A stretch of 64,000 nt of DNA. Source: Sabellastarte sp. h YS-2021. Taxonomy: Eukaryota > Annelida > Polychaeta > Sabellida > Sabellidae. Below the pieces are notes generated by a model, which did no database searches, was not told the origin of the DNA, and was given only the letters and a program-made list of their open reading frames with translations. Each line of letters starts with the position of its first letter. Positions within the stretch are counted from its first letter, which is position 1. The stretch spans positions 95,695,432-95,759,431 of the forward strand of contig OZ024933.1 in assembly GCA_964017235.1 (NCBI GenBank). Direction: 5' to 3'. Below are positions 1 to 64,000 of the stretch, in pieces. Position numbers and translations under genes: made by a program.

Positions 1-1815
1 AAATTTCCCCTCCCCAAATATGGCGGCCATTTTGAATTTTCGAATTTTTGCCAAAAATGGCAAAACACAAATTTCCTTCTATCTCCTTAACCGTGCGAGA
101 TAGAGCGATTTCGTCGAAATTTTCGACCCACAGGGTATCTAAGGAATGCAATCTTTGCAATTTTCAAAAAATTTTCCCCTCCCCAAAAATGGCGGCCATT
201 TTGAATTTTCGAATTTTTGCCAAAAATGGCAAAACACCAATCTGCTTCTATCTCCTTAACCGTGCGAGATAGAGCGATTTCGTCAAAATTTTCGACCCAC
301 AGGGCATCTGAGCATTGTGCTCTTGGTAATTTTTACAAAATTTTCCCCTCCCCAAAAATGGCGGCCATTTTAAATTTTCGAATTTTTGCCAAAAATGGCA
401 AAACACAAATTTCCTCCTATCTCCTTAACCGTGCCAGATAGAGCGATTTCGTCAAAATTTTCGACCCACAGGGTATCTGAGCATTGTGCTCTTGGTAATT
501 TTTACAAAATTTTCCCCTCCCCAAAAATGGCGGCCATTTTGAATTTTCGAATTTTTGCCAAAAATGACAAAACACTAATTTGCTTCTATCTCCTTAACCG
601 TGCGAGATAGAGCGATTTCGTCGAAATTTTCGACCCACAGGGTATCTGAGCATTGTGCTCTTGGTAATTTTTCAAAAATTTTCCCCTCCCCAAAAATGGC
701 GGCCATTTTGAATTTTCGAATTTTTGCCAAAAATGGCAAAACACTAATTTGCTTCTATCTCCTTAACCGTGCGAGATAGAGCGATTTCGTCGAAATTTTC
801 GACCCACAGGGTATCTAAGGAATGCAATCTTTGCAATTTTCCAAAAATTTTCCCCTCCCCAAAAATGGCGGCCATTTTGAATTTTCGAATTTTTGCCAAA
901 AATGGTAAAACACAAATTTGCTTCTATCTCCTTAACCGTGCGAGATAGAGCGATTTCGTCGAAATTTTCGACCCACAGGGTATCTAAGGAATGCAATCTT
1001 TGCAATTTTCCAACAAATTTTCCCCTCCCCAAAAATGGCAGCCATTTTGAATTTTCGAATTTTTGCCAAAAATGGCAAAACACAAATTTGCTTCTATCTC
1101 CTTAACCGTGCGAGATAGAGCGATTTCGTCGAAATTTTCGACCCACAGGGTATCGAAGGAATGCAATCTTTGCAATTTTACGAAAAATTTTCCCCTCCCC
1201 AAAAATGGCGGCCATTTTGAATTTTCGAATTTTTGCCAAAAATGGCAAAACACAAATTTGCTTCTATCTCCTTAACCGTGCGAGATAGATCGATTTCATC
1301 AAAATTTTCGACCCACAGGTATTTCAGCATTGTATTCTTGGCAATTTAAAAAAAAATTTCCCGTCCCCTAAAATGGCGGCCATTTTGAATTTTCAAATTT
1401 TTGTCAAAAATGGCAAAACACAAATTTGCTTCTATCTCCTTAACCATGCGAGATAGAGCGATTTCGTCGAAATTTTCAACCCACAGGGTATCTAAGGAAT
1501 GTAATCTTTGCAATTTTCAAAAAATTTTCCCCTCCCCAAAAATGACAGCCATTTTGAATTTTCGAATTTTTGCCCAAAATGGAAAAACACAAACTGGCCT
1601 TAACCGTGCACAATAGAGTTATTTCGTTGAAATTTTCGACCCATAGGGTATCTAAAAAATGTACTCTTGGCAATTTTCAAAAAAATTTCCTTTTCCCAAA
1701 AATGGCGGCCATTTTGAATTTTCAAATTTTTGCCAAAAATAAAAAAACAGGAATTTGCTTCTATCTTCTTAACCGTGCCAGATAGAGTGATTTCGTCAAA
1801 ATTTTCAACCCAACC
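1..1815. repeat. 169-bp tandem satellite array (about 10.7 copies)
   Basis: Head-to-tail units of 168-171 bp. The landmark ATGGCGGCCATTTTGAATTT recurs near 19, 188, 358, 527, 696, 865, 1036 (ATGGCAGCC), 1205, 1373 and 1542, and a divergent last unit sits near 1703. Other constant parts are CTTAACCGTGCGAGATAGA and TTTTCGACCCACAGGG. The array enters from the left edge, so its full length is unknown. Copies become more divergent to the right, as expected at an array border. Short open frames of about 74 residues recur in every unit only because the unit lacks stops; 169 is not a multiple of 3 and no protein family is recognisable. Confidence 0.95.
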
Positions 1816-1835
1816 AATGCAAAAAGGCATGAAGC

Positions 1836-2736
1836 TGAAATAATTTACATCTACACTAACAAATATTTAAGCATCATTGATATATTTTACAAATGAAACA
1901 GGGTCTTGTAAGACTACTGTACAATTTGGGCAAAAGGTTCATGGGTGGACATTACACATGATAATGTGTGTTCTTCTATGCTATCCTGTTTCTATTCGCA
2001 TCTACTATCAACAGGGCGGCCGATTTCTAGTTAAAGCCTCTCTTACATCCAAGCGCACATTTTTCCATGTGCTCTCTACAGACAAAAATTGACCAAATTA
2101 CAAGTGACTCTCTTTTTCTTACATATTTTTTTTGTATTAAAACCCCAGAGCAAAGTGTAGTATTGCCAGACTTGTAAACACTTGACTACTGAAGCATGTT
2201 GTGACCAGTACAAGAGTTGACACACATTTCACATGCATTACTGCCAGAAACTGCATGTTAATTAAAATCAGTTATTCACTTGGGAAGAAGTTGCATGTAT
2301 GGTAAAGTGCTGGAATCTTTTACAAGTTCAGTTGTTGTGGATTTATTTTGGATATGTGTCTGCTTTACAGATTCATAATTTCGTAAAAAAAAACATAATG
2401 TGAAAATGATACATTTTAAAAATCAGTTATTGCCTTATTTTGCAATTTAGTTAAGTGCTTGCAAAGAAGTTGATGTGGCAACTAAATTAGCATATTTTAG
2501 CATTGTATGGTATGACTCTGTATAACTCTAATAACTCAGTCATAAAAAATAGTAAAAAAATTGGTTGATAAAGATAATTACAACACAAAAGTGTACTTTT
2601 TAAATGCAAGCATTTTCTGACTTCTGTCCAAGATTTTAGGACTTACTGGCTGTGTTGGTGAATCCAGTTGCATGAATCAGTGGTTCGGTTTATAACAGAA
2701 TTTTTTATGTTAGATAAGAAAGTCACTGAAATATTA
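1836..2736. other. AT-rich spacer, no gene seen
   Basis: Unique-looking AT-rich sequence between the satellite and the next minisatellite. I see no coding frame with recognisable content, RNA gene or repeat here. Confidence 0.6.
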
Positions 2737-3132
2737 TCATGTTATATTATCCCACTTACCTCGATTACTGACCTATATTATCGTGTTATATTATCCTACT
2801 TCCCTGGATTACTGACTTGTATTATCATGTTATATTATCCCACTTTCTTAGATTACTGACCAATATTATCATGTTATATTATCCCAAATCCCTGGATTAC
2901 TGACCTATATTATCACATTATATTATCCCACATCCCTGGATTATTGACCTATATTATCGTGTATATTATCCCATTTCCTGGATTAATAACCTATATTATC
3001 ATGTTATATTATCGCATTTCCTGGATTACTGACCTATATTATCATGTTACATTATCCCACTTTCCTGGATTACTGCCCTATATTATCATGTTATATTATC
3101 CCACTTCCCTGGATTACTGACCTATATCATCA
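2737..3132. repeat. 44-bp minisatellite (about 9 copies)
   Basis: Units of 43-44 bp built from GGATTACTGACCTATATTAT followed by CATGTTATATTATCCCACTT. The GATTACTGACC landmark recurs near 2762, 2806, 2850, 2894, 2938, 2982, 3024, 3068 and 3112 with scattered substitutions. Confidence 0.9.
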
Positions 3133-3135
3133 TTT

Positions 3136-4616
3136 GACTATCACTTTTGCCAATTTAGCGCACTGATTTTCCCTGTGTTGGGAAGATATTGTGCCTGCAA
3201 AGCAGTAATAATCAGTGCTTATTATCAATAATCAGTACTTATAACACTCTTCTTATTATCCTTCTCATTATTCGTTTTAGAAGTCTAAGCCTTCCCATGT
3301 ATTTAAAAATTCCAAGAAAGTGTTCTTTGATCTTTTGGAAAATACTAAGAATGAGACTAATTCCAGCTTGTCACACTGTTTTATAAAGTCGCATATATCT
3401 TTTTGAACTTTGTGTTTCTAAACAAAGATTCTTTTTCCCAAAAATATTCAGTTAATAGAAGTTCTTCTTTAGATAAAACCTGAAATTCAGATCTTTATTA
3501 TTTCTTGTTTAAATTACCGTTGTTATTAATATTTGTTGCAAACTATGGTCACTGCGCTCTGAAAGGCCTATGTTTTTGTATGCACACCAACCCCCTAGCA
3601 CCCACCCCGTAATGTTATATTTTTGCCATTTCCCATTTTATTTCCATTCACACTGGACTTTATTCTAGTTGGCGTATACCAAATTTGAGTGACTAGACTC
3701 TGGCCCAGTTTTCTCAGTATACCTGGCCAGTGTTATTCACATTACTACCAATCCCCAACTTTTGCACATATTTGTTCATACTGCCCATGGGTGTTTCAGA
3801 GAGGTGGATATGCTAGTTGTCTATATCTTGCATGTGGTGTAAATATATAAATAAATGTTTATCTATTAGCTCATTTGTGTGTTCTTATCTATGCTGGCTG
3901 ACAAAGTGGCTGACATATTTTCATTGGCATACAACTCTGGTCCAGTACATGTCCTCATCTTCTCTCTTAACTACTACACATACAGAATATTGATGGTTTT
4001 ATGATAAAAATATATGATATATATATCTATATTACTGTTTTAAAAATATTCCAGCATCCCATTACTATTTCAAAAGTATTCTAACATCCTCTTCAATATT
4101 CTATTGTCCCGCTTGAGCCTTTTGGAATTGGACCACCAAATCTGAAGATTTACAGTCTTGTAGCAATGGTTTTCCCCACCTTGCATATTTGTAATGACCC
4201 ACAGTATTAACAATACAATATCCCAATGATTTAATAAAAATCACCTGTCCATGTGATGTTCTCCCCTGAACCACCTTGGAGGTGACGGTTTATGATTTGT
4301 TTATCCCAAGGGCAATTGGAATTGCTATGTGAATAGTTTCTTTTTCCTATTTTTATTGGTGGACATTTATTTAATGGGTGCTGTAAGGTACAAACAACGC
4401 ACAGACAGGTCTTGAAATACATCTTATTATAAAACGGACACCTGCGCAGTCGACGAAAATGCGTCTCTGCACATTTCGTGAGAGTACTTTTATAGAGGAA
4501 CAAATGTACGCTGTTTCAATCTGCGAACATGGTTGCGCAACATAATCTCAAAAATAAAATTGAAAAGAAACAAAATCAGTGAACATTGGATAAAACTACA
4601 AAAATCGTTTTATAAT
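3136..4616. other. spacer, no gene seen
   Basis: AT-rich sequence with short frames only. The minus-strand frame at 4231-4503 has no recognisable motif and is not called. No RNA gene or clear repeat was seen. Confidence 0.55.
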
Positions 4617-4770
4617 AGAAATAAACTACTTTTGCTTGGACTTTATTGGCGATTCAATCACAAAAATACCCTCTAAATAAAGGACTCGTGCCTTTGGCCC
4701 TCGTCCTTTATTTGAGGTTATTTTTGTGATTGAATCGCCAATAAAGTCCGCGCATACGTAGTTTATTTCT
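4617..4770. repeat. long near-perfect inverted repeat (foldback hairpin)
   Basis: Left arm 4617-4685 and right arm 4703-4770 are reverse complements over about 68 bp. The central part (GACTTTATTGGCGATTCAAT and beyond, through CACAAAAATA) pairs almost without mismatch. The loop is only about 17 nt, TCGTGCCTTTGGCCCTC. Transcribed, it would form a hairpin of more than 60 bp. It may be a foldback MITE or a folded-back duplication; no clear target-site duplication was found. Confidence 0.9.
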
Positions 4771-5486
4771 ACACTATTCATTACATTTAATATACTGGGT
4801 AATTTCCCAAATGCCGGCTTGGTCCATTTCCTATCACACCTACTGGCTTGGGTTCCTGCCTGTGTGAGGCTGTTTGCTTTTTAAGCCAACTGTTGAAAGA
4901 GTGGAAAATATATTAAAGAAGATTATAATGGAATTTTTTCTTGGATAATAGAAGGCCCACAAAGTGGAAGAGACATTTTATCATAAAACGGAAGGAAATA
5001 ATAGATAGTAGACCTGTGTTTATGAAATTGAATATTTGGATGAAATAGAGTCTTCGTAAAGTAAAAACTCTCACTGATCTAAGATGTGGACTGTTGGGTG
5101 GTTTGCATGTAACTAATTGGCCTATTATGGTAGATTGATGTGTCTAACATCCATCTGCCAACATTTTGGTTTTTAGACTGTCAATTTGACTGGGCAGTAA
5201 GATACCACCTGGGCTAGGTCGCTTTTGAAATTAGTGCATCTGTCTATCCGTGCATCCGTCCATCAGCATGTTGGTTTCCAGACACTAACTCGAAGATTCC
5301 TTTGCTAATCAATTAGAAATTGGACAGGGTGGTAGGACAAAATCTGGGCTAGGCTGCTTTCGAAATTGGTACCAGTCAGCTTCTCTGTCTGTATGTATGT
5401 CCTTCAACTTTTTAATCCCAGCCCATAAAGGCTGGGGTAATAGTCGTCCCCTGTGCTCTCCGGGCAGTGGCAGCAGGCATAAAGCT
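4771..5486. other. spacer with dispersed repeat pieces
   Basis: No gene seen. The phrase CACCTGGGCTAGGTCGCTTT near 5205 returns in variant form near 5345 and again near 6657, so this is an old dispersed repeat. A small perfect hairpin, CCCAGCC-CATAAA-GGCTGGG, lies at 5417-5436. Confidence 0.55.
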
Positions 5487-5980
5487 TGTGGGTGTTCCAC
5501 AGCCTAAACCCAGCAAAGGATTTTCACCAAATGTTTTGGGTATGTTAAACCCATGAGAATCTAGAGCTGATTAGGTTTTGGTGGGTACCTAGCAACAACT
5601 GTTGCCATGGCAACACTTTTAAGATTTTGGGGTCTTAAAGTTTGTGGGTGTTCCTTAGCCTAAACCCATGCACAGATTTTCACTACATTTTCAGGGTATG
5701 TTTACTCCAAGAGGATCACTAGAGCTTATTAGTTTTTTTTTTTTTTTTTTTTTTTTTGGGGGGGGGGGGGGTATTTAGCAACACCTGTTGCCACGGCAAC
5801 ATTGTGAATATGTTTGGGTTTTAACATTTGTGGGTGTTCCACAGCCCAAAACTGATTTATGGATTTTCATCAAATTTTCAGGATATGTTAACCGAAACAG
5901 GATCTGCAGGTGAGTAGGTTGGGATGGTATCTGACAACACCTGTTGCCATGGCAACACTTTAAATACTTTTCGGTCTTAA
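5487..5980. repeat. three degenerate copies of a 157-186-bp unit
   Basis: Each unit starts with GTGGGTGTTCC (5487, 5644, 5830), continues with ATTTTCA(C/T)CA and a GGATATGTT-like stretch, and ends in GCAACACCTGTTGCCATGGC or a variant. The middle unit is expanded by a homopolymer run, T25 then G14 at 5733-5771. That run is a likely site of length polymorphism or assembly error. Confidence 0.8.
5601..5956. promoter_or_regulatory. three X-box-like palindromes (GTTGCCATGGCAAC)
   Basis: GTTGCCATGGCAAC lies at 5601-5614 and 5943-5956, with a one-base variant GTTGCCACGGCAAC at 5787-5800, one per repeat unit. This matches the symmetric binding site known for RFX-family transcription factors (GTNRCC, 0-3 nt, RGYAAC). 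The sequence match is direct; binding in vivo is inference, and the sites may simply be carried by the repeat. Confidence 0.5.
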
Positions 5981-7708
5981 ACTTCTTAATTGAAAAAGGG
6001 GCACAATTAAACAGATGTTACTACAGCTGTTTTTTAATCTCCCACCAGTCAAGGCCAGGGTTGGGAGATCATGAAACGCCTTCCATGGTTGTGTGCATGT
6101 GTGGGTGTGCATGCATGTGTGCATTTGTCATATTTTTAAATCAAGCTTTATATCTCATTCAGTTATGAAGATATCTTCACCAAATTTGCAGAGAATGTTT
6201 ACAGCTGTGAAAACATGTCTGTGAAAAATTATGGTACTCATTTAAAAAAAACATGGCCGCCATAGCCGATTGTTGGAAAATCATTGATATGTTCTAAAAT
6301 TTAAAATATTGCAGCTAGCTGTGTCAGATTTGCACAAAATGTAAATGGCTAGGAAAGCTTCCCTGAGAGTAATTTTGGCCTTGTTTTGAAAACAAAATGG
6401 CTGCCATATCACATCTTTTATGTCAAATGGGGTGGGGCATATCAAAAGCCCAAACATCTCAATTATCATTGGACCAAGGGGTTTGGAATGAGAAAACAAC
6501 TTCTTGGAAATTGTGGTCTGCAAATCTTTTGCAAGTGTCAGATTTGACCTTCGGCCCATGCTTCAAAGTCATGTGGGGTCATTATGCTAAAGGGGCCTTA
6601 TATCTCCCTTAAAATTGGTTCTAGAACTTCAAAATATGAAAACAACTTATGATACCACCTGGGCTAGGCTGCTTTTGAAATAGGTGCCATTTTTGAAAAA
6701 CAAGATGCCCACCATGGCCTCAGTCTTGAAATTCCGTTTCTAGACTCTAACTCAAAGACACTTCTGCCTATCAATTTATATTTTGGACAGAATGAAATTT
6801 GTTGCTTCACCCTATTCCTGATACCAATTGTGCATACCCCATTTTTGGCGTCTATAACCCCACTTTTCATATTTTAATAATGATTTTTTTAATCAGTTGC
6901 AGTTATGCCAGGTTTGTACTTATACAGGAAATAATTATAAAATTATGCGAATTACTTCAGTAGCTCACTGAAAAGGCCAGCTCCACTGGCGATTGTTCAA
7001 GAGATTATGTAAAATGTGTTCATATAAAGCATCCCTTTTCCAAGATGTACAAACGTCAAGAGATAAATGCAATCTGCACAACGCACTCATATCATACATG
7101 TAAATGTTTCAATATTCCCACGATGTAGCTATTTTGAGCAACTAAACACTGGTTCAAAAGTATGTTAGACCAAATACATACAAGTTAGACCTGTATAATT
7201 CAACCATTGGATTTTTATTAAAAAGCTGTGTTCCGGACAATTAATTGTGTTCACGAGAGTAACATTTATGAAGTCAGTGAATAAGAGAAATTCCTGAAAA
7301 TAAAAACGTAATAGATCTTGTCTGATGTCCCTGATCCTTCACTTGGTTCTAGTGGTCGTCCTGACCTATTTTTACGATAACCAATCCTTTATACATACCA
7401 ATTACTTGCGTCTGAAGTTTTATGTTGACTAACAATTTACATTTTACAAGAGCAGCACTCAAGTCCTACAAAAAGTATGGCAAGAAAATTACAAAGTAGT
7501 CCATCTTTGTGAACACTAAATCTACATAAAGTAATCTGTTATCACGTTGTTTACATTTTTATTAGATACGTTGAGATTTATTATTATGTCAAGATGAGTC
7601 CTGTCTGCCAGTTATTTTTCACTTTAGAATACAAGATTTTTGGAGTTCCATATGTATGGGTTGGAAATGAAAAATGCTGATTCTTTTAACTAAAAAAATA
7701 TAAAACGA
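5981..7708. other. spacer with dispersed repeat remnants
   Basis: No gene seen. Segments such as AACATGGCCGCCATAGCC (about 6251) and AAAATGGCTGCCATATCA (about 6395), and 6650-6810 (related to 5190-5390), point to old dispersed repeats. 6900-7700 is featureless AT-rich sequence. Confidence 0.5.
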
Positions 7709-8116
7709 CTATCTTGATTGGTTTTGCAACCAAGTTTGGGCATCCATTTCATTTGGAAATTGTGGTCTTATCCTTGGCTCACAGTGACGTAATAGGTAAC
7801 AGACTTGTCTCTCTCCCCTTATACCCCATTCCCACTGCCTATCTGCATCATCGTCAAGACGATTCCTTTTTGGTGGGAAGGGCAGAGGTGAACTGTCAAC
7901 ACAGTCCCTTTTCGTGGCTATACGTCCCCACATGTCACCCATTCTAGACATAGTTTCAGCCATTTTAGCTATGTGAGCCTCTAATTGGCTTAATGTTTTA
8001 CTGGTGGATTGCTCCCCAGATACGTGGGTGGATTGCTCCCCCAATAGATTGTCAACATCCTCATCAACATGAGGACACTCATCAACATGAGCATAGTCAA
8101 CATTTTTATCAGCCAT
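7709..8116 (-). CDS. unrecognised 135-residue open frame, possibly from a transposable element
   Basis: The first in-frame ATG on the minus strand is at 8116-8114; the frame ends at 7709. The N-terminal third is acidic and repetitive (HVDECPHVDEDVDNLLGEQS). A likely coiled-coil or helix follows (SQLEAHIAKMAETMSRMGDM), then a basic patch PPKRNRL and a C-terminal WLQNQSR. I do not recognise the family; the composition resembles the N-terminus of gag-like or other transposon ORFs. About 300 bp upstream on the same strand lies a repeat found three times in the window that contains a TATA-like box and a consensus splice donor (see 8413-8886). This frame may therefore be the coding exon of a mobile element. 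It could also be chance. Confidence 0.35.
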   Translation of the reverse strand: MADKNVDYAHVDECPHVDEDVDNLLGEQSTHVSGEQSTSKTLSQLEAHIAKMAETMSRMGDMWGRIATKRDCVDSSPLPFPPKRNRLDDDADRQWEWGIRGERQVCYLLRHCEPRIRPQFPNEMDAQTWLQNQSR

Positions 8117-8412
8117 AGTTGTGTAGAAATAATTGGACAACAGATATTATATAATCCCAGTACAGTAAGGGTGCACATACAAGTTTAATATCCAAATAAC
8201 ATGAAAGTTCTATATCCAAAAACAAAACACATAAAAGTTCTATATTAAAAATAAATCACACTAACAAACACTACAGTTTTTTATGTTCTTGGAAAAGTTT
8301 TTTAATTTCTTAACACAAGGGTGAACACCAAGAAAGCAGGATGTAAAGTGAAGCCAGTTAGTGGAATGTTATCTCATGAAATTCCAGAGTGACAGATTGA
8401 TGTGAGTTAGAA

Positions 8413-8886
8413 CCTGTGATTAGAAGTTTTACTCCGTGGCCAGAACCGCCTCCCTGGACACCTGGTATATCCATAAGGTATCATGCGCATGGCCAATGAT
8501 TGGAACGTGTAACTGTAACTAACAGCTAGGATTGCAGTAAGACGAGAGTGGTATAAACAGAGAGACAACCTCCATCTACCTCCACTCACCTTATGTTGCC
8601 GGCGCACTAATGTATTACACCCAAAACATGACCGAGTAACAACCTTATATTAACCGTGGACCACACCTTCAGTTACCGTGTAAAAAATTCTTCTGCGTAT
8701 GCTCACGGTTCCAAATTTCGGAGGCTGAAATTTTAAACATTTTCGTAGGTGGTTCAAGGAATTTGGCGGTTCGCCAATGTGTAACAAGTTCGCTTATGCA
8801 TGTCCGATGGTATTTGAAGAACAGGGGCGTTTTGCCCAACACCTACTACAACGGGATATACTGCCTTTAGTGTGAATGGGGTATTT
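8413..8886 (-). repeat. copy 1 of a promoter-like interspersed repeat
   Basis: Homologous to 34026-34572 (same orientation in the window) and 36697-37240 (inverted). Read on the minus strand, the shared core runs from a CACACTA-type end (near 8870), through an AGGTGTGGTCCACGG segment and a TATA-like TTAATATAAGG, to ACATAAG|GTGAGT, a consensus 5' splice site. Conservation of TATA and donor in all three copies suggests the 5' end (promoter plus untranslated exon) of a transposon gene on the minus strand. A possible acceptor, TTTTTGGATATAG, lies near 8212. The element class is not established. Confidence 0.5.
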
Positions 8887-8889
8887 AGT

Positions 8890-9394
8890 CGCGAGTATGA
8901 AAGACTCATAAGAAAAACCACATATCTAAGAAATAAACGTTAGAGAATCAGCTGCCCCATATATCTCCCCCAACCCCTCCATCCCCGACATTTAGTACAC
9001 CATATAAGGGTTTGTAAGGAGATATTTCAAACCTTTAAAAATGTGGTCCCAATCAAAAAACATGTTCTGAGTTGTGTCAAACTGCCCGAAACAGGGCCTA
9101 CCTGCTTGTGAAACCCTCTGAATCACACTGTGTACATCCTGCGCAAATACCAGGTGGACTGAACAACACCCGAAGGTAAACACACCCATTTGTTTGTACC
9201 TCATGACCTCAGCATGCAACGGTTTGGCTTCGGTATAAAACCTGTATGCAGCACTAACGATACTAGGTGATATGATCCAATTAATACAGTTACAACTCGT
9301 ATGACATACTATGTCTGTTTGCACCGATAAGACAATACAGAAGGATTTTGATTCAAAGAATTCTCCATCTTATATTGAATGTAATTCTAATTTG
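8890..9394. other. spacer, no gene seen
   Basis: A 110-residue minus-strand frame covers 8992-9324 but shows no recognisable motif. Nothing else was supported. Confidence 0.5.
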
Positions 9395-9470
9395 ACTTTT
9401 ATAGCGCTTAATCTCCACTGAGTAGTGGACTCTAAGGCGCAACAAGACAATAGCAATAGGCAACTTCAAA
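9395..9470 (-). repeat. LINE/SINE 3'-tail remnant
   Basis: Reverse complement reads GCGCCTTAGAGTCC, then GATTAAGCGCTATAAAAGTC. This is the same 3' tail as the LINE fragment ending near 14690, so it is a truncated retroposon 3' end on the minus strand. Confidence 0.65.
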
Positions 9471-9990
9471 GTCCAGGGACAAAAAACAGGTCGGCACCAC
9501 GGAGAAGCCATAAGAAAGAAATCAGTAGGTTTGTAAGTATATGACACACAGAGCCACATTTAAAATAAATAAAACTTCCTTATATCTGGACTATTTATAA
9601 ATTTCTTTCGCACTATTAGTGTAAAGAGGGATTGCATCTGAGCATGTCATATCTTAGTATATCATATCTAAGCTTGTTAAGGCTCTCTGAAGAACATATG
9701 TATAACAAGCAGGGTCTGACACAACACAGAACCCCCGCCAAGTAGTAAGGTTGTAAAATATTCTGGATCTTCGGTTATACAATCCTGATGCATGCGGATG
9801 TTGCTGAAAACCTAGCCTGGCGTTCCAGGGTGTCTGAATCATAATGCAAACATGATGTATTTTTGTCATAATGCACTCTATCAGGAACCTCTAGTCTGGG
9901 AAACCGAGTTCTCCTCAGCTAGCTGAGCCAAGTAAATATATGAGAACATCATGAAAAATAATTATAGTGTAATCAAATGCAACGGTCTTA
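9471..9990. other. spacer, no gene seen
   Basis: Unique-looking sequence with short frames only. Confidence 0.5.
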
Positions 9991-9993
9991 GAG

Positions 9994-10296
9994 GCAGCAG
10001 AGATGGACAGGGTTAGCGAGGAGGTGAGAAGGAAGAGATGAAGCTGGATAGGGCATGTCCTAAGGAAGGATCAGCAAGATGATTGTGCTGTGGTCCTTGG
10101 ATGGACACCAGAAGGGAGAAGGAAAAGAGGCCGTCCAAAAACAACTTGGCTAAAAATGGTGGAGGTGGAGAGAAACAGTGCTGGGGCACATAGAACCTGG
10201 CACGCCGTGCAGCCGCAGATTGGCAACAATGGAAGAAGGATGTTCGAGCCTTGTGAGCCTCCTGGTACAGACAGAATTAAGGTAAGGTAAGGCATC
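9994..10296 (+). pseudogene. 3' end of a non-LTR (RTE-like) retrotransposon reverse transcriptase
   Basis: The frame reads RRKR-stop-SWIGHVLRKD then LGWTPEGRRKRGRPKTTW, a C-terminal signature common in invertebrate RTE-like endonuclease/reverse-transcriptase ORFs. One in-frame TGA (about 10038) breaks it, and the sequence is 5' truncated, as is usual for LINE copies. It ends in a short AAGGT-type repeat (AAGGTAAGGTAAGG, about 10280-10293), typical of the 3' end of such elements. Clade assignment is from family knowledge and not certain. Confidence 0.75.
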
Positions 10297-10309
10297 AAAC
10301 AGTTGTGCC

Positions 10310-10520
10310 TATACTATACATATTAACGCCCGTGGAAAGGCTACTGAAAACCACACACACACAAAATAATTCCGGATTTGCAATTCGGATAATCTTTAAA
10401 GTGGACAAAGCCACAAGTAGACCCCAACCTTTGTGTGAAACCATGACCCTGATTCGATGCATAGTTTTGGAGTTATGCACAGACAAGCAAACGGATGCGA
10501 TTACAATACCATCACCATCA
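10310..10520 (+). repeat. remnant of an interspersed repeat family
   Basis: Contains ACCATGACCCTGATTCGATG then TTTTGGAGTTATGCACAGACAAGC. The same order occurs at 12352-12590 (ATGACCCTGATCCAATACATG, TTCGAGTTATG), 35036-35410 and 38242-38770. Only the 3' part is preserved here. Confidence 0.6.
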
Positions 10521-10524
10521 ATTA

Positions 10525-12039
10525 TGGGCCACAGAGATTGCTGCAGTATTTCTGTATGTACTGCAGCTGTTAGAAAACCACACCAGATTTATGCAAGACA
10601 AATCAAGACACTACCTTGCCGTCAAGGTAGAGACGCCACTAACTCTATAGTCTCAATGGTGGATTTTTTTAAATCATCAAGAACATTAGAATCATGTAAA
10701 AACTGCATTATTATGCAGTTGGATTGATGGAAGGTGACAAAGCTTTGCCAATTCCCTGCCCAGGGAAAAGAAACAATATTTTACTGAATGGTGTTTTAAC
10801 GGGGGCTTTTCTTCCTGATAACATTTGTGGCAAAATTTAAGACAGAAATTATGACAGAAGTCAAAACTCATTCTGATAAATTAATGTGTTCAGGTATAGT
10901 TCTATGTATGCTAGTGTATGTTATACAAGGTGCTTTATACGAGTACGTTATTATAGTATTTTGACTTTTTACTGGATTTTTTCCCCATCTGTGTGGGTTG
11001 GAGGGCATTGTATACGACTATGATTTCATTTCTTCGCTGCTTTAGTACTTGGATGATTAACAATCATAAAAAAACAAGTGCAAGTGAGGAATTTTTCGTT
11101 CAAGTTATGGCAATGTTAAGGTGAAAAAGCAGCCGTGAATTTAGAAGTAAATATTTTCCTGGTCCCATATCTGTACCACATCGTACTTGTAATTGGTTTC
11201 TCTAGTTGATTGTTGACACATAATTTACTTTTCACAAGTGGGACACTTGAGATATACTTGAATCACCTCCACAGAAAAAAAAACCACAACTACTTCACCT
11301 TTAGCTCAAGTCATATAATTTTCTTTGTGGTCTTTAGTATAAGATCTCTTAAATCTTAAATATTTATTATGTGTCAGTGTAAGCCAAATACCTTTGAGGA
11401 GATTTTAAATACTTGCAAAAAGGTTATTGTAACTGAACAAAATGTCTTTATAGTACAATACAATGTATTTATACTTGCATCAGATTTTTGTTTTTCACTT
11501 TGGATCTCAAGAATCGGGATTTCTACAGTCAGTTCAGTAACTTTAGGTAGGATAGATGTACCACTTATAAAACGGAGATAAATTATTTTTATGATTTACT
11601 TTCAAATTCTGTTTTGGAATTCTTCCAAAGCAGTTCTTGAGATATCTTGGAAGAGATACAGGTCAAGTAACACCTATGTAGTCCAAGCAACATTATTGAA
11701 CAAGGTTGAAATGTGTTTGGGTCTCAATGCATAAGCCGCAAGGCAATCAGAAACACGAGTAGTACACTAAAGTCGTGCATAATTTATGAAATTCTGGAGA
11801 CAAAACAAGGGTGAACTGCAACAGGGGTAGAGCACTAGAATTTTTGAAAATCTAATGAGAAAAAAAACAAATTCCTAGTCAGATACATCCCATATACCAG
11901 GCCTAGAACTCAGACGGTCACCCATCCAAATACTAACATAGCCCGTGATGAGACTGGTACACATCCACGTTATGCCCAAAAAAACGTGAAAGTCCGGTGA
12001 CAAAACAACAACAAAATGATTATCTCTGGCTCTAGGAGA
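10525..12039. other. spacer, no gene seen
   Basis: AT-rich. A short perfect hairpin CTACCTTG-CCGT-CAAGGTAG lies at 10611-10630. No coding frame with recognisable content. Confidence 0.5.
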
Positions 12040-12051
12040 GAGAGCCTCTCT

Positions 12052-12280
12052 ATTTATTTGGGGGGTTCTACATCACTTTCAAAATTGTACAGGTCATATC
12101 ATGATGGTAGTTTTGAGGGCAGCTAGAGGAAACCACTACATACAGTTGGTTAAGGTTCTGTACTGTAAACTGCCGACCATCGGTAAGCCACTATCAACTT
12201 TCCCACATAAGGTCTGGGATTTGAGCCATGGATCCAATAGGTGGGAGGGAAGTGTGTTACCACTGTAACACCATGGCCCT
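12052..12280 (-). mobile_element. tRNA-derived SINE (main family), minus strand
   Basis: The head on the minus strand is at the right end, with a degraded tRNA-like region. The left end is the tail, reading TTATTTGGGG on the plus strand. The body shares ACAGTTGGTTAAGGTTCTGT and CTGCCGACCATCGGTAA with the other copies. It is flanked by a 12-bp direct duplication GAGAGCCTCTCT (12040-12051 and 12281-12292), which demonstrates retroposition. Confidence 0.9.
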
Positions 12281-12351
12281 GAGAGCCTCTCTAAACTTGT
12301 GCTTAAAAAGTAATCTCTAGAAGCTTGTTTGAGAGAGATTTCTCGCTTAAA

Positions 12352-12590
12352 AACAAGCAGTATCTAATGGTACACAAATCCTTGCTGGAGATTTGGAACC
12401 AGATATTGTTAAAAGTTCTAAAAATATTTTGGATTCCAGATTTGGATAATCTTTGCCACAGTTAGAACCCATATTCTGTGAAAATATGACCCTGATCCAA
12501 TACATGTGTATTTGTTTTTTCGAGTTATGTGGAAGGACAAACAGGCGATGAAAATGCTATCGCCCAAAGAAAACTAAAGTCATATTTATC
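12352..12590 (+). repeat. interspersed repeat (AACAAGCAGTA family)
   Basis: Starts AACAAGCAGTATCTAATGG, then ACACAAATCCTTGC. The start matches 38242 (AACAAGCAGTACC) and, more weakly, 35036. The end matches 10310-10520 (GACCCTGATCCAATACATG). Confidence 0.65.
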
Positions 12591-12592
12591 CA

Positions 12593-13920
12593 CACCCTTC
12601 TAGAATTAAGTGTTACTTTTGCCTTTTTCTATGACACAGATGGAAAATTGATATTTTTAGTGCATTGGTTTGGGGCATTTCGAAGAAATTGCTGATATAG
12701 ACTTACTATTGATGTCATTAGTTTAGCACCCATTTTTCCGAAGCCTTCTCCCATGTGGATTGCACAGGTCACATGACTAGAGCTATGGCAACAGGCAGCC
12801 ATCCATATATACTATATATATTTTTAGATATAAAGTTAAAATAAATTTTGATAGTTTAGTCTCACTTTAAGAGTGTCCCCCAGTGACAAATCTAACGTAT
12901 TGTAGCAAATGTAACCTTTCTTAATCTAACCCTTTAATTTAAAACTGGTCATCTAGATGGATTTATGCTGGCGAATTTCTGAATTTCAATTAAGAAAGGA
13001 AAAAAAAAAGGATCATGAAGTCTTTCTACCAGATACGTTTAGAGTTCAGTGGGTACGTGTTCTAAAGGCCTTCTTTTTGATAGACTCACTCGTCATATGA
13101 CATACAAGAGATCAAAATCATTAACTCGCTTCTGATAACAACATCAATCTAACATGGGGACTAGGGCTGTCATACACACAAGAAGATTGCATTGACTATA
13201 TCTTGAGATATATGGTTTTTTCAGCAAGGAAAGGGAGCTCGAAACTTGAAGAAATGTATACACCATCTTATCACAATCATTAGGATAAAATAAAAATCTG
13301 ATAATGTGGTAGGGGTGGAGGGGTGAGAGCTGCTACAATTCACCCTGTATAAAAAGCCAGGGAAAATGAAGAAACACACGATCTGTTTCATGTGAAAATA
13401 TCACTCGTAATGACCTGCTTCAAACTACCACGATTCTTAAAGATGACTCAACATCAGTCTTGGAAAGTAATCGTCAGACTCATACAATAGAACAGTAAAT
13501 AAAACCTACATACAATTTATTTATATATAATTAAATCTTCGCTTGGACAAGATAATTGGCACTTTTTACAGGAAGATTAGTTGTTTCGGGAGAAGTGTGT
13601 ACAACATAGATTGTATCACTCAACTGATCCATTGTAATATCAAAAAAAAATCTAATAAGTTAAATACTGAGAAGATCTCAGGATTTCCCTAGATAGACAT
13701 AATCACTCACAAAGGTTTCTTCAAACATTGAATATACACTGATTTTTTTCAATGGGCATACACAATCAACATATTTTCACTCCAAACCTTCACGAATGGA
13801 AGGATTGCGAGATCAAAAAGATTTAAGATAAACTAGTTGGGTAATAAGTTGTTACAGCAGAATGGGAGTATTACAGCCGAAATTTGTCTCCTAAAACCAT
13901 ATTGTACATTGCTATTAGAA
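12593..13920. other. spacer, no gene seen
   Basis: AT-rich, short frames only. No recognised gene or repeat. Confidence 0.5.
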
Positions 13921-13940
13921 ATACAACAACTACTACTTTT

Positions 13941-14152
13941 ACTTCTACTACTGCTACGACTACTTTTTCTTATATCTACCTGACTACCTACTATTGCTAC
14001 TACTTTTTCATATATCTACCTGACTACCTACTATTGCTACTACTTCTTCTTATATCTATCTGACTTACTACTATTGCTACTACTTTTTCATATATCTAAA
14101 TGACTACCTACTATTGCTACTACTTTTTCTTATATCTACCTGACTACCTACC
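13941..14152. repeat. 40-bp minisatellite (about 5 copies)
   Basis: The unit TGACTACCTACTATTGCTAC plus TACTTTTTCATATATCTACC repeats exactly every 40 bp (13981, 14021, 14061, 14101, 14141), with a partial copy before it and a CTA/CTG-rich lead-in from 13928. Confidence 0.9.
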
Positions 14153-14331
14153 AGCACAACCAATACCCAAACTGGAATTACTAATAAATACTGCTGTGAC
14201 TACTACACCTACTGGTGCTACTGCTAATCGACTTACACCGTCTCAATTAGCACTTGACTTCAGAATTGCAATATTGGTTTAATAATTCCTCCGCAGTGAT
14301 TCTCCTAGCTATTTGGAACCATTCTGGTCCC

Positions 14332-14690
14332 TGATTAGCTACTCAGGCGTAGTCTCCCTGATCGTCAATACTTAACAGTTCCTCCTTTCCACTCCTCACT
14401 CTACAAATCAGTCAAACACTTTGGCCATAGTTTTGCCTTTGATGTTCCTAAGATTAGGAATGAACTTTCTGCCAATGTACGCAGTGCAACATCTATTACA
14501 TCCTTCAAGAGAAAGCTCAAAATTTGCCTTTTTGCAAAAGCCTATTCACCATAGCCTTCACTCCTGAGTTTTCTTTGGTATGACCTGGCTAAATTATTGG
14601 TCTTGTGATTTTTCACCTTGTTTTTGTTCAGCTGCGCCTTAGAGTCTTTCATCTGATGAAGATTAAGCGCTATAAAAGTCCACATTAGAT
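14332..14690 (+). pseudogene. 3' end of a LINE reverse-transcriptase ORF plus 3' tail
   Basis: The frame from about 14345 to the TAG near 14552 reads SLPDRQYLTVPPF then HFGHSFAFDVPKIRNELS and ITSFKRKLKICLF, ending KAYSP. This is the conserved C-terminus of CR1/L2-like LINE reverse transcriptases (a W/I-R-N-x-L block, then a SFK-x-LK-x-LF block). The untranslated tail carries GCGCCTTAGAGTC and GATTAAGCGCTATAAAAGTCC. It is 5' truncated. A related fragment lies on the minus strand at 52316-52640. Confidence 0.8.
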
Positions 14691-15556
14691 TAAATTTGTA
14701 CTACTACATTGCTGCAAATAATACCAGTGACAAAAAGTCTTGAATAACTCTGAGGTTGTCTTTGTGTATAAAACTTATTTCTCCTACAAACACTTCTGTC
14801 CTGATTGATTTATAAATACTTTAAACCTCACATCCTTATTACTTAATACTTGCATATCTTGATTGCCTTAATTTGTAAGTCATTTCATGTATGGGGTTAT
14901 TAACTGTAAGTTGTGTGTTTAACTTCATAAATATCACTTCAAAGAAAACCGACGACCAATGGGAATGCTATTAAATTTTCTACGTTTCAGAAAAAACTCT
15001 AACACTTACACTTAAAATATATAATCATATTTTCTGAAAGATAAAGAAACATAGTTACTTTAAATGTTCTTTTTTTACCCAGATTGCGTAAACTTACCCA
15101 TTTTAATGAAAAGTGTGGCGTCATAGTGCACATGTACAACTGTTATTTTCCGTATTTTCAGTTTAAGTTAATCTTAATCTTCGTGTTTAGCTGTTGATCC
15201 TTGGACGAATTTATTTTGCAATTAAAAGTGTGTGATCAACATTCTATTGTCCTTATAATGAAAAGAATGTCTAAAGCTGGGGGGATTATACATTATGAGG
15301 TGGCCCCCAAACCCAAAACATTTAGTACTATAGCCGATGAAGACGGGGTTTTTTTTTTGGCTTATTTGAGTCTCAGTTCCTGTTTGTTAAATTACATACC
15401 TGGTTCATAAATTTGGTGAAACTTACAAAGTAGGATAAAAGAAAATGTTTCTAAACTGTCTTAATAAAAATTTATAAAATGACTTGCTTTGAAAGATTGC
15501 TCTCGCCTGGTTTAGAATCAACTAGAAATTAGATTAAACACAATAAAAGTATAATT
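14691..15556. other. spacer, no gene seen
   Basis: AT-rich. A 69-residue frame at 15201-15410 has no recognisable features. Confidence 0.5.
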
Positions 15557-15558
15557 TA

Positions 15559-17088
15559 TGGAAGAGTAGAAGGGACAACATGACAATTTTTTATCTCAAT
15601 TTATCGAGTTAGTAAGTCGATAAATCGACTTAACTATCTCGATTTATTGAGATACTAACTTAATAAATCAACTTAGTTATCTTGATTTATCGAGTTAGTA
15701 TCTCAATAAATCGAGTTAGTTATCTTGATTTGTCGACTTACTAACTCGATAAATCGACTTAGCTATCTCGATTTATCGAGTTAGTATATCGATAAATCGA
15801 GTTAGTTATCTTGATTTATCGACTTACTAACTCGATAAATCGACTTAGACATCTTGATTTATCGACTTAGTAACTCAATAAATTGACTTAGGTATTTCAA
15901 TGTTACATAGATGTTTCACCTTGAATTGCTAGTGAACAGAAGCCATGACTTGGACCTGCAATATAATTTAAGAGAACCTTTATAGCATCTAATCTAATCT
16001 CTGCCTTTTTAAATGTAATCTACCCTGTTGCTTATTATCACTTAAGAAGTAAACTAATATGAATAAGTGTCTAAACAAGTGTCTTTTGACATTGGTTAAA
16101 GGAATTCATAACAACATCCATATTTCTATGATAGAGTCTATGTGTCAGTCACACTTTGTCATATTTTTGAAACAGACAAAACATGATCATAGAAATTATT
16201 CACCATTATTTGCAAATCAGGGGAACAAGGTTACAATTAAAGGATGCTAACTTGATGCAGACATACCCAATGTACTTTTCATAAATAAATACTAGCTCTA
16301 GAGTCTGTCATGTGATGGAGATTAAGCACCATAAAAGTATTCTTATTGCATCACTTTTTCTTGCTTTTTTTCTACTTTGGGTAGAGTTTGCAGGTGTCAA
16401 GTTTTAAGTTGCCCATATTGCTGAGAGCTGATTTGTCAAAGGGCCAATTTGTCCAGTCCCCTATTTATGCATTCTTATAATGCCCTGTATCTCCTCTGGG
16501 ATCTGAAAACTTATGGTAACAGGTGGCCTGAATCTTTTGGTGGGTTCACATTTGACCTTGGTCCCCTCCTTCAAGCCCTATTATGGTCCTTGATATATAA
16601 TGCCTATGGCACCTTAAAATTGTTATTAGAGGTTTTTGATGTGAAAACATATATCAAACCACATTGCATAAATATCTTAATGGGGTATATTTGACCTTGG
16701 AGACTACTTTCAAGGTCTAATGTGGTCTTGAATACTTTGAATGCCCTGTACCTCCTTTATAATTGGTCCTTGAGTTAAGTCGATTTATCGAGTTATTAAG
16801 TCGATAAATCGAGATAGCTAAGTCGATTTATTGAGATACTAACTCGATAAATCCAGATAACTAAGTCGATTTATCGAGTTAGTAAGCCGATAAATCCAGA
16901 TAACTAAGTCGATTTATCGAGTTAGTAAGTCGATAAATCAAGATAGCTAAGTCGAAAAAGCGATATAGCTAAGTCGATTTATTGAGTTAGTATCTCGATA
17001 AATTGAGATAGCTATCTCGATTTATCAACTTACTCAGTCGATAAATTGAGATAAAAAAATTTGTCATGTTGGCCCTTCTACTCTTCCG
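15559..17088. mobile_element. 1.53-kb foldback-type element with minisatellite-built terminal inverted repeats
   Basis: The left end YGGAAGAGTAGAAGGG (15559 on) is mirrored by CCCTTCTACTCTTCCG (to 17088), and both are flanked by TA (15557-15558 and 17089-17090). Each terminal inverted repeat runs through ACAACATGACAA-type sequence into a 250-300-bp array of alternating TCGATTTATCGA and TCGATAAATCGA boxes, spaced so that about 43 bp makes a full unit (15595-15895 and 16779-17055). The central 0.9 kb (15900-16775) has no recognisable transposase. It is probably non-autonomous; the TA target suggests a mariner-like mobiliser, which is inference. Confidence 0.85.
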
Positions 17089-17235
17089 TAATAATCAGAT
17101 ATGATTAGAAGGTAGTTTCATTTATAAATCAGATGAGGAATTACATTCCACTATATTATAACAAAAGTGATGAAATGACATCCTCCCTTGGTCAGAAAAA
17201 AACTGACCTATTTCAACTTTCTCCAACAACAGTTT

Positions 17236-17632
17236 TGTCACCTTTGCCAAGGAGGTTATGTTCTAGCTGTATTCGTTTGTCTGTCTGTTTGTTTTTTGTG
17301 ATTACTCCCAATGTAGTGAACATATCTTTACTGAATTTTTTATGTGAGCAGGACCGTTGCCGAATGAAGAAGTGATAAAAAATTTGGCACAGGTAGAGAT
17401 CATACCAAATAAAACCCTCATTTTTCGAATTTAAGGTGGCCTTAACACTGGTGGCGGTGGCATTGACACCTCTAAAATTTAATCAATTCTTACTTAAGCA
17501 CATATGGACACTCTCTGAAAACTTAAAGAAAATCCATGCATAACTTTTTGAGTAATGCTGTTCACTAACAAACAAACAGACACACACGCAGACCCCAATG
17601 ATTACATAACCTTCTTTGGTGAGGTAAATGTC
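17236..17632. repeat. interspersed repeat with CCAAGGAGGTTATGT ends
   Basis: Begins TTGCCAAGGAGGTTATGTT and ends ACATAACCTTCTTTGGTGAGG, an inverted terminal motif. It is shared with the copies at 40956-41570, 49933-50201 and 56629-57021, whose ends read CCTCCGCCAAGG / CCTTGGCGGAGG. TTTGTCTGTCTGTTTG lies just inside the left end. It carries no coding capacity. Confidence 0.7.
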
Positions 17633-17745
17633 CCGAATCTTCAAAAGGTCCCAATTTCATTATGTTTTCATCACTAACTTTCTTGTTGGCATTACTCTGA
17701 AAGTAATGACTGGATATTCATGTGGAAATGACCAATGACAAGTGA

Positions 17746-17968
17746 ATAGGCAACACCCCTTTTAGGTTGCGATTCAGTCGTATTAGACCGTTTCACACAA
17801 TAAATTCACCCATATATCCTGGTCAGCCAATGGGGTTGTTTCTTTCTTGTAAGCCAATCAGAGTTCTGCTTTCTCCAATGTGCTTCTGTATCCGGTGTTT
17901 CAATCATTTGTGATCTAGAGTTTAATGAAACAAGACGTTTTATTTTATTTTACTGACTTTTTATTGTG
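17746..17968 (+). repeat. Ngaro split direct repeat A1
   Basis: Left copy of the A repeat. It matches 21307-21535 over about 200 bp, with scattered substitutions and an indel near CTGCTTTCTCCAATG. Confidence 0.9.
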
Positions 17969-17976
17969 GATATATT

Positions 17977-18735
17977 ATGGCTATGCATGTGGCCTCTGAA
18001 GTTCTACCCAAGCCTGTTGTGGCTTATTGCAAGAAATGTACAGTAGAACATGAGAAACCAGTAGGTACAAAGTGTGAACAGAATAAAAATGTTAGTGTGA
18101 TGTCTTTGTGCCGGCTACAGAACACAGTATTGTTAGTGAACCAATGCCAGCACCAACCATGGATATCTTGCGTTCCAACCCCCTAATTCAACAAATAGTG
18201 GAGGAAAGTTTGGCTGTGTTAGAAGCGAAGATGAAACTTGAGATTCAGGGAGGTATGCATCAATTTGTAATTGGATTTGCGGAGAAAGTTATGGACACGC
18301 AACATGCTCCGACTATGAAGAATATGCTATTAGAACTGGTGGAAACTGTTAAGCTTGCTGAGAAAATCTCTTGGCCCATTGCCAGGGGTGCGTTCACTGC
18401 TTCAATGCTGAAAATAGAAGACGAAAGTATTTCCTGGAATGATACGCATGTTCTTGCAGACCATTGTCTAACATATTCTCAATCTGCAGTGTCTGCAGGT
18501 TCTACTACTATGTCTCCATGTCCATCTTCAGCCACCCCTGGCAATGGGTCAATTAAGAAGATTTGTATGCAAGTGGTACAACGAGGGGACTTGCCCACAT
18601 TCTGCTGACCATCTAGATACCACAGGGACAACTTTATTTAGACACGTGTTTTTATATTGCTTTAAAACGCTTAAGAGGAACAATGCACATGTTGAAGCAG
18701 ACTGCCTCAACAAGAAGAAATCTATGACCAACTAG
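17977..18735 (+). pseudogene. Ngaro gag-like ORF1 remnant
   Basis: Three overlapping frames. The first (ATG 17977) starts with a Cys/His cluster, YCKKCTVEHEKPVGTKC. The frame then shifts to 18108-18608, a helical segment (IVEESLAVLEAKMKLEIQGG). It shifts again to 18544-18735, which encodes a second Cys/His cluster: CKWYNEGTCPHSADH, then RHVFLYC and, 21 residues later, a final Cys (EADCLNKK). Cys/His-rich C-termini of this kind are characteristic of DIRS/Ngaro ORF1 proteins, which are thought to bind the RNA template. At least two frameshifts, so not expressed as one protein. It follows A1 directly, as expected for ORF1. Confidence 0.75.
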
Positions 18736-18865
18736 GACAGAGTAGGCTGTGACTGTATTTTTGATAAATATTTGAATAGTAAAATTAATTTCATTTGCAA
18801 AGAACACATATTTGACTCTAAAAATGGTGTTGGGTGTTTGATGGGGTCCTCCACACAGTTTAAAC

Positions 18866-20560
18866 ATGTTCAGTGTTCTACTTGCCACTTTCAGCCGTTT
18901 AACTCACTTGCATAGATGTGGTCCTTATAATAATATTAGGGATTATTTGGTATATAGTTACACTGGCTTTCCTTTGTATTTTCTTTACAATGTTAGTCTG
19001 TATGATTTTGATATTCAACTCTCATGTGAGAGTCTTATTCAACAAGAACGTGATGTGACTGGGTGTATTAACAATCAACAGCCAGTAGTTACTGAGAACT
19101 GTGATATAGCTGAGAATGTGTGAATAAAGAAAAAAATGTTAATTCAGAAAGCATGTACATTAATAAACAATTATGTTTTGATCACACTTTAGGCTTTGTG
19201 ACACAGCCCTCTTCTATTTTTATTGTGTCTCATAGCTTACCTTTAGATATGCAAGATTCTCAAGCTTACCTGTCTTTGATATCTGATGTATTGTCATCTA
19301 ATCTTCCCAACTATCGTTCCATTCATGTGCCTTTGCCTTCTGCCTTCAGTTGGGATTACCTACAAGAGCATATAGAGTCATATCATGATGGCAGGTTATT
19401 GGATTATTTAAAATTTGGCTTCCCATTGGGACTTAAGGATCATCACTTAGTTACAAGTAATGCTAAGGAGAACCACCACTCTTCCTTACCACATGCAGCT
19501 GACATTGATGCTTTCTTTCAGAAAGAGTTGAAAAAAATGCTTAGTTTAGACCTTTTGATGAGGAACCTCATCCTGCCTTCACTTGGTCACCATTGATGAC
19601 ACATCCTAAAGGTGCAGGCAGAAGAGTTATCTTGGATCTGTCTTATGAAGAACAGTCTGTAAATGTCCACACGGCTGGGGGGGGTGTCTATGAAATAGAG
19701 GGACAAGTTTTATGTGGACAAATTCTTGGCATTTGGGGCAGTGCATGGCACTGGCCTTTTTCAGCATATAACAGATTTTATTAGATATATACTAACCAAA
19801 CAGGGATTCGTTGTTTTCAACTATATTGATGATATTTATGTGTGTTGCCATGTGGACCAAGCATCTTACATTTTTAAAGCTTTAACTCAGTTCATATCTG
19901 CAGTTGGACTCCCCATTAACCCTGACAAAGTGTTTCCACCTACTACCGTCTTGTCGGTTATGGGAATTGTGATTGATGTTAATCAAGGCATGTTTAGCAT
20001 AGAAGAGAAAAGTTACACGAGATTCATACTCTATGTCTCCAAGCTTTTCTGCGAGATCATATGACGAAAAGAGAATTTCAGTCCCTCTTAGGAAAACTGC
20101 TTTATATAGCAAGATGCGTGAGGGCTTCTAGAATTTTTCTCAATAGGTTACTTATGACTTTGCGAGAACAGTGTTCTAAATCACGGATCTTGTTGGACGC
20201 AGGTACTCTTGAGAGTTTATCTTGGTTTGTAAGCTTTATGAAAGAATTCAATGGTGTTGTACGTTTTAACAAATTTGCGGTTCAACACCACATTTATGTT
20301 GATGCTAGCCTTCAAAGATTGGGAGGTGTTTGGGGATCTTGTGTGTACTCAACTCTCATCCCTACAGATGTCATAGGTCAAATATCCATTACCCAATATG
20401 GCTATCCGCATATGGGCCAGTGAGTTGACTGATAAGGTGGTTTGTGTGCATTGTGATAATGAGAGTGCAGTCACAGTCTCGAATACTGGAAGAACTAAAG
20501 ATCCATTCTTAGATTTGTGCCTCAGACATTTTGTCAATGTTGTGTGCAGCTTGTAATATA
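18866..20560 (+). pseudogene. Ngaro reverse transcriptase / RNase H remnant
   Basis: Fragments in several frames read in order. 19120-19596 holds the upstream region (IHVPLPSAFSWDYLQEHIES, LKFGFPLGL). About 19593-19670 holds the RT block HPKGAGRRVILDLSYE. 19714-20041 holds the catalytic YIDDI motif and the downstream GLPINPDKV. 20061-20423 holds the thumb (FQSLLGKLLYIARCVRASR) and the RNase H start (HIYVDASLQRLGGVWG). About 20430-20500 continues in another frame with VCVHCDNESAVTVSNTGRTK. This order is diagnostic of DIRS-order elements. At least four frame changes and internal stops show decay. Confidence 0.88.
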
Positions 20561-20620
20561 GATTTGAGGGTATAACACATAAGGTGTTCTCTTTTAGAGT
20601 AATCAATAACTAACCCTCAT

Positions 20621-21088
20621 TTGCTACTCTCTGATATTAGGTTTGAATATCCCGGAGTTCATGTGAGAGTTCAATGGGTAAAATATATCCAAGCACCAGA
20701 AAAGCAACATTGGGTCAAACTTTCTACCATGAGGGATACTCTGATGTGTCCTGTTCAGACATTAGCTGCTTTGCTTGCAAAATTGCATTTGAAACCTTCT
20801 GAGACATTATTCTTATTAGATGACTATCACCTTTTGACTCAGTCTCATTTGAGATCTCATTTAGCCACCTTTTTGCGGACTATGGGGATGCCTTTGGAAG
20901 GACATGGGTTTTACACATTTCGTAGATCAGCAGCCACCATTGCCTATGATGCCAATGCATCTCTTACTGCGATTAAAACACATGGTTTGTGGCATAGTGA
21001 TGCAATTTGGTCATACATTTCTGACAATACTACACAGGCTCTTCAGGTCCCTCTTACATTTCAACGCCTTGTTAATAACCTACTATAA
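20621..21088 (+). pseudogene. Ngaro tyrosine recombinase, C-terminal half only
   Basis: 155 residues from DIRFEYPGVHVRVQW to the stop at 21088. It includes MCPVQTLAALLAKL, the catalytic core FYTFRRSAATIAYDA and the terminal HGLWHSDAIWSYI block with the expected nucleophilic Tyr. Family members usually have about 300-350 residues, so the N-terminal half has been lost, probably by a deletion near 20590-20620. In related elements the residue three before the catalytic Arg is His (H-x-F-R-R); here it is Tyr, which should inactivate the enzyme. That comparison rests on remembered family motifs. Confidence 0.85.
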
Positions 21089-21104
21089 ATGTTGTTGGGG
21101 TTTG

Positions 21105-21305
21105 GGCTATTCTCATTTGTAGTTTTAATCTCATTTGTGAGATCTTGTGGGTATTTTAAGTTATAAATCTTGTTTGTGAGATTTCACGTGCAAAATAATG
21201 TACGATCTTGTTTGAGATTTATGTATACATGATAACAACGTTGAAATTGATAAATGGTAGTGCCCAAATCTAATCTCATTTTTCATGCGTGTGAGAATAC
21301 GACTG
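21105..21305 (+). repeat. Ngaro split direct repeat B1
   Basis: GGCTATTCTCATTTGTAG to GAATACGACTG. It matches B2 at 21549-21748 almost end to end, and it abuts A2 with one base between. Confidence 0.9.
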
Positions 21306-21306
21306 T

Positions 21307-21535
21307 ATAGGCAACACCCCTTTGTGGTTGCGATTCAGTCGCATTAGACCATTCCAGGCAATAAACTCACCCATATATCCTGGTCAGCTAATGGGGTTGT
21401 TTCTTTCTTGTAAGCCAATCAGAGTTAGAAGTGCTTCTGTATCTTGTATTTCAACCATTTGTGATCTAGAGTTAAAGGAAACAAGATGTTTTATTTTATC
21501 CCTGCCCTATACCCACCCTTTTATTGTGTTTTAGA
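21307..21535 (+). repeat. Ngaro split direct repeat A2
   Basis: Internal-right copy of A, starting ATAGGCAACACCCCTTT as A1 does. It lies between B1 and B2. Confidence 0.9.
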
Positions 21536-21548
21536 TCTTATTGTTAGG

Positions 21549-21748
21549 GGCTATTCTCATTTGTAGTTTTAATCTCGTTTGTGAGATCTTGTTGGTATTT
21601 TAAGTTATAAATCTTGTTTGTGAGATTTCACGTGCAAAATAATGTACACCTCGTTTGAGATTTATGTATACATGATAACAACCTTGAAATTAATAAATGG
21701 TAGTGCCCAAATCTCATCTCATTTTTCATGCATGTGAGAATACGACTG
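21549..21748 (+). repeat. Ngaro split direct repeat B2 (right end)
   Basis: Terminal copy of B, ending GAATACGACTG at 21748. The Harbinger element begins only 54 bp further right. Confidence 0.9.
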
Positions 21749-21910
21749 AGGGGTTAAAAGAGATTTTACAACAAATAGCGATATTTGGATCACTAATGTG
21801 GGTGTTCCACCACACGACTAAGGCTCCCGATTAAGGGTTTTGGGGGGTCGGTTTGAAATATTTGCTTAGTCCCAGACCTTCTGTAAGGGTCGGTTGTGGT
21901 TGGTTGGGGC

Positions 21911-21946
21911 CGTGTGAAAAATCAAACATGTTTGATATTTCACACG
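21911..21946. promoter_or_regulatory. 36-bp palindrome, element 1
   Basis: CGTGTGAAAAATCAAACA followed by its reverse complement with one mismatch (18 + 18, centre 21928/21929). The core is ATCAAACATGTTTGAT, about 110 bp inside the Myb-side end. The same core recurs in elements 2 and 3 at similar depth. It may be a transposase- or Myb-protein-binding site or part of the promoter; function is inferred. Confidence 0.7.
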
Positions 21947-21959
21947 ACTACAACCGATT

Positions 21960-22345
21960 CATATTTCCCGCCCTCAACAAAATGTCCAGTCCCAGGCGTC
22001 CTCAGGCCTCCTCAGACCCAAATTTACACAGTCGTGTGTTGTCCCAGGCCGCCTGCGACCCTTAGTCTCAGACCTCCCTAGCTTAGTCCCAGGAGGCCGG
22101 TTGTTAATCCCAGACTCAAATATGATGCGTATGAATCTCATGCGTCTGAAAGTGGGTCGGTTGCATTAGTCCCCGGAAGCCTTAGACCGTCTGTGGTGTC
22201 CTGGGACCCAAAAATCAAGGTCTGGGACTAAGCCCCGACTAAGGGTAACCGACCCTAACCGATCCAAACCGGCCTCCCCAGGACGCCTGGGACCACACAT
22301 TTTCAGTCTGCGGCGGCCTGAGGACGCCCCAGGCGGCCTGGGACT
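21960..22345. repeat. left subterminal GC-rich motif array, element 1
   Basis: Many copies in both orientations of short words such as GTCCCAGGCGTCCTCAGGC, CTTAGTCCCAGGAGGCC, GGCGGCCTGAGGACGCC and GGTCTGGGACTAAGCC. The same words fill the right subterminal region at 26390-26650 and are absent elsewhere in the window. They are likely binding sites for the element's own DNA-binding proteins. Confidence 0.75.
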
Positions 22346-22416
22346 AACAACCGATTAAGAACCAACTGTTTTCCGTGCGTCGGAAATTAAAACGAGGCAA
22401 TGAGGGGGTCTGGGAC

Positions 22417-22423
22417 TATATAA
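22417..22423 (+). promoter_or_regulatory. TATA box of the element 1 Myb/SANT gene
   Basis: TATATAA preceded by TCTGGGAC, 175 bp upstream of the ATG at 22598. Element 2 has TCTGGG-TATAAAA at the equivalent place, and the transposase promoter of this element has TCTGGG-TATATATA. Confidence 0.65.
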
Positions 22424-22597
22424 GCGACCGCGCACACTTTGTCGTTCTTACTGACTGTTTGGCTACTGAGAGATGTGTGTCACTGATTTGTAGGGGTTTT
22501 CAGTTTTTATTTTACATTTTATATACTTGAGCTTAGGGCAAATTTCACAGTTAGGAGACACATTTTACTATTTTTTTATTATTTTGTCGACTGGATT

Positions 22598-23611
22598 ATG
22601 AGGAAAGAGAAAGGAGGGAAGAGAGGAAGGAAAAAGATGGATGAGAGGGAGAAGGAAAGTCAAGTAGAGGAGAGGAGTGAGGTTATTACAGAAGAAGGAA
22701 GTGAGAGGAGAGAGGAGGAGGAGATTCAGGAAGATCCAGCTATTGGGGAAGCTGTGGCAGAAGAAGAAGAGAGGTGTGAGGAAGATCCGGAGTGCCATTC
22801 TTCAGCCAAGAGAGCCAGGGTGTGTGCCACTTTTACAGACAGCCAGGAAGTTTCCATTGTGGAATTTGTAAAGCTGCACCCTGAACTGTATGACAAGGAA
22901 CATTCACGTTTCCACGACAGGACCAGAAGAGAGGCTCTCTGGGCAGAAATATCTGCAGAACTCAAGCTCCAGCCCTTTGATGTGAGACGTTGGTTCGAGT
23001 CCCAGCGAACCCGTTATGGGAAGCTGTCTAAGCTCCAATCTGGCCAAGCCCCGAGGGAGATGACCAAGAGACAGTCCTGGGTGTACCAACAGATGGGTTT
23101 TCTTAAAACCCACATCAGAAGAAAGGGGGCCAATAGAAGTTCAGGTTTTGAGGCCAGTCCAAATACCAGCAGGCAGGACGAATCACGTGGCTCAACTACT
23201 GATACAGAACACCTCGAGTCCAGTGTCCTGAGGGAGAGGAGTCAGTCCATCATTACATCAATGCCCGTTTCAACTACAGACTCCAAGATTCTCGAACACT
23301 TTGAGCAGATGAGGACACTTATCTCTGGTTTTCTGCATCAGAAGTCAGACAGGCAGCCCTTCTTTGACTACGTGGCATCAGAGGCCGAAAAGATGACTCA
23401 AGAAGAATTCGAAGAATTAAAGGGCAAGATTTTTAGAGACATCAAAACTATTAAGAGTAACCGCAGACGTCAGCCACGGAGTCCCAGAGGGTCGGCCTAC
23501 TGCCAACAACCACTCCACAGGCGTCTAGTTCCACTCAAGCAGCAGCTAGCAGCAGTTTTGTGTACTATACACCAAGCCCCATTGGCTTCAGCAACCCAGC
23601 ATCTGTCCTAA
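22598..23611 (+). CDS. Harbinger-associated Myb/SANT-like DNA-binding protein, element 1
   Basis: ATG at 22598. Residues 1-75 are a Glu/Arg-rich charged segment. Residues about 79-150 form a Myb/SANT (MADF-like) domain with spaced aromatic residues (IVEFVKLHPELYDKEHSRF, EALWAEISAELKL, VRRWFESQRTRYGKLSKLQS). A linker follows (RRKGANRSS), then a helical block, KILEHFEQMRTLISGFL (about 230-246). In PIF/Harbinger elements the second protein binds the transposon ends and helps import the transposase. The readable frame stops at 23611. One extra G in the GGG at 23489-23491 would join it to a Gln/Ser/Pro-rich tail running at least to about 23800, just before the stem-loop at 23814. Two related, decayed copies lie at 54875-56551 (minus) and 62265-63765 (plus). 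Confidence 0.85.
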   Translation: MRKEKGGKRGRKKMDEREKESQVEERSEVITEEGSERREEEEIQEDPAIGEAVAEEEERCEEDPECHSSAKRARVCATFTDSQEVSIVEFVKLHPELYDKEHSRFHDRTRREALWAEISAELKLQPFDVRRWFESQRTRYGKLSKLQSGQAPREMTKRQSWVYQQMGFLKTHIRRKGANRSSGFEASPNTSRQDESRGSTTDTEHLESSVLRERSQSIITSMPVSTTDSKILEHFEQMRTLISGFLHQKSDRQPFFDYVASEAEKMTQEEFEELKGKIFRDIKTIKSNRRRQPRSPRGSAYCQQPLHRRLVPLKQQLAAVLCTIHQAPLASATQHLS

Positions 23612-23813
23612 CTGTACAGGACGAAGGGAGCAGACACAATCTGAGTGGAATCTTAAGCCAGCTACCAGATCTGACATCAACACAGATTGTCGAGCAGCCT
23701 CAGCAGCAGCAGCAACAACCACAGCAGCAGCTCTTTACTATCACCACTTCAGCACCGCCTCAACAGCAGCCTCATCAAGAGCCATCCAGTCAGGGCGGGT
23801 CTTTGACCTGCCA

Positions 23814-23829
23814 GGCCCTTTTCAGGGTT
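23814..23829 (+). promoter_or_regulatory. histone-like 3' stem-loop of the element 1 Myb gene
   Basis: GGCCCT-TTTC-AGGGTT: a 6-bp stem (two G-U pairs at the base) and UUUC loop, followed directly by ACCA and, 9 nt after the stem, by TCCAAAAACAATTAT. This matches the layout of replication-dependent histone mRNA ends. In the tail frame no stop precedes it; a TGA lies 7 nt upstream (23804) in another frame. Confidence 0.7.
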
Positions 23830-24584
23830 ACCAAATCTTCCAAAAACAATTATTCAGCTACATGTTATTCCAATCCCCCCCCCCCCCAAAAAAAAAAACA
23901 AAAAAGTTCAGTACAAATACTTATCACAAGAAAAAAAAAGTTCAAGTCCAACACCTACACCACCCCAAACATGAAACAAATAACCCATGGTACCACACAT
24001 AACAAAAAAGGCCACATAAAAAAAATAAAAATAACTCCCAATATGGCCATTAATCAGCCCATTTTAGAGTAAAATGCATGGGATAGTTTAAAATCTGTAA
24101 CTGAAAAGTCCAACACTTACACCTTTCCTAGAGTTAAAAGTGATTATTACATACTTGCCTACCCACAAACAGACAAACTCAATACCAAACATAACCCCCA
24201 AATAACAAACCCAGTAAGAAACCCAACATCCAACTACCAATAATAAACCCAACCCCAGTAACCACCAACCAAGAAACACAAAAGCCCAAAATTAAATAGA
24301 ACCCATGCCAACAAACTCACAAACTATTTTGCAAACACAATCCCCCATTATTGAAAGCAAAACTAGTTCCATGGTTATATTTTCCACATTTTTGTGATTA
24401 GAAGTGAAGATTTAAAATTGAAGATTTCCATGAAAACCTTTCTGCTACAAATAAATTTCTAAGCCATGAACAAAAAAAAATTGGTGAAATTATGATGTGG
24501 ATTTGAAAATATATAAAAAAATAATTCAATTTCGGATATTATGTGTGACTTTGTGTTTGGCTTTTGTTTAACAGTGGGTTTGTC

Positions 24585-24884
24585 TGTTTGTTGGGTGAGA
24601 AAGTTGTGTTTGTCTGTTTGTCCGTCTGAACAAGTTATGTTTGGCATGGGGGTTGTCTGTTTGTCCGTCTGTACAAGTTATGTTTGGCATGGGGTTTGTC
24701 TGTTTGTCCGTCTGAACAAGTTATGTTTGGCATGGGGGTTGTCTGTTTGTCCGTCTGAACAAGTTATGTTTGTCAATGGAGTTTGTCTGTTTGTCCGTCT
24801 GTACAAGTTATGTTTGGCATGGGGTCTGTCTGTTTGTCCGTCTCAACAAGTTATGTTTGGCATGGGGTTCGTCCGTCTGTAGCA
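24585..24884. repeat. about 43-bp tandem repeat between the convergent genes
   Basis: The unit TGTCTGTTTGTCCGTCTGAA / CAAGTTATGTTTGGCATGGG is repeated about seven times with small variations. It fills the gap between the two 3' ends in element 1. The plus-strand open frame over it is a by-product of the repeat. Confidence 0.85.
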
Positions 24885-24919
24885 AACATAGCTGATTAAT
24901 TGTTTTTGGAATAATTGGT

Positions 24920-24960
24920 AGTCCTGAAAAGGACTGTTATAGTTAGTCCTGAAAAGGACT
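24920..24960 (-). promoter_or_regulatory. two tandem histone-like 3' stem-loops of the element 1 transposase gene
   Basis: On the minus strand, AGTCCT-TTTC-AGGACT occurs twice (24960-24945 and 24935-24920), each a perfect 6-bp stem with UUUC loop. The first begins 17 nt after the transposase stop codon. The second is followed by ACCA and, 9 nt after the stem, by TCCAAAAACAATTAATCAGC. Size, loop, ACCA flank and spacing are those of histone pre-mRNA 3' ends. No AATAAA is needed to explain the 3' end, though this was not tested. Confidence 0.8.
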
Positions 24961-24977
24961 GGTTACTGCAGCAGGAC

Positions 24978-26211
24978 TTATATTCTGCCATCTTGCCAGG
25001 CCACTGCTCCCTCATTGTTGAAGTAGTCCTTCAGGTAATCCCTCTGTCTTTTGGCTTCTCTAGCAGGGTTTCTGTCTTGGCCACCACCAGCAGCACCCCC
25101 AATCAATCCACAATCATCAGGTACATCATCATCATCGTCCTCCCCAGGCTGCTGACCACCAGGTTGACCTTGATACTGGCTTCTCAGTATGTTGTGTAGA
25201 ACAACACAGGTCAAGACCACTTCCCTGACTGTTGCTGGGGGTAGTTCAATGGTTGTCCTCATCACCCTGAATCTTGACACAAGGATGCCAAAAGTGTTCT
25301 CCACCACTCTTCTACCCTTGAAATTCTATAATTGGCAATCCTTTCCTCTCTGGTTAACATCCTTCTGCCATAGAGTTTCATGAGCCAGGTCTTCAGGGCA
25401 AAAGCATCATCTGCCAGGATGAAGTAGGGGACATCTCTCTCACCCTGGGTTATAGGAGCTGGGTCAGGGAAGCCTATCCTGCCATCCTCAATCCTCCTCT
25501 TCAGCTGAGAGGCATTAAATATCTGGCCATCCGAGCAGGAGCCTTCAGTACCCACATCCACCCATCTAAACTTGTACTGTCCATCTACCAGGGCCAACAT
25601 CACAATGGAAAAGAATCCCTTGTAGTTGTGGTAGAGGGCTCCAGTGTTCTTGGGCTTCTTCAGGGCCACATGCTTCCCATCCAGAGCTCCCAGGGCATGT
25701 GGAACATTCCATCTGATCCTGAATTCCCTCTCCAGTTCTTTCCACTCATCTGGGGTTGTAGGACACTTCAGGTACTCCCTGGTGAACTCATCCTGGATGG
25801 CCCTGCAGACCTCTGGTATAAACTTGGAGATGGTGGATCTTCCAACCCTGAACTGACAGGACAATGATGTGTAGGACTCTCCAGTGGCCAGATATCTGAT
25901 GGTGAGGGCTAACTTCTCACCAACACTGATTGGTGCTCTGTAGTTGGTGGCCTGCCTGGCTAGGTGTGGTTCCAGTCTGGTCTTTATCATTTCAAAAAAT
26001 TCTGGGGTCATCCTCATGTAGTTGGTGAATCCTGGAATATCTGTGGCATAAAGATCAGCCATAATGTTGTGGTAGGCCCCCTCTCCTCTCTCTGTAGCAG
26101 CCATGGCCTGACCCACATATTGTGCCTTCTTCTAGGTCTCTGTATGGGTGCTGGTGGTGCTGGTGGTGCTGGTGGTGGTTGCTGTGGTCGACGTAAAAAA
26201 TGGAAATACAT
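24978..26211 (-). CDS. PIF/Harbinger (HARBI1-like) transposase, element 1, with two apparent frameshifts
   Basis: DDE nuclease that would excise and insert the element. From an ATG at 26211 the frame encodes a Pro-rich start, then WVRPWLLQREERG, a hallmark N-terminus of the family. The next frame (about 26080-25316) gives YHNIMADLYATDIPGF, a helix-turn-helix region (YTSLSCQFRVGRSTISKFI), first catalytic Asp in GALDGKHV, and WVDVGTEGSCSDGQIF containing the second Asp. The last frame gives VVENTFGILVSRF with the catalytic Glu, VLHNILR and an Asp-rich tail, with stop TAA at 24980-24978. The breaks fall in G runs on this strand (plus-strand CCCCC 26077-26081 and CCC 25315-25317); one extra G at each restores a continuous reading. 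They may be real mutations or sequence errors. Confidence 0.9.
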
Positions 26212-26330
26212 GATTATTTGTAACTGAATAAAAACCAAAAAAGCCCTAAGTTGTTGTTGAATCTGTCTTCCATTAAAAGGTGGCATCCTGCTGTGTTCCC
26301 AGAAAAGCAATGATGATTAGATCGCGAATT

Positions 26331-26342
26331 TTATATATATAT
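26331..26342 (-). promoter_or_regulatory. TATA box of the element 1 transposase gene
   Basis: On the minus strand TCTGGG is followed by TATATATATATAAAAT, about 120-130 bp upstream of the ATG at 26211. The TCTGGG-TATA pairing repeats that of the Myb-gene promoters. Confidence 0.6.
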
Positions 26343-26389
26343 ACCCAGAAAATCCAGCAACTTTGGAAAACAATAATCGGGGATCCTGG

Positions 26390-26650
26390 TCTGGGGAAGA
26401 CTGAGGAGGCCTGAGGACGCCTGAGGACGCTGGTAGTTAATCGTGGGTTAGTCGGGGCTTAGTCCCAGGAGGCCTGAGGTGTCCTGGGACCCAGTCGGTA
26501 TGTGTACGACAGGATCGTGGTTGAAACCGACCTGAAAACTGGCTTAGTCGGTTCTTAGTCCCAGACTAGTCGGGGACTGTCTGCGGCCGCCTGAGGCGTC
26601 CTGAGGCGTCCTGGGGACGATCTGTTCTTAATCCCAGACTTCAGTACCGA
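26390..26650. repeat. right subterminal GC-rich motif array, element 1
   Basis: Words such as GAGGCCTGAGGACGCCTGAG, CTTAGTCCCAGGAGGCC, GTCCTGGGACC and GCCTGAGGCGTCCTGAGGCG. Same vocabulary as the left array at 21960-22345. Confidence 0.75.
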
Positions 26651-26749
26651 CCCAGTATTCCCGCCCATTTTTGTTATTTTCCCACCGACTGTCCACGATT
26701 AAGGGTCGCCGACAGGATCGGGGCTTAATCTTTTGGTGGAACAGGGGCA

Positions 26750-28599
26750 TAGGGCCTATAGTAACAAGTGCGGTTTTTTTGTGAATATTCCAATAATTAT
26801 ATCATCTACGGATATGTTGTATACATCATTAGAAATATATTTTTGCAGTTTTTTTAAATTTTATTTATGTTAATTTTATTTATTTTGTATTATTATTTTT
26901 TTTTTGCATTCAAATGCATGAAGAAATGGAGGAGACATCGCAAGTTAAAATTGAAGTTTTTATGTTCACTGGTGATCCTGTATATAACTTCTTTTTTTTA
27001 ATATTTATTTAAATATGGATTTTCAAACTTTATTTATTAATCATGCAACACGATGGATATTAAAAGTAAACATCTCTCATTAAACACATATGAAAAAGTA
27101 TATCACTCATGAACATTAACAAAATAATAATGCTTCTGCTGCACAGTCCTATTATATATTATCATCTTCATTTGTGATACACATTTTCAGATATGTCATT
27201 CCGGACTTTTTCCTATAGCAGGTACTTAAAGGGTCCAACTGGTATCTCTGGACCATCCAAGGATAGATATGTATTTGACCATATTTGGATCTGGCCATGG
27301 GTCCTGGCTCCTGATACGGCTCTCTTAAATATCCAATATCCTGTAAAAATTTTCTGGTATAACTATGTCTACAGGTGCAATTGTTATCAGTGTGTTTTCA
27401 TTCAGTCATATTAATCACCTACACCATCCGCTTGTGATAACCTAACAAGTTTTCTATCAGACAGTGATAATTGTGTTTTGATTAAAAGAGATAATTTTGA
27501 CTTGGTAAAGCTTGAGGTACGTCAGAAAACCATTTAATCATTGTTAAACTAGACTAAGCTTCAACCACAAATTAATTTTATAGTGGTTTGTTATTATCGC
27601 CCAAATGAAGGGAGAAAATGGTGTACATTGTAATCTAAGAAAACCTGGCCATTTTATAGCAGCAAACAGTAAACACTATAGGTAGATCTAGTATTAAAAG
27701 TGACATATTAACCCAATGGGTCTGAAAAATAATCTCATCCGTGTAACTGTGTTTGTAAACTTTTTATTATTTGCACGACACTGTAATATAATTCTGCTCG
27801 AGTGGAGTAATTTTCAGTGTCTTACCGTATTTGTGTGACTGTTGTATAATATACTTCATCATTTTGCGCAGTGTGTTTTGCAAGTTATATATAATAATAC
27901 CATAGGTTATGTCACATTTTATAGAATACAGCTTTTAACAACTATGTTATTCATTCATCAACACAAATTATATATGCAGTGAGTTTACTTTATTTTGAAT
28001 TTGCACCAGTGAATAAATAGGGAGTTTCCTTTGTTATCATATTATAGTTCTACATTATTTTGTCTCGATTGTTCGTTTGCCAAGCAAGAAATTTTTTTTT
28101 TTTTCATGCATGAAAGATTTCTCAACTTGTTTATCAGGGACAAAGGCCATGAAAGAAAGAACTATGAAGGAAACCACAAATAGAACTGAATAAGGAAGTT
28201 TCAACAGACAGTCTCGCATTGATTCACAAATACATCATGTGACAAGTAGATTGTGTGCTTTTTCATCAAGGTGTCAAAGTTGAAACCTATGGAGGCCCAA
28301 TGTTTTAAATTTACACATGTTTATATTGTTATTCATTAAAGACAGAATTACAGGCCAAAATAATGCGTTTAGAGAGATAATCGTTTGTGTTTCAGATAAA
28401 GTATGTTTTATTTTGACCAGTTAAATTTTGGCAATGTAAGTACAGTATAGTCCATATTATGGTCCATTCACACTGGCACAGTGTGCTTCACGACCTTGTC
28501 CTTAAGATGCATTCTTTGCAAGCCTTGGGCTGGTATTTACCATTCGTGAGTTCATATCTGTCAAAGGGAAACTTCCTGCGTTCTTCATTTATTTAGGCT
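26750..28599. other. AT-rich spacer, no gene seen
   Basis: Short frames only (for example 27193-27414) with no recognisable content. No RNA gene found. Confidence 0.5.
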
Positions 28600-28837
28600 G
28601 GCCATGGTAGCGCAGTGGTAACACACTTGCTTCCCACCTATGAGGTTTTCAGGTTCAAACCCTGGACCTTAATGTGGGAAAGTTGGTAGTGGCTTAATTA
28701 CCAATGATCGGTTGTTTACAGTACAGAACCTTGACCTACTGAATGTACTGGTTTCTTCTGCCCACAAAACTACTCGTGATGTGACCTGTACAGTGTTCAA
28801 AGCAACGTAAAACCCCAAATAAATAAAATAAATAAAT
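28600..28837 (+). mobile_element. tRNA-derived SINE (main family), plus strand
   Basis: The head GGCCATGGTAGCGCAGTGGT is A-box-like and TCAGGTTCAAACCCTGG is B-box-like, about 45 nt apart. The body has GTACAGAACCTTGACC and the tail ACGTAAAACCCCAAATAAAT. Target-site duplication is unclear because both flanks are AT-rich. Confidence 0.85.
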
Positions 28838-28839
28838 CT

Positions 28840-30266
28840 TTTTTATTTGAGACCAGCATGTTTTCACATATATTTGTAAACACACCAAAACGACAAATAT
28901 GAATATTGATAATAAATACAATTATTTGCTATGCACTGAGTAAAACACACATATTTAATGTTTTACATATATTCAGAAGTTATGTATTAGTGTTTTAAGT
29001 ATTAAAACAGTTTATTTCATGGATTTTTATAGCCAAAGCACACATAGTCTACACATTGTTGCCATCACCCGTGACATCGTGTATTCGTTTGTAAATTATT
29101 AAAGTAATTTAAGTGACCGGAAGTGATCTTTTCTATTCAGTTCAGGTATTTTGTATAACTAAAATCATTACACCAAGTGATCTGACAAGGAAGACTGACC
29201 ACTTCGGTCATGATTTAAGTGATCGAAGTGATAACAATCAAATACATGTAATATTGTATCTTCTCTGGATATTGCATTTAAAAGCGAGATGCCCAAAAAG
29301 CAATCCTGCCCCTTTTCACTCCTCTGGTGTGTACATTTTAGTTTATCATGTGAAAGCTCATATAAGAGGTTTTTCAAATATTTTATTGTTTTGTTTACAA
29401 AGGGTTTTCCATTCTATGTTGTATGTGTCCTTGCCAGATATGAATCCAGTCTTATTAAACCTAATGGAAACTACTAAAATACGAAATGCATTCAACCACA
29501 AACATACCCCGGAGAGTAATATATTTTGTGCCTGTAATCAAAACAGTGTGATATAGGTATTTACAAGAGAGATAAAGAAAAGGGCAAAAGTAAGAAAACA
29601 TTGTAGGCTAATGTAAAAATACAAATGTAATGTGTGCATATTTACATATGCATTAGTATACAATACAGAGCTCATGTTCTGTAAATACTTACTTTTTATT
29701 CAATAAACTATTCAGTTGACTATCTCTTATCCACACCCCAATTATCTGAAAATCTGGCTTAACCAAACTTTTTTATCTGTCCATTATTTCCAGTTTACTC
29801 TGTCCGTTGTGTCAAACTTACTTATATTTTAAATAACTATATAAGCAAATATAATAAAGACTTAAATACATTGCAAATAAGCTTGACCTATAAATTGCCA
29901 TTATTAATTAACTAATTAAATATATACATGCATGTACATAGGTTAAGCCAGTGGTTAATTAATTTTGGTAAAAGTATTTTTTATCAATTTTATCAGTCAC
30001 ATAACAAAAGGCAGTTTATGGGATGAATGAAATGCTGCACACTATTTCATCAAGATTCTGTACTGTATACCTGTAAAACATACGATATTCTTCAGCTACT
30101 ATCATGTCTGTCACCCCAGTACATGGTTGATGTTTGAATCCTGGTCCCAGAATAGAGAGATTAACGTATTGCCACAACAATGCAACCACCTCCGAATAAA
30201 TTATGAGTATTTTTTCACACACAGCAATGTGTGTAATAGCAAATGAAGGTCAAGGTTGTATTTGAC
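28840..30266. other. spacer, no gene seen
   Basis: A 147-residue plus-strand frame (29113-29556) begins with GTG, shows no domain and is not called. AT-rich otherwise. Confidence 0.5.
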
Positions 30267-30275
30267 ATTGCTGTG

Positions 30276-30508
30276 TTTATTTATTTGGAATTTTACGTGG
30301 CTTTCAACTCTGTATATGTCATATCACAATGGGTAGTTTTGTGGGCAGAGGAAACCAGTACATACAGTTGGTAGAGGTTCTGTACTGTAAACTGCCGACC
30401 ATCGGTAAGAAACTACCAACTTTCCAACATAGGGTCCTGGGTTTGAACCGCTGACCTCAGAGGTGGGAGGCAAGTGTGTTACCATTACGCCACCGTGGTC
30501 CCTTTCAT
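30276..30508 (-). mobile_element. tRNA-derived SINE (main family), minus strand
   Basis: The tail (TTTATTTATTTGGAATTTTA) is at the left and the head (GCCACCGTGG on plus) at the right, with B box TTTGAACC on the plus strand near 30441. The 9-bp flanks ATTGCTGTG at 30267-30275 and 30509-30517 are a probable target-site duplication. Confidence 0.87.
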
Positions 30509-30879
30509 ATTGCTGTGATCATACTGGGGCAGGCCACCATGAGGTGGATTCAAAGTTTTCAAACCCTAGAATCAATGATGTGACAGTGTAGTTATCATTT
30601 ACCAAATAAGGTAAAACTAAAGCATCTGCTAAACTAAAGAGAAAATATGTTAAAACTAATTATTCCAACATACAAAAGAAAATTACCATCAAGCAACTAA
30701 GGACACCCTCTCCAAGTGTTAACTGTGGGCTTTTTATTCAGCAAGGATGAAATGGAATTATACATTTAACCTTCTTTGTCATCTTTAAATTGTTCAGCGT
30801 GATACCTATACATTGCTAGATTGTGATATACAAGTGAAACTTGGGGTTCAAGACCCTTGCAACCGTCAAAATCATATCA

Positions 30880-30962
30880 AGACTTCCACATGTTGACATG
30901 TGCTGGATTCGAACTCGTTACCACGGAGGTGAGAGTGGACACATTGTGACATCCTCACTTAG
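30880..30962 (-). mobile_element. possible second-family SINE head
   Basis: Reverse complement contains CTCACCTCCGTGGTAACGAG then TTCGAATCC, a good Pol III B box. A related plus-strand piece is near 33590 (CTCACCACCGTGGACGTGAG). It has no clear A box or tail, so confidence is low. Confidence 0.4.
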
Positions 30963-31111
30963 GCATGTTTCTTAAACAGAAAATAACACAAATTGTGAGG
31001 AATTAAGGGATCCAGGAATCTTGGTAATGTATCTTAGTGTATTATTTAATTCATCTGTAACAATGATTGATTTGCTTTAGATGGTTTCATCAGAGTATAC
31101 CTGAAACAAAG

Positions 31112-31183
31112 TAAAAAAATCATTGATTGATTGATTGATGGATTGTTTAGTTGATGGATTGATTGACTGACTGACTGACTTTC
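31112..31183. repeat. (ATTG)n / (ACTG)n microsatellite
   Basis: Runs of ATTGATTGATTG, then GGATTG and GACTGACTGACTG. Confidence 0.8.
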
Positions 31184-31225
31184 AACACATTTTATAGGTC
31201 GTATCACAAAGGGAGTTAATCAACA

Positions 31226-31460
31226 CGTGCCACGGTGGCAGAGTGGTAACACTCGTGCCTCCCACCTCTGAGGACGGGGTTCGATCCTCGGCATGGCCTC
31301 AAGTGGGAAAGCTGGTAGTTGCTTGCCATTGGTCGGCAGTTTACAGTACAGAACCCTAACAAACTGTATGTACTGGTTTCCTCTGCCCTTCCAACTACCC
31401 GTCGTGATATGACCTGTACAGTGTTGAAAGCGACGTAAAACCCCAAATAAATAAAAATAA
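31226..31460 (+). mobile_element. tRNA-derived SINE (main family), best preserved copy
   Basis: Starts CGTGCCACGGTGGCAGAGTG; A box TGGCAGAGTGG, B box GGTTCGATCCT. The body includes GGTAGTTGCTTGCCATTGGT and TGTACTGGTTTCCTCTGCCC. It ends GCGACGTAAAACCCCAAATA then (AAAT)n. Flanked by the 8-bp duplication AATCAACA (31218-31225 and 31461-31468). Good reference copy for the family, about 235 bp. Confidence 0.93.
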
Positions 31461-31647
31461 AATCAACATACCCCCGTATTCTTGCACATAAATTTGGACT
31501 GTTTACATGTTATCCAAGTATATTTGTGAAATATATTTAAGTGGGAATATTATAAATAAAGTAAACACCTCAGTAAAACAGACTAACTTAATTCTGAAAT
31601 TCTACATTCAGCTTCATTAAATTATAAAATTTAATTGTTACTGTATA

Positions 31648-31745
31648 ATTATTTATTTGTTTATTTACCTATTTATTTATTTATTTACATATTTACCCAT
31701 TTATTTACCTATTTATTTTTAATTATTTAATTTATTTATTTTTGC
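31648..31745. repeat. (TTTA)n microsatellite-like tract
   Basis: Imperfect ATTTATTTATTTAC units over about 100 bp. Confidence 0.8.
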
Positions 31746-31749
31746 TATT

Positions 31750-34020
31750 GATATTAGCCAAATTCGACTAGAACTACTGAGGTGTATGAAAGTATCAATA
31801 TTATTACCCAGTATAGAATTCTAGGTCTTTGACACAACCCGTTTACAAACATCATCGATTTCTAGAAGTGTGTAATGCAATTCCATTCACAAATGCGAGA
31901 CCATATATCAGATATCCCATTAAAAAAGAATCTCTGGGTGGTGCTACCAGTTACAGTAAATTTGTCATATTTGGCGTGTCATCTAAATTAGATTGTTTAA
32001 TGTTTTATCATTTTAAACAAACCCAGAAGAAGGGTATAGATGGAATTCACAAATTAGGCGTACGATGTGAGTCGCATATGTGTAGACAGACGCTTAGTCT
32101 CTCAAAATAAAGCTAAAGTTAATTTATTAATCTCCATATTGTCAGGTTAATGATAATGAAATTATTGTAGGAAATATATAGAAATATTATTTTTTTTCAG
32201 TAATTAAACTTACCCGGGTGTATAATTTATGGGTTTACTGTAACACTAACACATGAAAACCTGTTAGGGTGGAAAATCGATCAATCGTTATTCCATTAAC
32301 TCTCTCACTAATCTATTTATCGACCGACCTTAAACCTATAAAATATATCCTCACTATTTCATTAAACCTAAGTCCAATAGTCTTTGCATGTTAGAAAATA
32401 AACAAAATTGAAACATATCATTCCACTGAATACATCTTTGCAAGGATAAATTAGAAATTAATAAAGAAAGGAATTTTAATGCAGTGAAATTGTCTGCAAA
32501 ATAACAGTTATATTTAAGGGGAAAAATATGAATGCATATCCTTCAATATAAGTTTGACAAAGTGGCAGAATTTTTTTTCAGTGTACCTTAAATGATCTAA
32601 TTTCACGCTCTGTGAACCCTGAATAGCAAAATCGTGTACTTATATCATATGCAATTCTTTGTAAACATAATACCTTTATATAACTTTGTATTCACCAACT
32701 ATATCGTGTTATTTATATACACTACCTCAAGTGTTGAATTATATGGTGGTTTTTATTTTATAAATTTATAACATTTTTTTACTTAAAGCTTTATTTAACC
32801 TGGTTTTCACGAGAGAATAGCCTTTATAAAATGCATAATCTTTCTCCGAGGGAAAGTTTGTGAAGATATTTTGAGGTTGCAATGTAAATAATATATACAT
32901 AATATGTTTTGTGTGAGGTAAATAACTTATAAAGTATATCTGTTTTTGTTGACTTTTATCACTCAAGAGTTAGTAGTTACAACTGGTGTCTTGGAAAAGA
33001 AGATTCAGTAACAAACACACAAGTGGAGATTATATTTTTGTTAATATAATGACAATTGGTGTGTTTTTAGAAAAAAGGATACTATAGGTGTGGATAGTGT
33101 GTATGTTGTTGTTTATTTTGTTGTTTAAAGTTGTTCAGCACACGAGAGAAAGTTGTAATTACAAGAATGCATCACAGACGGGACAACTATTTGAATGCAG
33201 ATATGTAAATCTGCATTGAAAGTGGATTTCTTCCAAATAAGGTAATTACCTCACAGGGGTATAAGGTTTTTCTTTTTTCTTTCTTTCTTTTTTCTTTTTT
33301 TTTTTTTTTTTGGTCTGTTTTATTTTTGTGGGATGGATTTAGCGAGTGATCTCTCTTTTTTGAGAAATGTGGGAATACCAAATGTTTTAACAGAAGATAC
33401 CCATTTTTTTCATAGAGTTTGTGATATCCACTTCAGCTTGATGTTATTTTGTCTTACCCATTGACAAAAAAAGTCTTTTACATTTGCTTGTCTTGCTTAG
33501 TCTTCCAGAAGCCACCCAAGCAATGAAATAGGGACGTTATGGTGACATTGTTATGGCGTTAAGGTAATTAAGATTTTTGAAATGATTGCTTGATTCTCAC
33601 CACCGTGGACGTGAGTTCAAACACAATATGTTGGAATCAGTCAGAGCTTGTCATGACACCATGGTTGTTGAAAGAGAAATCCCAACATTGCTTTGTAAGT
33701 TTGGTGAATGATTAGTCTGGCCCCTGCAGTTGTGGGACAAAATTGTAATCATCTTGAAAATGGTATTTATCCTATTAAAAGTCAGATGATCCTCTGATCC
33801 ATGATAGTGCTGCTATACCTGTAGATCATATGATACACTGGTCTAACATTGTGCAGTACGGGTCATAACACATACGGACCCTACGACCTTTTGTGGAATT
33901 TTTGGCTGTGGCCAGTTTGTGGGGGAAGTGGATCTTTGCAAGGGCATTTCACTTACAGAGCAAGTAAATGTTGTGGCCTGTCTGCATGTAATTTATCTAC
34001 GACCACTCAGAAAAATAATT
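31750..34020. other. spacer, no gene seen
   Basis: AT-rich. A T-rich run with CTTT units lies at 33266-33312. A weak tRNA-like stretch (CTCACCACCGTGGACGTGAG then TTCAAAC) near 33597 matches the possible second SINE family. No coding frame is supported. Confidence 0.5.
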
Positions 34021-34025
34021 TACAG

Positions 34026-34572
34026 CCAAATTACACTACAAGCGGTCGTCCCGTGGTTAGAAGTTTTTCTCGGCGGTAGAACCCCCCCCCCCCCCCCCCC
34101 CCCCAGGTCACCCCATTTCATCCGAGTTGTTCACACTACAGGAGGACGGCCACTGATTGGACATGGTGTTTTAATCGTCAATAACAGTATAATGACAGAG
34201 CTGCAAACAATGGTCACCATGAAGCAACCTCAACTCTCCTTTGGTAACCAACAGATGAAACGACCAATACTTTAACTCACCTTATGTTGCTGTATTACAC
34301 TGAAAGATGGCCGAATCACAACCTTATATACACCACAGCTTCAGTTACTGTAGTAAGAAATTCATACGCGCATACGCAAAATTGTCTGCGCATGCTCACG
34401 ATACTTAAATCAGAGGCGGAAATTTTTAAGGACTTGCAAGAAAATGGACTTGCAAGATAATGGACGGTTCACCACTGACTTGCAAGGTTGCTACGGACAT
34501 CAGGTGGCGATCCAAGGACAGGGACGTTTCCCCAAACGTGGCCTACCATGGGTGATACCGGATGTAGTGTGA
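34026..34572 (-). repeat. copy 2 of the promoter-like interspersed repeat
   Basis: Read on the minus strand: CACACTACATCCGGTATCAC, GGGGAAACGTCCCTG, ACTTGCAAG motifs, AGCTGTGGTGTATATAAGG (TATA-like), then CAACATAAG|GTGAGT. Further in are CACACTACAGG and the TTAGAAGTTTTTC segment (on plus). An inverted copy lies at 36697-37240. A run of 23 C (34082-34104) sits inside. Confidence 0.7.
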
Positions 34573-34579
34573 CAGCTAG

Positions 34580-35035
34580 GGGTATAACTGTCTGTATGAT
34601 TAAAATATCTACAGAGCATTTGCATTACACTTGCTTGTCACTTGCAAGTTTAGCCATTTTCCCCCTGGTTAGCACATACGAATACATATGGTAGGATATA
34701 AGAGAGGCTTCAGCAAATCAAATGGACAGTTTTAGTACTGAACTGAATTAATCTTAATCCATCTTTGCATAGCTATTATGACTTTCATGTTTGTGATATA
34801 TAATCAATATTAACCGTATTTTTCACCTTGTTAATGCCTTTGGGCAGGGCATGCTGTAAGTTAATGTATCATAAACGAGAGTTCTAATCTGCCTTATAAG
34901 GTAACGTATTCCACAATGTAGACAGATATATAGCCACTTAATTCAGTGACAAATTTGTCTTAGCATTCAGTCACATTGACCTTTGAAGTACATTTTGTAC
35001 ATTGCAGATAATATGAAAATAGTAAACAAACTATA
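34580..35035. other. spacer, no gene seen
   Basis: No frame or repeat supported. Confidence 0.5.
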
Positions 35036-35410
35036 AACAAGCATTGTCCAAGAATGCACCAAACCCTCACCTGCCGGAAGTGTTGAAGAAACAAATGGAT
35101 TTTTATCCGGATATAGATTGGGATCATTGATCCGGGTGAGCTTTAAATCCAGGTCTTTCCCTCCCTAGGTTTTCTAACTACTGAACACTGATGGTACCTT
35201 TGGTGATGACCCTATTATGTTTTACGACTTCTGATTTGGATGGTGTGCCTTAGAATCCACGATTTCGGAGATTAAGCACATGGATACTTGATACCTTTAA
35301 AGAGGAACTAGACATTGGTAGGCCCCATAGAGCCCAGACCCAAAGTACAGTTTTTGAGTTATGTATATGGACAGACAGACAAACAAACCCGATTACGATA
35401 CCCTTATCCT
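35036..35410 (+). repeat. interspersed repeat (AACAAGCAGTA family), divergent copy
   Basis: Begins AAACAAGCATTGTCCAAGAATGC with ACCAAACCCTCACCTGCCGG and ends with TTTTTGAGTTATGTATATGG plus ACAGACAGACAAACAAACCC, in the same order as 12352-12590 and 38242-38770. Confidence 0.5.
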
Positions 35411-35414
35411 TCCC

Positions 35415-36690
35415 CTTCAGGGTAATGACAATGACTTCAGAGACTTCTGTAACAGACGTTCATATACTTTCACCTTCTTTACTATCCTTTTAAAATTTGG
35501 TTTATTTTGTTTTAGCACATACGTAGATCTAGCTCCTTTTCAGTAAAACACTTATAAAAGAGCAATGTGTATCATACAGGGGTTTACAGGTTTGATCAGC
35601 CGACTTTTCACAGCTTTTATAAAGAAGATAGATATTTATGTCACATGTACAATCATGATATAATCATGTGATCCAATCTAATCACATTTAATAGTGCTTA
35701 ATCTCTGTGCTAGCATATTGTAAGGGATGGAAACACAATCACAGATGTAAAATAAATTCAGCCATATGGAGGGTGTGGGTTGTACACCAGAGACTCTGGG
35801 AGACCAAGACAAAACTTGGCTGGCCAGAACTGGAAATGCCTTATCAGAAAAATAGTGGATATTCAGATTTTTGCCCTGAAATATGTTAAAGAGGGAGCAC
35901 TGATACAGTTAAAGTGAGTACCAAATTACGACAACCAGCAGCACCTATGTAACATTTGTATTCCATTGACCTGATCTGCCTAAATCCAGTACTATCCCTA
36001 ACTTTCCCTACTGGTGACATTACTGGAGACATTACTACTTCAAGGGCCTGAAACACAGCAGCAGTGTACAGGTTTCAAGGCAATGTGCAGGTGTTAAGTG
36101 AGAGTTGCACACAGTTGGGTTGACAAGAACGTCAATATCTGTCTCAGTCTAGCCTTGCAGAAGCCTCTTGCATAAGTTCATTCACATTTCCACAAACTTT
36201 ACTGGGTATCATATTATTTTATGCTGGTAATAACTATGGAGGATCAGGAATAGTGAAAGCCCTCAATTTAACAATGTTTAATTGAGGTGTTTATAGGAAT
36301 AATTTTTTTAATTCATAAAATAGCTTTGGATAAAACAATTATTTCACTGTATAATACCTAGGTCACACCTTTTCATTTCGGGATGACAAGCTAAAACTGA
36401 ATGGATGCCTCTACCTTTGGTTGTGGTTTGATTAAATATTATCCCCTTTGTATTTTGATTCGGTGGGACTTGAGTTAGAAGCCTTCAGTGCACTTTGATA
36501 CAATTCAGAATGTGTATTGTGTTCAGAACTGCTTTGTTGAAATGTTTGAAGTATCTTGCACAACCTCTCATGATTTATATAGTAAATATAAAAGCTGGAG
36601 GGGTGGAGGGCAGATAGGATGGATAATATGGGTTGGTTCATTCTTCAATGTGCATTACTCACACACAAGGTTTCTTTTTGAAGCCACAAA
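35415..36690. other. spacer, no gene seen
   Basis: AT-rich. ATAGTGCTTAATCTCTGTGC near 35690 is a degraded LINE/SINE tail. Nothing else supported. Confidence 0.5.
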
Positions 36691-36696
36691 ACCCTG

Positions 36697-37240
36697 TTTA
36701 CACTACTCGTGGTAACCCACATTTAGGGAAATGTCCCTGTCCTTGGATCATGGTCTGATGTCCGCAGATGACCTTGCAAGTCAGTGGCAAACCGTCCATT
36801 ACCTTGCGAGTCCTATCAAAGTTTTAAAACATTTGAAATTTCAGCCTCTGATTTTGGTTTCGTGTATGCTTTCGTTTACGGTAACCAAAGGTGTGGTCCA
36901 GGATGTACATAAGGTTTTGATTCACTCGTCTGCCAGTGTAATATGGTGACATAAGGTGAGTTAAGGTATTGGTCATTTTGCCACATGTTGGTCCGATAGC
37001 TACCGAAGGTGAGTTGAGGTTAATGGAGGTTGTCTCTCAGTGACCAACATTTGTGGTACTGTCATCTGACTGTTATTGATGGTTAAAACACCATGTCCAC
37101 TCAGTGGCTGTCCATCTGTAGTGTGAACAACTCTGACGAAATGGGGCAACCTGGGAGCGGTTCTGCTGCTAAGAAAAACTTCTAACCGTGGGTGTGTCGC
37201 CTGTAGTGTGGGGCTTAAGGATGAGGTCATCAATCTGAAA
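36697..37240 (+). repeat. copy 3 of the promoter-like interspersed repeat (inverted relative to copy 2)
   Basis: Runs TACACTACTCGTGG, GGGAAATGTCCCTGTCC, CCTTGCAAGTC, AGGTGTGGTCCAGG, GTACATAAGG, then GACATAAG|GTGAGT at about 36950-36962. TCTGTAGTGTGAACAAC (near 37115) and AAAAACTTCTAACCGTGGG follow. With copy 2 it forms a 540-bp inverted pair about 2.1 kb apart. Confidence 0.7.
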
Positions 37241-37244
37241 TCAC

Positions 37245-37905
37245 AGACATACAAATACAACCACAAGGAAAGATATGGTCTAAGCATGACTGAGCTCTGG
37301 CATTAGGATTAATACTCCACTAGGGCTTTTTAGAGGCCTTACTTTTTGTAGCGCCTTTAAGAAAGGCTAATTTATATATATATAATGAGCCTTTCACATT
37401 CTATGTACGTATACGCAGGTACATTTAGTCTTGTGTCACTTTCAGTTGAAATGAGAAGGTATATCTCTATATATTTACACAACACATGTTTGTATGCCTA
37501 CTTATATTCTGTGTGTCTTTAAGGATCGGCACTTTAAGCAGGTAACTTGCTATGGAATATACTTAGATAAATTGACACTACATAAATACAACTAAAACGC
37601 CACGCAAAGGATATGTTGATTTGAATAATAGTAATCGAATTAACGTCAGAAGGTAATTATATTGCCCTGTTTTACTTGAATTTTAGATCCCTTAAGTGTT
37701 AAAATATATAACACCTATGTAAATATGAAGAAGACTGGTCTAATAAATTACAGTTTAATGAAATGTAATTCAGTCAAACTATTTAGTTGTTTTAAGTTAA
37801 ACAAATAAAATTTTATGTGCAGTAAAAGTTTATATAAAACTTGCTTTTTACATTTAAATCTTAATTAATTTATTTAGTATTTTACATCATGTCTCTCACC
37901 TTTGT
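37245..37905. other. spacer, no gene seen
   Basis: AT-rich with a TATATATATATA tract near 37372-37383. No gene. Confidence 0.5.
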
Positions 37906-37911
37906 ATTGCT

Positions 37912-38097
37912 AATATTGTGATAGGTAGTTAAAAGGTTGGAGGAAACAGTATATACTGTTGGCCAAGGTTCTGTATTGTAAACTCGCGACTTACGGGCAA
38001 AACAACTACCAGCTTCCCACTTGAGGTCAAGCCAGGATTCAAACTCTGATCTCAGAGGTGGGAGGCAAGTGTGTTACCACTGCTCCACCATGCCTCC
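37912..38097 (-). mobile_element. tRNA-derived SINE (main family), tail-truncated, minus strand
   Basis: The right end holds the head (GGTGGGAGGCAAGTGTGTTA and CCACCATGCC on plus) and B-box region GGATTCAAACTCTGATC. The left end lacks the usual tail, so the copy is truncated or diverged. Confidence 0.75.
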
Positions 38098-38241
38098 CAT
38101 ACATTTCTTAATTATTGGCAAGGTGTCATTTGTGTCTGAGATATTTAGTTATGCTTATTGTATTAAATCTTCAATGAATGTACTAGATATCAATTAAGTC
38201 AATGGTGTTTTTTTGAATGACACATCTTTTATAGCATTCCT

Positions 38242-38770
38242 AACAAGCAGTACCTAAAAATGCACAAATCCTCAACCACAGGTATGGCCATGGTGGTACA
38301 ATGGTCACACACTCCCCTCCCACCTCTGAGTTCGGAGGTTCAAACCCTGGTTCTTATGTGGGGAAAGTTGGTAGTTGCTTACCGATGGTTTTACAGTTTG
38401 CAGTACAGAACCTTGACCAACTGTATGTACTGGTTTCTTCTGCACACAAAAACTACAAATCGTGTTATGACCTTTACAGTGTAGAAAATGACATAAAACC
38501 ACAAATAAATAAATTGCAGGTGATATTAAAAATAGTTTAATTCCTGATCCAGATGAGGAGCTATGAAGACCAAGCCGTGCGTAGACACCATCTTTTCATC
38601 AAAACATTACCTTGATGTAATGAATTTTTTTAGTTATATGTGCAGATATTGCCCAAAAAATCACAAGAACAATACTCTATTTGGACCTGGATTATCTTTG
38701 ACAAAGACTGCGCCACTGGTACACCCTATACTGTGTGAAATATGATCACAATTGAATGTACAGTTTTGAT
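38242..38770 (+). repeat. interspersed repeat (AACAAGCAGTA family) split by a SINE
   Basis: Begins AACAAGCAGTACCTAAAAAT at 38242, is interrupted by the SINE at 38283-38515, and continues with GATATTAAAAATAG to TTTTGATTTATGCAAACAAT. Nesting shows the repeat is older than the SINE insertion. Confidence 0.6.
38283..38515 (+). mobile_element. tRNA-derived SINE (main family), nested
   Basis: The head is GGCCATGGTGGTACAATGGT, the B box GGAGGTTCAAACCCTGG, the body TACAGAACCTTGACCAACTG and the tail GACATAAAACCACAAATAAA. Inserted within an older repeat. Confidence 0.87.
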
Positions 38771-38853
38771 TTATGCAAACAATTAGATGTGTGTATGGGG
38801 GTGAGGTTAGTAAAAATATATTCCATCACATATCATTGTTCAACATATTATCT

Positions 38854-39090
38854 GGGGGCCACGGTGGCAGAGTGGTAACACTCTCGCCTCCCACCTCTGA
38901 GGCATCGGTTCGGTTCCCGACAAGGCCTCAAGTGGGAAAGCTGGTAGTTGCTTGCCGTTGGTCGGCAGTTTACGGTATAGAACCCTGATGAACTGTATGT
39001 ACTGGTTTCCTCTGCCCTTCCAACTACTCGTCATGATATCACCTGTACAGTGTAGAAAGCGACGTAAAACCCAAAATAAATAAATAAATA
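38854..39090 (+). mobile_element. tRNA-derived SINE (main family), plus strand
   Basis: The head is GGGGGCCACGGTGGCAGAGT, the B box GGTTCGGTTCCC and the tail GACGTAAAACCCAAAATAAA. Flanks AACATATTATCT (38842-38853) and AACATATAATCT (39091-39102) differ by one base, a probable 12-bp target-site duplication. Confidence 0.92.
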
Positions 39091-39102
39091 AACATATAAT
39101 CT

Positions 39103-40255
39103 TTGTGGGAATTTTCATTTTGCCAGTGAAATTTAAAATCTGCATTTATCTTTTAGGTCGGCACCTACCTATAATTCAATTTAATTTTTGAAAATTTTGA
39201 ATTGAGTGGAATTTTCTAAAAGCTAATTTTTTTACTGTTTACAGTATATTTTTAACTTGATACTAAACCTATTTCAGAAGTATTTCACTCTTACTTTATA
39301 TTTAACGTTATTATTTTAAATACACCATAAAATGTCAAATATTTATACGACTTAATCTGTTTAGAACCAAGGGTGAATTTAGGTCAGCTCTGGTCAATCT
39401 TACTATCACCTGTTATTTCCAACAATAAAACAATTATTTATTTTTCTGGTAATATCGTCTTGTTTGTGGGTGTACCTCCGATAACAACATTTTATTGTCA
39501 GAAGTTATGTTTATCATACAGTTTTTGCAGGAATATTTACAACATCATTTCATTTACAAAAACATTATAAATACTTCATTAAAAAGTACTATTGCGTGTT
39601 ATAATTGACAACTTCAATATAAAAGAAAAACATTGTATGTATATATCTTAAAACAGCTGGCGTTCAAGTGATATTCAGTCATGTTCAAGTAACTTAAATG
39701 TCTCATATATTACTTGGTATTTGTGTGAATTTCCTTACATGTAATTCTGAGCATAAGAAGCATAAAAACAACATTGATTTATATGGATCTAAGTCTGTAA
39801 CCCATATGGAAACCAGTACTTCTAAAAGGGTTAAAATTTTAACTTCAAAGGCCAGAAACTACGAAGCCCCTGTTAGAACATCAAGATAAAGATATACTTT
39901 GTAACTTTGGTAAGTCGAGATAATGAGAAATTAACTCCTGGACATGAGATGATTTTGTGCTTAATACTTATTACATCATGCTCACCAGATGACTCGGTTA
40001 TCATGACAACATTTGGTGCTCACACATGTTTTGTTGTAATCACAAGATGATATTGTGATAATCTCATTATCATGACATTATCTGGTGCTCATCACATGAT
40101 CTGTTGAGCACACCAAATATTTGTGAGCACCAAATGATGTTGTGATAGTCAAATCACTGGATGGACATGAGAAATTAAGTTGTATTTGCAACTTAAAATC
40201 TTGTGATCACCATCACTTATTATTATGAATGTTCTCACATGCACCACACATTAAG
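39103..40255. other. spacer, no gene seen
   Basis: AT-rich. 39980-40140 is quasi-palindromic, with several forms of GGTGCTCA and its complement around CACAAGATGATATTGTG. Confidence 0.5.
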
Positions 40256-40259
40256 TGGT

Positions 40260-40662
40260 GATCACAAGAGAATAAGTAGTGAGCATTAGATAGCAAGTAG
40301 TCAGCATGACATAATAAGTTGGAAGCATCATAAAATAAGTAGTGAGCATGACAAAATAGGTTGTAAGCATCATAAAATAGGTAGTGAGAATGACATAATA
40401 AGTTGTAAGCATCATAAAATAAGTAGTGAGAATGACATAATAAGCTGTAAGCATCATAAAATAAGTAATGGGCTGGACATAATAAGTTATAAGTATTATA
40501 AAATAAGAAGTGAGCATGATATAATAAGTTGTAAGCATCATAAAATAAGTAATGGGCTGGACATAATAAGTTATAAGTATTATAAAATAAGAAGTGAGCA
40601 TGATATAATAAGTTGTAAGCATCATAAAATAAGTAGTTAGCATGACATAATAAGTTCTGGTC
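40260..40662. repeat. 42-bp minisatellite (about 9 copies)
   Basis: The unit GCATCATAAAATAAGTAGTG / AGCATGACATAATAAGTTGT-AA recurs every 42 bp (about 40326, 40368, 40410, 40452 and on). Because 42 is a multiple of 3, one minus-strand frame stays open for about 130 residues as MLTTYYxMLTTYFM-like repeats. This is a repeat artefact, not evidence of a protein. Confidence 0.9.
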
Positions 40663-40955
40663 TTAGAATATCATTGACTGAATCAGGAAAATTGAAAACA
40701 AAAATGGAAAAACATGCCCATATTTTAAGTTGTGACATCACAATATGAACATAGATCAACACAGTTCTAAGATAATAGAATGTATCACTGATGTAGGTTC
40801 AACATGAACAGAGTGGTAGCAAATAGATTCATAGATGCCGCAAGTACTTGGAAAGTTTATATAAGTGACCAATATTTTTGAAACAATAATTTTAAAATGT
40901 GTGGGCCAAATTGGTTATGAACCAATAAGCGTGCTGATGACATAATAAACTGAAA

Positions 40956-41570
40956 AGCACTCTCAGGGTGCAGATCTCCATTAGGGCATGTTTTCACAAT
41001 TTCTGGATTTTTTATATAGAATATGACCTTGATGTTTCCAAAAATGTAATCAATACTTCCTTTGGCTAGGCCCTACCCACATTAAAACATTATGAAGATC
41101 CACTCATTACAACCAAAATTTTATTTATTTGGGGTTTTACGTCACTTTCAACACTGTACAGGTCATATCACGATGGATAGTTGGAAGGGCAGAGGAAACC
41201 AGTACATACAGTTGCTCAAGGTTCTGTACTGTAAACTGCCAACCAATGGCAAGCAACTACCAGCTTTCCCACTTGAGGTAGGGCCAGGAACTGAACCCCG
41301 ATCTCAGAGGTGGGAGGCCAGAGTGTTACCACTCTGCCACTGTGGCCCCCATTACAACCAGAAAGCCCAAGCCATTCAAAATGTATTGAAAATAATACCT
41401 CTGAAAAATGGGCATTTTTTTTGTATTAGAATATTACCTGGATCTTTCTTAGAATGTAATCACTTCTTTCTTTGTTCATGCCCTACCCACATTTCTTTTG
41501 GAGTTTTTGAAACAGACAAACAAACAGACAGAATAAATGAAAATATCCCAAAACATAACTTCCTGGTGGA
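40956..41570. repeat. interspersed repeat with CTCTCAGGGTGCAGATCTCC end, split by a SINE
   Basis: The left end CACTCTCAGGGTGCAGATCTCC and right end AACATAACTTCCTGGTGGAAG correspond to the ends GAGAGTGCAGACCTCCGCC and AACATAACCTCCTTGGCGG of the copy at 56629-57021. A SINE with an 11-bp duplication interrupts it at 41116-41349. Confidence 0.7.
41116..41349 (-). mobile_element. tRNA-derived SINE (main family), nested, minus strand
   Basis: The tail AAATTTTATTTATTTGGGG is at the left (plus reading) and the head CTCTGCCACTGTGGCCCC at the right, with B box AACTGAACCCCG. Flanked by CATTACAACCA at 41105-41115 and 41350-41360, an 11-bp target-site duplication. Confidence 0.93.
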
Positions 41571-41584
41571 AGTAATAGAACATT

Positions 41585-42199
41585 GTAACACAATCACTGT
41601 CTTTGAATTACCGTTTGTCATCTTGTGTACATATGGGGCACCCTTACAAGAAAGTGTAAATTGGGTAATTTACGGTAATTTACACTGAACAGGCCAACTT
41701 GAAAAACATCACTCCAGTTGATTTGTACCCACATCACACACTCTGGAATTAATGTAGAGAATGTGACTAATGAATTTACAATTATACACACATAGTTATG
41801 TTTCAGTTTATTGAACTGCTACGGGCAAAGTGCTTGGAACTGTAATTTCCTTTTCAACCACAATTAATCTATATCAAAGACAACCGATAACAGGCCAATT
41901 CAGATTTTATTAAAAAACCAGATGGAATGTGTACTGGGATATCACGTGTGAATATTTCCTAAAATATGTTAAAACATAACGTTAAACACAGGGACCCATA
42001 GCTAGGTTTTCAAGCCTTGGCAAGTAATTGCTTGGCTCTCAAATCGAGGGCAATGGGTTCGAATTTAGTTCACATAACAGATACAGCTATTGTAATTCTA
42101 TACATTCTAACGATAAGACCATCGAGGCCTCCCTCTGTTTTATAGACTTATTGGTCTGTCGAAGCCAGGTTCGGATCATGCAAACATGGAAAATTTGCT
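41585..42199. other. spacer with weak tRNA-like segment
   Basis: No gene seen. GGCTCTCAAATCGAGGGCAA then TGGGTTCGAATT near 42030-42067 resembles a Pol III B box and could be a SINE remnant; too weak to call. Confidence 0.4.
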
Positions 42200-42745
42200 A
42201 GGTACTTACAGCAACAGATAGATGGTTTACACTGCTATCACACTATTTTCCTCCATTGCTGAATTACTACAAATGTATAAAAAATGATCAGAAATAAATT
42301 AATTGGATGTCAGGATAACCATGATATTAATTATCATACCAACTACTTACTGATAGTTGCCATACTAAGAGGCTTTATTGTCTTGTAAAAATTTCCCATT
42401 AGCATGTAAATATTACTGAAAGTGGTATTTGCAGGTACTTGCAACAACAGACAGATGGTTTACAGTGCTATCACATAATTTTTCTCCATTGCCGAACTAC
42501 TATAAACATATTTCAATATTACTTATTAAGTAGGATCGAAGATCCATCTGATTTCTTGTAACCTATATTTTACACATTTTAATATTTGATCAGAAATAAA
42601 TTAATTGGAAACTGGGGTAATTAACTATGATATTAATTAACATGCCAACTATATACCTATAGTTACAATACCAAGAGCTTTTGTTTTTCTCGTAAAAAAA
42701 TGCCATGAAGTCATTTACCGTGTAAATATTACTGAGTGTGGTCAT
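42200..42745. repeat. tandem duplication of a 230-310-bp segment
   Basis: AGGTACTTACAGCAACAGAT at 42200 and AGGTACTTGCAACAACAGAC at 42433 start two diverged copies. Both contain GATCAGAAATAAATTAATTGG and end TGTAAATATTACTGA. The second copy has about 70 bp of extra sequence. Confidence 0.75.
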
Positions 42746-42749
42746 TATG

Positions 42750-43580
42750 ATTCATTTTGGGAGTTGGGGGTGGTGCTGAAAGGTTTGAAGATATGTTGAA
42801 ATGGAACTTGAAAACCAGTGAATTGAAAACTCTTGCCTTTTGATAAAAATAGTCGTTTTTTCAGTAAAACATGCAAAGGGAAACTATTCAGGTCATCACC
42901 TGAATCAGATTTTGCAAAGGCCTGTTTGTCTGAATGAAAGTGAAATGACAGTTTCCGAAGACAGGTTTAAACATCTTATTGATTCATTCCATTGCTAGAA
43001 AATGATGGAGATAGAATCATTAAGCACATATGTAACACTGAAAGAGTGTCATTTACAAATGCTGTATTTCTATGCTTATTTTGAAGAAAACATATCTGGA
43101 GATTCTCTTCATATATTTGTTGACTAAATATATTGAAAAGTTGATCAAAAATTTACTATTTGAAGGAAGGTGTAATATTAGTATTAAATATGGATTATTA
43201 AATTTTGCTCCGACTTGCGAAAACAATAAGTATCTAGTAGGTCCTTAAGAGTATTAAACTCATAAACTTTACAATAATGTAGAAATAAAGTTTGAGGGTG
43301 AAAACTTGAGTTGTGAAGGATGGGCACCTTCAGCGGAATAATACATGAGCGTGGAAGCCAGAGTACATTTGGCCTGAAGTTCCATCCTTTATAACTAAAG
43401 TACGAATAAAATATTAGTTCTTGCCACACCATATTTTGTTTGTACATTATTGTTCCAAATAATGTTTGGTGAAAACGTACTGCAAGATATTTTTGGTCGT
43501 TCGCACACGTCCAATTTTTATGATCATTACTAGCTTAAAGGCTATATTCTAGGAGGCATTTTAAGCTAGCTCCTGAGGAA
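42750..43580. other. spacer, no gene seen
   Basis: An 87-residue minus-strand frame at 43184-43447 has no recognisable motif. Otherwise AT-rich. Confidence 0.45.
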
Positions 43581-43587
43581 TCCCTGG

Positions 43588-43813
43588 AAAGTCCCCACCC
43601 GGAAAAGTTCCCATCTTAGAAGTCCCCAAGGTTCCCATGCCCCCAAGTTGAAGGGCGTTGAATAAATCACACCTCCTTTCATAACAATAGTTTTCATTAT
43701 TTTTTTAATTTGTTTTTATTTCTAAATAAAGGACAAACAAAAGATGGGAATTTTTCTACCCCTGTAATTTTTGGGGTGGGAACCTTTCCGGGTTGGAACT
43801 TCTTGGGTGGGAA
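43588..43813. repeat. short inverted-repeat element (TTCCCACCC words)
   Basis: AAAGTCCCCACCCGGAAAAG at the left is mirrored by GGGTGGGAACTTT (with TTGGAACTTCTT) at the right. Internal GTTCCCATC, GGTTCCCATG and GGGTGGGAACC words continue the pattern. Probable small MITE-like or foldback sequence. Confidence 0.5.
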
Positions 43814-43825
43814 CTTTAGTGCTTC

Positions 43826-43948
43826 GCTTCCACCCCTCAACTATTCATCGTGATATGACTACACAATAGGATGGAAGTGACAGTGAACCCCAATCAATCA
43901 ACCAGCCAATCAACCAGCCAATCAACCAATAAATCAATCAATTATCAA
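43826..43948 (+). repeat. SINE 3' remnant plus (CAAT/CAAC)n microsatellite
   Basis: CAACTATTCATCGTGATATG then GAAGTGACAGTGAACCCC resembles the 3' third of the main SINE (CGTGATATGACCTG, GCGACGTAAAACCCC). It is followed by an imperfect CAATCAACCAGC repeat where the A-rich tail would be. Confidence 0.6.
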
Positions 43949-43949
43949 C

Positions 43950-45622
43950 CATAATGTAGAAATAAATACACTACAATCACGTAAGATGTACTTTCATCTG
44001 TCCTGTCCAACAGCCCAGGTTACAGTGTTCAATTATTTTGTTTGAAAACCAATTCATCAAAAGCTCTGGCCTAAATATCTCAGTCATTTGTGCAAAAAGG
44101 GAATTTTAATTTTTTCCAAGTCACAGCCAAAGCGTGTACATTTCAAGCAATCATATGCAAGGGGTTGGTGACCTGAAACCGAGGTGAATAGCAGTTGTTT
44201 ATTCCAAACTCATAGCCCCGTAAAGGTTTTTTACACCCTTGGGGGCCAATAAATATTTAACTTGTATGAATTTAAAAGTATACATGTGCTTCAGAAACTA
44301 CTGTAGAGTTTCTTATGTTTATGAAGTTACAATCTTATGTTACATATGTAGTACATTGATCCATCAACATTACATATATCAGAGCTGTGTAAAGCCAACT
44401 CTTTATAAAAATATGTTGCATGTTTGTATAATTATACTTTTAAAATTTTATTTCATATATTTTTTATTTGCAGATAGCCCATCCCAGTTCCTGGATATGA
44501 TTTTACTTCCTGGATGAGACAACGACAAAACCCTTAAACTAGCCGATTATCTCATACCACGAATGCTATCATTTTATCCCGCAAACCGAAAAAAATACAA
44601 TAAACCACAACAATACAGGAAAATCAACAGACCATAAAGGACAAGCTTTCCATGTTTATTAGATAGATGTACCCGTCAAACCAAACACACATTTAAAGAG
44701 TATACATAGCCAAACCCATTTCAAACACTGTGTGGACAATAGACCCATTGTACAGGGCTGCAAAGACATTCCTGTTGATATATGTTGTTTTGGAGAGTGT
44801 GGGGACTTTTAATTCAAAGATTTAAATTGCAAGGAAATAGAGTTTGTCTGACAATTATAGCTCTAGGGTGAAAGCTGGAAGGATAAACCACTGAGCAGTT
44901 TACAATGACATTTACACTTGAAACAGAAGTACTGTTTTATATATGTTTGGGGAATAATATTGTGTATGGAAGAATAATTATTACATGAAAAAAAATGGCG
45001 CACAAGACGAGTTTTCAGTTACATGAAGATTGATGGATGAACTGTTTACTTTAACTTGCTCCTGTTCTATTGAAGTCTCAAGTATATTAGTTCATATTTT
45101 TATTGATGTGTATAAGATGGTTGTTTACTGTGTGGAACAAGACTGAGAAAAATAATAAAAACCACTGGTTCACCTTAACTTGAGAGGGCTGTTATTATAT
45201 TGGGCGATTTAAATGCAGTAGTACTTGAGAGAGGGACATTGTATATTTCAGAAGGGACAGAGAAAGAGAGATATTGCCCATATACAGGATAAAATGTACA
45301 AGGAAATAATATAATATAATATATACACAAGCATAGGATAAAATTGTGCAAATATCTCTTGAAGTAACAGGATATATATAATATTCACTCTGACCACCTC
45401 TTGGGTTCTGAGTTTGTATTTTGTTTCTGGATATATATCCATTTGATAAGCAAAGTCATATTATCTGAAACTTTTTAATCATTCATAGTTACTTTATACG
45501 ACATATGACCTCGGTGGATGTTCTAAAGGCAAAGTAAAAATCAGCTTTACCTCAGAACTACAATTTAAAAACATTCCAAACCTGTTCTCGATTGTTTCTG
45601 CTTGATTACACAAGCTTTCTAG
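43950..45622. other. region upstream of the PTB-domain gene
   Basis: No clear gene. A possible acceptor (TTTTTTATTTGCAG ending at 44473) precedes DSPSQFLDMILLPG-stop (44474-44517), which could be a terminal exon of another plus-strand gene or chance. AATAAA motifs occur near 44600 and 45153. No promoter was identified. Confidence 0.4.
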
Positions 45623-45688
45623 ACTGAAACAATAACACCAGATGGGTTATTTTTCAATGTGGAGTTAGTACCTCTGGACTGAACATAA

Positions 45689-45890
45689 ATGTCTGCAAAG
45701 CTTAAGAAAGCCCAGTATTATGTGTGGTACCTGGGCTGGAAGGAATGCCATGGACTGGCAGGGAGGGAGTTCACTGAACCCATTGTCAGAGAGCTCCTCA
45801 GAAGGAGAAGCAATGAGGTATTACCCAAACTGACTGTTGAGGTTGGGAGGAAGGAGCTGAAAGTGATACAACTAGTGGAGAAAAAGAAGG
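45689..45890 (+). CDS. PTB-domain adaptor-like gene, first coding exon
   Basis: The ATG at 45689 is directly preceded by an in-frame TAA (45686-45688), so translation very probably starts here. The 67 full codons read MSAKLKKAQYYVWYLGWK, then REFTEPIVRELLRRRS, KLTVEVGRKELKVIQL and VEKKK. This is the first strand, first helix and second/third strands of a phosphotyrosine-binding (PTB/PID) domain. The exon ends in phase 1 at the donor GG|GTAAGG (45890/45891). A plausible acceptor (CAAGCTTTCTAG, AG at 45621-45622) would give a 66-nt 5' UTR part. The joined CDS with 48011-49704 is 1896 nt, 631 residues. The exact subfamily is not recognised. Confidence 0.8.
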
Positions 45891-46129
45891 GTAAGGTTGT
45901 GTTTCAGTTTTTGGATTAATATGTGACATTTTAGTCACCTGTGCAGGAACTATGATGATCGAATGCAGTCAGAAATACAAGAAAAATATGACAAATATTT
46001 AGCATGCATTTGTCTGTCTGTATTTGTGATTACTCCAAAAGTAATGAATACATCTTTGTGAATTATGTGGGTAGGGAAAGATCTGGATCTTTTATTCAGA
46101 AGATAAATATAAATCCCAATTTTTCAAAT

Positions 46130-46450
46130 CTTGTTGGGGCTATATCTTGATTCTTGGTAGGGGCATTCACTGGGGGCGTACATATTCAAAGGAATAGTGA
46201 AACCTTTATTTGACCTTTAACCGGGCAGTATATTGACTTTGACCTCTAAAATCTTGTCTGGGCTATATCCCGGAAACTGTAACGTATACAAAGTTAATAC
46301 TTGTTAAGAACATTGTTTGGGGTTGTAGGTGTGCAATCTTATTGTATGACCCTGATTTGACCTTTGGCCTTTCTGTAGTGACCTTGACCTTTAAAATCAT
46401 TGGAAAATGCAAGGTGTTTAAATGTGATACTTGGTAGAGTGATTGATTGG
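46130..46450. repeat. diverged tandem repeat related to 60715-61260
   Basis: About 125-135-bp units containing TTGTCTGGGCTATATCCCGG-AAACTGTAA and TTGACCTTTGGCC. The same family forms the array at 60715-61260. It continues at 46950-47050 on the other side of the MITE. Confidence 0.65.
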
Positions 46451-46455
46451 GGAAT

Positions 46456-46946
46456 TAGACCGAGTTTCTGTCCCGTCGCCAATTGCTATTGATATACTGA
46501 TGGGCACAATGGCGAGGGACAGAGCTCACATGTACTTGTTTTCTGTGTAAATTTTGAACGGCATATTTGTACACATATTACAAGAAGTATAAATTGTTGT
46601 TTGGCTTCTTTAAGGTCTGTATATGTGCCGTTCACCTATATTTTATGCCAATCAAACTGGCATGTATATATTTCAACCAATTTTCAAAATGTAAACAAAC
46701 CTTCAACATAACATAGTTATCTACAAAATAAATTCCTGGCTTCCAAAAGCAGTTTAATTTAATGGCATATGTATTGTAAACTGGATACAGCTATAATAGA
46801 CATTACAAGGAGTTTTGAAAGTGAATACAATAATTCCCCATAGCTTGAGATTTACACAGAAAACAAGTACACGTGAGCTCTGTCCCTCGCCATTGTATCC
46901 ATCAGTATATCAATAGCAATTGGCGACGGGACAGAAACTCGGTCTA
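46456..46946. mobile_element. TAGACCGAG-type MITE, copy A
   Basis: The ends TAGACCGAGTTTCTGTCCCG and CGGGACAGAAACTCGGTCTA begin inverted repeats of about 105 bp. Each inverted repeat contains its own hairpin: CTGTCCCGTCGCCA pairs with TGGCGAGGGACAG (46468-46522 on the left). No coding capacity. Outer bases TA are present on both sides; flanking GGGG words make the exact duplication ambiguous. Confidence 0.92.
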
Positions 46947-48010
46947 ATTGGGGCATATGGGTGTGCAATGTTATGGTGTGACCTTGGTGTTACATTTGGT
47001 TTTTCCAAAACGTTTTCTGCTGCCATATTTGAGGCAAGTCTATCAACAGATATATAGATTGCTGCAACTGATTATTAAATGTGCTTTTACTTAATTGTAC
47101 TATACCCTATGGCAGTTAGATTTCAATTAAGAAATTTTACAGCTTCATAAATTTTAGTTTACTACTTAATGTTGTCACCTTGGTATTGAATTGCCTTGTT
47201 TTGATACTTTGGTACTTTACCTACATGTTTGCTCTCACACGTTATTTCTCCTGAACCTATACATAAGTTGTACGGTCTATTGTTAAATTCTCCTGACCTT
47301 TATACTGATTCACCCTTCTATATTTCATGGTATTGAAATGCTATTTCCCTGTGTTGTGGGGTACAGGCATCCCTCATGCTATTTTCAATTATTGGGGTTG
47401 TGGTTGAAATTACTCCAAAAATTACGAATGAATATTTCTGACATTTTTCTTGTACATATGGCCTGACCAATTGAAGAATTAAATCATTTCAGGAAACATG
47501 CAGATCATATTTTGCATACTCAGCTGCCTTGATATAGACCTGTCACAGACTGTCAATATCCATTACTTCAATACTGAATTTAGAATGTTACATATGTGTC
47601 AATGTTGGTTGCAGTTAAGTATAAAATTGTATTTCGTTTCTGTTTACCCATAGTCTAAAGATATGTTCAGATGGTTAAAAATGTAATGCATGTTCTGTTC
47701 CTCAGTTTTTCGTGACTTATTGTAAGATCGTACCAGTTTTAAAATTAGGCGCCTACTACAACTGGTCCTGTTGAAAAACAGCAGGAAAACTGACAATGTG
47801 ATTTGTCCCCATGTGAAAAGTTGTACAACTGAGATAAGTCCTGTGTTACCATGAACCACATGATGTATCACAATGGAGATGACAGTTTTAGTGACTACTA
47901 GTCACTTGATAATCGTATGGCCATTGAAGATTGTTTGAAATATATAGTTCAATGTTACTTTGCAGTACTAGGCTCATGGTGTTTGTTACTTTCTTTCTTT
48001 GTGTTTATAG

Positions 48011-49704
48011 GCAAAATAGAGAAAGTGAAATATCCTGCAATACCATGTCGTGATATAACATATGCGGTGCAGGCTATGCCACCAGAAGATGATGTGGTGG
48101 CTTGTATCTACCTCGGTTACAATGCAACTACCAACAGTGCAGTCCATGTACATGTGTACAGATGTGACTCACCAGATACAGCAGCCATCTTTGTCAACAA
48201 CCTGGAGATGTTTATCCAAAATCCAGAACACCAAGAGAGGCTGCGGAAAATTGAAGTGGAGTTGGCACGAAAAGGACAAATAGCCAAGCGGCCTGTTAGC
48301 AGACTAGATGATTACTTGCAGCAGAAGCAATTTCAAAATGGTGCTCAAAATGGACACAATAGCTGGAGGTCGAACACATCTGATGATGGAGTACATTTTA
48401 CTGCTGGTTCAGGGTCTTATTCCAGTGGCTCAGATCCCCATAGTCCACGTAGTCCTCTGGATGAACATGTGCCAGTGTTTGGAAACAGGAATTCACAGAG
48501 TTCCACACATGGAGATAAATCCTTGCCACGTCAGAGTCCAAGGACCTCTTCACATAATGAATATGAAGGGAAACTGCAGCCAACTCCAAGAAATTCAAAC
48601 TACGCGAATGAACCTCAGTGGCAAGTGCCAGCAAAAACAAATCCTGCCGCCTTCCATAAAGAACCTCCTCAAATAAGAATCAATACCATTGAAGAAAATC
48701 CCAAAGGTTTTGACTCCTTGGCTGATGAACTTAAAGCTAGACTTAGCAGCAATGAAGAAGCTCCCATCCTGTTGCCTCCAAAGGACTATGATACCATACA
48801 TAGGAAAAGGGGAAATGCATTTGACATGGGAAACAGAAAGTGTATGAACAAAGACATTGTCGGTAAATTTGTAGGCTTATATAATGCCAGTGCCAATGGA
48901 AATACCTCTGATGGCATCGTGACAAGCCAGGGACGGAGAACTTCAAATGGCGAGCATTCCAGAAACAACAGTGATACAGCTAATCAAGAAATAGTTGAAA
49001 TGTCTCAAGGTCCAATGACACCACCTGTTGATGAATATGGGAATAATCCATTCAGTCCACCAGCAAGACCATTTAGCCCAGGTCCACTTACCCAAGAGTT
49101 TACACAACAATCATACTTCCCAAGCGGTAGCCAGCAACAGCTGCCAAACTATCTCCAGCGCAGGAAGAGCTCACAAAGCCAAGGCAGTCACAGTAGACAG
49201 TCCAGTGCAGACCAGTCTTCTTTGGATAACAGTATGGACAAACGTATCTTCAGTTCATCTGATGGTGCAGCTGCCATCAGTCAACCAGGGGGCAAGTATT
49301 CTGCAGCTAAACTTGGACTGTCTCAGAAAAAGCCTCTTCAGAAACATATGTCATCCCCAGAGTTCAAGCAGGTCCCACAAATTCGAGGTGGTGGATTATA
49401 TAGAAGACAGTCAAACGATGAAGGGTACACGTCTATGGATAAAGGGCCAGATTATTTCCCGGAAGGAGACCACTTTTCTCCATCCCCACCCAGATCTGGT
49501 CGCAGTTCTGGATCAAATACAATGCGGTCTGATGCAGCAATAGATTTAGCTGCCAGCTTGCCTGCTATGAAATTAAAGGATGTCCTACAGAAACCCCAGG
49601 GCACACCGGTTTACATAGATGAAGATGATCCTGGAGCATTCGTCCCTATTGATTACACAATAGCTGTTCGTGGGGGAAAAGAGAGAAAAGGCTTACAAAA
49701 CTGA
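48011..49704 (+). CDS. PTB-domain adaptor-like gene, last coding exon
   Basis: Starts after the acceptor AG at 48009-48010 in the phase that completes the Gly codon begun at 45890, so the reading frame is continuous. Residues about 68-137 of the joined protein finish the PTB domain: YPAIPCRDITYAV, VVACIYLGYN, SAVHVHVYRCDSPDTAAIFV and the long C-terminal helix (NNLEMFIQ). The rest (about 140-631) is disordered, rich in Ser, Pro, Gln and Asn, with possible short motifs (FDSLADELKARLSS, LLPPKDYDTIH, RRQSNDEGYTSM). The stop is TGA 49702-49704. PTB proteins dock receptor tails or trafficking cargo; a signalling or endocytic adaptor is the likely role, but I cannot name the orthologue. No frame disruption was seen. 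Confidence 0.85.
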
Positions 49705-49932
49705 CATGTTCTTGAGAATTGATGGTAGACCCTAAATTTATGCTTCGAATATATGAAGTACATGGCATCCAAAGCTGGGCATTATAACAAGGTTTTCCAT
49801 AGTGCATAAAAATGGAAAGTACCCAAGTGACATGTATTTTAAAATTTTTATCATGAGAGAAGACTATACAATCTGAGTTCCTACGATGAGGCGTGTGAAT
49901 TTTGTGTTCTCAAGTGATGAAATTTACAAAGG

Positions 49933-50201
49933 TTATTACCTCTGCCAAGCAGGTATTATTTCCATAACCGTTTGTCTGTTTATCCATTTGTCTGTTTGTT
50001 AGCAGGATTATTTAAATACTACTGGTTGTATCTTTCTGAAAAAAAATCAGATGGGTCTTGGTCTAACTTAGTTCTCATTAATTTAAATTTATACAGTCAT
50101 CTGGATCACTGTCTGGATACAAAAAAAAATCCAGATTTTTACCATTTACTTATTATTATCTGCCTTGGCGGAGGTATGCACACTCTGGGTGCTCTTATTT
50201 T
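49933..50201. repeat. interspersed repeat inside the 3' UTR
   Basis: Begins ATTACCTCTGCCAAGCAGGT and ends CTGCCTTGGCGGAGGTATGC then CACTCTGGGTGCTCTT, the terminal motifs of the CCTCCGCCAAGG family. Internal GATCACTGTCTGGAT is also shared with the copy at 56629-57021. Confidence 0.7.
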
Positions 50202-51269
50202 ACATTTATTATCCATTTTTCTTTGAGTACTTTAAGTAAAATAAAAAGACCTCTAAAACAAACTTTCCCAAAGTATATGACATGTTTGTAGGTTACACGG
50301 TTATTTATTATATATTTGCAAAAAAAATCGGCACTTATTTATGTGTAATTGGCGAAGCATATATTTATAGTATACTGTGCCAGGGTCTCTATAAAATAAT
50401 TAACATTATTATCGGATATTTTGGGCTAAATACATTGCATGGTGGATAGTAAATCATACAGGATTACTTGCAGCAGAGTGGATCACATTTATGTACTTAG
50501 GACAGATTTGTACAAGCAGATTGGTGTGCCATGGCTTAGTAGAGATTTTGATACTATTTTCATACTAGCAAAGATTTAAAGATTATTGAACTCAAATAGA
50601 TCTTAAAATGGTTTGGAGTTGGAGTTATATATTTGTGTGAAAGTTTATGCTGAGAGTATGACATTAATTTTGTCACAGATTTAGTCTAATACCCTATTTT
50701 AGACTTATATGTTAACAACTATCCCGGTTACTGGTTATAGCCTAAATCGAATGTTACTAATCTTGCAGTATGCTGATGTTTATTACTCAACTGAAATATG
50801 GTGTTTGATTTTCATGATAAGTGTACTTGTAGCAATTAGAAATTAATGTAATTACTGCATTTATTTAATTGTTTTGTTATATATTAACTATGAATTAGTG
50901 CTATTAATAGGGTAAAGAGAGTCTTTCACTAGACATTTTTACAAGTTGTGCTTTCAGTGTGAGCTTATTGGTGTTTTTTTCTTCTCTAAAATCATTGATA
51001 TATCAACCAAGAAGAGATTATGTAAAACCAAACAAGTATGAAAATGTTCTTTATCACATATTACTTAGTTTGTTCTGTGATATATCATATTATAAAAGAC
51101 AAACTCTTTCAACAAACTCTTATGTGCAAAATTAAAATAAATATTTAAGTTTATTATTATTTATTGACAATGATTGAAAATTCACACACAGTTTACAAGA
51201 TTGATTACCTAGACATGATGTTCAATTTTTGTTGAGGAGGTAACCTTTAAATGCTTTTGTTATAATTAT

Positions 51270-51275
51270 AATAAA
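51270..51275 (+). terminator. poly(A) signal of the PTB-domain gene
   Basis: AATAAA followed by a U-rich/GU-rich tract at about 51296-51315. Confidence 0.65.
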
Positions 51276-51369
51276 GTTGATTTAAGAATTACTTTACTGT
51301 GTTTTCTTTTTTTTATTCCTGTGTTTAACCTGAACCAAAAATTATCAAGTGTGATAGATCTACTTTCAC

Positions 51370-51850
51370 TAGACCGAGTTTTCTGTCCCAAAATATGCCT
51401 TTTTAAAACTGATGGATGGCATTTTGGGACAGAGTTCCTCGCCACACAAAAAACTTCAATATCTGAAAATTACTGTCACTTTAAACTTTAAAATATCCAC
51501 TTAAATGTATTAATAGTATAAAGCATTTAGATGCAGGAACACAATTTTCTGTGTTTGGAGTAATATAGACACTTTTTTCTGCACTTCCTGTTTGTATAAA
51601 CAATGATGAAATTTTGCAAGTGAAATAAATTTTGGTAAATATACCCATTAACTATACAAAAAGTTTATTTCTTTTAATGCGGGGCACATCCTTGATACTC
51701 CAGGTGGTAGCCTAGTACATGTTTAATGTCAGGATGTGTGCCATTTGTTGCCCTTCAGGACATTTATGTTTTTTGCATACTTATGCCATCTGTCTCTCAC
51801 CAATACATCCATCTTTTAAATATTGGTTAGGAGACAGATTAATCGGTCTA
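51370..51850. mobile_element. TAGACCGAG-type MITE, copy B
   Basis: Left end TAGACCGAGTTTTCTGTCCC, right end GACAGATTAATCGGTCTA. Internal sequence differs from copy A, but subterminal hairpins are in the same place: CTGTCCCAAAATATGCC with GGCATTTTGGGACAG (51383-51432), and CTGTCTCTCACCAATA with TATTGGTTAGGAGACAG (51790-51837). No coding capacity. Lies just beyond the PTB gene's poly(A) site. Confidence 0.85.
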
Positions 51851-51854
51851 ACGT

Positions 51855-52310
51855 TCACCAAATACTATATCTGCATTAAAATTTAGTTTAAAAGTATATA
51901 AACACATCATACATATGCTAAATCTTGATATAAACAATATTCACGGAACTGCAGGTCAAATACAGTTATTTTTAAATGAAAAATACCTCAACAATCATAC
52001 AACACAGAATTCACTTTTCATAGATTGAGACATGAAAGTTCATAATGCACTCCTACATGACACCGAAATGCAAAATTCACATGAGGATTTTTTCCAGTGA
52101 GAAAACACCCTTCAAATTTCTTTTAGCATATCCTTCTAGAAATTTATTTTAAGTTTTCTGACAAATTAGGTCTATGATTTTTCCTGGTGCAAAGTTGACA
52201 CAAATTTGGTTAATCCCGTCTTACTTTTAACAGGTATCGCCAAAGATCGAAGAGGTAAAGTTCTTTAATTTTAGGGTGCACTCTTTTGGAACATTGTTAA
52301 ATTCTAATTC
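51855..52310. other. spacer, no gene seen
   Basis: AT-rich, no supported feature. Confidence 0.5.
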
Positions 52311-52315
52311 TAGTT

Positions 52316-52640
52316 GTACTTTAAAAATGCTTAATCTGGCCTTTACAAAGGGACTCTAAGATGCAATTTCATTAAAACGGTCAACCCTTGTCAGTATCAC
52401 GGGATAGATAGTGGTCAAGCATCATGGAAAACAGACGGGGGGATATTAAGACTAAGGTGGGTATGCCTTGGTGTAGAGGTAGGATTTAATCTTCTTTCTG
52501 AACGAGGCAACAGGAGGAGATGAATTAATCCAATCAGGAATAACATTTCACACAGTGGGAGCCTCAAAACCAAAGCTATAACCAAACTGTGTGACAGATA
52601 GTTGGGCAAATGTTAGACGGGAACCAGCCACCTTTAACAA
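52316..52640 (-). pseudogene. 3' end of a LINE reverse-transcriptase ORF, minus strand
   Basis: The minus strand reads FAQLSVTQFGYSFGFEAPTV, WNVIPDWINSSPPVASF, then RKKIKSYLYTKAYPP-stop near 52457, the C-terminus of a CR1/L2-like reverse transcriptase. The tail continues to CTTAGAGTCCC and CCAGATTAAGCATTTTTAAAG. It is 5' truncated and related to the plus-strand fragment at 14332-14690. Confidence 0.82.
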
Positions 52641-52644
52641 TAAA

Positions 52645-53205
52645 GGGACTGGTATCGGCCACAATGGCCTTGACATACATCATTGCTAGCTATCATTATC
52701 AGGAAATCTCGATCATTATTTTAAATACTTATATGCTTTTTGTATGTATTTACAACATTTTAAACATTTATTATTGAAATTATAACATCAAATATTGTGA
52801 ATTAAAGTTAAAAATATTTTGGAATGACAATAATCTTTAGATGCAAAAAACATGTTTTGGGTGATAATAGAAGATGGACAGTACTTAAACTGGTGCACGT
52901 TTTTAGTTAGGTAACTACGGAAGCGTAGTACCCAAAATGGTGGGCGATACCCGACCCTACATTGCAGAGTAGGGTCGGCGGAAACCAGACTAGGCAAATG
53001 TATGAAATTTTGGCACATGATAAGAACCAACACTCTGTGCTGGGCACTGTGGGAACTACTACAAGAAATGTATGAAAAAAAACTACTTATGAAAGCCAGT
53101 GTGAAAAAAAACTTGTAAAACAAGTATGGATGTTTTAAACACTGAGAGATATTCAACAGACACCCAATGCAACAGTTAAAATACTTTACGTTCTAACACA
53201 GAGGT
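52645..53205. other. spacer, no gene seen
   Basis: A 122-residue minus-strand frame at 52788-53156 has no recognisable content. Confidence 0.45.
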
Positions 53206-53212
53206 AATGGAG

Positions 53213-53560
53213 TTTCACTTTGTGGGCCTGGTCAACTGCAAAATCGGAGATTATGAGTTTGAATCTCTGCCCCAATCTCAAGTTGAAAATTTAGTTGTTG
53301 CTTGCAGACACCTTGACACAGCGCAAGTTTGCCTCCAGTGAGTGTAAAATCCAGACTTTTATAAAAACAATGCACTCGTTCATTCTCTCAGATAAAAATA
53401 AAAAGTAAAGACTTGTGAGGACATCTAGTAGGCAACTGGTGGTTTGCAAAGGTCAAAGTTGGGGTTTACGTCCCTTTCAATAGCCAGAGTAATGTTGGAA
53501 CATGTCCTCAGCAGTGTCAATTGTGGGAACCTGGTGGTTTGCAGAATATTGTCAAAGTAG
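53213..53560 (+). mobile_element. possible diverged SINE (GGGCCTGGTCAAC head)
   Basis: GGGCCTGGTCAACTGCAAAA followed by GAGTTTGAATCTC resembles A and B boxes about 30 nt apart. GTCCCTTTCAATAGCCAGAG further on resembles the body of the SINE at 55298-55455 (CAACAGCCAGGGTCATATTA). Boundaries are uncertain. Confidence 0.4.
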
Positions 53561-53564
53561 TATA

Positions 53565-54050
53565 CATGGTTTCCTTTCACTATAAGATGAATGAATAAAT
53601 ATCCATGATATTTTGAATTTCAACGTCAGATTATTTTACTTCGTTGCTATATTCATATTACATTTGTGAACATCAGGGAAACTTGCAATGTGAATACAAA
53701 ATCACATCTGGTATGCCAAAAATACTGATTGATACCAGAAATATATTAAAATAATTGTAAATAGTATCATTTAGCTAAAATGTTTGATATGGAAATTACA
53801 ATATTTAATGTTAGAGTAGTGAACTTCATACCATTTGAAGTGATTTGGAAGTGTTCTATCTATCCCCAAAATGTACTAATAGGCACTGTGTAATTCACGA
53901 GGTCATGCACCGGAGAACCCCTTTGTGTTTAATGTCAAACTTTCCCAAGATCTTAATACATCTTCTGGTGGAGCTTTGTTAATCATGGAGCATTAACATA
54001 GCATGAAGTCTCAATTTTATTTGTCCCTTGTTCATATATATACATATGTA
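53565..54050. other. spacer, no gene seen
   Basis: AT-rich, no supported feature. Confidence 0.5.
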
Positions 54051-54805
54051 ATGGGCTTGTTCAACTGGAGCTGACCCTAAACGACCCTTACCAACTTGAC
54101 CCTTAATATCAGGGATAGGGGGCAAAAATCAAGAACAAATATGAGACCTATTCAATGATTACTTCAACCACGTTGGTGCACAAGTGTTTTTTTTATTTTT
54201 TTAAGTCTCACAGTAAATTTTAAAATATGTAAAGTGTCATTGTTTGAAATTTAAAAAACAGTTTCAACATATTTCCAACTTTGAAAGTTTCTGAAGTATC
54301 AAAATCTTTTATAATTTTCCAAGTTTCTCATGGGTCAAAATCATTTTAAAATTTTTGAAGTTTCTCAAACATCAAAATCTTCTTCAAAGTTTCCAAGTTT
54401 CTTAAAGGCCAAAATCTTGGAAACAGATTGAGAAGTTCAGAACCAGAAGGAATGTTCCCCACACTAGATGCGAAATAGGTCGCCATGAAGAAGCCAAAGA
54501 AATCAAATTAAATGTTACCATTTAGGGCTTCTTTTCCCTGGTTCTGCTAGCCTAGTGTGGATCAGTTTCTTAAGGTCAAAATCTTTTCCAAAGTTGTCTA
54601 CTTTTTCAAAGGTCAAAATGTTTTCAAATTCCACATTTTTTAAGAAAACAAAAGTTAAGTAAAAAATTTAGGTCGCTCACTCATTCCCTGACCAATTTTG
54701 TTTTTGTGTACTGGGGTGATGTGTTTTGTGTGAGGTGGTGTAATGTTTTTGTGTTTGTTTGTTTTTTAACACTCAGCTGATTAATAGTTTTTAGAAGATT
54801 CAAAT

Positions 54806-54851
54806 GGTCCCGAGAAGGACTTTTGAATCAGCAGTGGTCCTGGGAAGGACC
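54806..54851 (-). promoter_or_regulatory. two tandem histone-like 3' stem-loops of the element 3 Myb pseudogene
   Basis: On the minus strand: GGTCCT-TCCC-AGGACC (54851-54836), a perfect 6-bp stem beginning 23 nt after tandem TAG codons (54880-54875). Then AGTCCT-TCTC-GGGACC (54821-54806) with one G-U pair and one mismatch. Ten nt after the second stem comes TCTAAAAACTATTAATCAGC, matching the downstream block of element 1. Confidence 0.75.
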
Positions 54852-54874
54852 TTTTATAGGTAGTTGCAGTAAGT

Positions 54875-56551
54875 CTACTACTGCTGCTGCGTTGGCTGGG
54901 ATGATTGCTGAGGGACTGTGCTGGCTGCTGAGGAGGCTCTTGCTGTTGGCTGGTCGGAAGAGAGGTAGTGTGTTGATACTGGTCACTTGGTGTAAATAGT
55001 TGATGTGTGTTCATCTTCTGGTAGTTTATGACTGTTTATTCCCAAAATGGCTAGTGAGGCATGTGACAGTGTATAAAGTTTCTTCTCCTATGAAAGAGGC
55101 TACAGATTGCAGGTTGGAGTTCTTGCTTGGGCTGATGGAGAAATGTAGCTGTCTTGATGAAGTCCCAGGTTGTCAATCATTTACAAGTAAGTATGTGCTC
55201 TACTTCCCCCTGGGCTGTTGTCCTAGTGACACCACCTGGTCTGGCTGAACTTGTTGTATGACCTTGTTTGCTTGTGAAGGAAGCATCTGGGTGTCTGGAC
55301 AAAGTAAAAGTTTAGTTTTTTTGCCCAGTTCAACAGCCAGGGTCATATTAGGACAGGTCTTCAACATTGCAACTTGAGGGAGTCGAACCCCAAACAGAGG
55401 TGACAGCCTAGGATCAGATGCCAAACTTGCTTACCACTAGGCCACCAAGACCCTCTCTGGGTGTCTGTATTAGTTAAGATGTATTCCCTGGCAGCAGCTG
55501 CTGACTACTGTGGCTGGTGTAGGTTACTGTGGCTGGTTCCTTTCCTATGGCCTGGTTTGTATCCCAATTAAAAGTTAAATTGCCTCATTTCAAAATGTCT
55601 GAAAATCTCTTGCCTCAAAGTTTTCTTTTTCGGATGCCTGATAGCTGCAGAAGGCTGTTTTGGTGGTATCCTGTCTTGACCCAAGGAAAGATGTGAGCAT
55701 AGTTTCCATCTGGGTAAAACAATCCAAGACGTGCTGGTCGACTGTTGAAGGCTGAGACATTACACTGGTACTGGCGGTGTGGGTAATGGATGGCTGGTGT
55801 GTTTTGTCAGAGTGTATGCTGGTCTCCATACTGTCTGTATCCGTTGATCATCATGAAATTCATGGACTGAGGCTGCACTAGCACTGGCTCCTCTCTATGG
55901 TGACTTAAATCTGGAGTACTTGCGCAAGCCCTTCCTTCTGCTGTGGGTCTTCAAAAACTGAAACTTATCCTGAATCCACTGCTGCCTCTCAGGCATGTCC
56001 TTAGGAGCCTGGCCAGACTTGGACTGGGTTAATTTTCCATAGCGAGTCCTTTGGGATTCATCTTACACACTTTCACTGAAAGGTTGTGGCTGCTTGCGAA
56101 TTTCACCCACAGGCAATCTTTCCTTCCCTTGTTCTTGAACATGTTGTTTTTGTCTTAAAGCTCCTCATAATCCCTCACAAAGTAGACTATAGCCTTCTCA
56201 TCTGGGTCTGTTAAATGTTTGTCATTTTTCCTTTCTTACGTCTGGATAGGCAGTCAGTAGCCGGATGGTTTTCCTCTCCTCCACCATCTGTGTCCATTTC
56301 ACTTTCTCTCCTGTCAGTTCTGTGTCTTTTCACTGTCTCCTCTGTGAAATATACTCCTGTCCAATATCCGCCTAACTCCTGGCTTCCTCCCTCTCCTCTA
56401 CATGTTTTTCTATGCCTCCTCTGTCTCCCTCTGTTTCCTCTCCTCCCCCTCCTCTGGATGTCAGCAGCTGTATCCCCGGACTCAAATTCTGCAGGTGTGC
56501 CTGTGGGGACTTCTATCTTCCTGAATTTCTTTCTTGAATTTTACGACTCAT
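54875..56551 (-). pseudogene. Myb/SANT-like protein remnant, element 3
   Basis: Minus-strand fragments run in the same order as elements 1 and 2. From the N-terminus: KIEVPTGTPAEFESGDTAAD (about 56530-56470), SANT block DEKAIVYFVRDYEEL, then LWVKFASSHNLSVK, QRTRYGKLTQSKSGQAP and FQFLKTHSRRKG (about 56200-55900), QHVLDCFTQMETMLTSFLGS (about 55740), and a Gln/Ser tail ending before TAGTAG at 54880-54875. Several stops and frameshifts; a SINE interrupts it at 55298-55455. KIEVPTG and GDTA-D are shared specifically with element 2, so 2 and 3 are closer to each other than to 1. Confidence 0.85.
55298..55455 (-). mobile_element. tRNA-derived SINE (short family) inside the element 3 pseudogene
   Basis: The minus strand starts GGGTCTTGGTGGCCTAGTGG (A box TGGCCTAGTGG) and has B box GGGTTCGACTCC. 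It continues TTGCAATGTTGAAGACCTGT and ends AACTAAACTTTTACTTTG. Flanked by a perfect 12-bp duplication TCTGGGTGTCTG (55286-55297 and 55456-55467). Confidence 0.92.
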
Positions 56552-56628
56552 AAACCAAATCAAAGTAGCATTTAAAAAATCTATCAGCTAGCCAGTTCTG
56601 TGCACTAAATCCTAATTTTATATCCAAA

Positions 56629-57021
56629 ACAAGAGCACTTGGAGAGTGCAGACCTCCGCCAAGGGAGCTCAATCCGGATCACTCCCAGTATATTTTTCAT
56701 GGATCCAGACAGTGATCCAGATCACTCCCAAAATCTAATTACTTGTTCCTTGTCCCATTTAGGACATATCCTGAAAATTTCATCAAAATCCGTCCATAAC
56801 TTTTTGAGTTATCTGTCTTTAAAATTACATTTCATGGATCCAGAAGATCCAGATAGTGATCTGGATCACTCCCAAAATTGAATCATTTCTTCCTTTTACC
56901 TTTTCAGACATATCCTGAAAATTTCATCAAAATCCGTCGATAAGTTTTTGAGCTATCTTGTTCACAAACAAACCCACAAACAAACCCAGGCGAAAACATA
57001 ACCTCCTTGGCGGAGGTAAAA
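56629..57021. repeat. interspersed repeat with CCTCCGCCAAGG / CCTTGGCGGAGG ends
   Basis: Starts GAGCACTTGGAGAGTGCAGA then CCTCCGCCAAGGGAGC and ends AACATAACCTCCTTGGCGGA. Contains a near-duplicate internal block (CATATCCTGAAAATTTCATC, AAATCCGTC, AACTTTTTGAG) twice, about 145-150 bp apart. Best preserved of the four copies seen. Confidence 0.8.
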
Positions 57022-58024
57022 ACCCAAAAGCCTATTTGATATGCCACTTTCATCCGTAAGTGTAAATGATTCTGCCTGCATTCTGTCGGTCTCTTTAAAA
57101 GATTTTTAGAGGCGTAGATCACATAACCAAGCTGTGGGTCAGTGAGATTAAATAGATTTGTCCTATATACCTCCAAGCTTGTCTTTTGTTATAATTTAGT
57201 ATTACTTTAGTGATGTAAATTCGAAAGTTTTTTTGCACTTTTGTTCTTGCTGCATCAAAGTCACAATTTTTTTTTCAATTTTTTGGTTTCAATAAATATG
57301 GTCCAACCCTGCATTATCCAAAACTGGAAAAAAATCAACTCGCCTGAACTTAGGTTCACTGAGGGAGCTGTTATTATTTTATAGAAAAAATGGAAAAAAA
57401 AATATTTTTGAAAATGGATGTAAATTCGCCACTTTTTGAAAAAAAAACAACTGTTTTTCAAGCATAATACCTGCAACATACTTCGTTAAATTTAAGTTAA
57501 TTTGTAATTCTACATATTTTCTAACTGAAAATTGCTATTAACATAAATGTAACTTTTCAAAAGTTTGTCCCAGATAATTTTAAAATATTTTATTGGTACT
57601 TGCTAACAATTGCATAATTTACACTCTTTGAAGTCACTTGTAAGAGTGCATTATTAAAAAATATAAAAACAGTGAAAATGTTAAAAATTGGATGATGAAA
57701 TCTTGTAGTGCAATAGATATTTATTTTTCTACGTATATTTAAAAAAATATGATTTTCTTTCCGTATTTGTGCTGTAAAATTGACAAAAGCCCAAAAGTGG
57801 CGAGTTTACATCCATTGGCGAATTTATAAAACAGGCCAGTTTCCTTCCAAGTATGTTGGGTATTGTTCCCCAGCTTGTCTTGGATTGAAGCCACGGTACT
57901 TGACAAGGACAAACTACAAGAGTTATTAAACGACAAAACGATTACAAGGAAAAGACATAAACAGAAACTTAAGAGATGGTTTTTACCTGTGGGTGTGGCC
58001 ACTCTCGGGATGAAGAATAAAGGA

Positions 58025-58066
58025 GGGTAGGTGAAATATCAAACATGTTTGATATTTAGCCTACCC
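58025..58066. promoter_or_regulatory. 42-bp palindrome, element 3
   Basis: GGGTAGGTGAAATATCAAAC-A and its reverse complement with two mismatches, centred at 58045/58046. Core ATCAAACATGTTTGAT as in element 1. About 70-75 bp from the inferred Myb-side end once the 1.0-kb MITE is removed. Confidence 0.7.
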
Positions 58067-58071
58067 ATTAA

Positions 58072-59071
58072 GTGAAGTCCGGTGTAGCATCAGATAATGT
58101 ATTCCTAAAAAAGTGTGTGGGGATACAGAATATGACAGGTGGGGCCGTGAGATTCTGTATCGCCTGTTAAATTGTGTACCCCGATTGTCATATTTTGTAT
58201 CTCCTGAAGTGGGGCTAGTCCTATTGGTATTTGAGTCACATGTGCGTTTAGTTTTCTTTACTTTGTGATTAACCATCAGGGTTGGGTGTAGTACATTTGT
58301 GCTCATAATAACCTAAAAGAAAAGTTTAATGTTTTATGTGCATATGTAACAATTCATCCAATTAACTTGTTTGATTAATTTATATTTTCATATTAATTAG
58401 TGCAATTTAAAGAGGAAATTTTATAATTTATTGTTAAATTTTATAATCAGGCTCACCCATAAAATCATCCTTTGTATTTGTGTGGCCCTATTTGTGTTTT
58501 GCCCAAGAAAGGACTGATAGAATTAAGCCTCATTATATTTAGAGATAACTTTGATGTTGATTTGTTTCACTTTATGATTTGGGGATATTCCCTATTGTGT
58601 ACTTCACCCGCTCCAAGTGAAATAAATCAACATCAATAGAATATTGAGACAATAGACACAAATCCAATTAAGAAATTATCTCAATGAATGATAAAAAAAT
58701 CAATGTCAAGGGCATATTTTAATACTTTTCAGGGCTCAAGATACACAATTCATTTTAGTTTCAGAAATGAAGCTTATACAATGTGTTATTAAAGTCTATT
58801 TCAAGAACAGTGTGTCTTAGAACAACTCAATGATTATATCCTGTTTTCATATGATTGGCCTAAATGTAACTTGTCTTAATCTCCCTCCCAAAAGGCCACT
58901 TAAAAGGGATATAGGTTTTGATGGAGGGGTACAATATTTGATTCTCAAATTGTACACCCAATTAATCCCTCTATTGTTGGGGATACAAAATATTCTGTAT
59001 CCCCTAAAAGATCAAAAAGAGGGGGTACATAATTTGATGGGGATACACAATTTCATCTCACACCGGAAACC
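58072..59071. mobile_element. TTAA-flanked 1.0-kb MITE nested in element 3
   Basis: TTAA occurs at both borders (58068-58071 and 59072-59075). The inner ends GTGAAGTCCGGTGTAGCATC and (reverse complement) GGTTTCCGGTGTGAGATG are imperfect inverted repeats around TCCGGTGT. Inside are many GGGGATACA(G/A)AAT and GTACCCC words in both orientations. TTAA targeting suggests a piggyBac-like mobiliser. No coding capacity; element 3 homology resumes on either side. Confidence 0.75.
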
Positions 59072-59135
59072 TTAACCGACCCTATACGTCAAAATGTAAA
59101 CAAAGACAACCAACCTTTGAGTGGGTGAGGGTAAA

Positions 59136-59278
59136 CACCCCCCTTAAAAAAACGTGAAAGTGCAGGGCCTTTTCTTGCCCTCCGACCTACTTCGAGAACG
59201 AGGCGTCACGGAGATTCACTTCTATACACCCTACTGCACAATACTGTACAATAGTAAGTTCAGCGCTGACAGGACAGA
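59136..59278. other. short unassigned segment right of element 3
   Basis: CGTGAAAGTGCAGGGCC and ACTTCGAGAACGAGGCGTCA are more GC-rich than the surroundings. I see no promoter or coding signal that can be supported. Confidence 0.35.
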
Positions 59279-59652
59279 AAATATTATGTACGCAGTGGGA
59301 TGCCTATCCCACCACCGCCAAAGATCCTACATTATTTCTGCTTTCAGACTGGTAACCATGTGGTACCTGCTAAAACGAAATTTCTTAAATTCGTACTTAA
59401 AACACTTCTGAAAGGAAATGAGCTGCCTATCCCACTGTGCACACACAAGGGCGAGGAAGGGCTGACCTATCCCACTGTGCACACTTTTGAGGCTGAGCAT
59501 CCCACTGTGGCCATTTTACAAATGAGAAGAGATGCCTATCCCACTGTGCACACACAAGGGCGAGGAAGGGCTGACCTATCCCACTGTGCACACTTTTCAG
59601 GCTGAGCATCCCACTGTGGCCATTTTACAAATGCCTATCCCACTGTGGCCAC
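59279..59652. repeat. 107-bp tandem repeat (GCCTATCCCACTGTG family)
   Basis: Two full units start TGCCTATCCCACTGTGCACA at about 59425 and 59531. Each has CAAGGGCGAGGAAGGGCTGA and GGCTGAGCATCCCACTGTGG, and partial copies flank them. Open frames here are produced by the repeat. Confidence 0.85.
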
Positions 59653-59814
59653 ATTAAAGCGAGGAAGATGTGCAAATGGTTCTCAAGCCATGAATTCTTA
59701 CCTGTTTTATAGTTTTTGAAGCCCTAGAACTAAGAAAATGATGTTGCTTACAAAAGCAAAGCTTCCCCAAAGGTTAGATAGGTTTTATAGTTTAAACATA
59801 GATAAAAAGCTTGT

Positions 59815-60195
59815 ATATGGGGGTCACGGGGTAAATCTGACCATCTATATAGGCTCTTACATATGGTTTCCCAATACCTCTTAATACATTCTAAATGAGA
59901 TATTAGGCAAAAAGACAAATTGTACTGTTTTATGACCCCAGTTTGACCCATAAGAGGGGGGTCGGGGGTAAATCTGATGAACTATATACACTCTCTACCT
60001 ATGGTTTCCCAATACCTGTTGTAACATTCTAAAGCTGTAAAAGAAATGATAAAGGAGATATAAGGCAAAGTGTCAAAATCTGCTATTTTATGACTCCAGT
60101 TTGAACCCTACAGGGGGGTCGGGGAAAATTTAACTTGCTTTCTAGACTGTCCACATATGGTTTCCTGTTACTCCCAATATATTTTGTTGCTCTAA
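59815..60195. repeat. three diverged 140-157-bp tandem units
   Basis: GGGGGTCACGGGGTAAATCT (59818), GGGGGGTCGGGGGTAAATCT (59956) and GGGGGGTCGGGGAAAATTTA (about 60114). Each is followed by a TATGGTTTCC block. Confidence 0.7.
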
Positions 60196-60199
60196 ATGC

Positions 60200-60714
60200 A
60201 CTACTTAAAAATAATAGGGGGCTTCACATGAATTTTAAGTTTTCTGGTTGGTACCTGTGAGAAAATCACTCATAAATAAGTCAATTTTCAGCGGATCACT
60301 GCCAAAAGGTAATCAGCTCGAATTTTGATAGTATGAACATGTGTATGAAATTACAAGGCTCGGCATTGAGTAGATTTTGCTTAGCAATGGTGACAGGCGG
60401 GTGTACCCCCAAAATATTTTTCGATCATGTGACCTTGATAAAGATCAAAGGTCAAATTTAAGCATGTGGAAAATTTTTTCCATGCTTAAGGTACACAACT
60501 GCCAAATATGGTTGAAAAGCTTTCAATAATGAGTGAAATATTCAAGGGAAACCATAATGCAGCGGTGGTGGAGAGGAAACTGAAGTGAAAACAAATAACC
60601 CATAAGTGCTGTCAGGGTATTGTTTTCACCCATGGTATCTGGCTAGGTGTCTGGCTAGATGTTTGGGTATTCAGGTGGGTGGGCAGGCGGGCAGGCCAGT
60701 GGGCTTGAGGAAAA
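60200..60714. other. spacer, no gene seen
   Basis: No supported frame. GTGACCTTGATAAAGATCAA and similar words hint at the following repeat family. Confidence 0.45.
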
Positions 60715-61265
60715 GTTTGTCTGGGCTGTATCTCAGAAACTGTAAGGTGTAGGAAGTTGATACTTGGTAGGGACATTGTTTAGGGGTTGTAGGTGTGTAA
60801 TGTCATGGTTTGACCTTGATTTGACCTATGATGTTGCCATAGTGACCTTGACCTATAAATTCTTGTCTGGGTTATATCTCAGAAACTGTAAGGTGTAGGA
60901 AGTTGATACTTGGTTGGGACATTGGTTAGGGATTGTAGGTGTTCAACATGATAGTGTGACCTAGATTCACCTTTGAGCTTGCTGTAGTGACCTTGAACAT
61001 TAAAACCTTATCCAAACTATACCTCAGAATCTATAAGGTGTAAAAGGTTGATATTTGAGGTTTGGGTATGCAGAGTATGGCCTTGATTTGACCTTTGACC
61101 TTCTAGGCAGTGAACTTGAACTTAAAAATCTTGTTTGTGCCATATCTCTGAAACTGTAAGAAGAGAAAGTTGTAGAATGGTGTAGAAAGTTGATTCTTGG
61201 ATGGGTCATTGGTTGGGGATGCAATTATACTAAGTCATGGTGTGATCTTTAACCTTGGGTCTGCC
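60715..61265. repeat. about 145-bp tandem repeat (four units)
   Basis: TATCTCAGAAACTGTAAGGT then GTAGGAAGTTGATACTTGG recurs at about 60731, 60877, 61022 (diverged) and 61145, with TTGACCT and GTGACCTTGA between. Same family as the intronic copies at 46130-46450. Confidence 0.8.
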
Positions 61266-61489
61266 AAAGTTTGTTCACCTTCCATAATTGAGCCATATTT
61301 CTCTTATGACAAAGATATATGGATTGCTGTAACTGATTATTATTTGTACTTCTTAATTGTGCCATTTCTACTGGTAAGTACATTTCAATTTATAAATTTT
61401 ACAGCTTCTTATTTTTCTCTCTGAAACACTATTTTGCTCTGCAAACATTATTTGGACCTTTACATGATGCACTGTTTCCACTGGAACCG

Positions 61490-62040
61490 ACAGGCCGGTA
61501 ACTATGCATTTTTGGAGAGTTGGGGCCATTGTTTACATAGTCGGTTAGGGTCGGTTACAAGTTACCGGTCTGTCAGGGAGAGTCGGTGAAATATCAAACG
61601 TGTTTGATATTTCTATGACCATTGCCGACCCTTGTATCCGACCCTAATTTCAGCCCCCTAGCAACAGGCCTGTCGGTTAACTTAACGGCCTGTCGGTTAC
61701 ACTTCCCAGCTTGTCGTTTAATCAAACAGGCCTGTCTGTAACAAGTATCCGGCTTGTCCCAAATATGAACTTCCAGACTGTACATGATGACTCACCGACT
61801 GTGCGGGAAGTGTTACAGTACAGTTGGTAACTTTTGCCGGCCTGTCTGTAAGTGTTCCCGACAGGCCTGAAAAGTTTACAGGCTGGTCGGTAACTTTAAC
61901 AGACTGGGTCCTAGAGTCGGGAAAATTTCTAACTGACAGGCCTTAAACTGAAACAGACAAGCCATAAACAATAACCGACAGGCCTGTAACACTAACAGGC
62001 AAGCCGGCAATATTTTTGCTTCTTATGGCCTGTCGGCTTC
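61490..62040. repeat. subterminal motif array, element 2
   Basis: Repeated GGCCTGTCGGTTA, ACAGGCCTGTC and CCGACAGGCCTG words in both orientations. Same position as, but different sequence from, the array in element 1. Confidence 0.75.
61589..61612. promoter_or_regulatory. palindrome, element 2
   Basis: AAATATCAAAC-GT-GTTTGATATTT, about 120 bp inside the left end. Same core as in elements 1 and 3 with one central change. Confidence 0.7.
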
Positions 62041-62050
62041 AAAGTCTGGG

Positions 62051-62057
62051 TATAAAA
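62051..62057 (+). promoter_or_regulatory. TATA box of the element 2 Myb gene
   Basis: TATAAAA preceded directly by TCTGGG, 208 bp upstream of the ATG at 62265. Matches the promoter arrangement of element 1. Confidence 0.6.
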
Positions 62058-62264
62058 AGGCGAGTCAGTAGACAATCTGCATATATTTGATATGACTTTG
62101 ATTTGTCGACTGACAACTTGGTGTGCAGCTTTTCTTCAGGTTTTTATTTTGGGGAAATTAGCTTAAGTACTGAGCTAGGCTGGACTGGTTGGGAGTAAAA
62201 TCTGTTCTGTGAGGTTTCACTTTTATTTTAAGATTTTGTTTTTTAAAACAAGCTGTACACTTGA

Positions 62265-63765
62265 ATGATTCATCAGCATATGCCAAGGGGCAGAAGGAGA
62301 AAGATTGAAGTACCAACTGGAGACACTCAACCACAGTTTGAGTTAGGAGATACAGCTGAGGATATAGAGGGAAGGAGGAGGGAGAGAGAGGTGAGGGATC
62401 AGAGAGAGAGAATTGAACAGGCGGAGAGGGACAGAGAGAGGAGGGAGGGAGAGAGGAGGGAAGAGAGCCAGGAAAGAGGAGAGAAGAGAGTGCGAACTGA
62501 TATGGATACTGATGTAGAATCAACTCAATCCACACAGAAGAAGGGCCAGATGAAGTCCATTTTCCTGAGTGATTCAGACAAAGAAGCCATCGTGGAGTTT
62601 GTTAAACAGCACGAGGAACTGTGTGACAAGACCAACGACAGTTTCAAAGACAAGCAGAAGAAGGAAGGACTTTGGGAGCAGCTAGCAGCTACCAGAAACT
62701 TGTCAAGACTGTGAAAAAGTGGTTCAATACTCAATGTACCAGATATGGCAAGCTCACTCAGATGAAGTCAGGACAAGCAGCTGAGAAGAGCACAGAATGA
62801 CAGACCTGGCTGAAGGACAGTTTCAGTTTTCTACAAGGTCACATCAGAAGGAAGGGAGTTTCCAAGTCTTCTGCATTCAAGTCACCCCAGAGGCCGTCTG
62901 CAGCCGCAGCTTCAGTTCGAGATACATCCGGGGACACAGAATCCGAGAAGGAAATCAGCATTACATCAGATGTTACTCATCGGCCTTCGAGTACCAGTCC
63001 CAAGCGATGACAGCGTCCAGTTGCGACTACCGCCACATCTGCAAATCCAGTCTTAGATGGGTTCTAGCAGATGAGGTTGATGATTTTCACATTTTTGGGT
63101 GCACATCAGGACCCCACTCCAAGTCCTCGACAGTCGTTCTGCAACTATCTCCACTCTGAGATTGAACATCTTGAAGAAAGGGACTTTTTAACCTTCAGGA
63201 ATGACACAGTGAAGCTTCTCAGTAAAATACAGTACAAGGCCAAAGAACGCAAGAGACATTTCACCACAAGTCAAGAGGTCACCACATATCAACATCCAGA
63301 AGCACCACAGTCCACAGCAGGACGGTAATATGTACTCACCATCCCGGAAACTCAACCAGTCTCCATTCCAGTTGTGCAGCCTCAACAGACTACCACAAGA
63401 CAGCCTGTTACAGTGATTGTGAAAGTACAGCAAACATCGGGGCCTTCATCATTGTCAGTACAGCCTACTTCTTATGTTGTGAATGACCAACAGCCTGGGA
63501 CTTCCAGACAGATGATTTTCAACCCACCTTCAGTTGCACCTTCACAACAGGAGGAGAGTCAGACAACACTTCTGGATTATCCAGTCTCTTCACAGCTATT
63601 CCCAGTGTGCTTCAGTATCAACAGATGGACACACCACAGCCATTTTCACCATCTCAACTTCAACCAGCACCGTCACACATGCCATCTTCCACTCATCATG
63701 AACATTCAAGACCTCCCAGCCAGTCCAGCCAGCAGAGTCAAAGTCAGCCCAAATCAACGGATTAG
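62265..63765 (+). pseudogene. Myb/SANT-like protein remnant, element 2
   Basis: ATG at 62265 (a second at 62279). The frame gives RRRKIEVPTGDTQPQFELGD, a Glu/Arg-rich segment, and the start of the SANT domain (SDKEAIVEFVKQHEELCDKT, EGLWEQLAATRNLS). It then shifts near 62700 into VKKWFNTQCTRYGKLTQMKS, hits a TGA near 62798, and continues with SFSFLQGHIRRKG and later pieces. The C-terminal frame is Gln/Pro/Ser-rich (QYQQMDTPQPFSPSQLQPAP) and ends QPKSTD with TAG at 63763-63765. Several frameshifts and stops. Same protein as in elements 1 and 3. Confidence 0.85.
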
Positions 63766-63788
63766 CCCGCACAAGTCACACCAAACTC

Positions 63789-63804
63789 GGCCCCTCTTAG
63801 GGCC
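63789..63804 (+). promoter_or_regulatory. histone-like 3' stem-loop of the element 2 Myb pseudogene
   Basis: GGCCCC-TCTT-AGGGCC: five pairs plus a C-A mismatch next to the loop, beginning 23 nt after the TAG. It is preceded by CACCAAACTC and followed by ACCC and, 10 nt after the stem, TCCAAAAACAATTAAC. Confidence 0.72.
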
Positions 63805-64000
63805 ACCCGAATCATCCAAAAACAATTAACAACCTACAAGTTTGTGCCCAAAAACATGAAAGCCATACCGTCCAACACTTACACCTCCCCACAGTACAAA
63901 AAAAATTGTGTGAATGAATGTGTGAATATGAAACACATATAAATAAACTTCCACCACAAAATGAAAACAAAAAAAAATTCTCCTTAAAAATAATCCTCTA

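Follow-up and report, generated by a model that had tools for sequence, protein, structure and literature searches.

At three places in the stretch of Sabellastarte sp. DNA analysed here (64,000 nt in full, the window below), genes of PIF/Harbinger elements end in short hairpins, which raises the question of whether these transposons use, or mimic, the 3' processing of replication-dependent histone mRNAs, as a sequence-only reading had claimed. The claim gains support here from both the conservation of the stem and the form of the host's own signal. That the transposon genes end in the stem-loop and downstream signal of the host histone genes suggests that the histone mRNA machinery has been borrowed. 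To our knowledge, animals are taken to reserve the SLBP/U7 pathway for replication-dependent histone genes, and the papers listed in a search of the literature included no transposon or other mobile element with a histone-type 3' signal. The features of the window are:

21797..26749, no strand: element 1, a PIF/Harbinger DNA transposon with terminal inverted repeats TGTGGGTGTTCCACCA / reverse complement TGCCCCTGTTCCACCA and convergent Myb and transposase genes
22417..22424, plus: TATA box TATATAAG 5' of the element 1 Myb gene (sequence)
22598..23754, plus: element 1 Myb/SANT (MADF) gene, broken copy (PF10545, 6.9e-12; tblastn 98% and 91%)
23814..23829, plus: element 1 Myb gene, terminal stem-loop of histone type (Histone3 match, shuffle test)
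23838..23852, plus: downstream block TTCCAAAAACAATTA of the element 1 Myb gene, as in the host H1 and H3 genes
24897..24911, minus: downstream block TTCCAAAAACAATTA of the element 1 transposase gene (sequence, comparison with host)
24920..24935, minus: second stem-loop of the element 1 transposase gene, with ACC after it (32.4 bits and E 1.9e-5 with Rfam Histone3, short of the gathering score)
24945..24960, minus: first stem-loop of the element 1 transposase gene, 17 nt 3' of the stop codon
24978..26286, minus: element 1 transposase gene (DDE_Tnp_4), broken copy (PF13359, 3.6e-20; tblastn)
26331..26343, minus: TATA-like run 5' of the element 1 transposase ATG (sequence)
54782..54795, minus: downstream block TCTAAAAACTATTA of element 2 (identity to host H3 and H4 of 76% across the 38 nt that follow the stem)
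54806..54821, minus: element 2 stem-loop 2, which contains one A-C mismatch and has ATT after it in place of ACC
54836..54851, minus: element 2 stem-loop 1 (GGTCCT/AGGACC), after the Myb-like gene and 23 nt 3' of a stop codon
62051..62059, plus: TATA box TATAAAAAG 5' of the element 3 Myb gene (sequence)
62265..63765, plus: element 3 Myb-like gene, broken copy, ending at the TAG 23 nt 5' of the stem-loop (PF10545 E 0.002, which falls below the Pfam cut-off)
63789..63804, plus: element 3 stem-loop, five pairs and a C-A mismatch, followed by ACC
63815..63828, plus: element 3 downstream block TCCAAAAACAATTA (sequence, comparison with host)

Element 1 resembles PIF/Harbinger transposons such as those of fish, in the portion of their description available from PMC9179366, in having a DDE transposase, a Myb/SANT-like protein, terminal inverted repeats and 3 bp target duplications; in the fish elements the transposase is an interaction partner of the Myb-like protein, so that both can be imported into the nucleus together (PMC9179366, same portion). 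It differs from them in that its genes end in histone-type stem-loop signals. The DDE_Tnp_4 domain is found in the 436 aa ORF of copy L014 (PF13359, 1.3e-32) as well as in the broken window copy, and the MADF domain in copy L021 (PF10545, 1.4e-11) as well as in the window. Intact relatives of the Myb gene encode about 405 aa in a single exon (ORF of 392–407 aa in 15 of 18 copies) and those of the transposase gene about 433 aa, also in a single exon (430–436 aa in 10 of 19 copies), so that the genes of intact copies in this family are intronless. The ends of the element were placed through a common core, TGTTCCACCA, by which 15 two-ended copies with terminal inverted repeats were found, the window copy included. 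By eye, TTA or TAA is the same on both sides in eight of these, and the flanking 3 bp differ between the sides in the other seven, the window copy among them. The TATA motif of the Myb gene recurs in all five copies of which the 5' flank was read, and the TATA-like run of the transposase gene is common to all three such copies. The element 3 Myb protein is 35–41% identical to that of element 1, and the Myb similarity of element 2 is 53% over 62 aa at 56086–55901.

The hairpins are present where the earlier reading had placed them, and the sequence bears out the 17, 23 and 23 nt that it gave between stop and stem. It had described each as a 6 bp stem with a 4 nt loop, which holds for four of the six stems, but the other two have one mismatch each: at 63789 there is a C-A mismatch beside the loop, which leaves 5 bp, and in the second stem of element 2 (54821–54806) an A-C mismatch. 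In the stem of the element 1 Myb gene, two pairs are G-U where relatives have G-C. The absence of an in-frame stop before this stem, also remarked on earlier, is that of a broken copy, 17 of 18 relatives having a stop 32 nt before the stem. Histone-like stem-loops followed by ACC number three in the window (mean 0.03, maximum 1, in 200 dinucleotide-preserving shuffles) and such stem-loops irrespective of ACC number five (mean 0.12, maximum 2). Rfam Histone3 matches four sites of the elements, 24940–24895 minus (32.4 bits, E 1.9e-5), 23809–23854 plus (21.9), 63784–63829 plus (20.6) and 54826–54780 minus (17.5 bits), all below its gathering score of 34. A further weak match, 12789–12825 (18.6 bits), has no stem or block by eye and no ORF of at least 100 aa nearby.

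In the host, the H1, H2A, H2B, H3 and H4 genes that were read end in GGCTCTTTTCAGAGCC-ACC, 31–47 nt 3' of the stop codon, and H1 and H3 have TTCCAAAAACAATTAAT 9 nt 3' of the stem. There are 39 exact copies of the host-type stem with ACC genome-wide, 38 of them in two histone clusters (control 0), and an SLBP domain was found in the host genome. The comparison with host histone genes called for earlier thus comes out in favour of a shared signal, with a like stem-loop and the same ACC, and with H1 and H3 also carrying the TTCCAAAAACAATTA block. The Myb genes of the transposons end in GGCCCTTTTCAGGGCC-ACC and the transposase genes in AGTCCTTTTCAGGACT-ACC, often in tandem, followed by a block that is nearly that of host H1 and H3, at a spacing within 1 nt of the host's. 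In the element 1 family the distance from stop to stem is 32 nt in Myb and 17 nt in transposase genes, and from stem to block it is 8 nt; several other Myb families have 9 nt between stem and block.

Stem, ACC and block at the transposon spacing occur exactly 3,359 times in the 1.79 Gb genome (reversed pattern 0), and the Myb-type stem with ACC 1,966 times (control 0). Over the 38 nt after the stem, 15 transposon ends are 71–89% identical to the nearest host histone gene, and 14 of the 15 carry a downstream element of the host kind that exceeds all 1000 shuffles; the L030 transposase gene, which is without ACC, has a weak block reached by 17 of 1000. ACC(C)A directly follows the stem with some exceptions, namely L036 (ATCC), the L030 transposase gene, the first of two tandem transposase stems and, in part, the element 2 stems. 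Among the 75 Rfam Histone3 matches that were scored, out of 382,297 candidates, ten of the eleven best are transposons. All 75 lie above the gathering score; 32 belong to Harbinger Myb genes, which together with the covariation described below places these ends within the histone consensus of stem and loop, 37 to histone genes (the 32 places in the H1 array being assigned by reading for 19 and from position within the array for 13) and six to neither, these being L107, where clear similarity is limited to the signal, and five places represented by coordinates without sequence. The stem-loop pattern GGYYCTTTTNAGRRCCACC matched viral contigs twice, both times within phage reading frames, and these matches are attributed to chance.

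The earlier reading had named a lack of stem conservation as grounds for its rejection. The stem is in fact kept between families, with 96.2% of cells paired and compensatory changes on both sides at three of the six pairs. The covariation score is 0.408, against 0.279 in shuffles, and was reached by none of 500; for two of the five measures of covariation, 111 and 88 of 500 shuffles attained the observed value. Across 18 family representatives, 15 of which came via the Histone3 model, which favours conserved stems, identity falls from 0.91 in the stem-loop to 0.83 over 42 nt and to 0.61–0.67 in the flanks. Between the distant families compared, the signal of about 42 nt is the sole DNA similarity found by blastn, as in the case of L029 and element 1, where it is limited to the stem-plus-block stretch; the Myb proteins are roughly 35–80% identical between families.

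The signal also follows the transposase gene in two of the three families read, and is absent from that of the L029 family in the one copy read. It is not a general property of Harbinger-type transposase genes, which is ruled out by its absence from 22 of the 25 DDE_Tnp_4 transposase genes whose 3' ends were sampled in this genome (L109–L128, 800 nt each; L142, 400 nt; the relative L144, 330 nt), the stem-loop being present at L141, L143 and L145. The two loose hairpins in L126 do not have the form of the histone stem-loop. Going by coordinates alone, four of seven DDE_Tnp_4 matches on contig C1 below 48.25 Mb, L141 and L124 being among the seven, have the exact signal 260–266 nt downstream, and the other three lack it.

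A clade of PIF/Harbinger transposons thus carries histone-type 3' signals, and, going by these sequence features, its mRNAs are very probably processed by SLBP and U7 as histone mRNAs are. SLBP would bind the transposon transcripts at the stem-loop and the U7 snRNP would cut them a few nt 3' of it, giving intronless, non-polyadenylated mRNAs that would be exported, translated, stored and destroyed like those of histones. We infer cleavage, the lack of a poly(A) tail and expression in S phase or in embryos for the transposon mRNAs. Synthesis of the two transposition proteins would in that case coincide, both while DNA is replicated and in the early embryo and the histone-loading oocyte. As regards U7 snRNA itself, Rfam U7 had no match in the host and none in the control genomes either. 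Pattern scans for the predicted complement of the block together with an Sm-like site had 21, 31 and 1 matches (controls 19, 23 and 1); none of the 33 of 53 candidates read (all 21 of the first scan, 12 of the 31 of the second) is convincing, although a few, such as L069 and L130, have a hairpin further downstream, and none of 12 scored against Rfam matched U7.

It might be supposed that the signal is a fossil, an ancestor having captured the 3' end of a histone gene, with the genes now polyadenylated conventionally further downstream. In all 18 copies of the Myb gene the stem is followed by AATAAA or ATTAAA 105–278 nt downstream, and a polyadenylated form is therefore possible; likewise, in L092 and L095 the likeness to host H1 continues to the end of the downstream stretch, as expected of capture. 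Yet neither hexamer is present within 420 nt of the transposase stem in any of 19 copies, the stem is tandemly duplicated in transposase genes and shows compensatory changes, and the signal is far better conserved than its flanks between families with such divergent Myb proteins, all of which makes the fossil unlikely. Chance hairpins in A/T-rich 3' regions, short hairpins being generally common, are ruled out by the window shuffles (3 against a mean of 0.03) and the genome counts (3,359 against 0).

The two convergent genes have their hairpins facing one another at a distance of about 1 kb, which might instead point to another role in the element: that of a DNA hairpin, of a binding site for the transposase or of a barrier separating the genes. 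Such a role is very improbable, as it would account neither for the loop of histone type and the ACC nor for a host-like block at almost the same spacing and a position 17–32 nt after stop codons. Transposons profit most from expression in the germline, and the histone pathway might be used for storage and translation in the oocyte and embryo rather than for coupling to S phase, a possibility that is less likely than not. The evidence does not separate the two, which can both hold, and storage is compatible with processing by SLBP and U7. Within that processing, we lean slightly towards a DNA transposon lineage that makes both proteins from non-polyadenylated, SLBP-bound mRNAs, by virtue of which transposition would be timed to replication and to histone-rich oocytes and embryos.

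Replication-dependent histone genes, as represented by RF00032 (Histone3) and the available portion of a study of bivalves (PMC6210712), share with the transposon genes the 6 bp stem, the 4 nt pyrimidine-rich loop, the ACC(C)A, the downstream block and the lack of introns. Unlike them, the transposon genes code for proteins of transposition and occur as many dispersed copies, and the transposase genes have a 17 nt spacing and often tandem stem-loops (two, once three). The employment of a host RNA-processing signal by a mobile element is akin to other mimicry of host signals by selfish elements. Processing by SLBP and U7, if true, would provide a direct mechanism coupling transposition to DNA replication, and the many copies with a full signal would make SLBP/U7 a pathway taken over by selfish DNA. 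The transposons (3,359 exact signals against 39 host-type stems) might compete with histone mRNAs for SLBP and U7, and their ends would supply natural substrates with varied stems and tandem stem-loops. In practice, Rfam Histone3 matches in such genomes count transposons as histone genes. Separately, a tandem array of 1460 bp units with a Myb-type stem is present at C1:64935297-64942615.

The four hairpin sites that the sequence-only reading had placed at the ends of Harbinger-type genes are present in the window, which is G000:C7:95695432-95759431 within a 1.786-Gb genome of 647 contigs whose histone genes are of animal type. Histone3, the Rfam covariance model RF00032 for the histone mRNA stem-loop, finds the same four sites when run over the whole window, all of them under the gathering score, with a best E of 1.9e-5. 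Dinucleotide shuffling does not yield the sites: the window has 3 stem-loops followed by ACC, and the mean over 200 shuffles is 0.03. Both genes of the following transposon carry the signal.

21797-26749: element 1, PIF/Harbinger transposon, with a DDE_Tnp_4 transposase gene (-) and a MADF (Myb/SANT) gene (+), convergent

Between these genes are 43-bp tandem repeats (24608-24880). Searching the genome with the 3' end of the Myb gene gave 40 scored matches from 1070 candidates, the other 39 being 91-96% identical to element 1, and 20 of these loci were read for gene structure. The exact Myb stem-loop is present in 18 of the 20 and the exact transposase stem-loop in 19, though the latter was absent from the search query. 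The Myb ORF spans 392-407 aa in one exon in 15/18 copies, with its stop codon 32 nt upstream of the stem in 17/18; that of the transposase, likewise in one exon, spans 430-436 aa in 10/19 copies, with its stop 17 nt upstream of the first exact stem in 18/19. In 17/19 copies the transposase gene has two exact stems 25 nt apart, while among further transposases L143:1-400 has three histone-type stem-loops in tandem, spaced 23-25 nt, and L145 has one. The family has terminal inverted repeats; of 15 two-ended copies, 8 are flanked at either end by an identical 3-bp TTA or TAA. There are TATA boxes upstream of both genes in those copies whose 5' flanks were inspected.

Over the whole genome, Histone3 scored 75 of 382,297 candidates, all 75 above gathering. 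They comprise 37 histone genes and 32 Harbinger Myb genes, the upstream gene having been examined for most, with 6 unassigned. Ten of the best eleven scores belong to transposons. The histone genes lie in two clusters:

C2:27.65-27.74 Mb: histone core cluster, 5 of the 37 histone-gene matches
C4:31.45-31.51 Mb: tandem H1 array, 32 matches (19 read, 13 assigned by position)

The host histone genes read end in GGCTCTTTTCAGAGCC-ACC, with the stem 34 nt (H1), 31 nt (H2A), 34 nt (H2B), 33 nt (H3), or 38-47 nt (three H4 copies) from the stop codon. The sequence following is TTCCAAAAACAATTAAT in H1 and H3, TTTCAAAAACAATTATTCAGCT in H4, and TTTCAAGAACTTTTATT in H2A and H2B, compared with TTCCAAAAACAATTATTCAGCT in the Myb gene and TTCCAAAAACAATTAATCAGCT in the transposase gene of element 1. 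The block begins 9 nt after the stem-loop in H1/H3 and in several other Myb families, and 8 nt after it in element 1. Across the 38 nt following the stem, the identity of each of 15 transposon ends to the host histone gene most like it is 71-89%; 14 of these ends exceed all 1000 shuffles, the exception being the transposase gene of locus L030. The proposed resemblance to host histone 3' ends is borne out: stem-loop, ACC, and block form the same kind of signal.

Exact motif counts separate the two forms. The pattern CTTTTNAGNNNNACCNNNNNTTCCAAAAACAATTA, with the spacing of element 1, occurs 3,359 times genome-wide (reversed pattern, 0). Judged by sequence, the first 100 places listed are of the Myb or transposase type, and a single element may hold two; the H1/H3 genes read, with one extra base, fall outside the pattern. 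For the stem plus ACC, the Myb type has 1,966 occurrences and the host type 39 (control 0 for each). Of the 39, the core cluster accounts for 6 and the H1 array for 32; the last, on C8 (G000:C8:62488613-62488631), is the only one beyond the two clusters. The host-type 19-nt motif is therefore almost wholly limited to histone genes, while transposons carry its compensated form in abundance. At G000:C1:64935297-64942615, six exact Myb-type stem-loops (GGCCCTTTTCAGGGCCACC) recur every 1460 bp exactly, which would be either a Harbinger segment amplified in tandem or a gene array not yet recognised.

Compensatory changes are present at 3 of the 6 pairs in 13 distinct transposon stem-loops (one G-C to A-U, two C-G to U-A). 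None of 500 shuffles reaches the covariation score of 0.408 (shuffles, 0.279), and it is lower for slid structures; two further measures are reached by shuffles, pairs changed on both sides in 111/500 and further pair types in 88/500. Among 18 Myb-family representatives, 15 of which (all but elements 2 and 3 and locus L009) came from the search with Histone3, a model biased to conserved stems, mean pairwise identity is 0.91 in the stem-loop, 0.83 over 42 nt, 0.61-0.67 in the flanks, and 0.55-0.59 in shuffled segments. By blastn, only the stem and block of family L029 resemble element 1 (90% over 42 nt at the Myb end and 85% over 47 nt at the transposase end), despite which its transposase is 44-52% identical to that of element 1 over two stretches.

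Not every Harbinger-type element has the signal. From the best 150 of 10,138 DDE_Tnp_4 candidates, 25 transposase 3' ends were sampled, and 22 of these have no stem-loop. The three that do (L141, L143, L145), found independently of the Histone3 model, all share the C-terminal sequence of element 1. In the L029 family the signal is on the Myb gene, and the one transposase gene read is without it.

In histone genes, SLBP binds the stem-loop, the downstream element pairs with U7 snRNA, and the RNA is cut just past ACC(C)A with no poly(A) tail added. In the host genome, an SLBP RNA-binding domain is matched at C6:90.39-90.40 Mb by two segments separated by about 11 kb (E 3.7e-12 and 1.3e-5); a U7 snRNA gene was not found in the host genome with pattern scans or the Rfam U7 model, which was silent in control genomes too. 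Since the transposon genes bear the cis signals at nearly the host spacing, we infer that the Myb and transposase mRNAs are both processed in the histone manner, which would tie their expression to DNA replication and probably to oocytes and early embryos, the stages that store histone mRNA. The Myb-like protein of fish Harbinger interacts with the transposase for joint nuclear import (PMC9179366), such that one signal on both genes would yield both proteins simultaneously. Against this simple picture, however, AATAAA or ATTAAA is present 105-278 nt downstream of the Myb stem in 18/18 copies. Neither is present within 420 nt of the transposase stem in any of 19 copies.

The longest likeness to host genes is to H1, extending as far as the 38-nt comparison goes (loci L092 and L095). 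This fits a scenario in which an ancestral element captured the 3' end of a histone gene, after which the signal spread to the second gene and the stem was duplicated in tandem; the alternative to capture is convergence on the host U7. Clam histone genes have stem-loops and partly displaced purine-rich elements, according to PMC6210712. Among the literature matches listed, which covered few subscription papers, there was no transposon or other element with a histone-type 3' signal.

By eye, all three elements have a similar palindrome, with a sequence close to GAAATATCAAACATGTTTGATATTTC (21915-21952, 58031-58058, 61585-61613), which is possibly a protein-binding site. Elsewhere in the window, a 595-aa ORF (47917-49704) and four ORFs tested from a series at 18144-21088 have no Pfam match at 0.01; by eye, the last of the series resembles a tyrosine recombinase, the kind of enzyme found in DIRS-type elements. 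Tandem arrays of a 43-bp unit with strong self-complementarity occupy 15592-17053, and a satellite-like 169-bp tandem array of 10.8 copies (4-1812) has 7 weak U4 snRNA-like Rfam matches under gathering.
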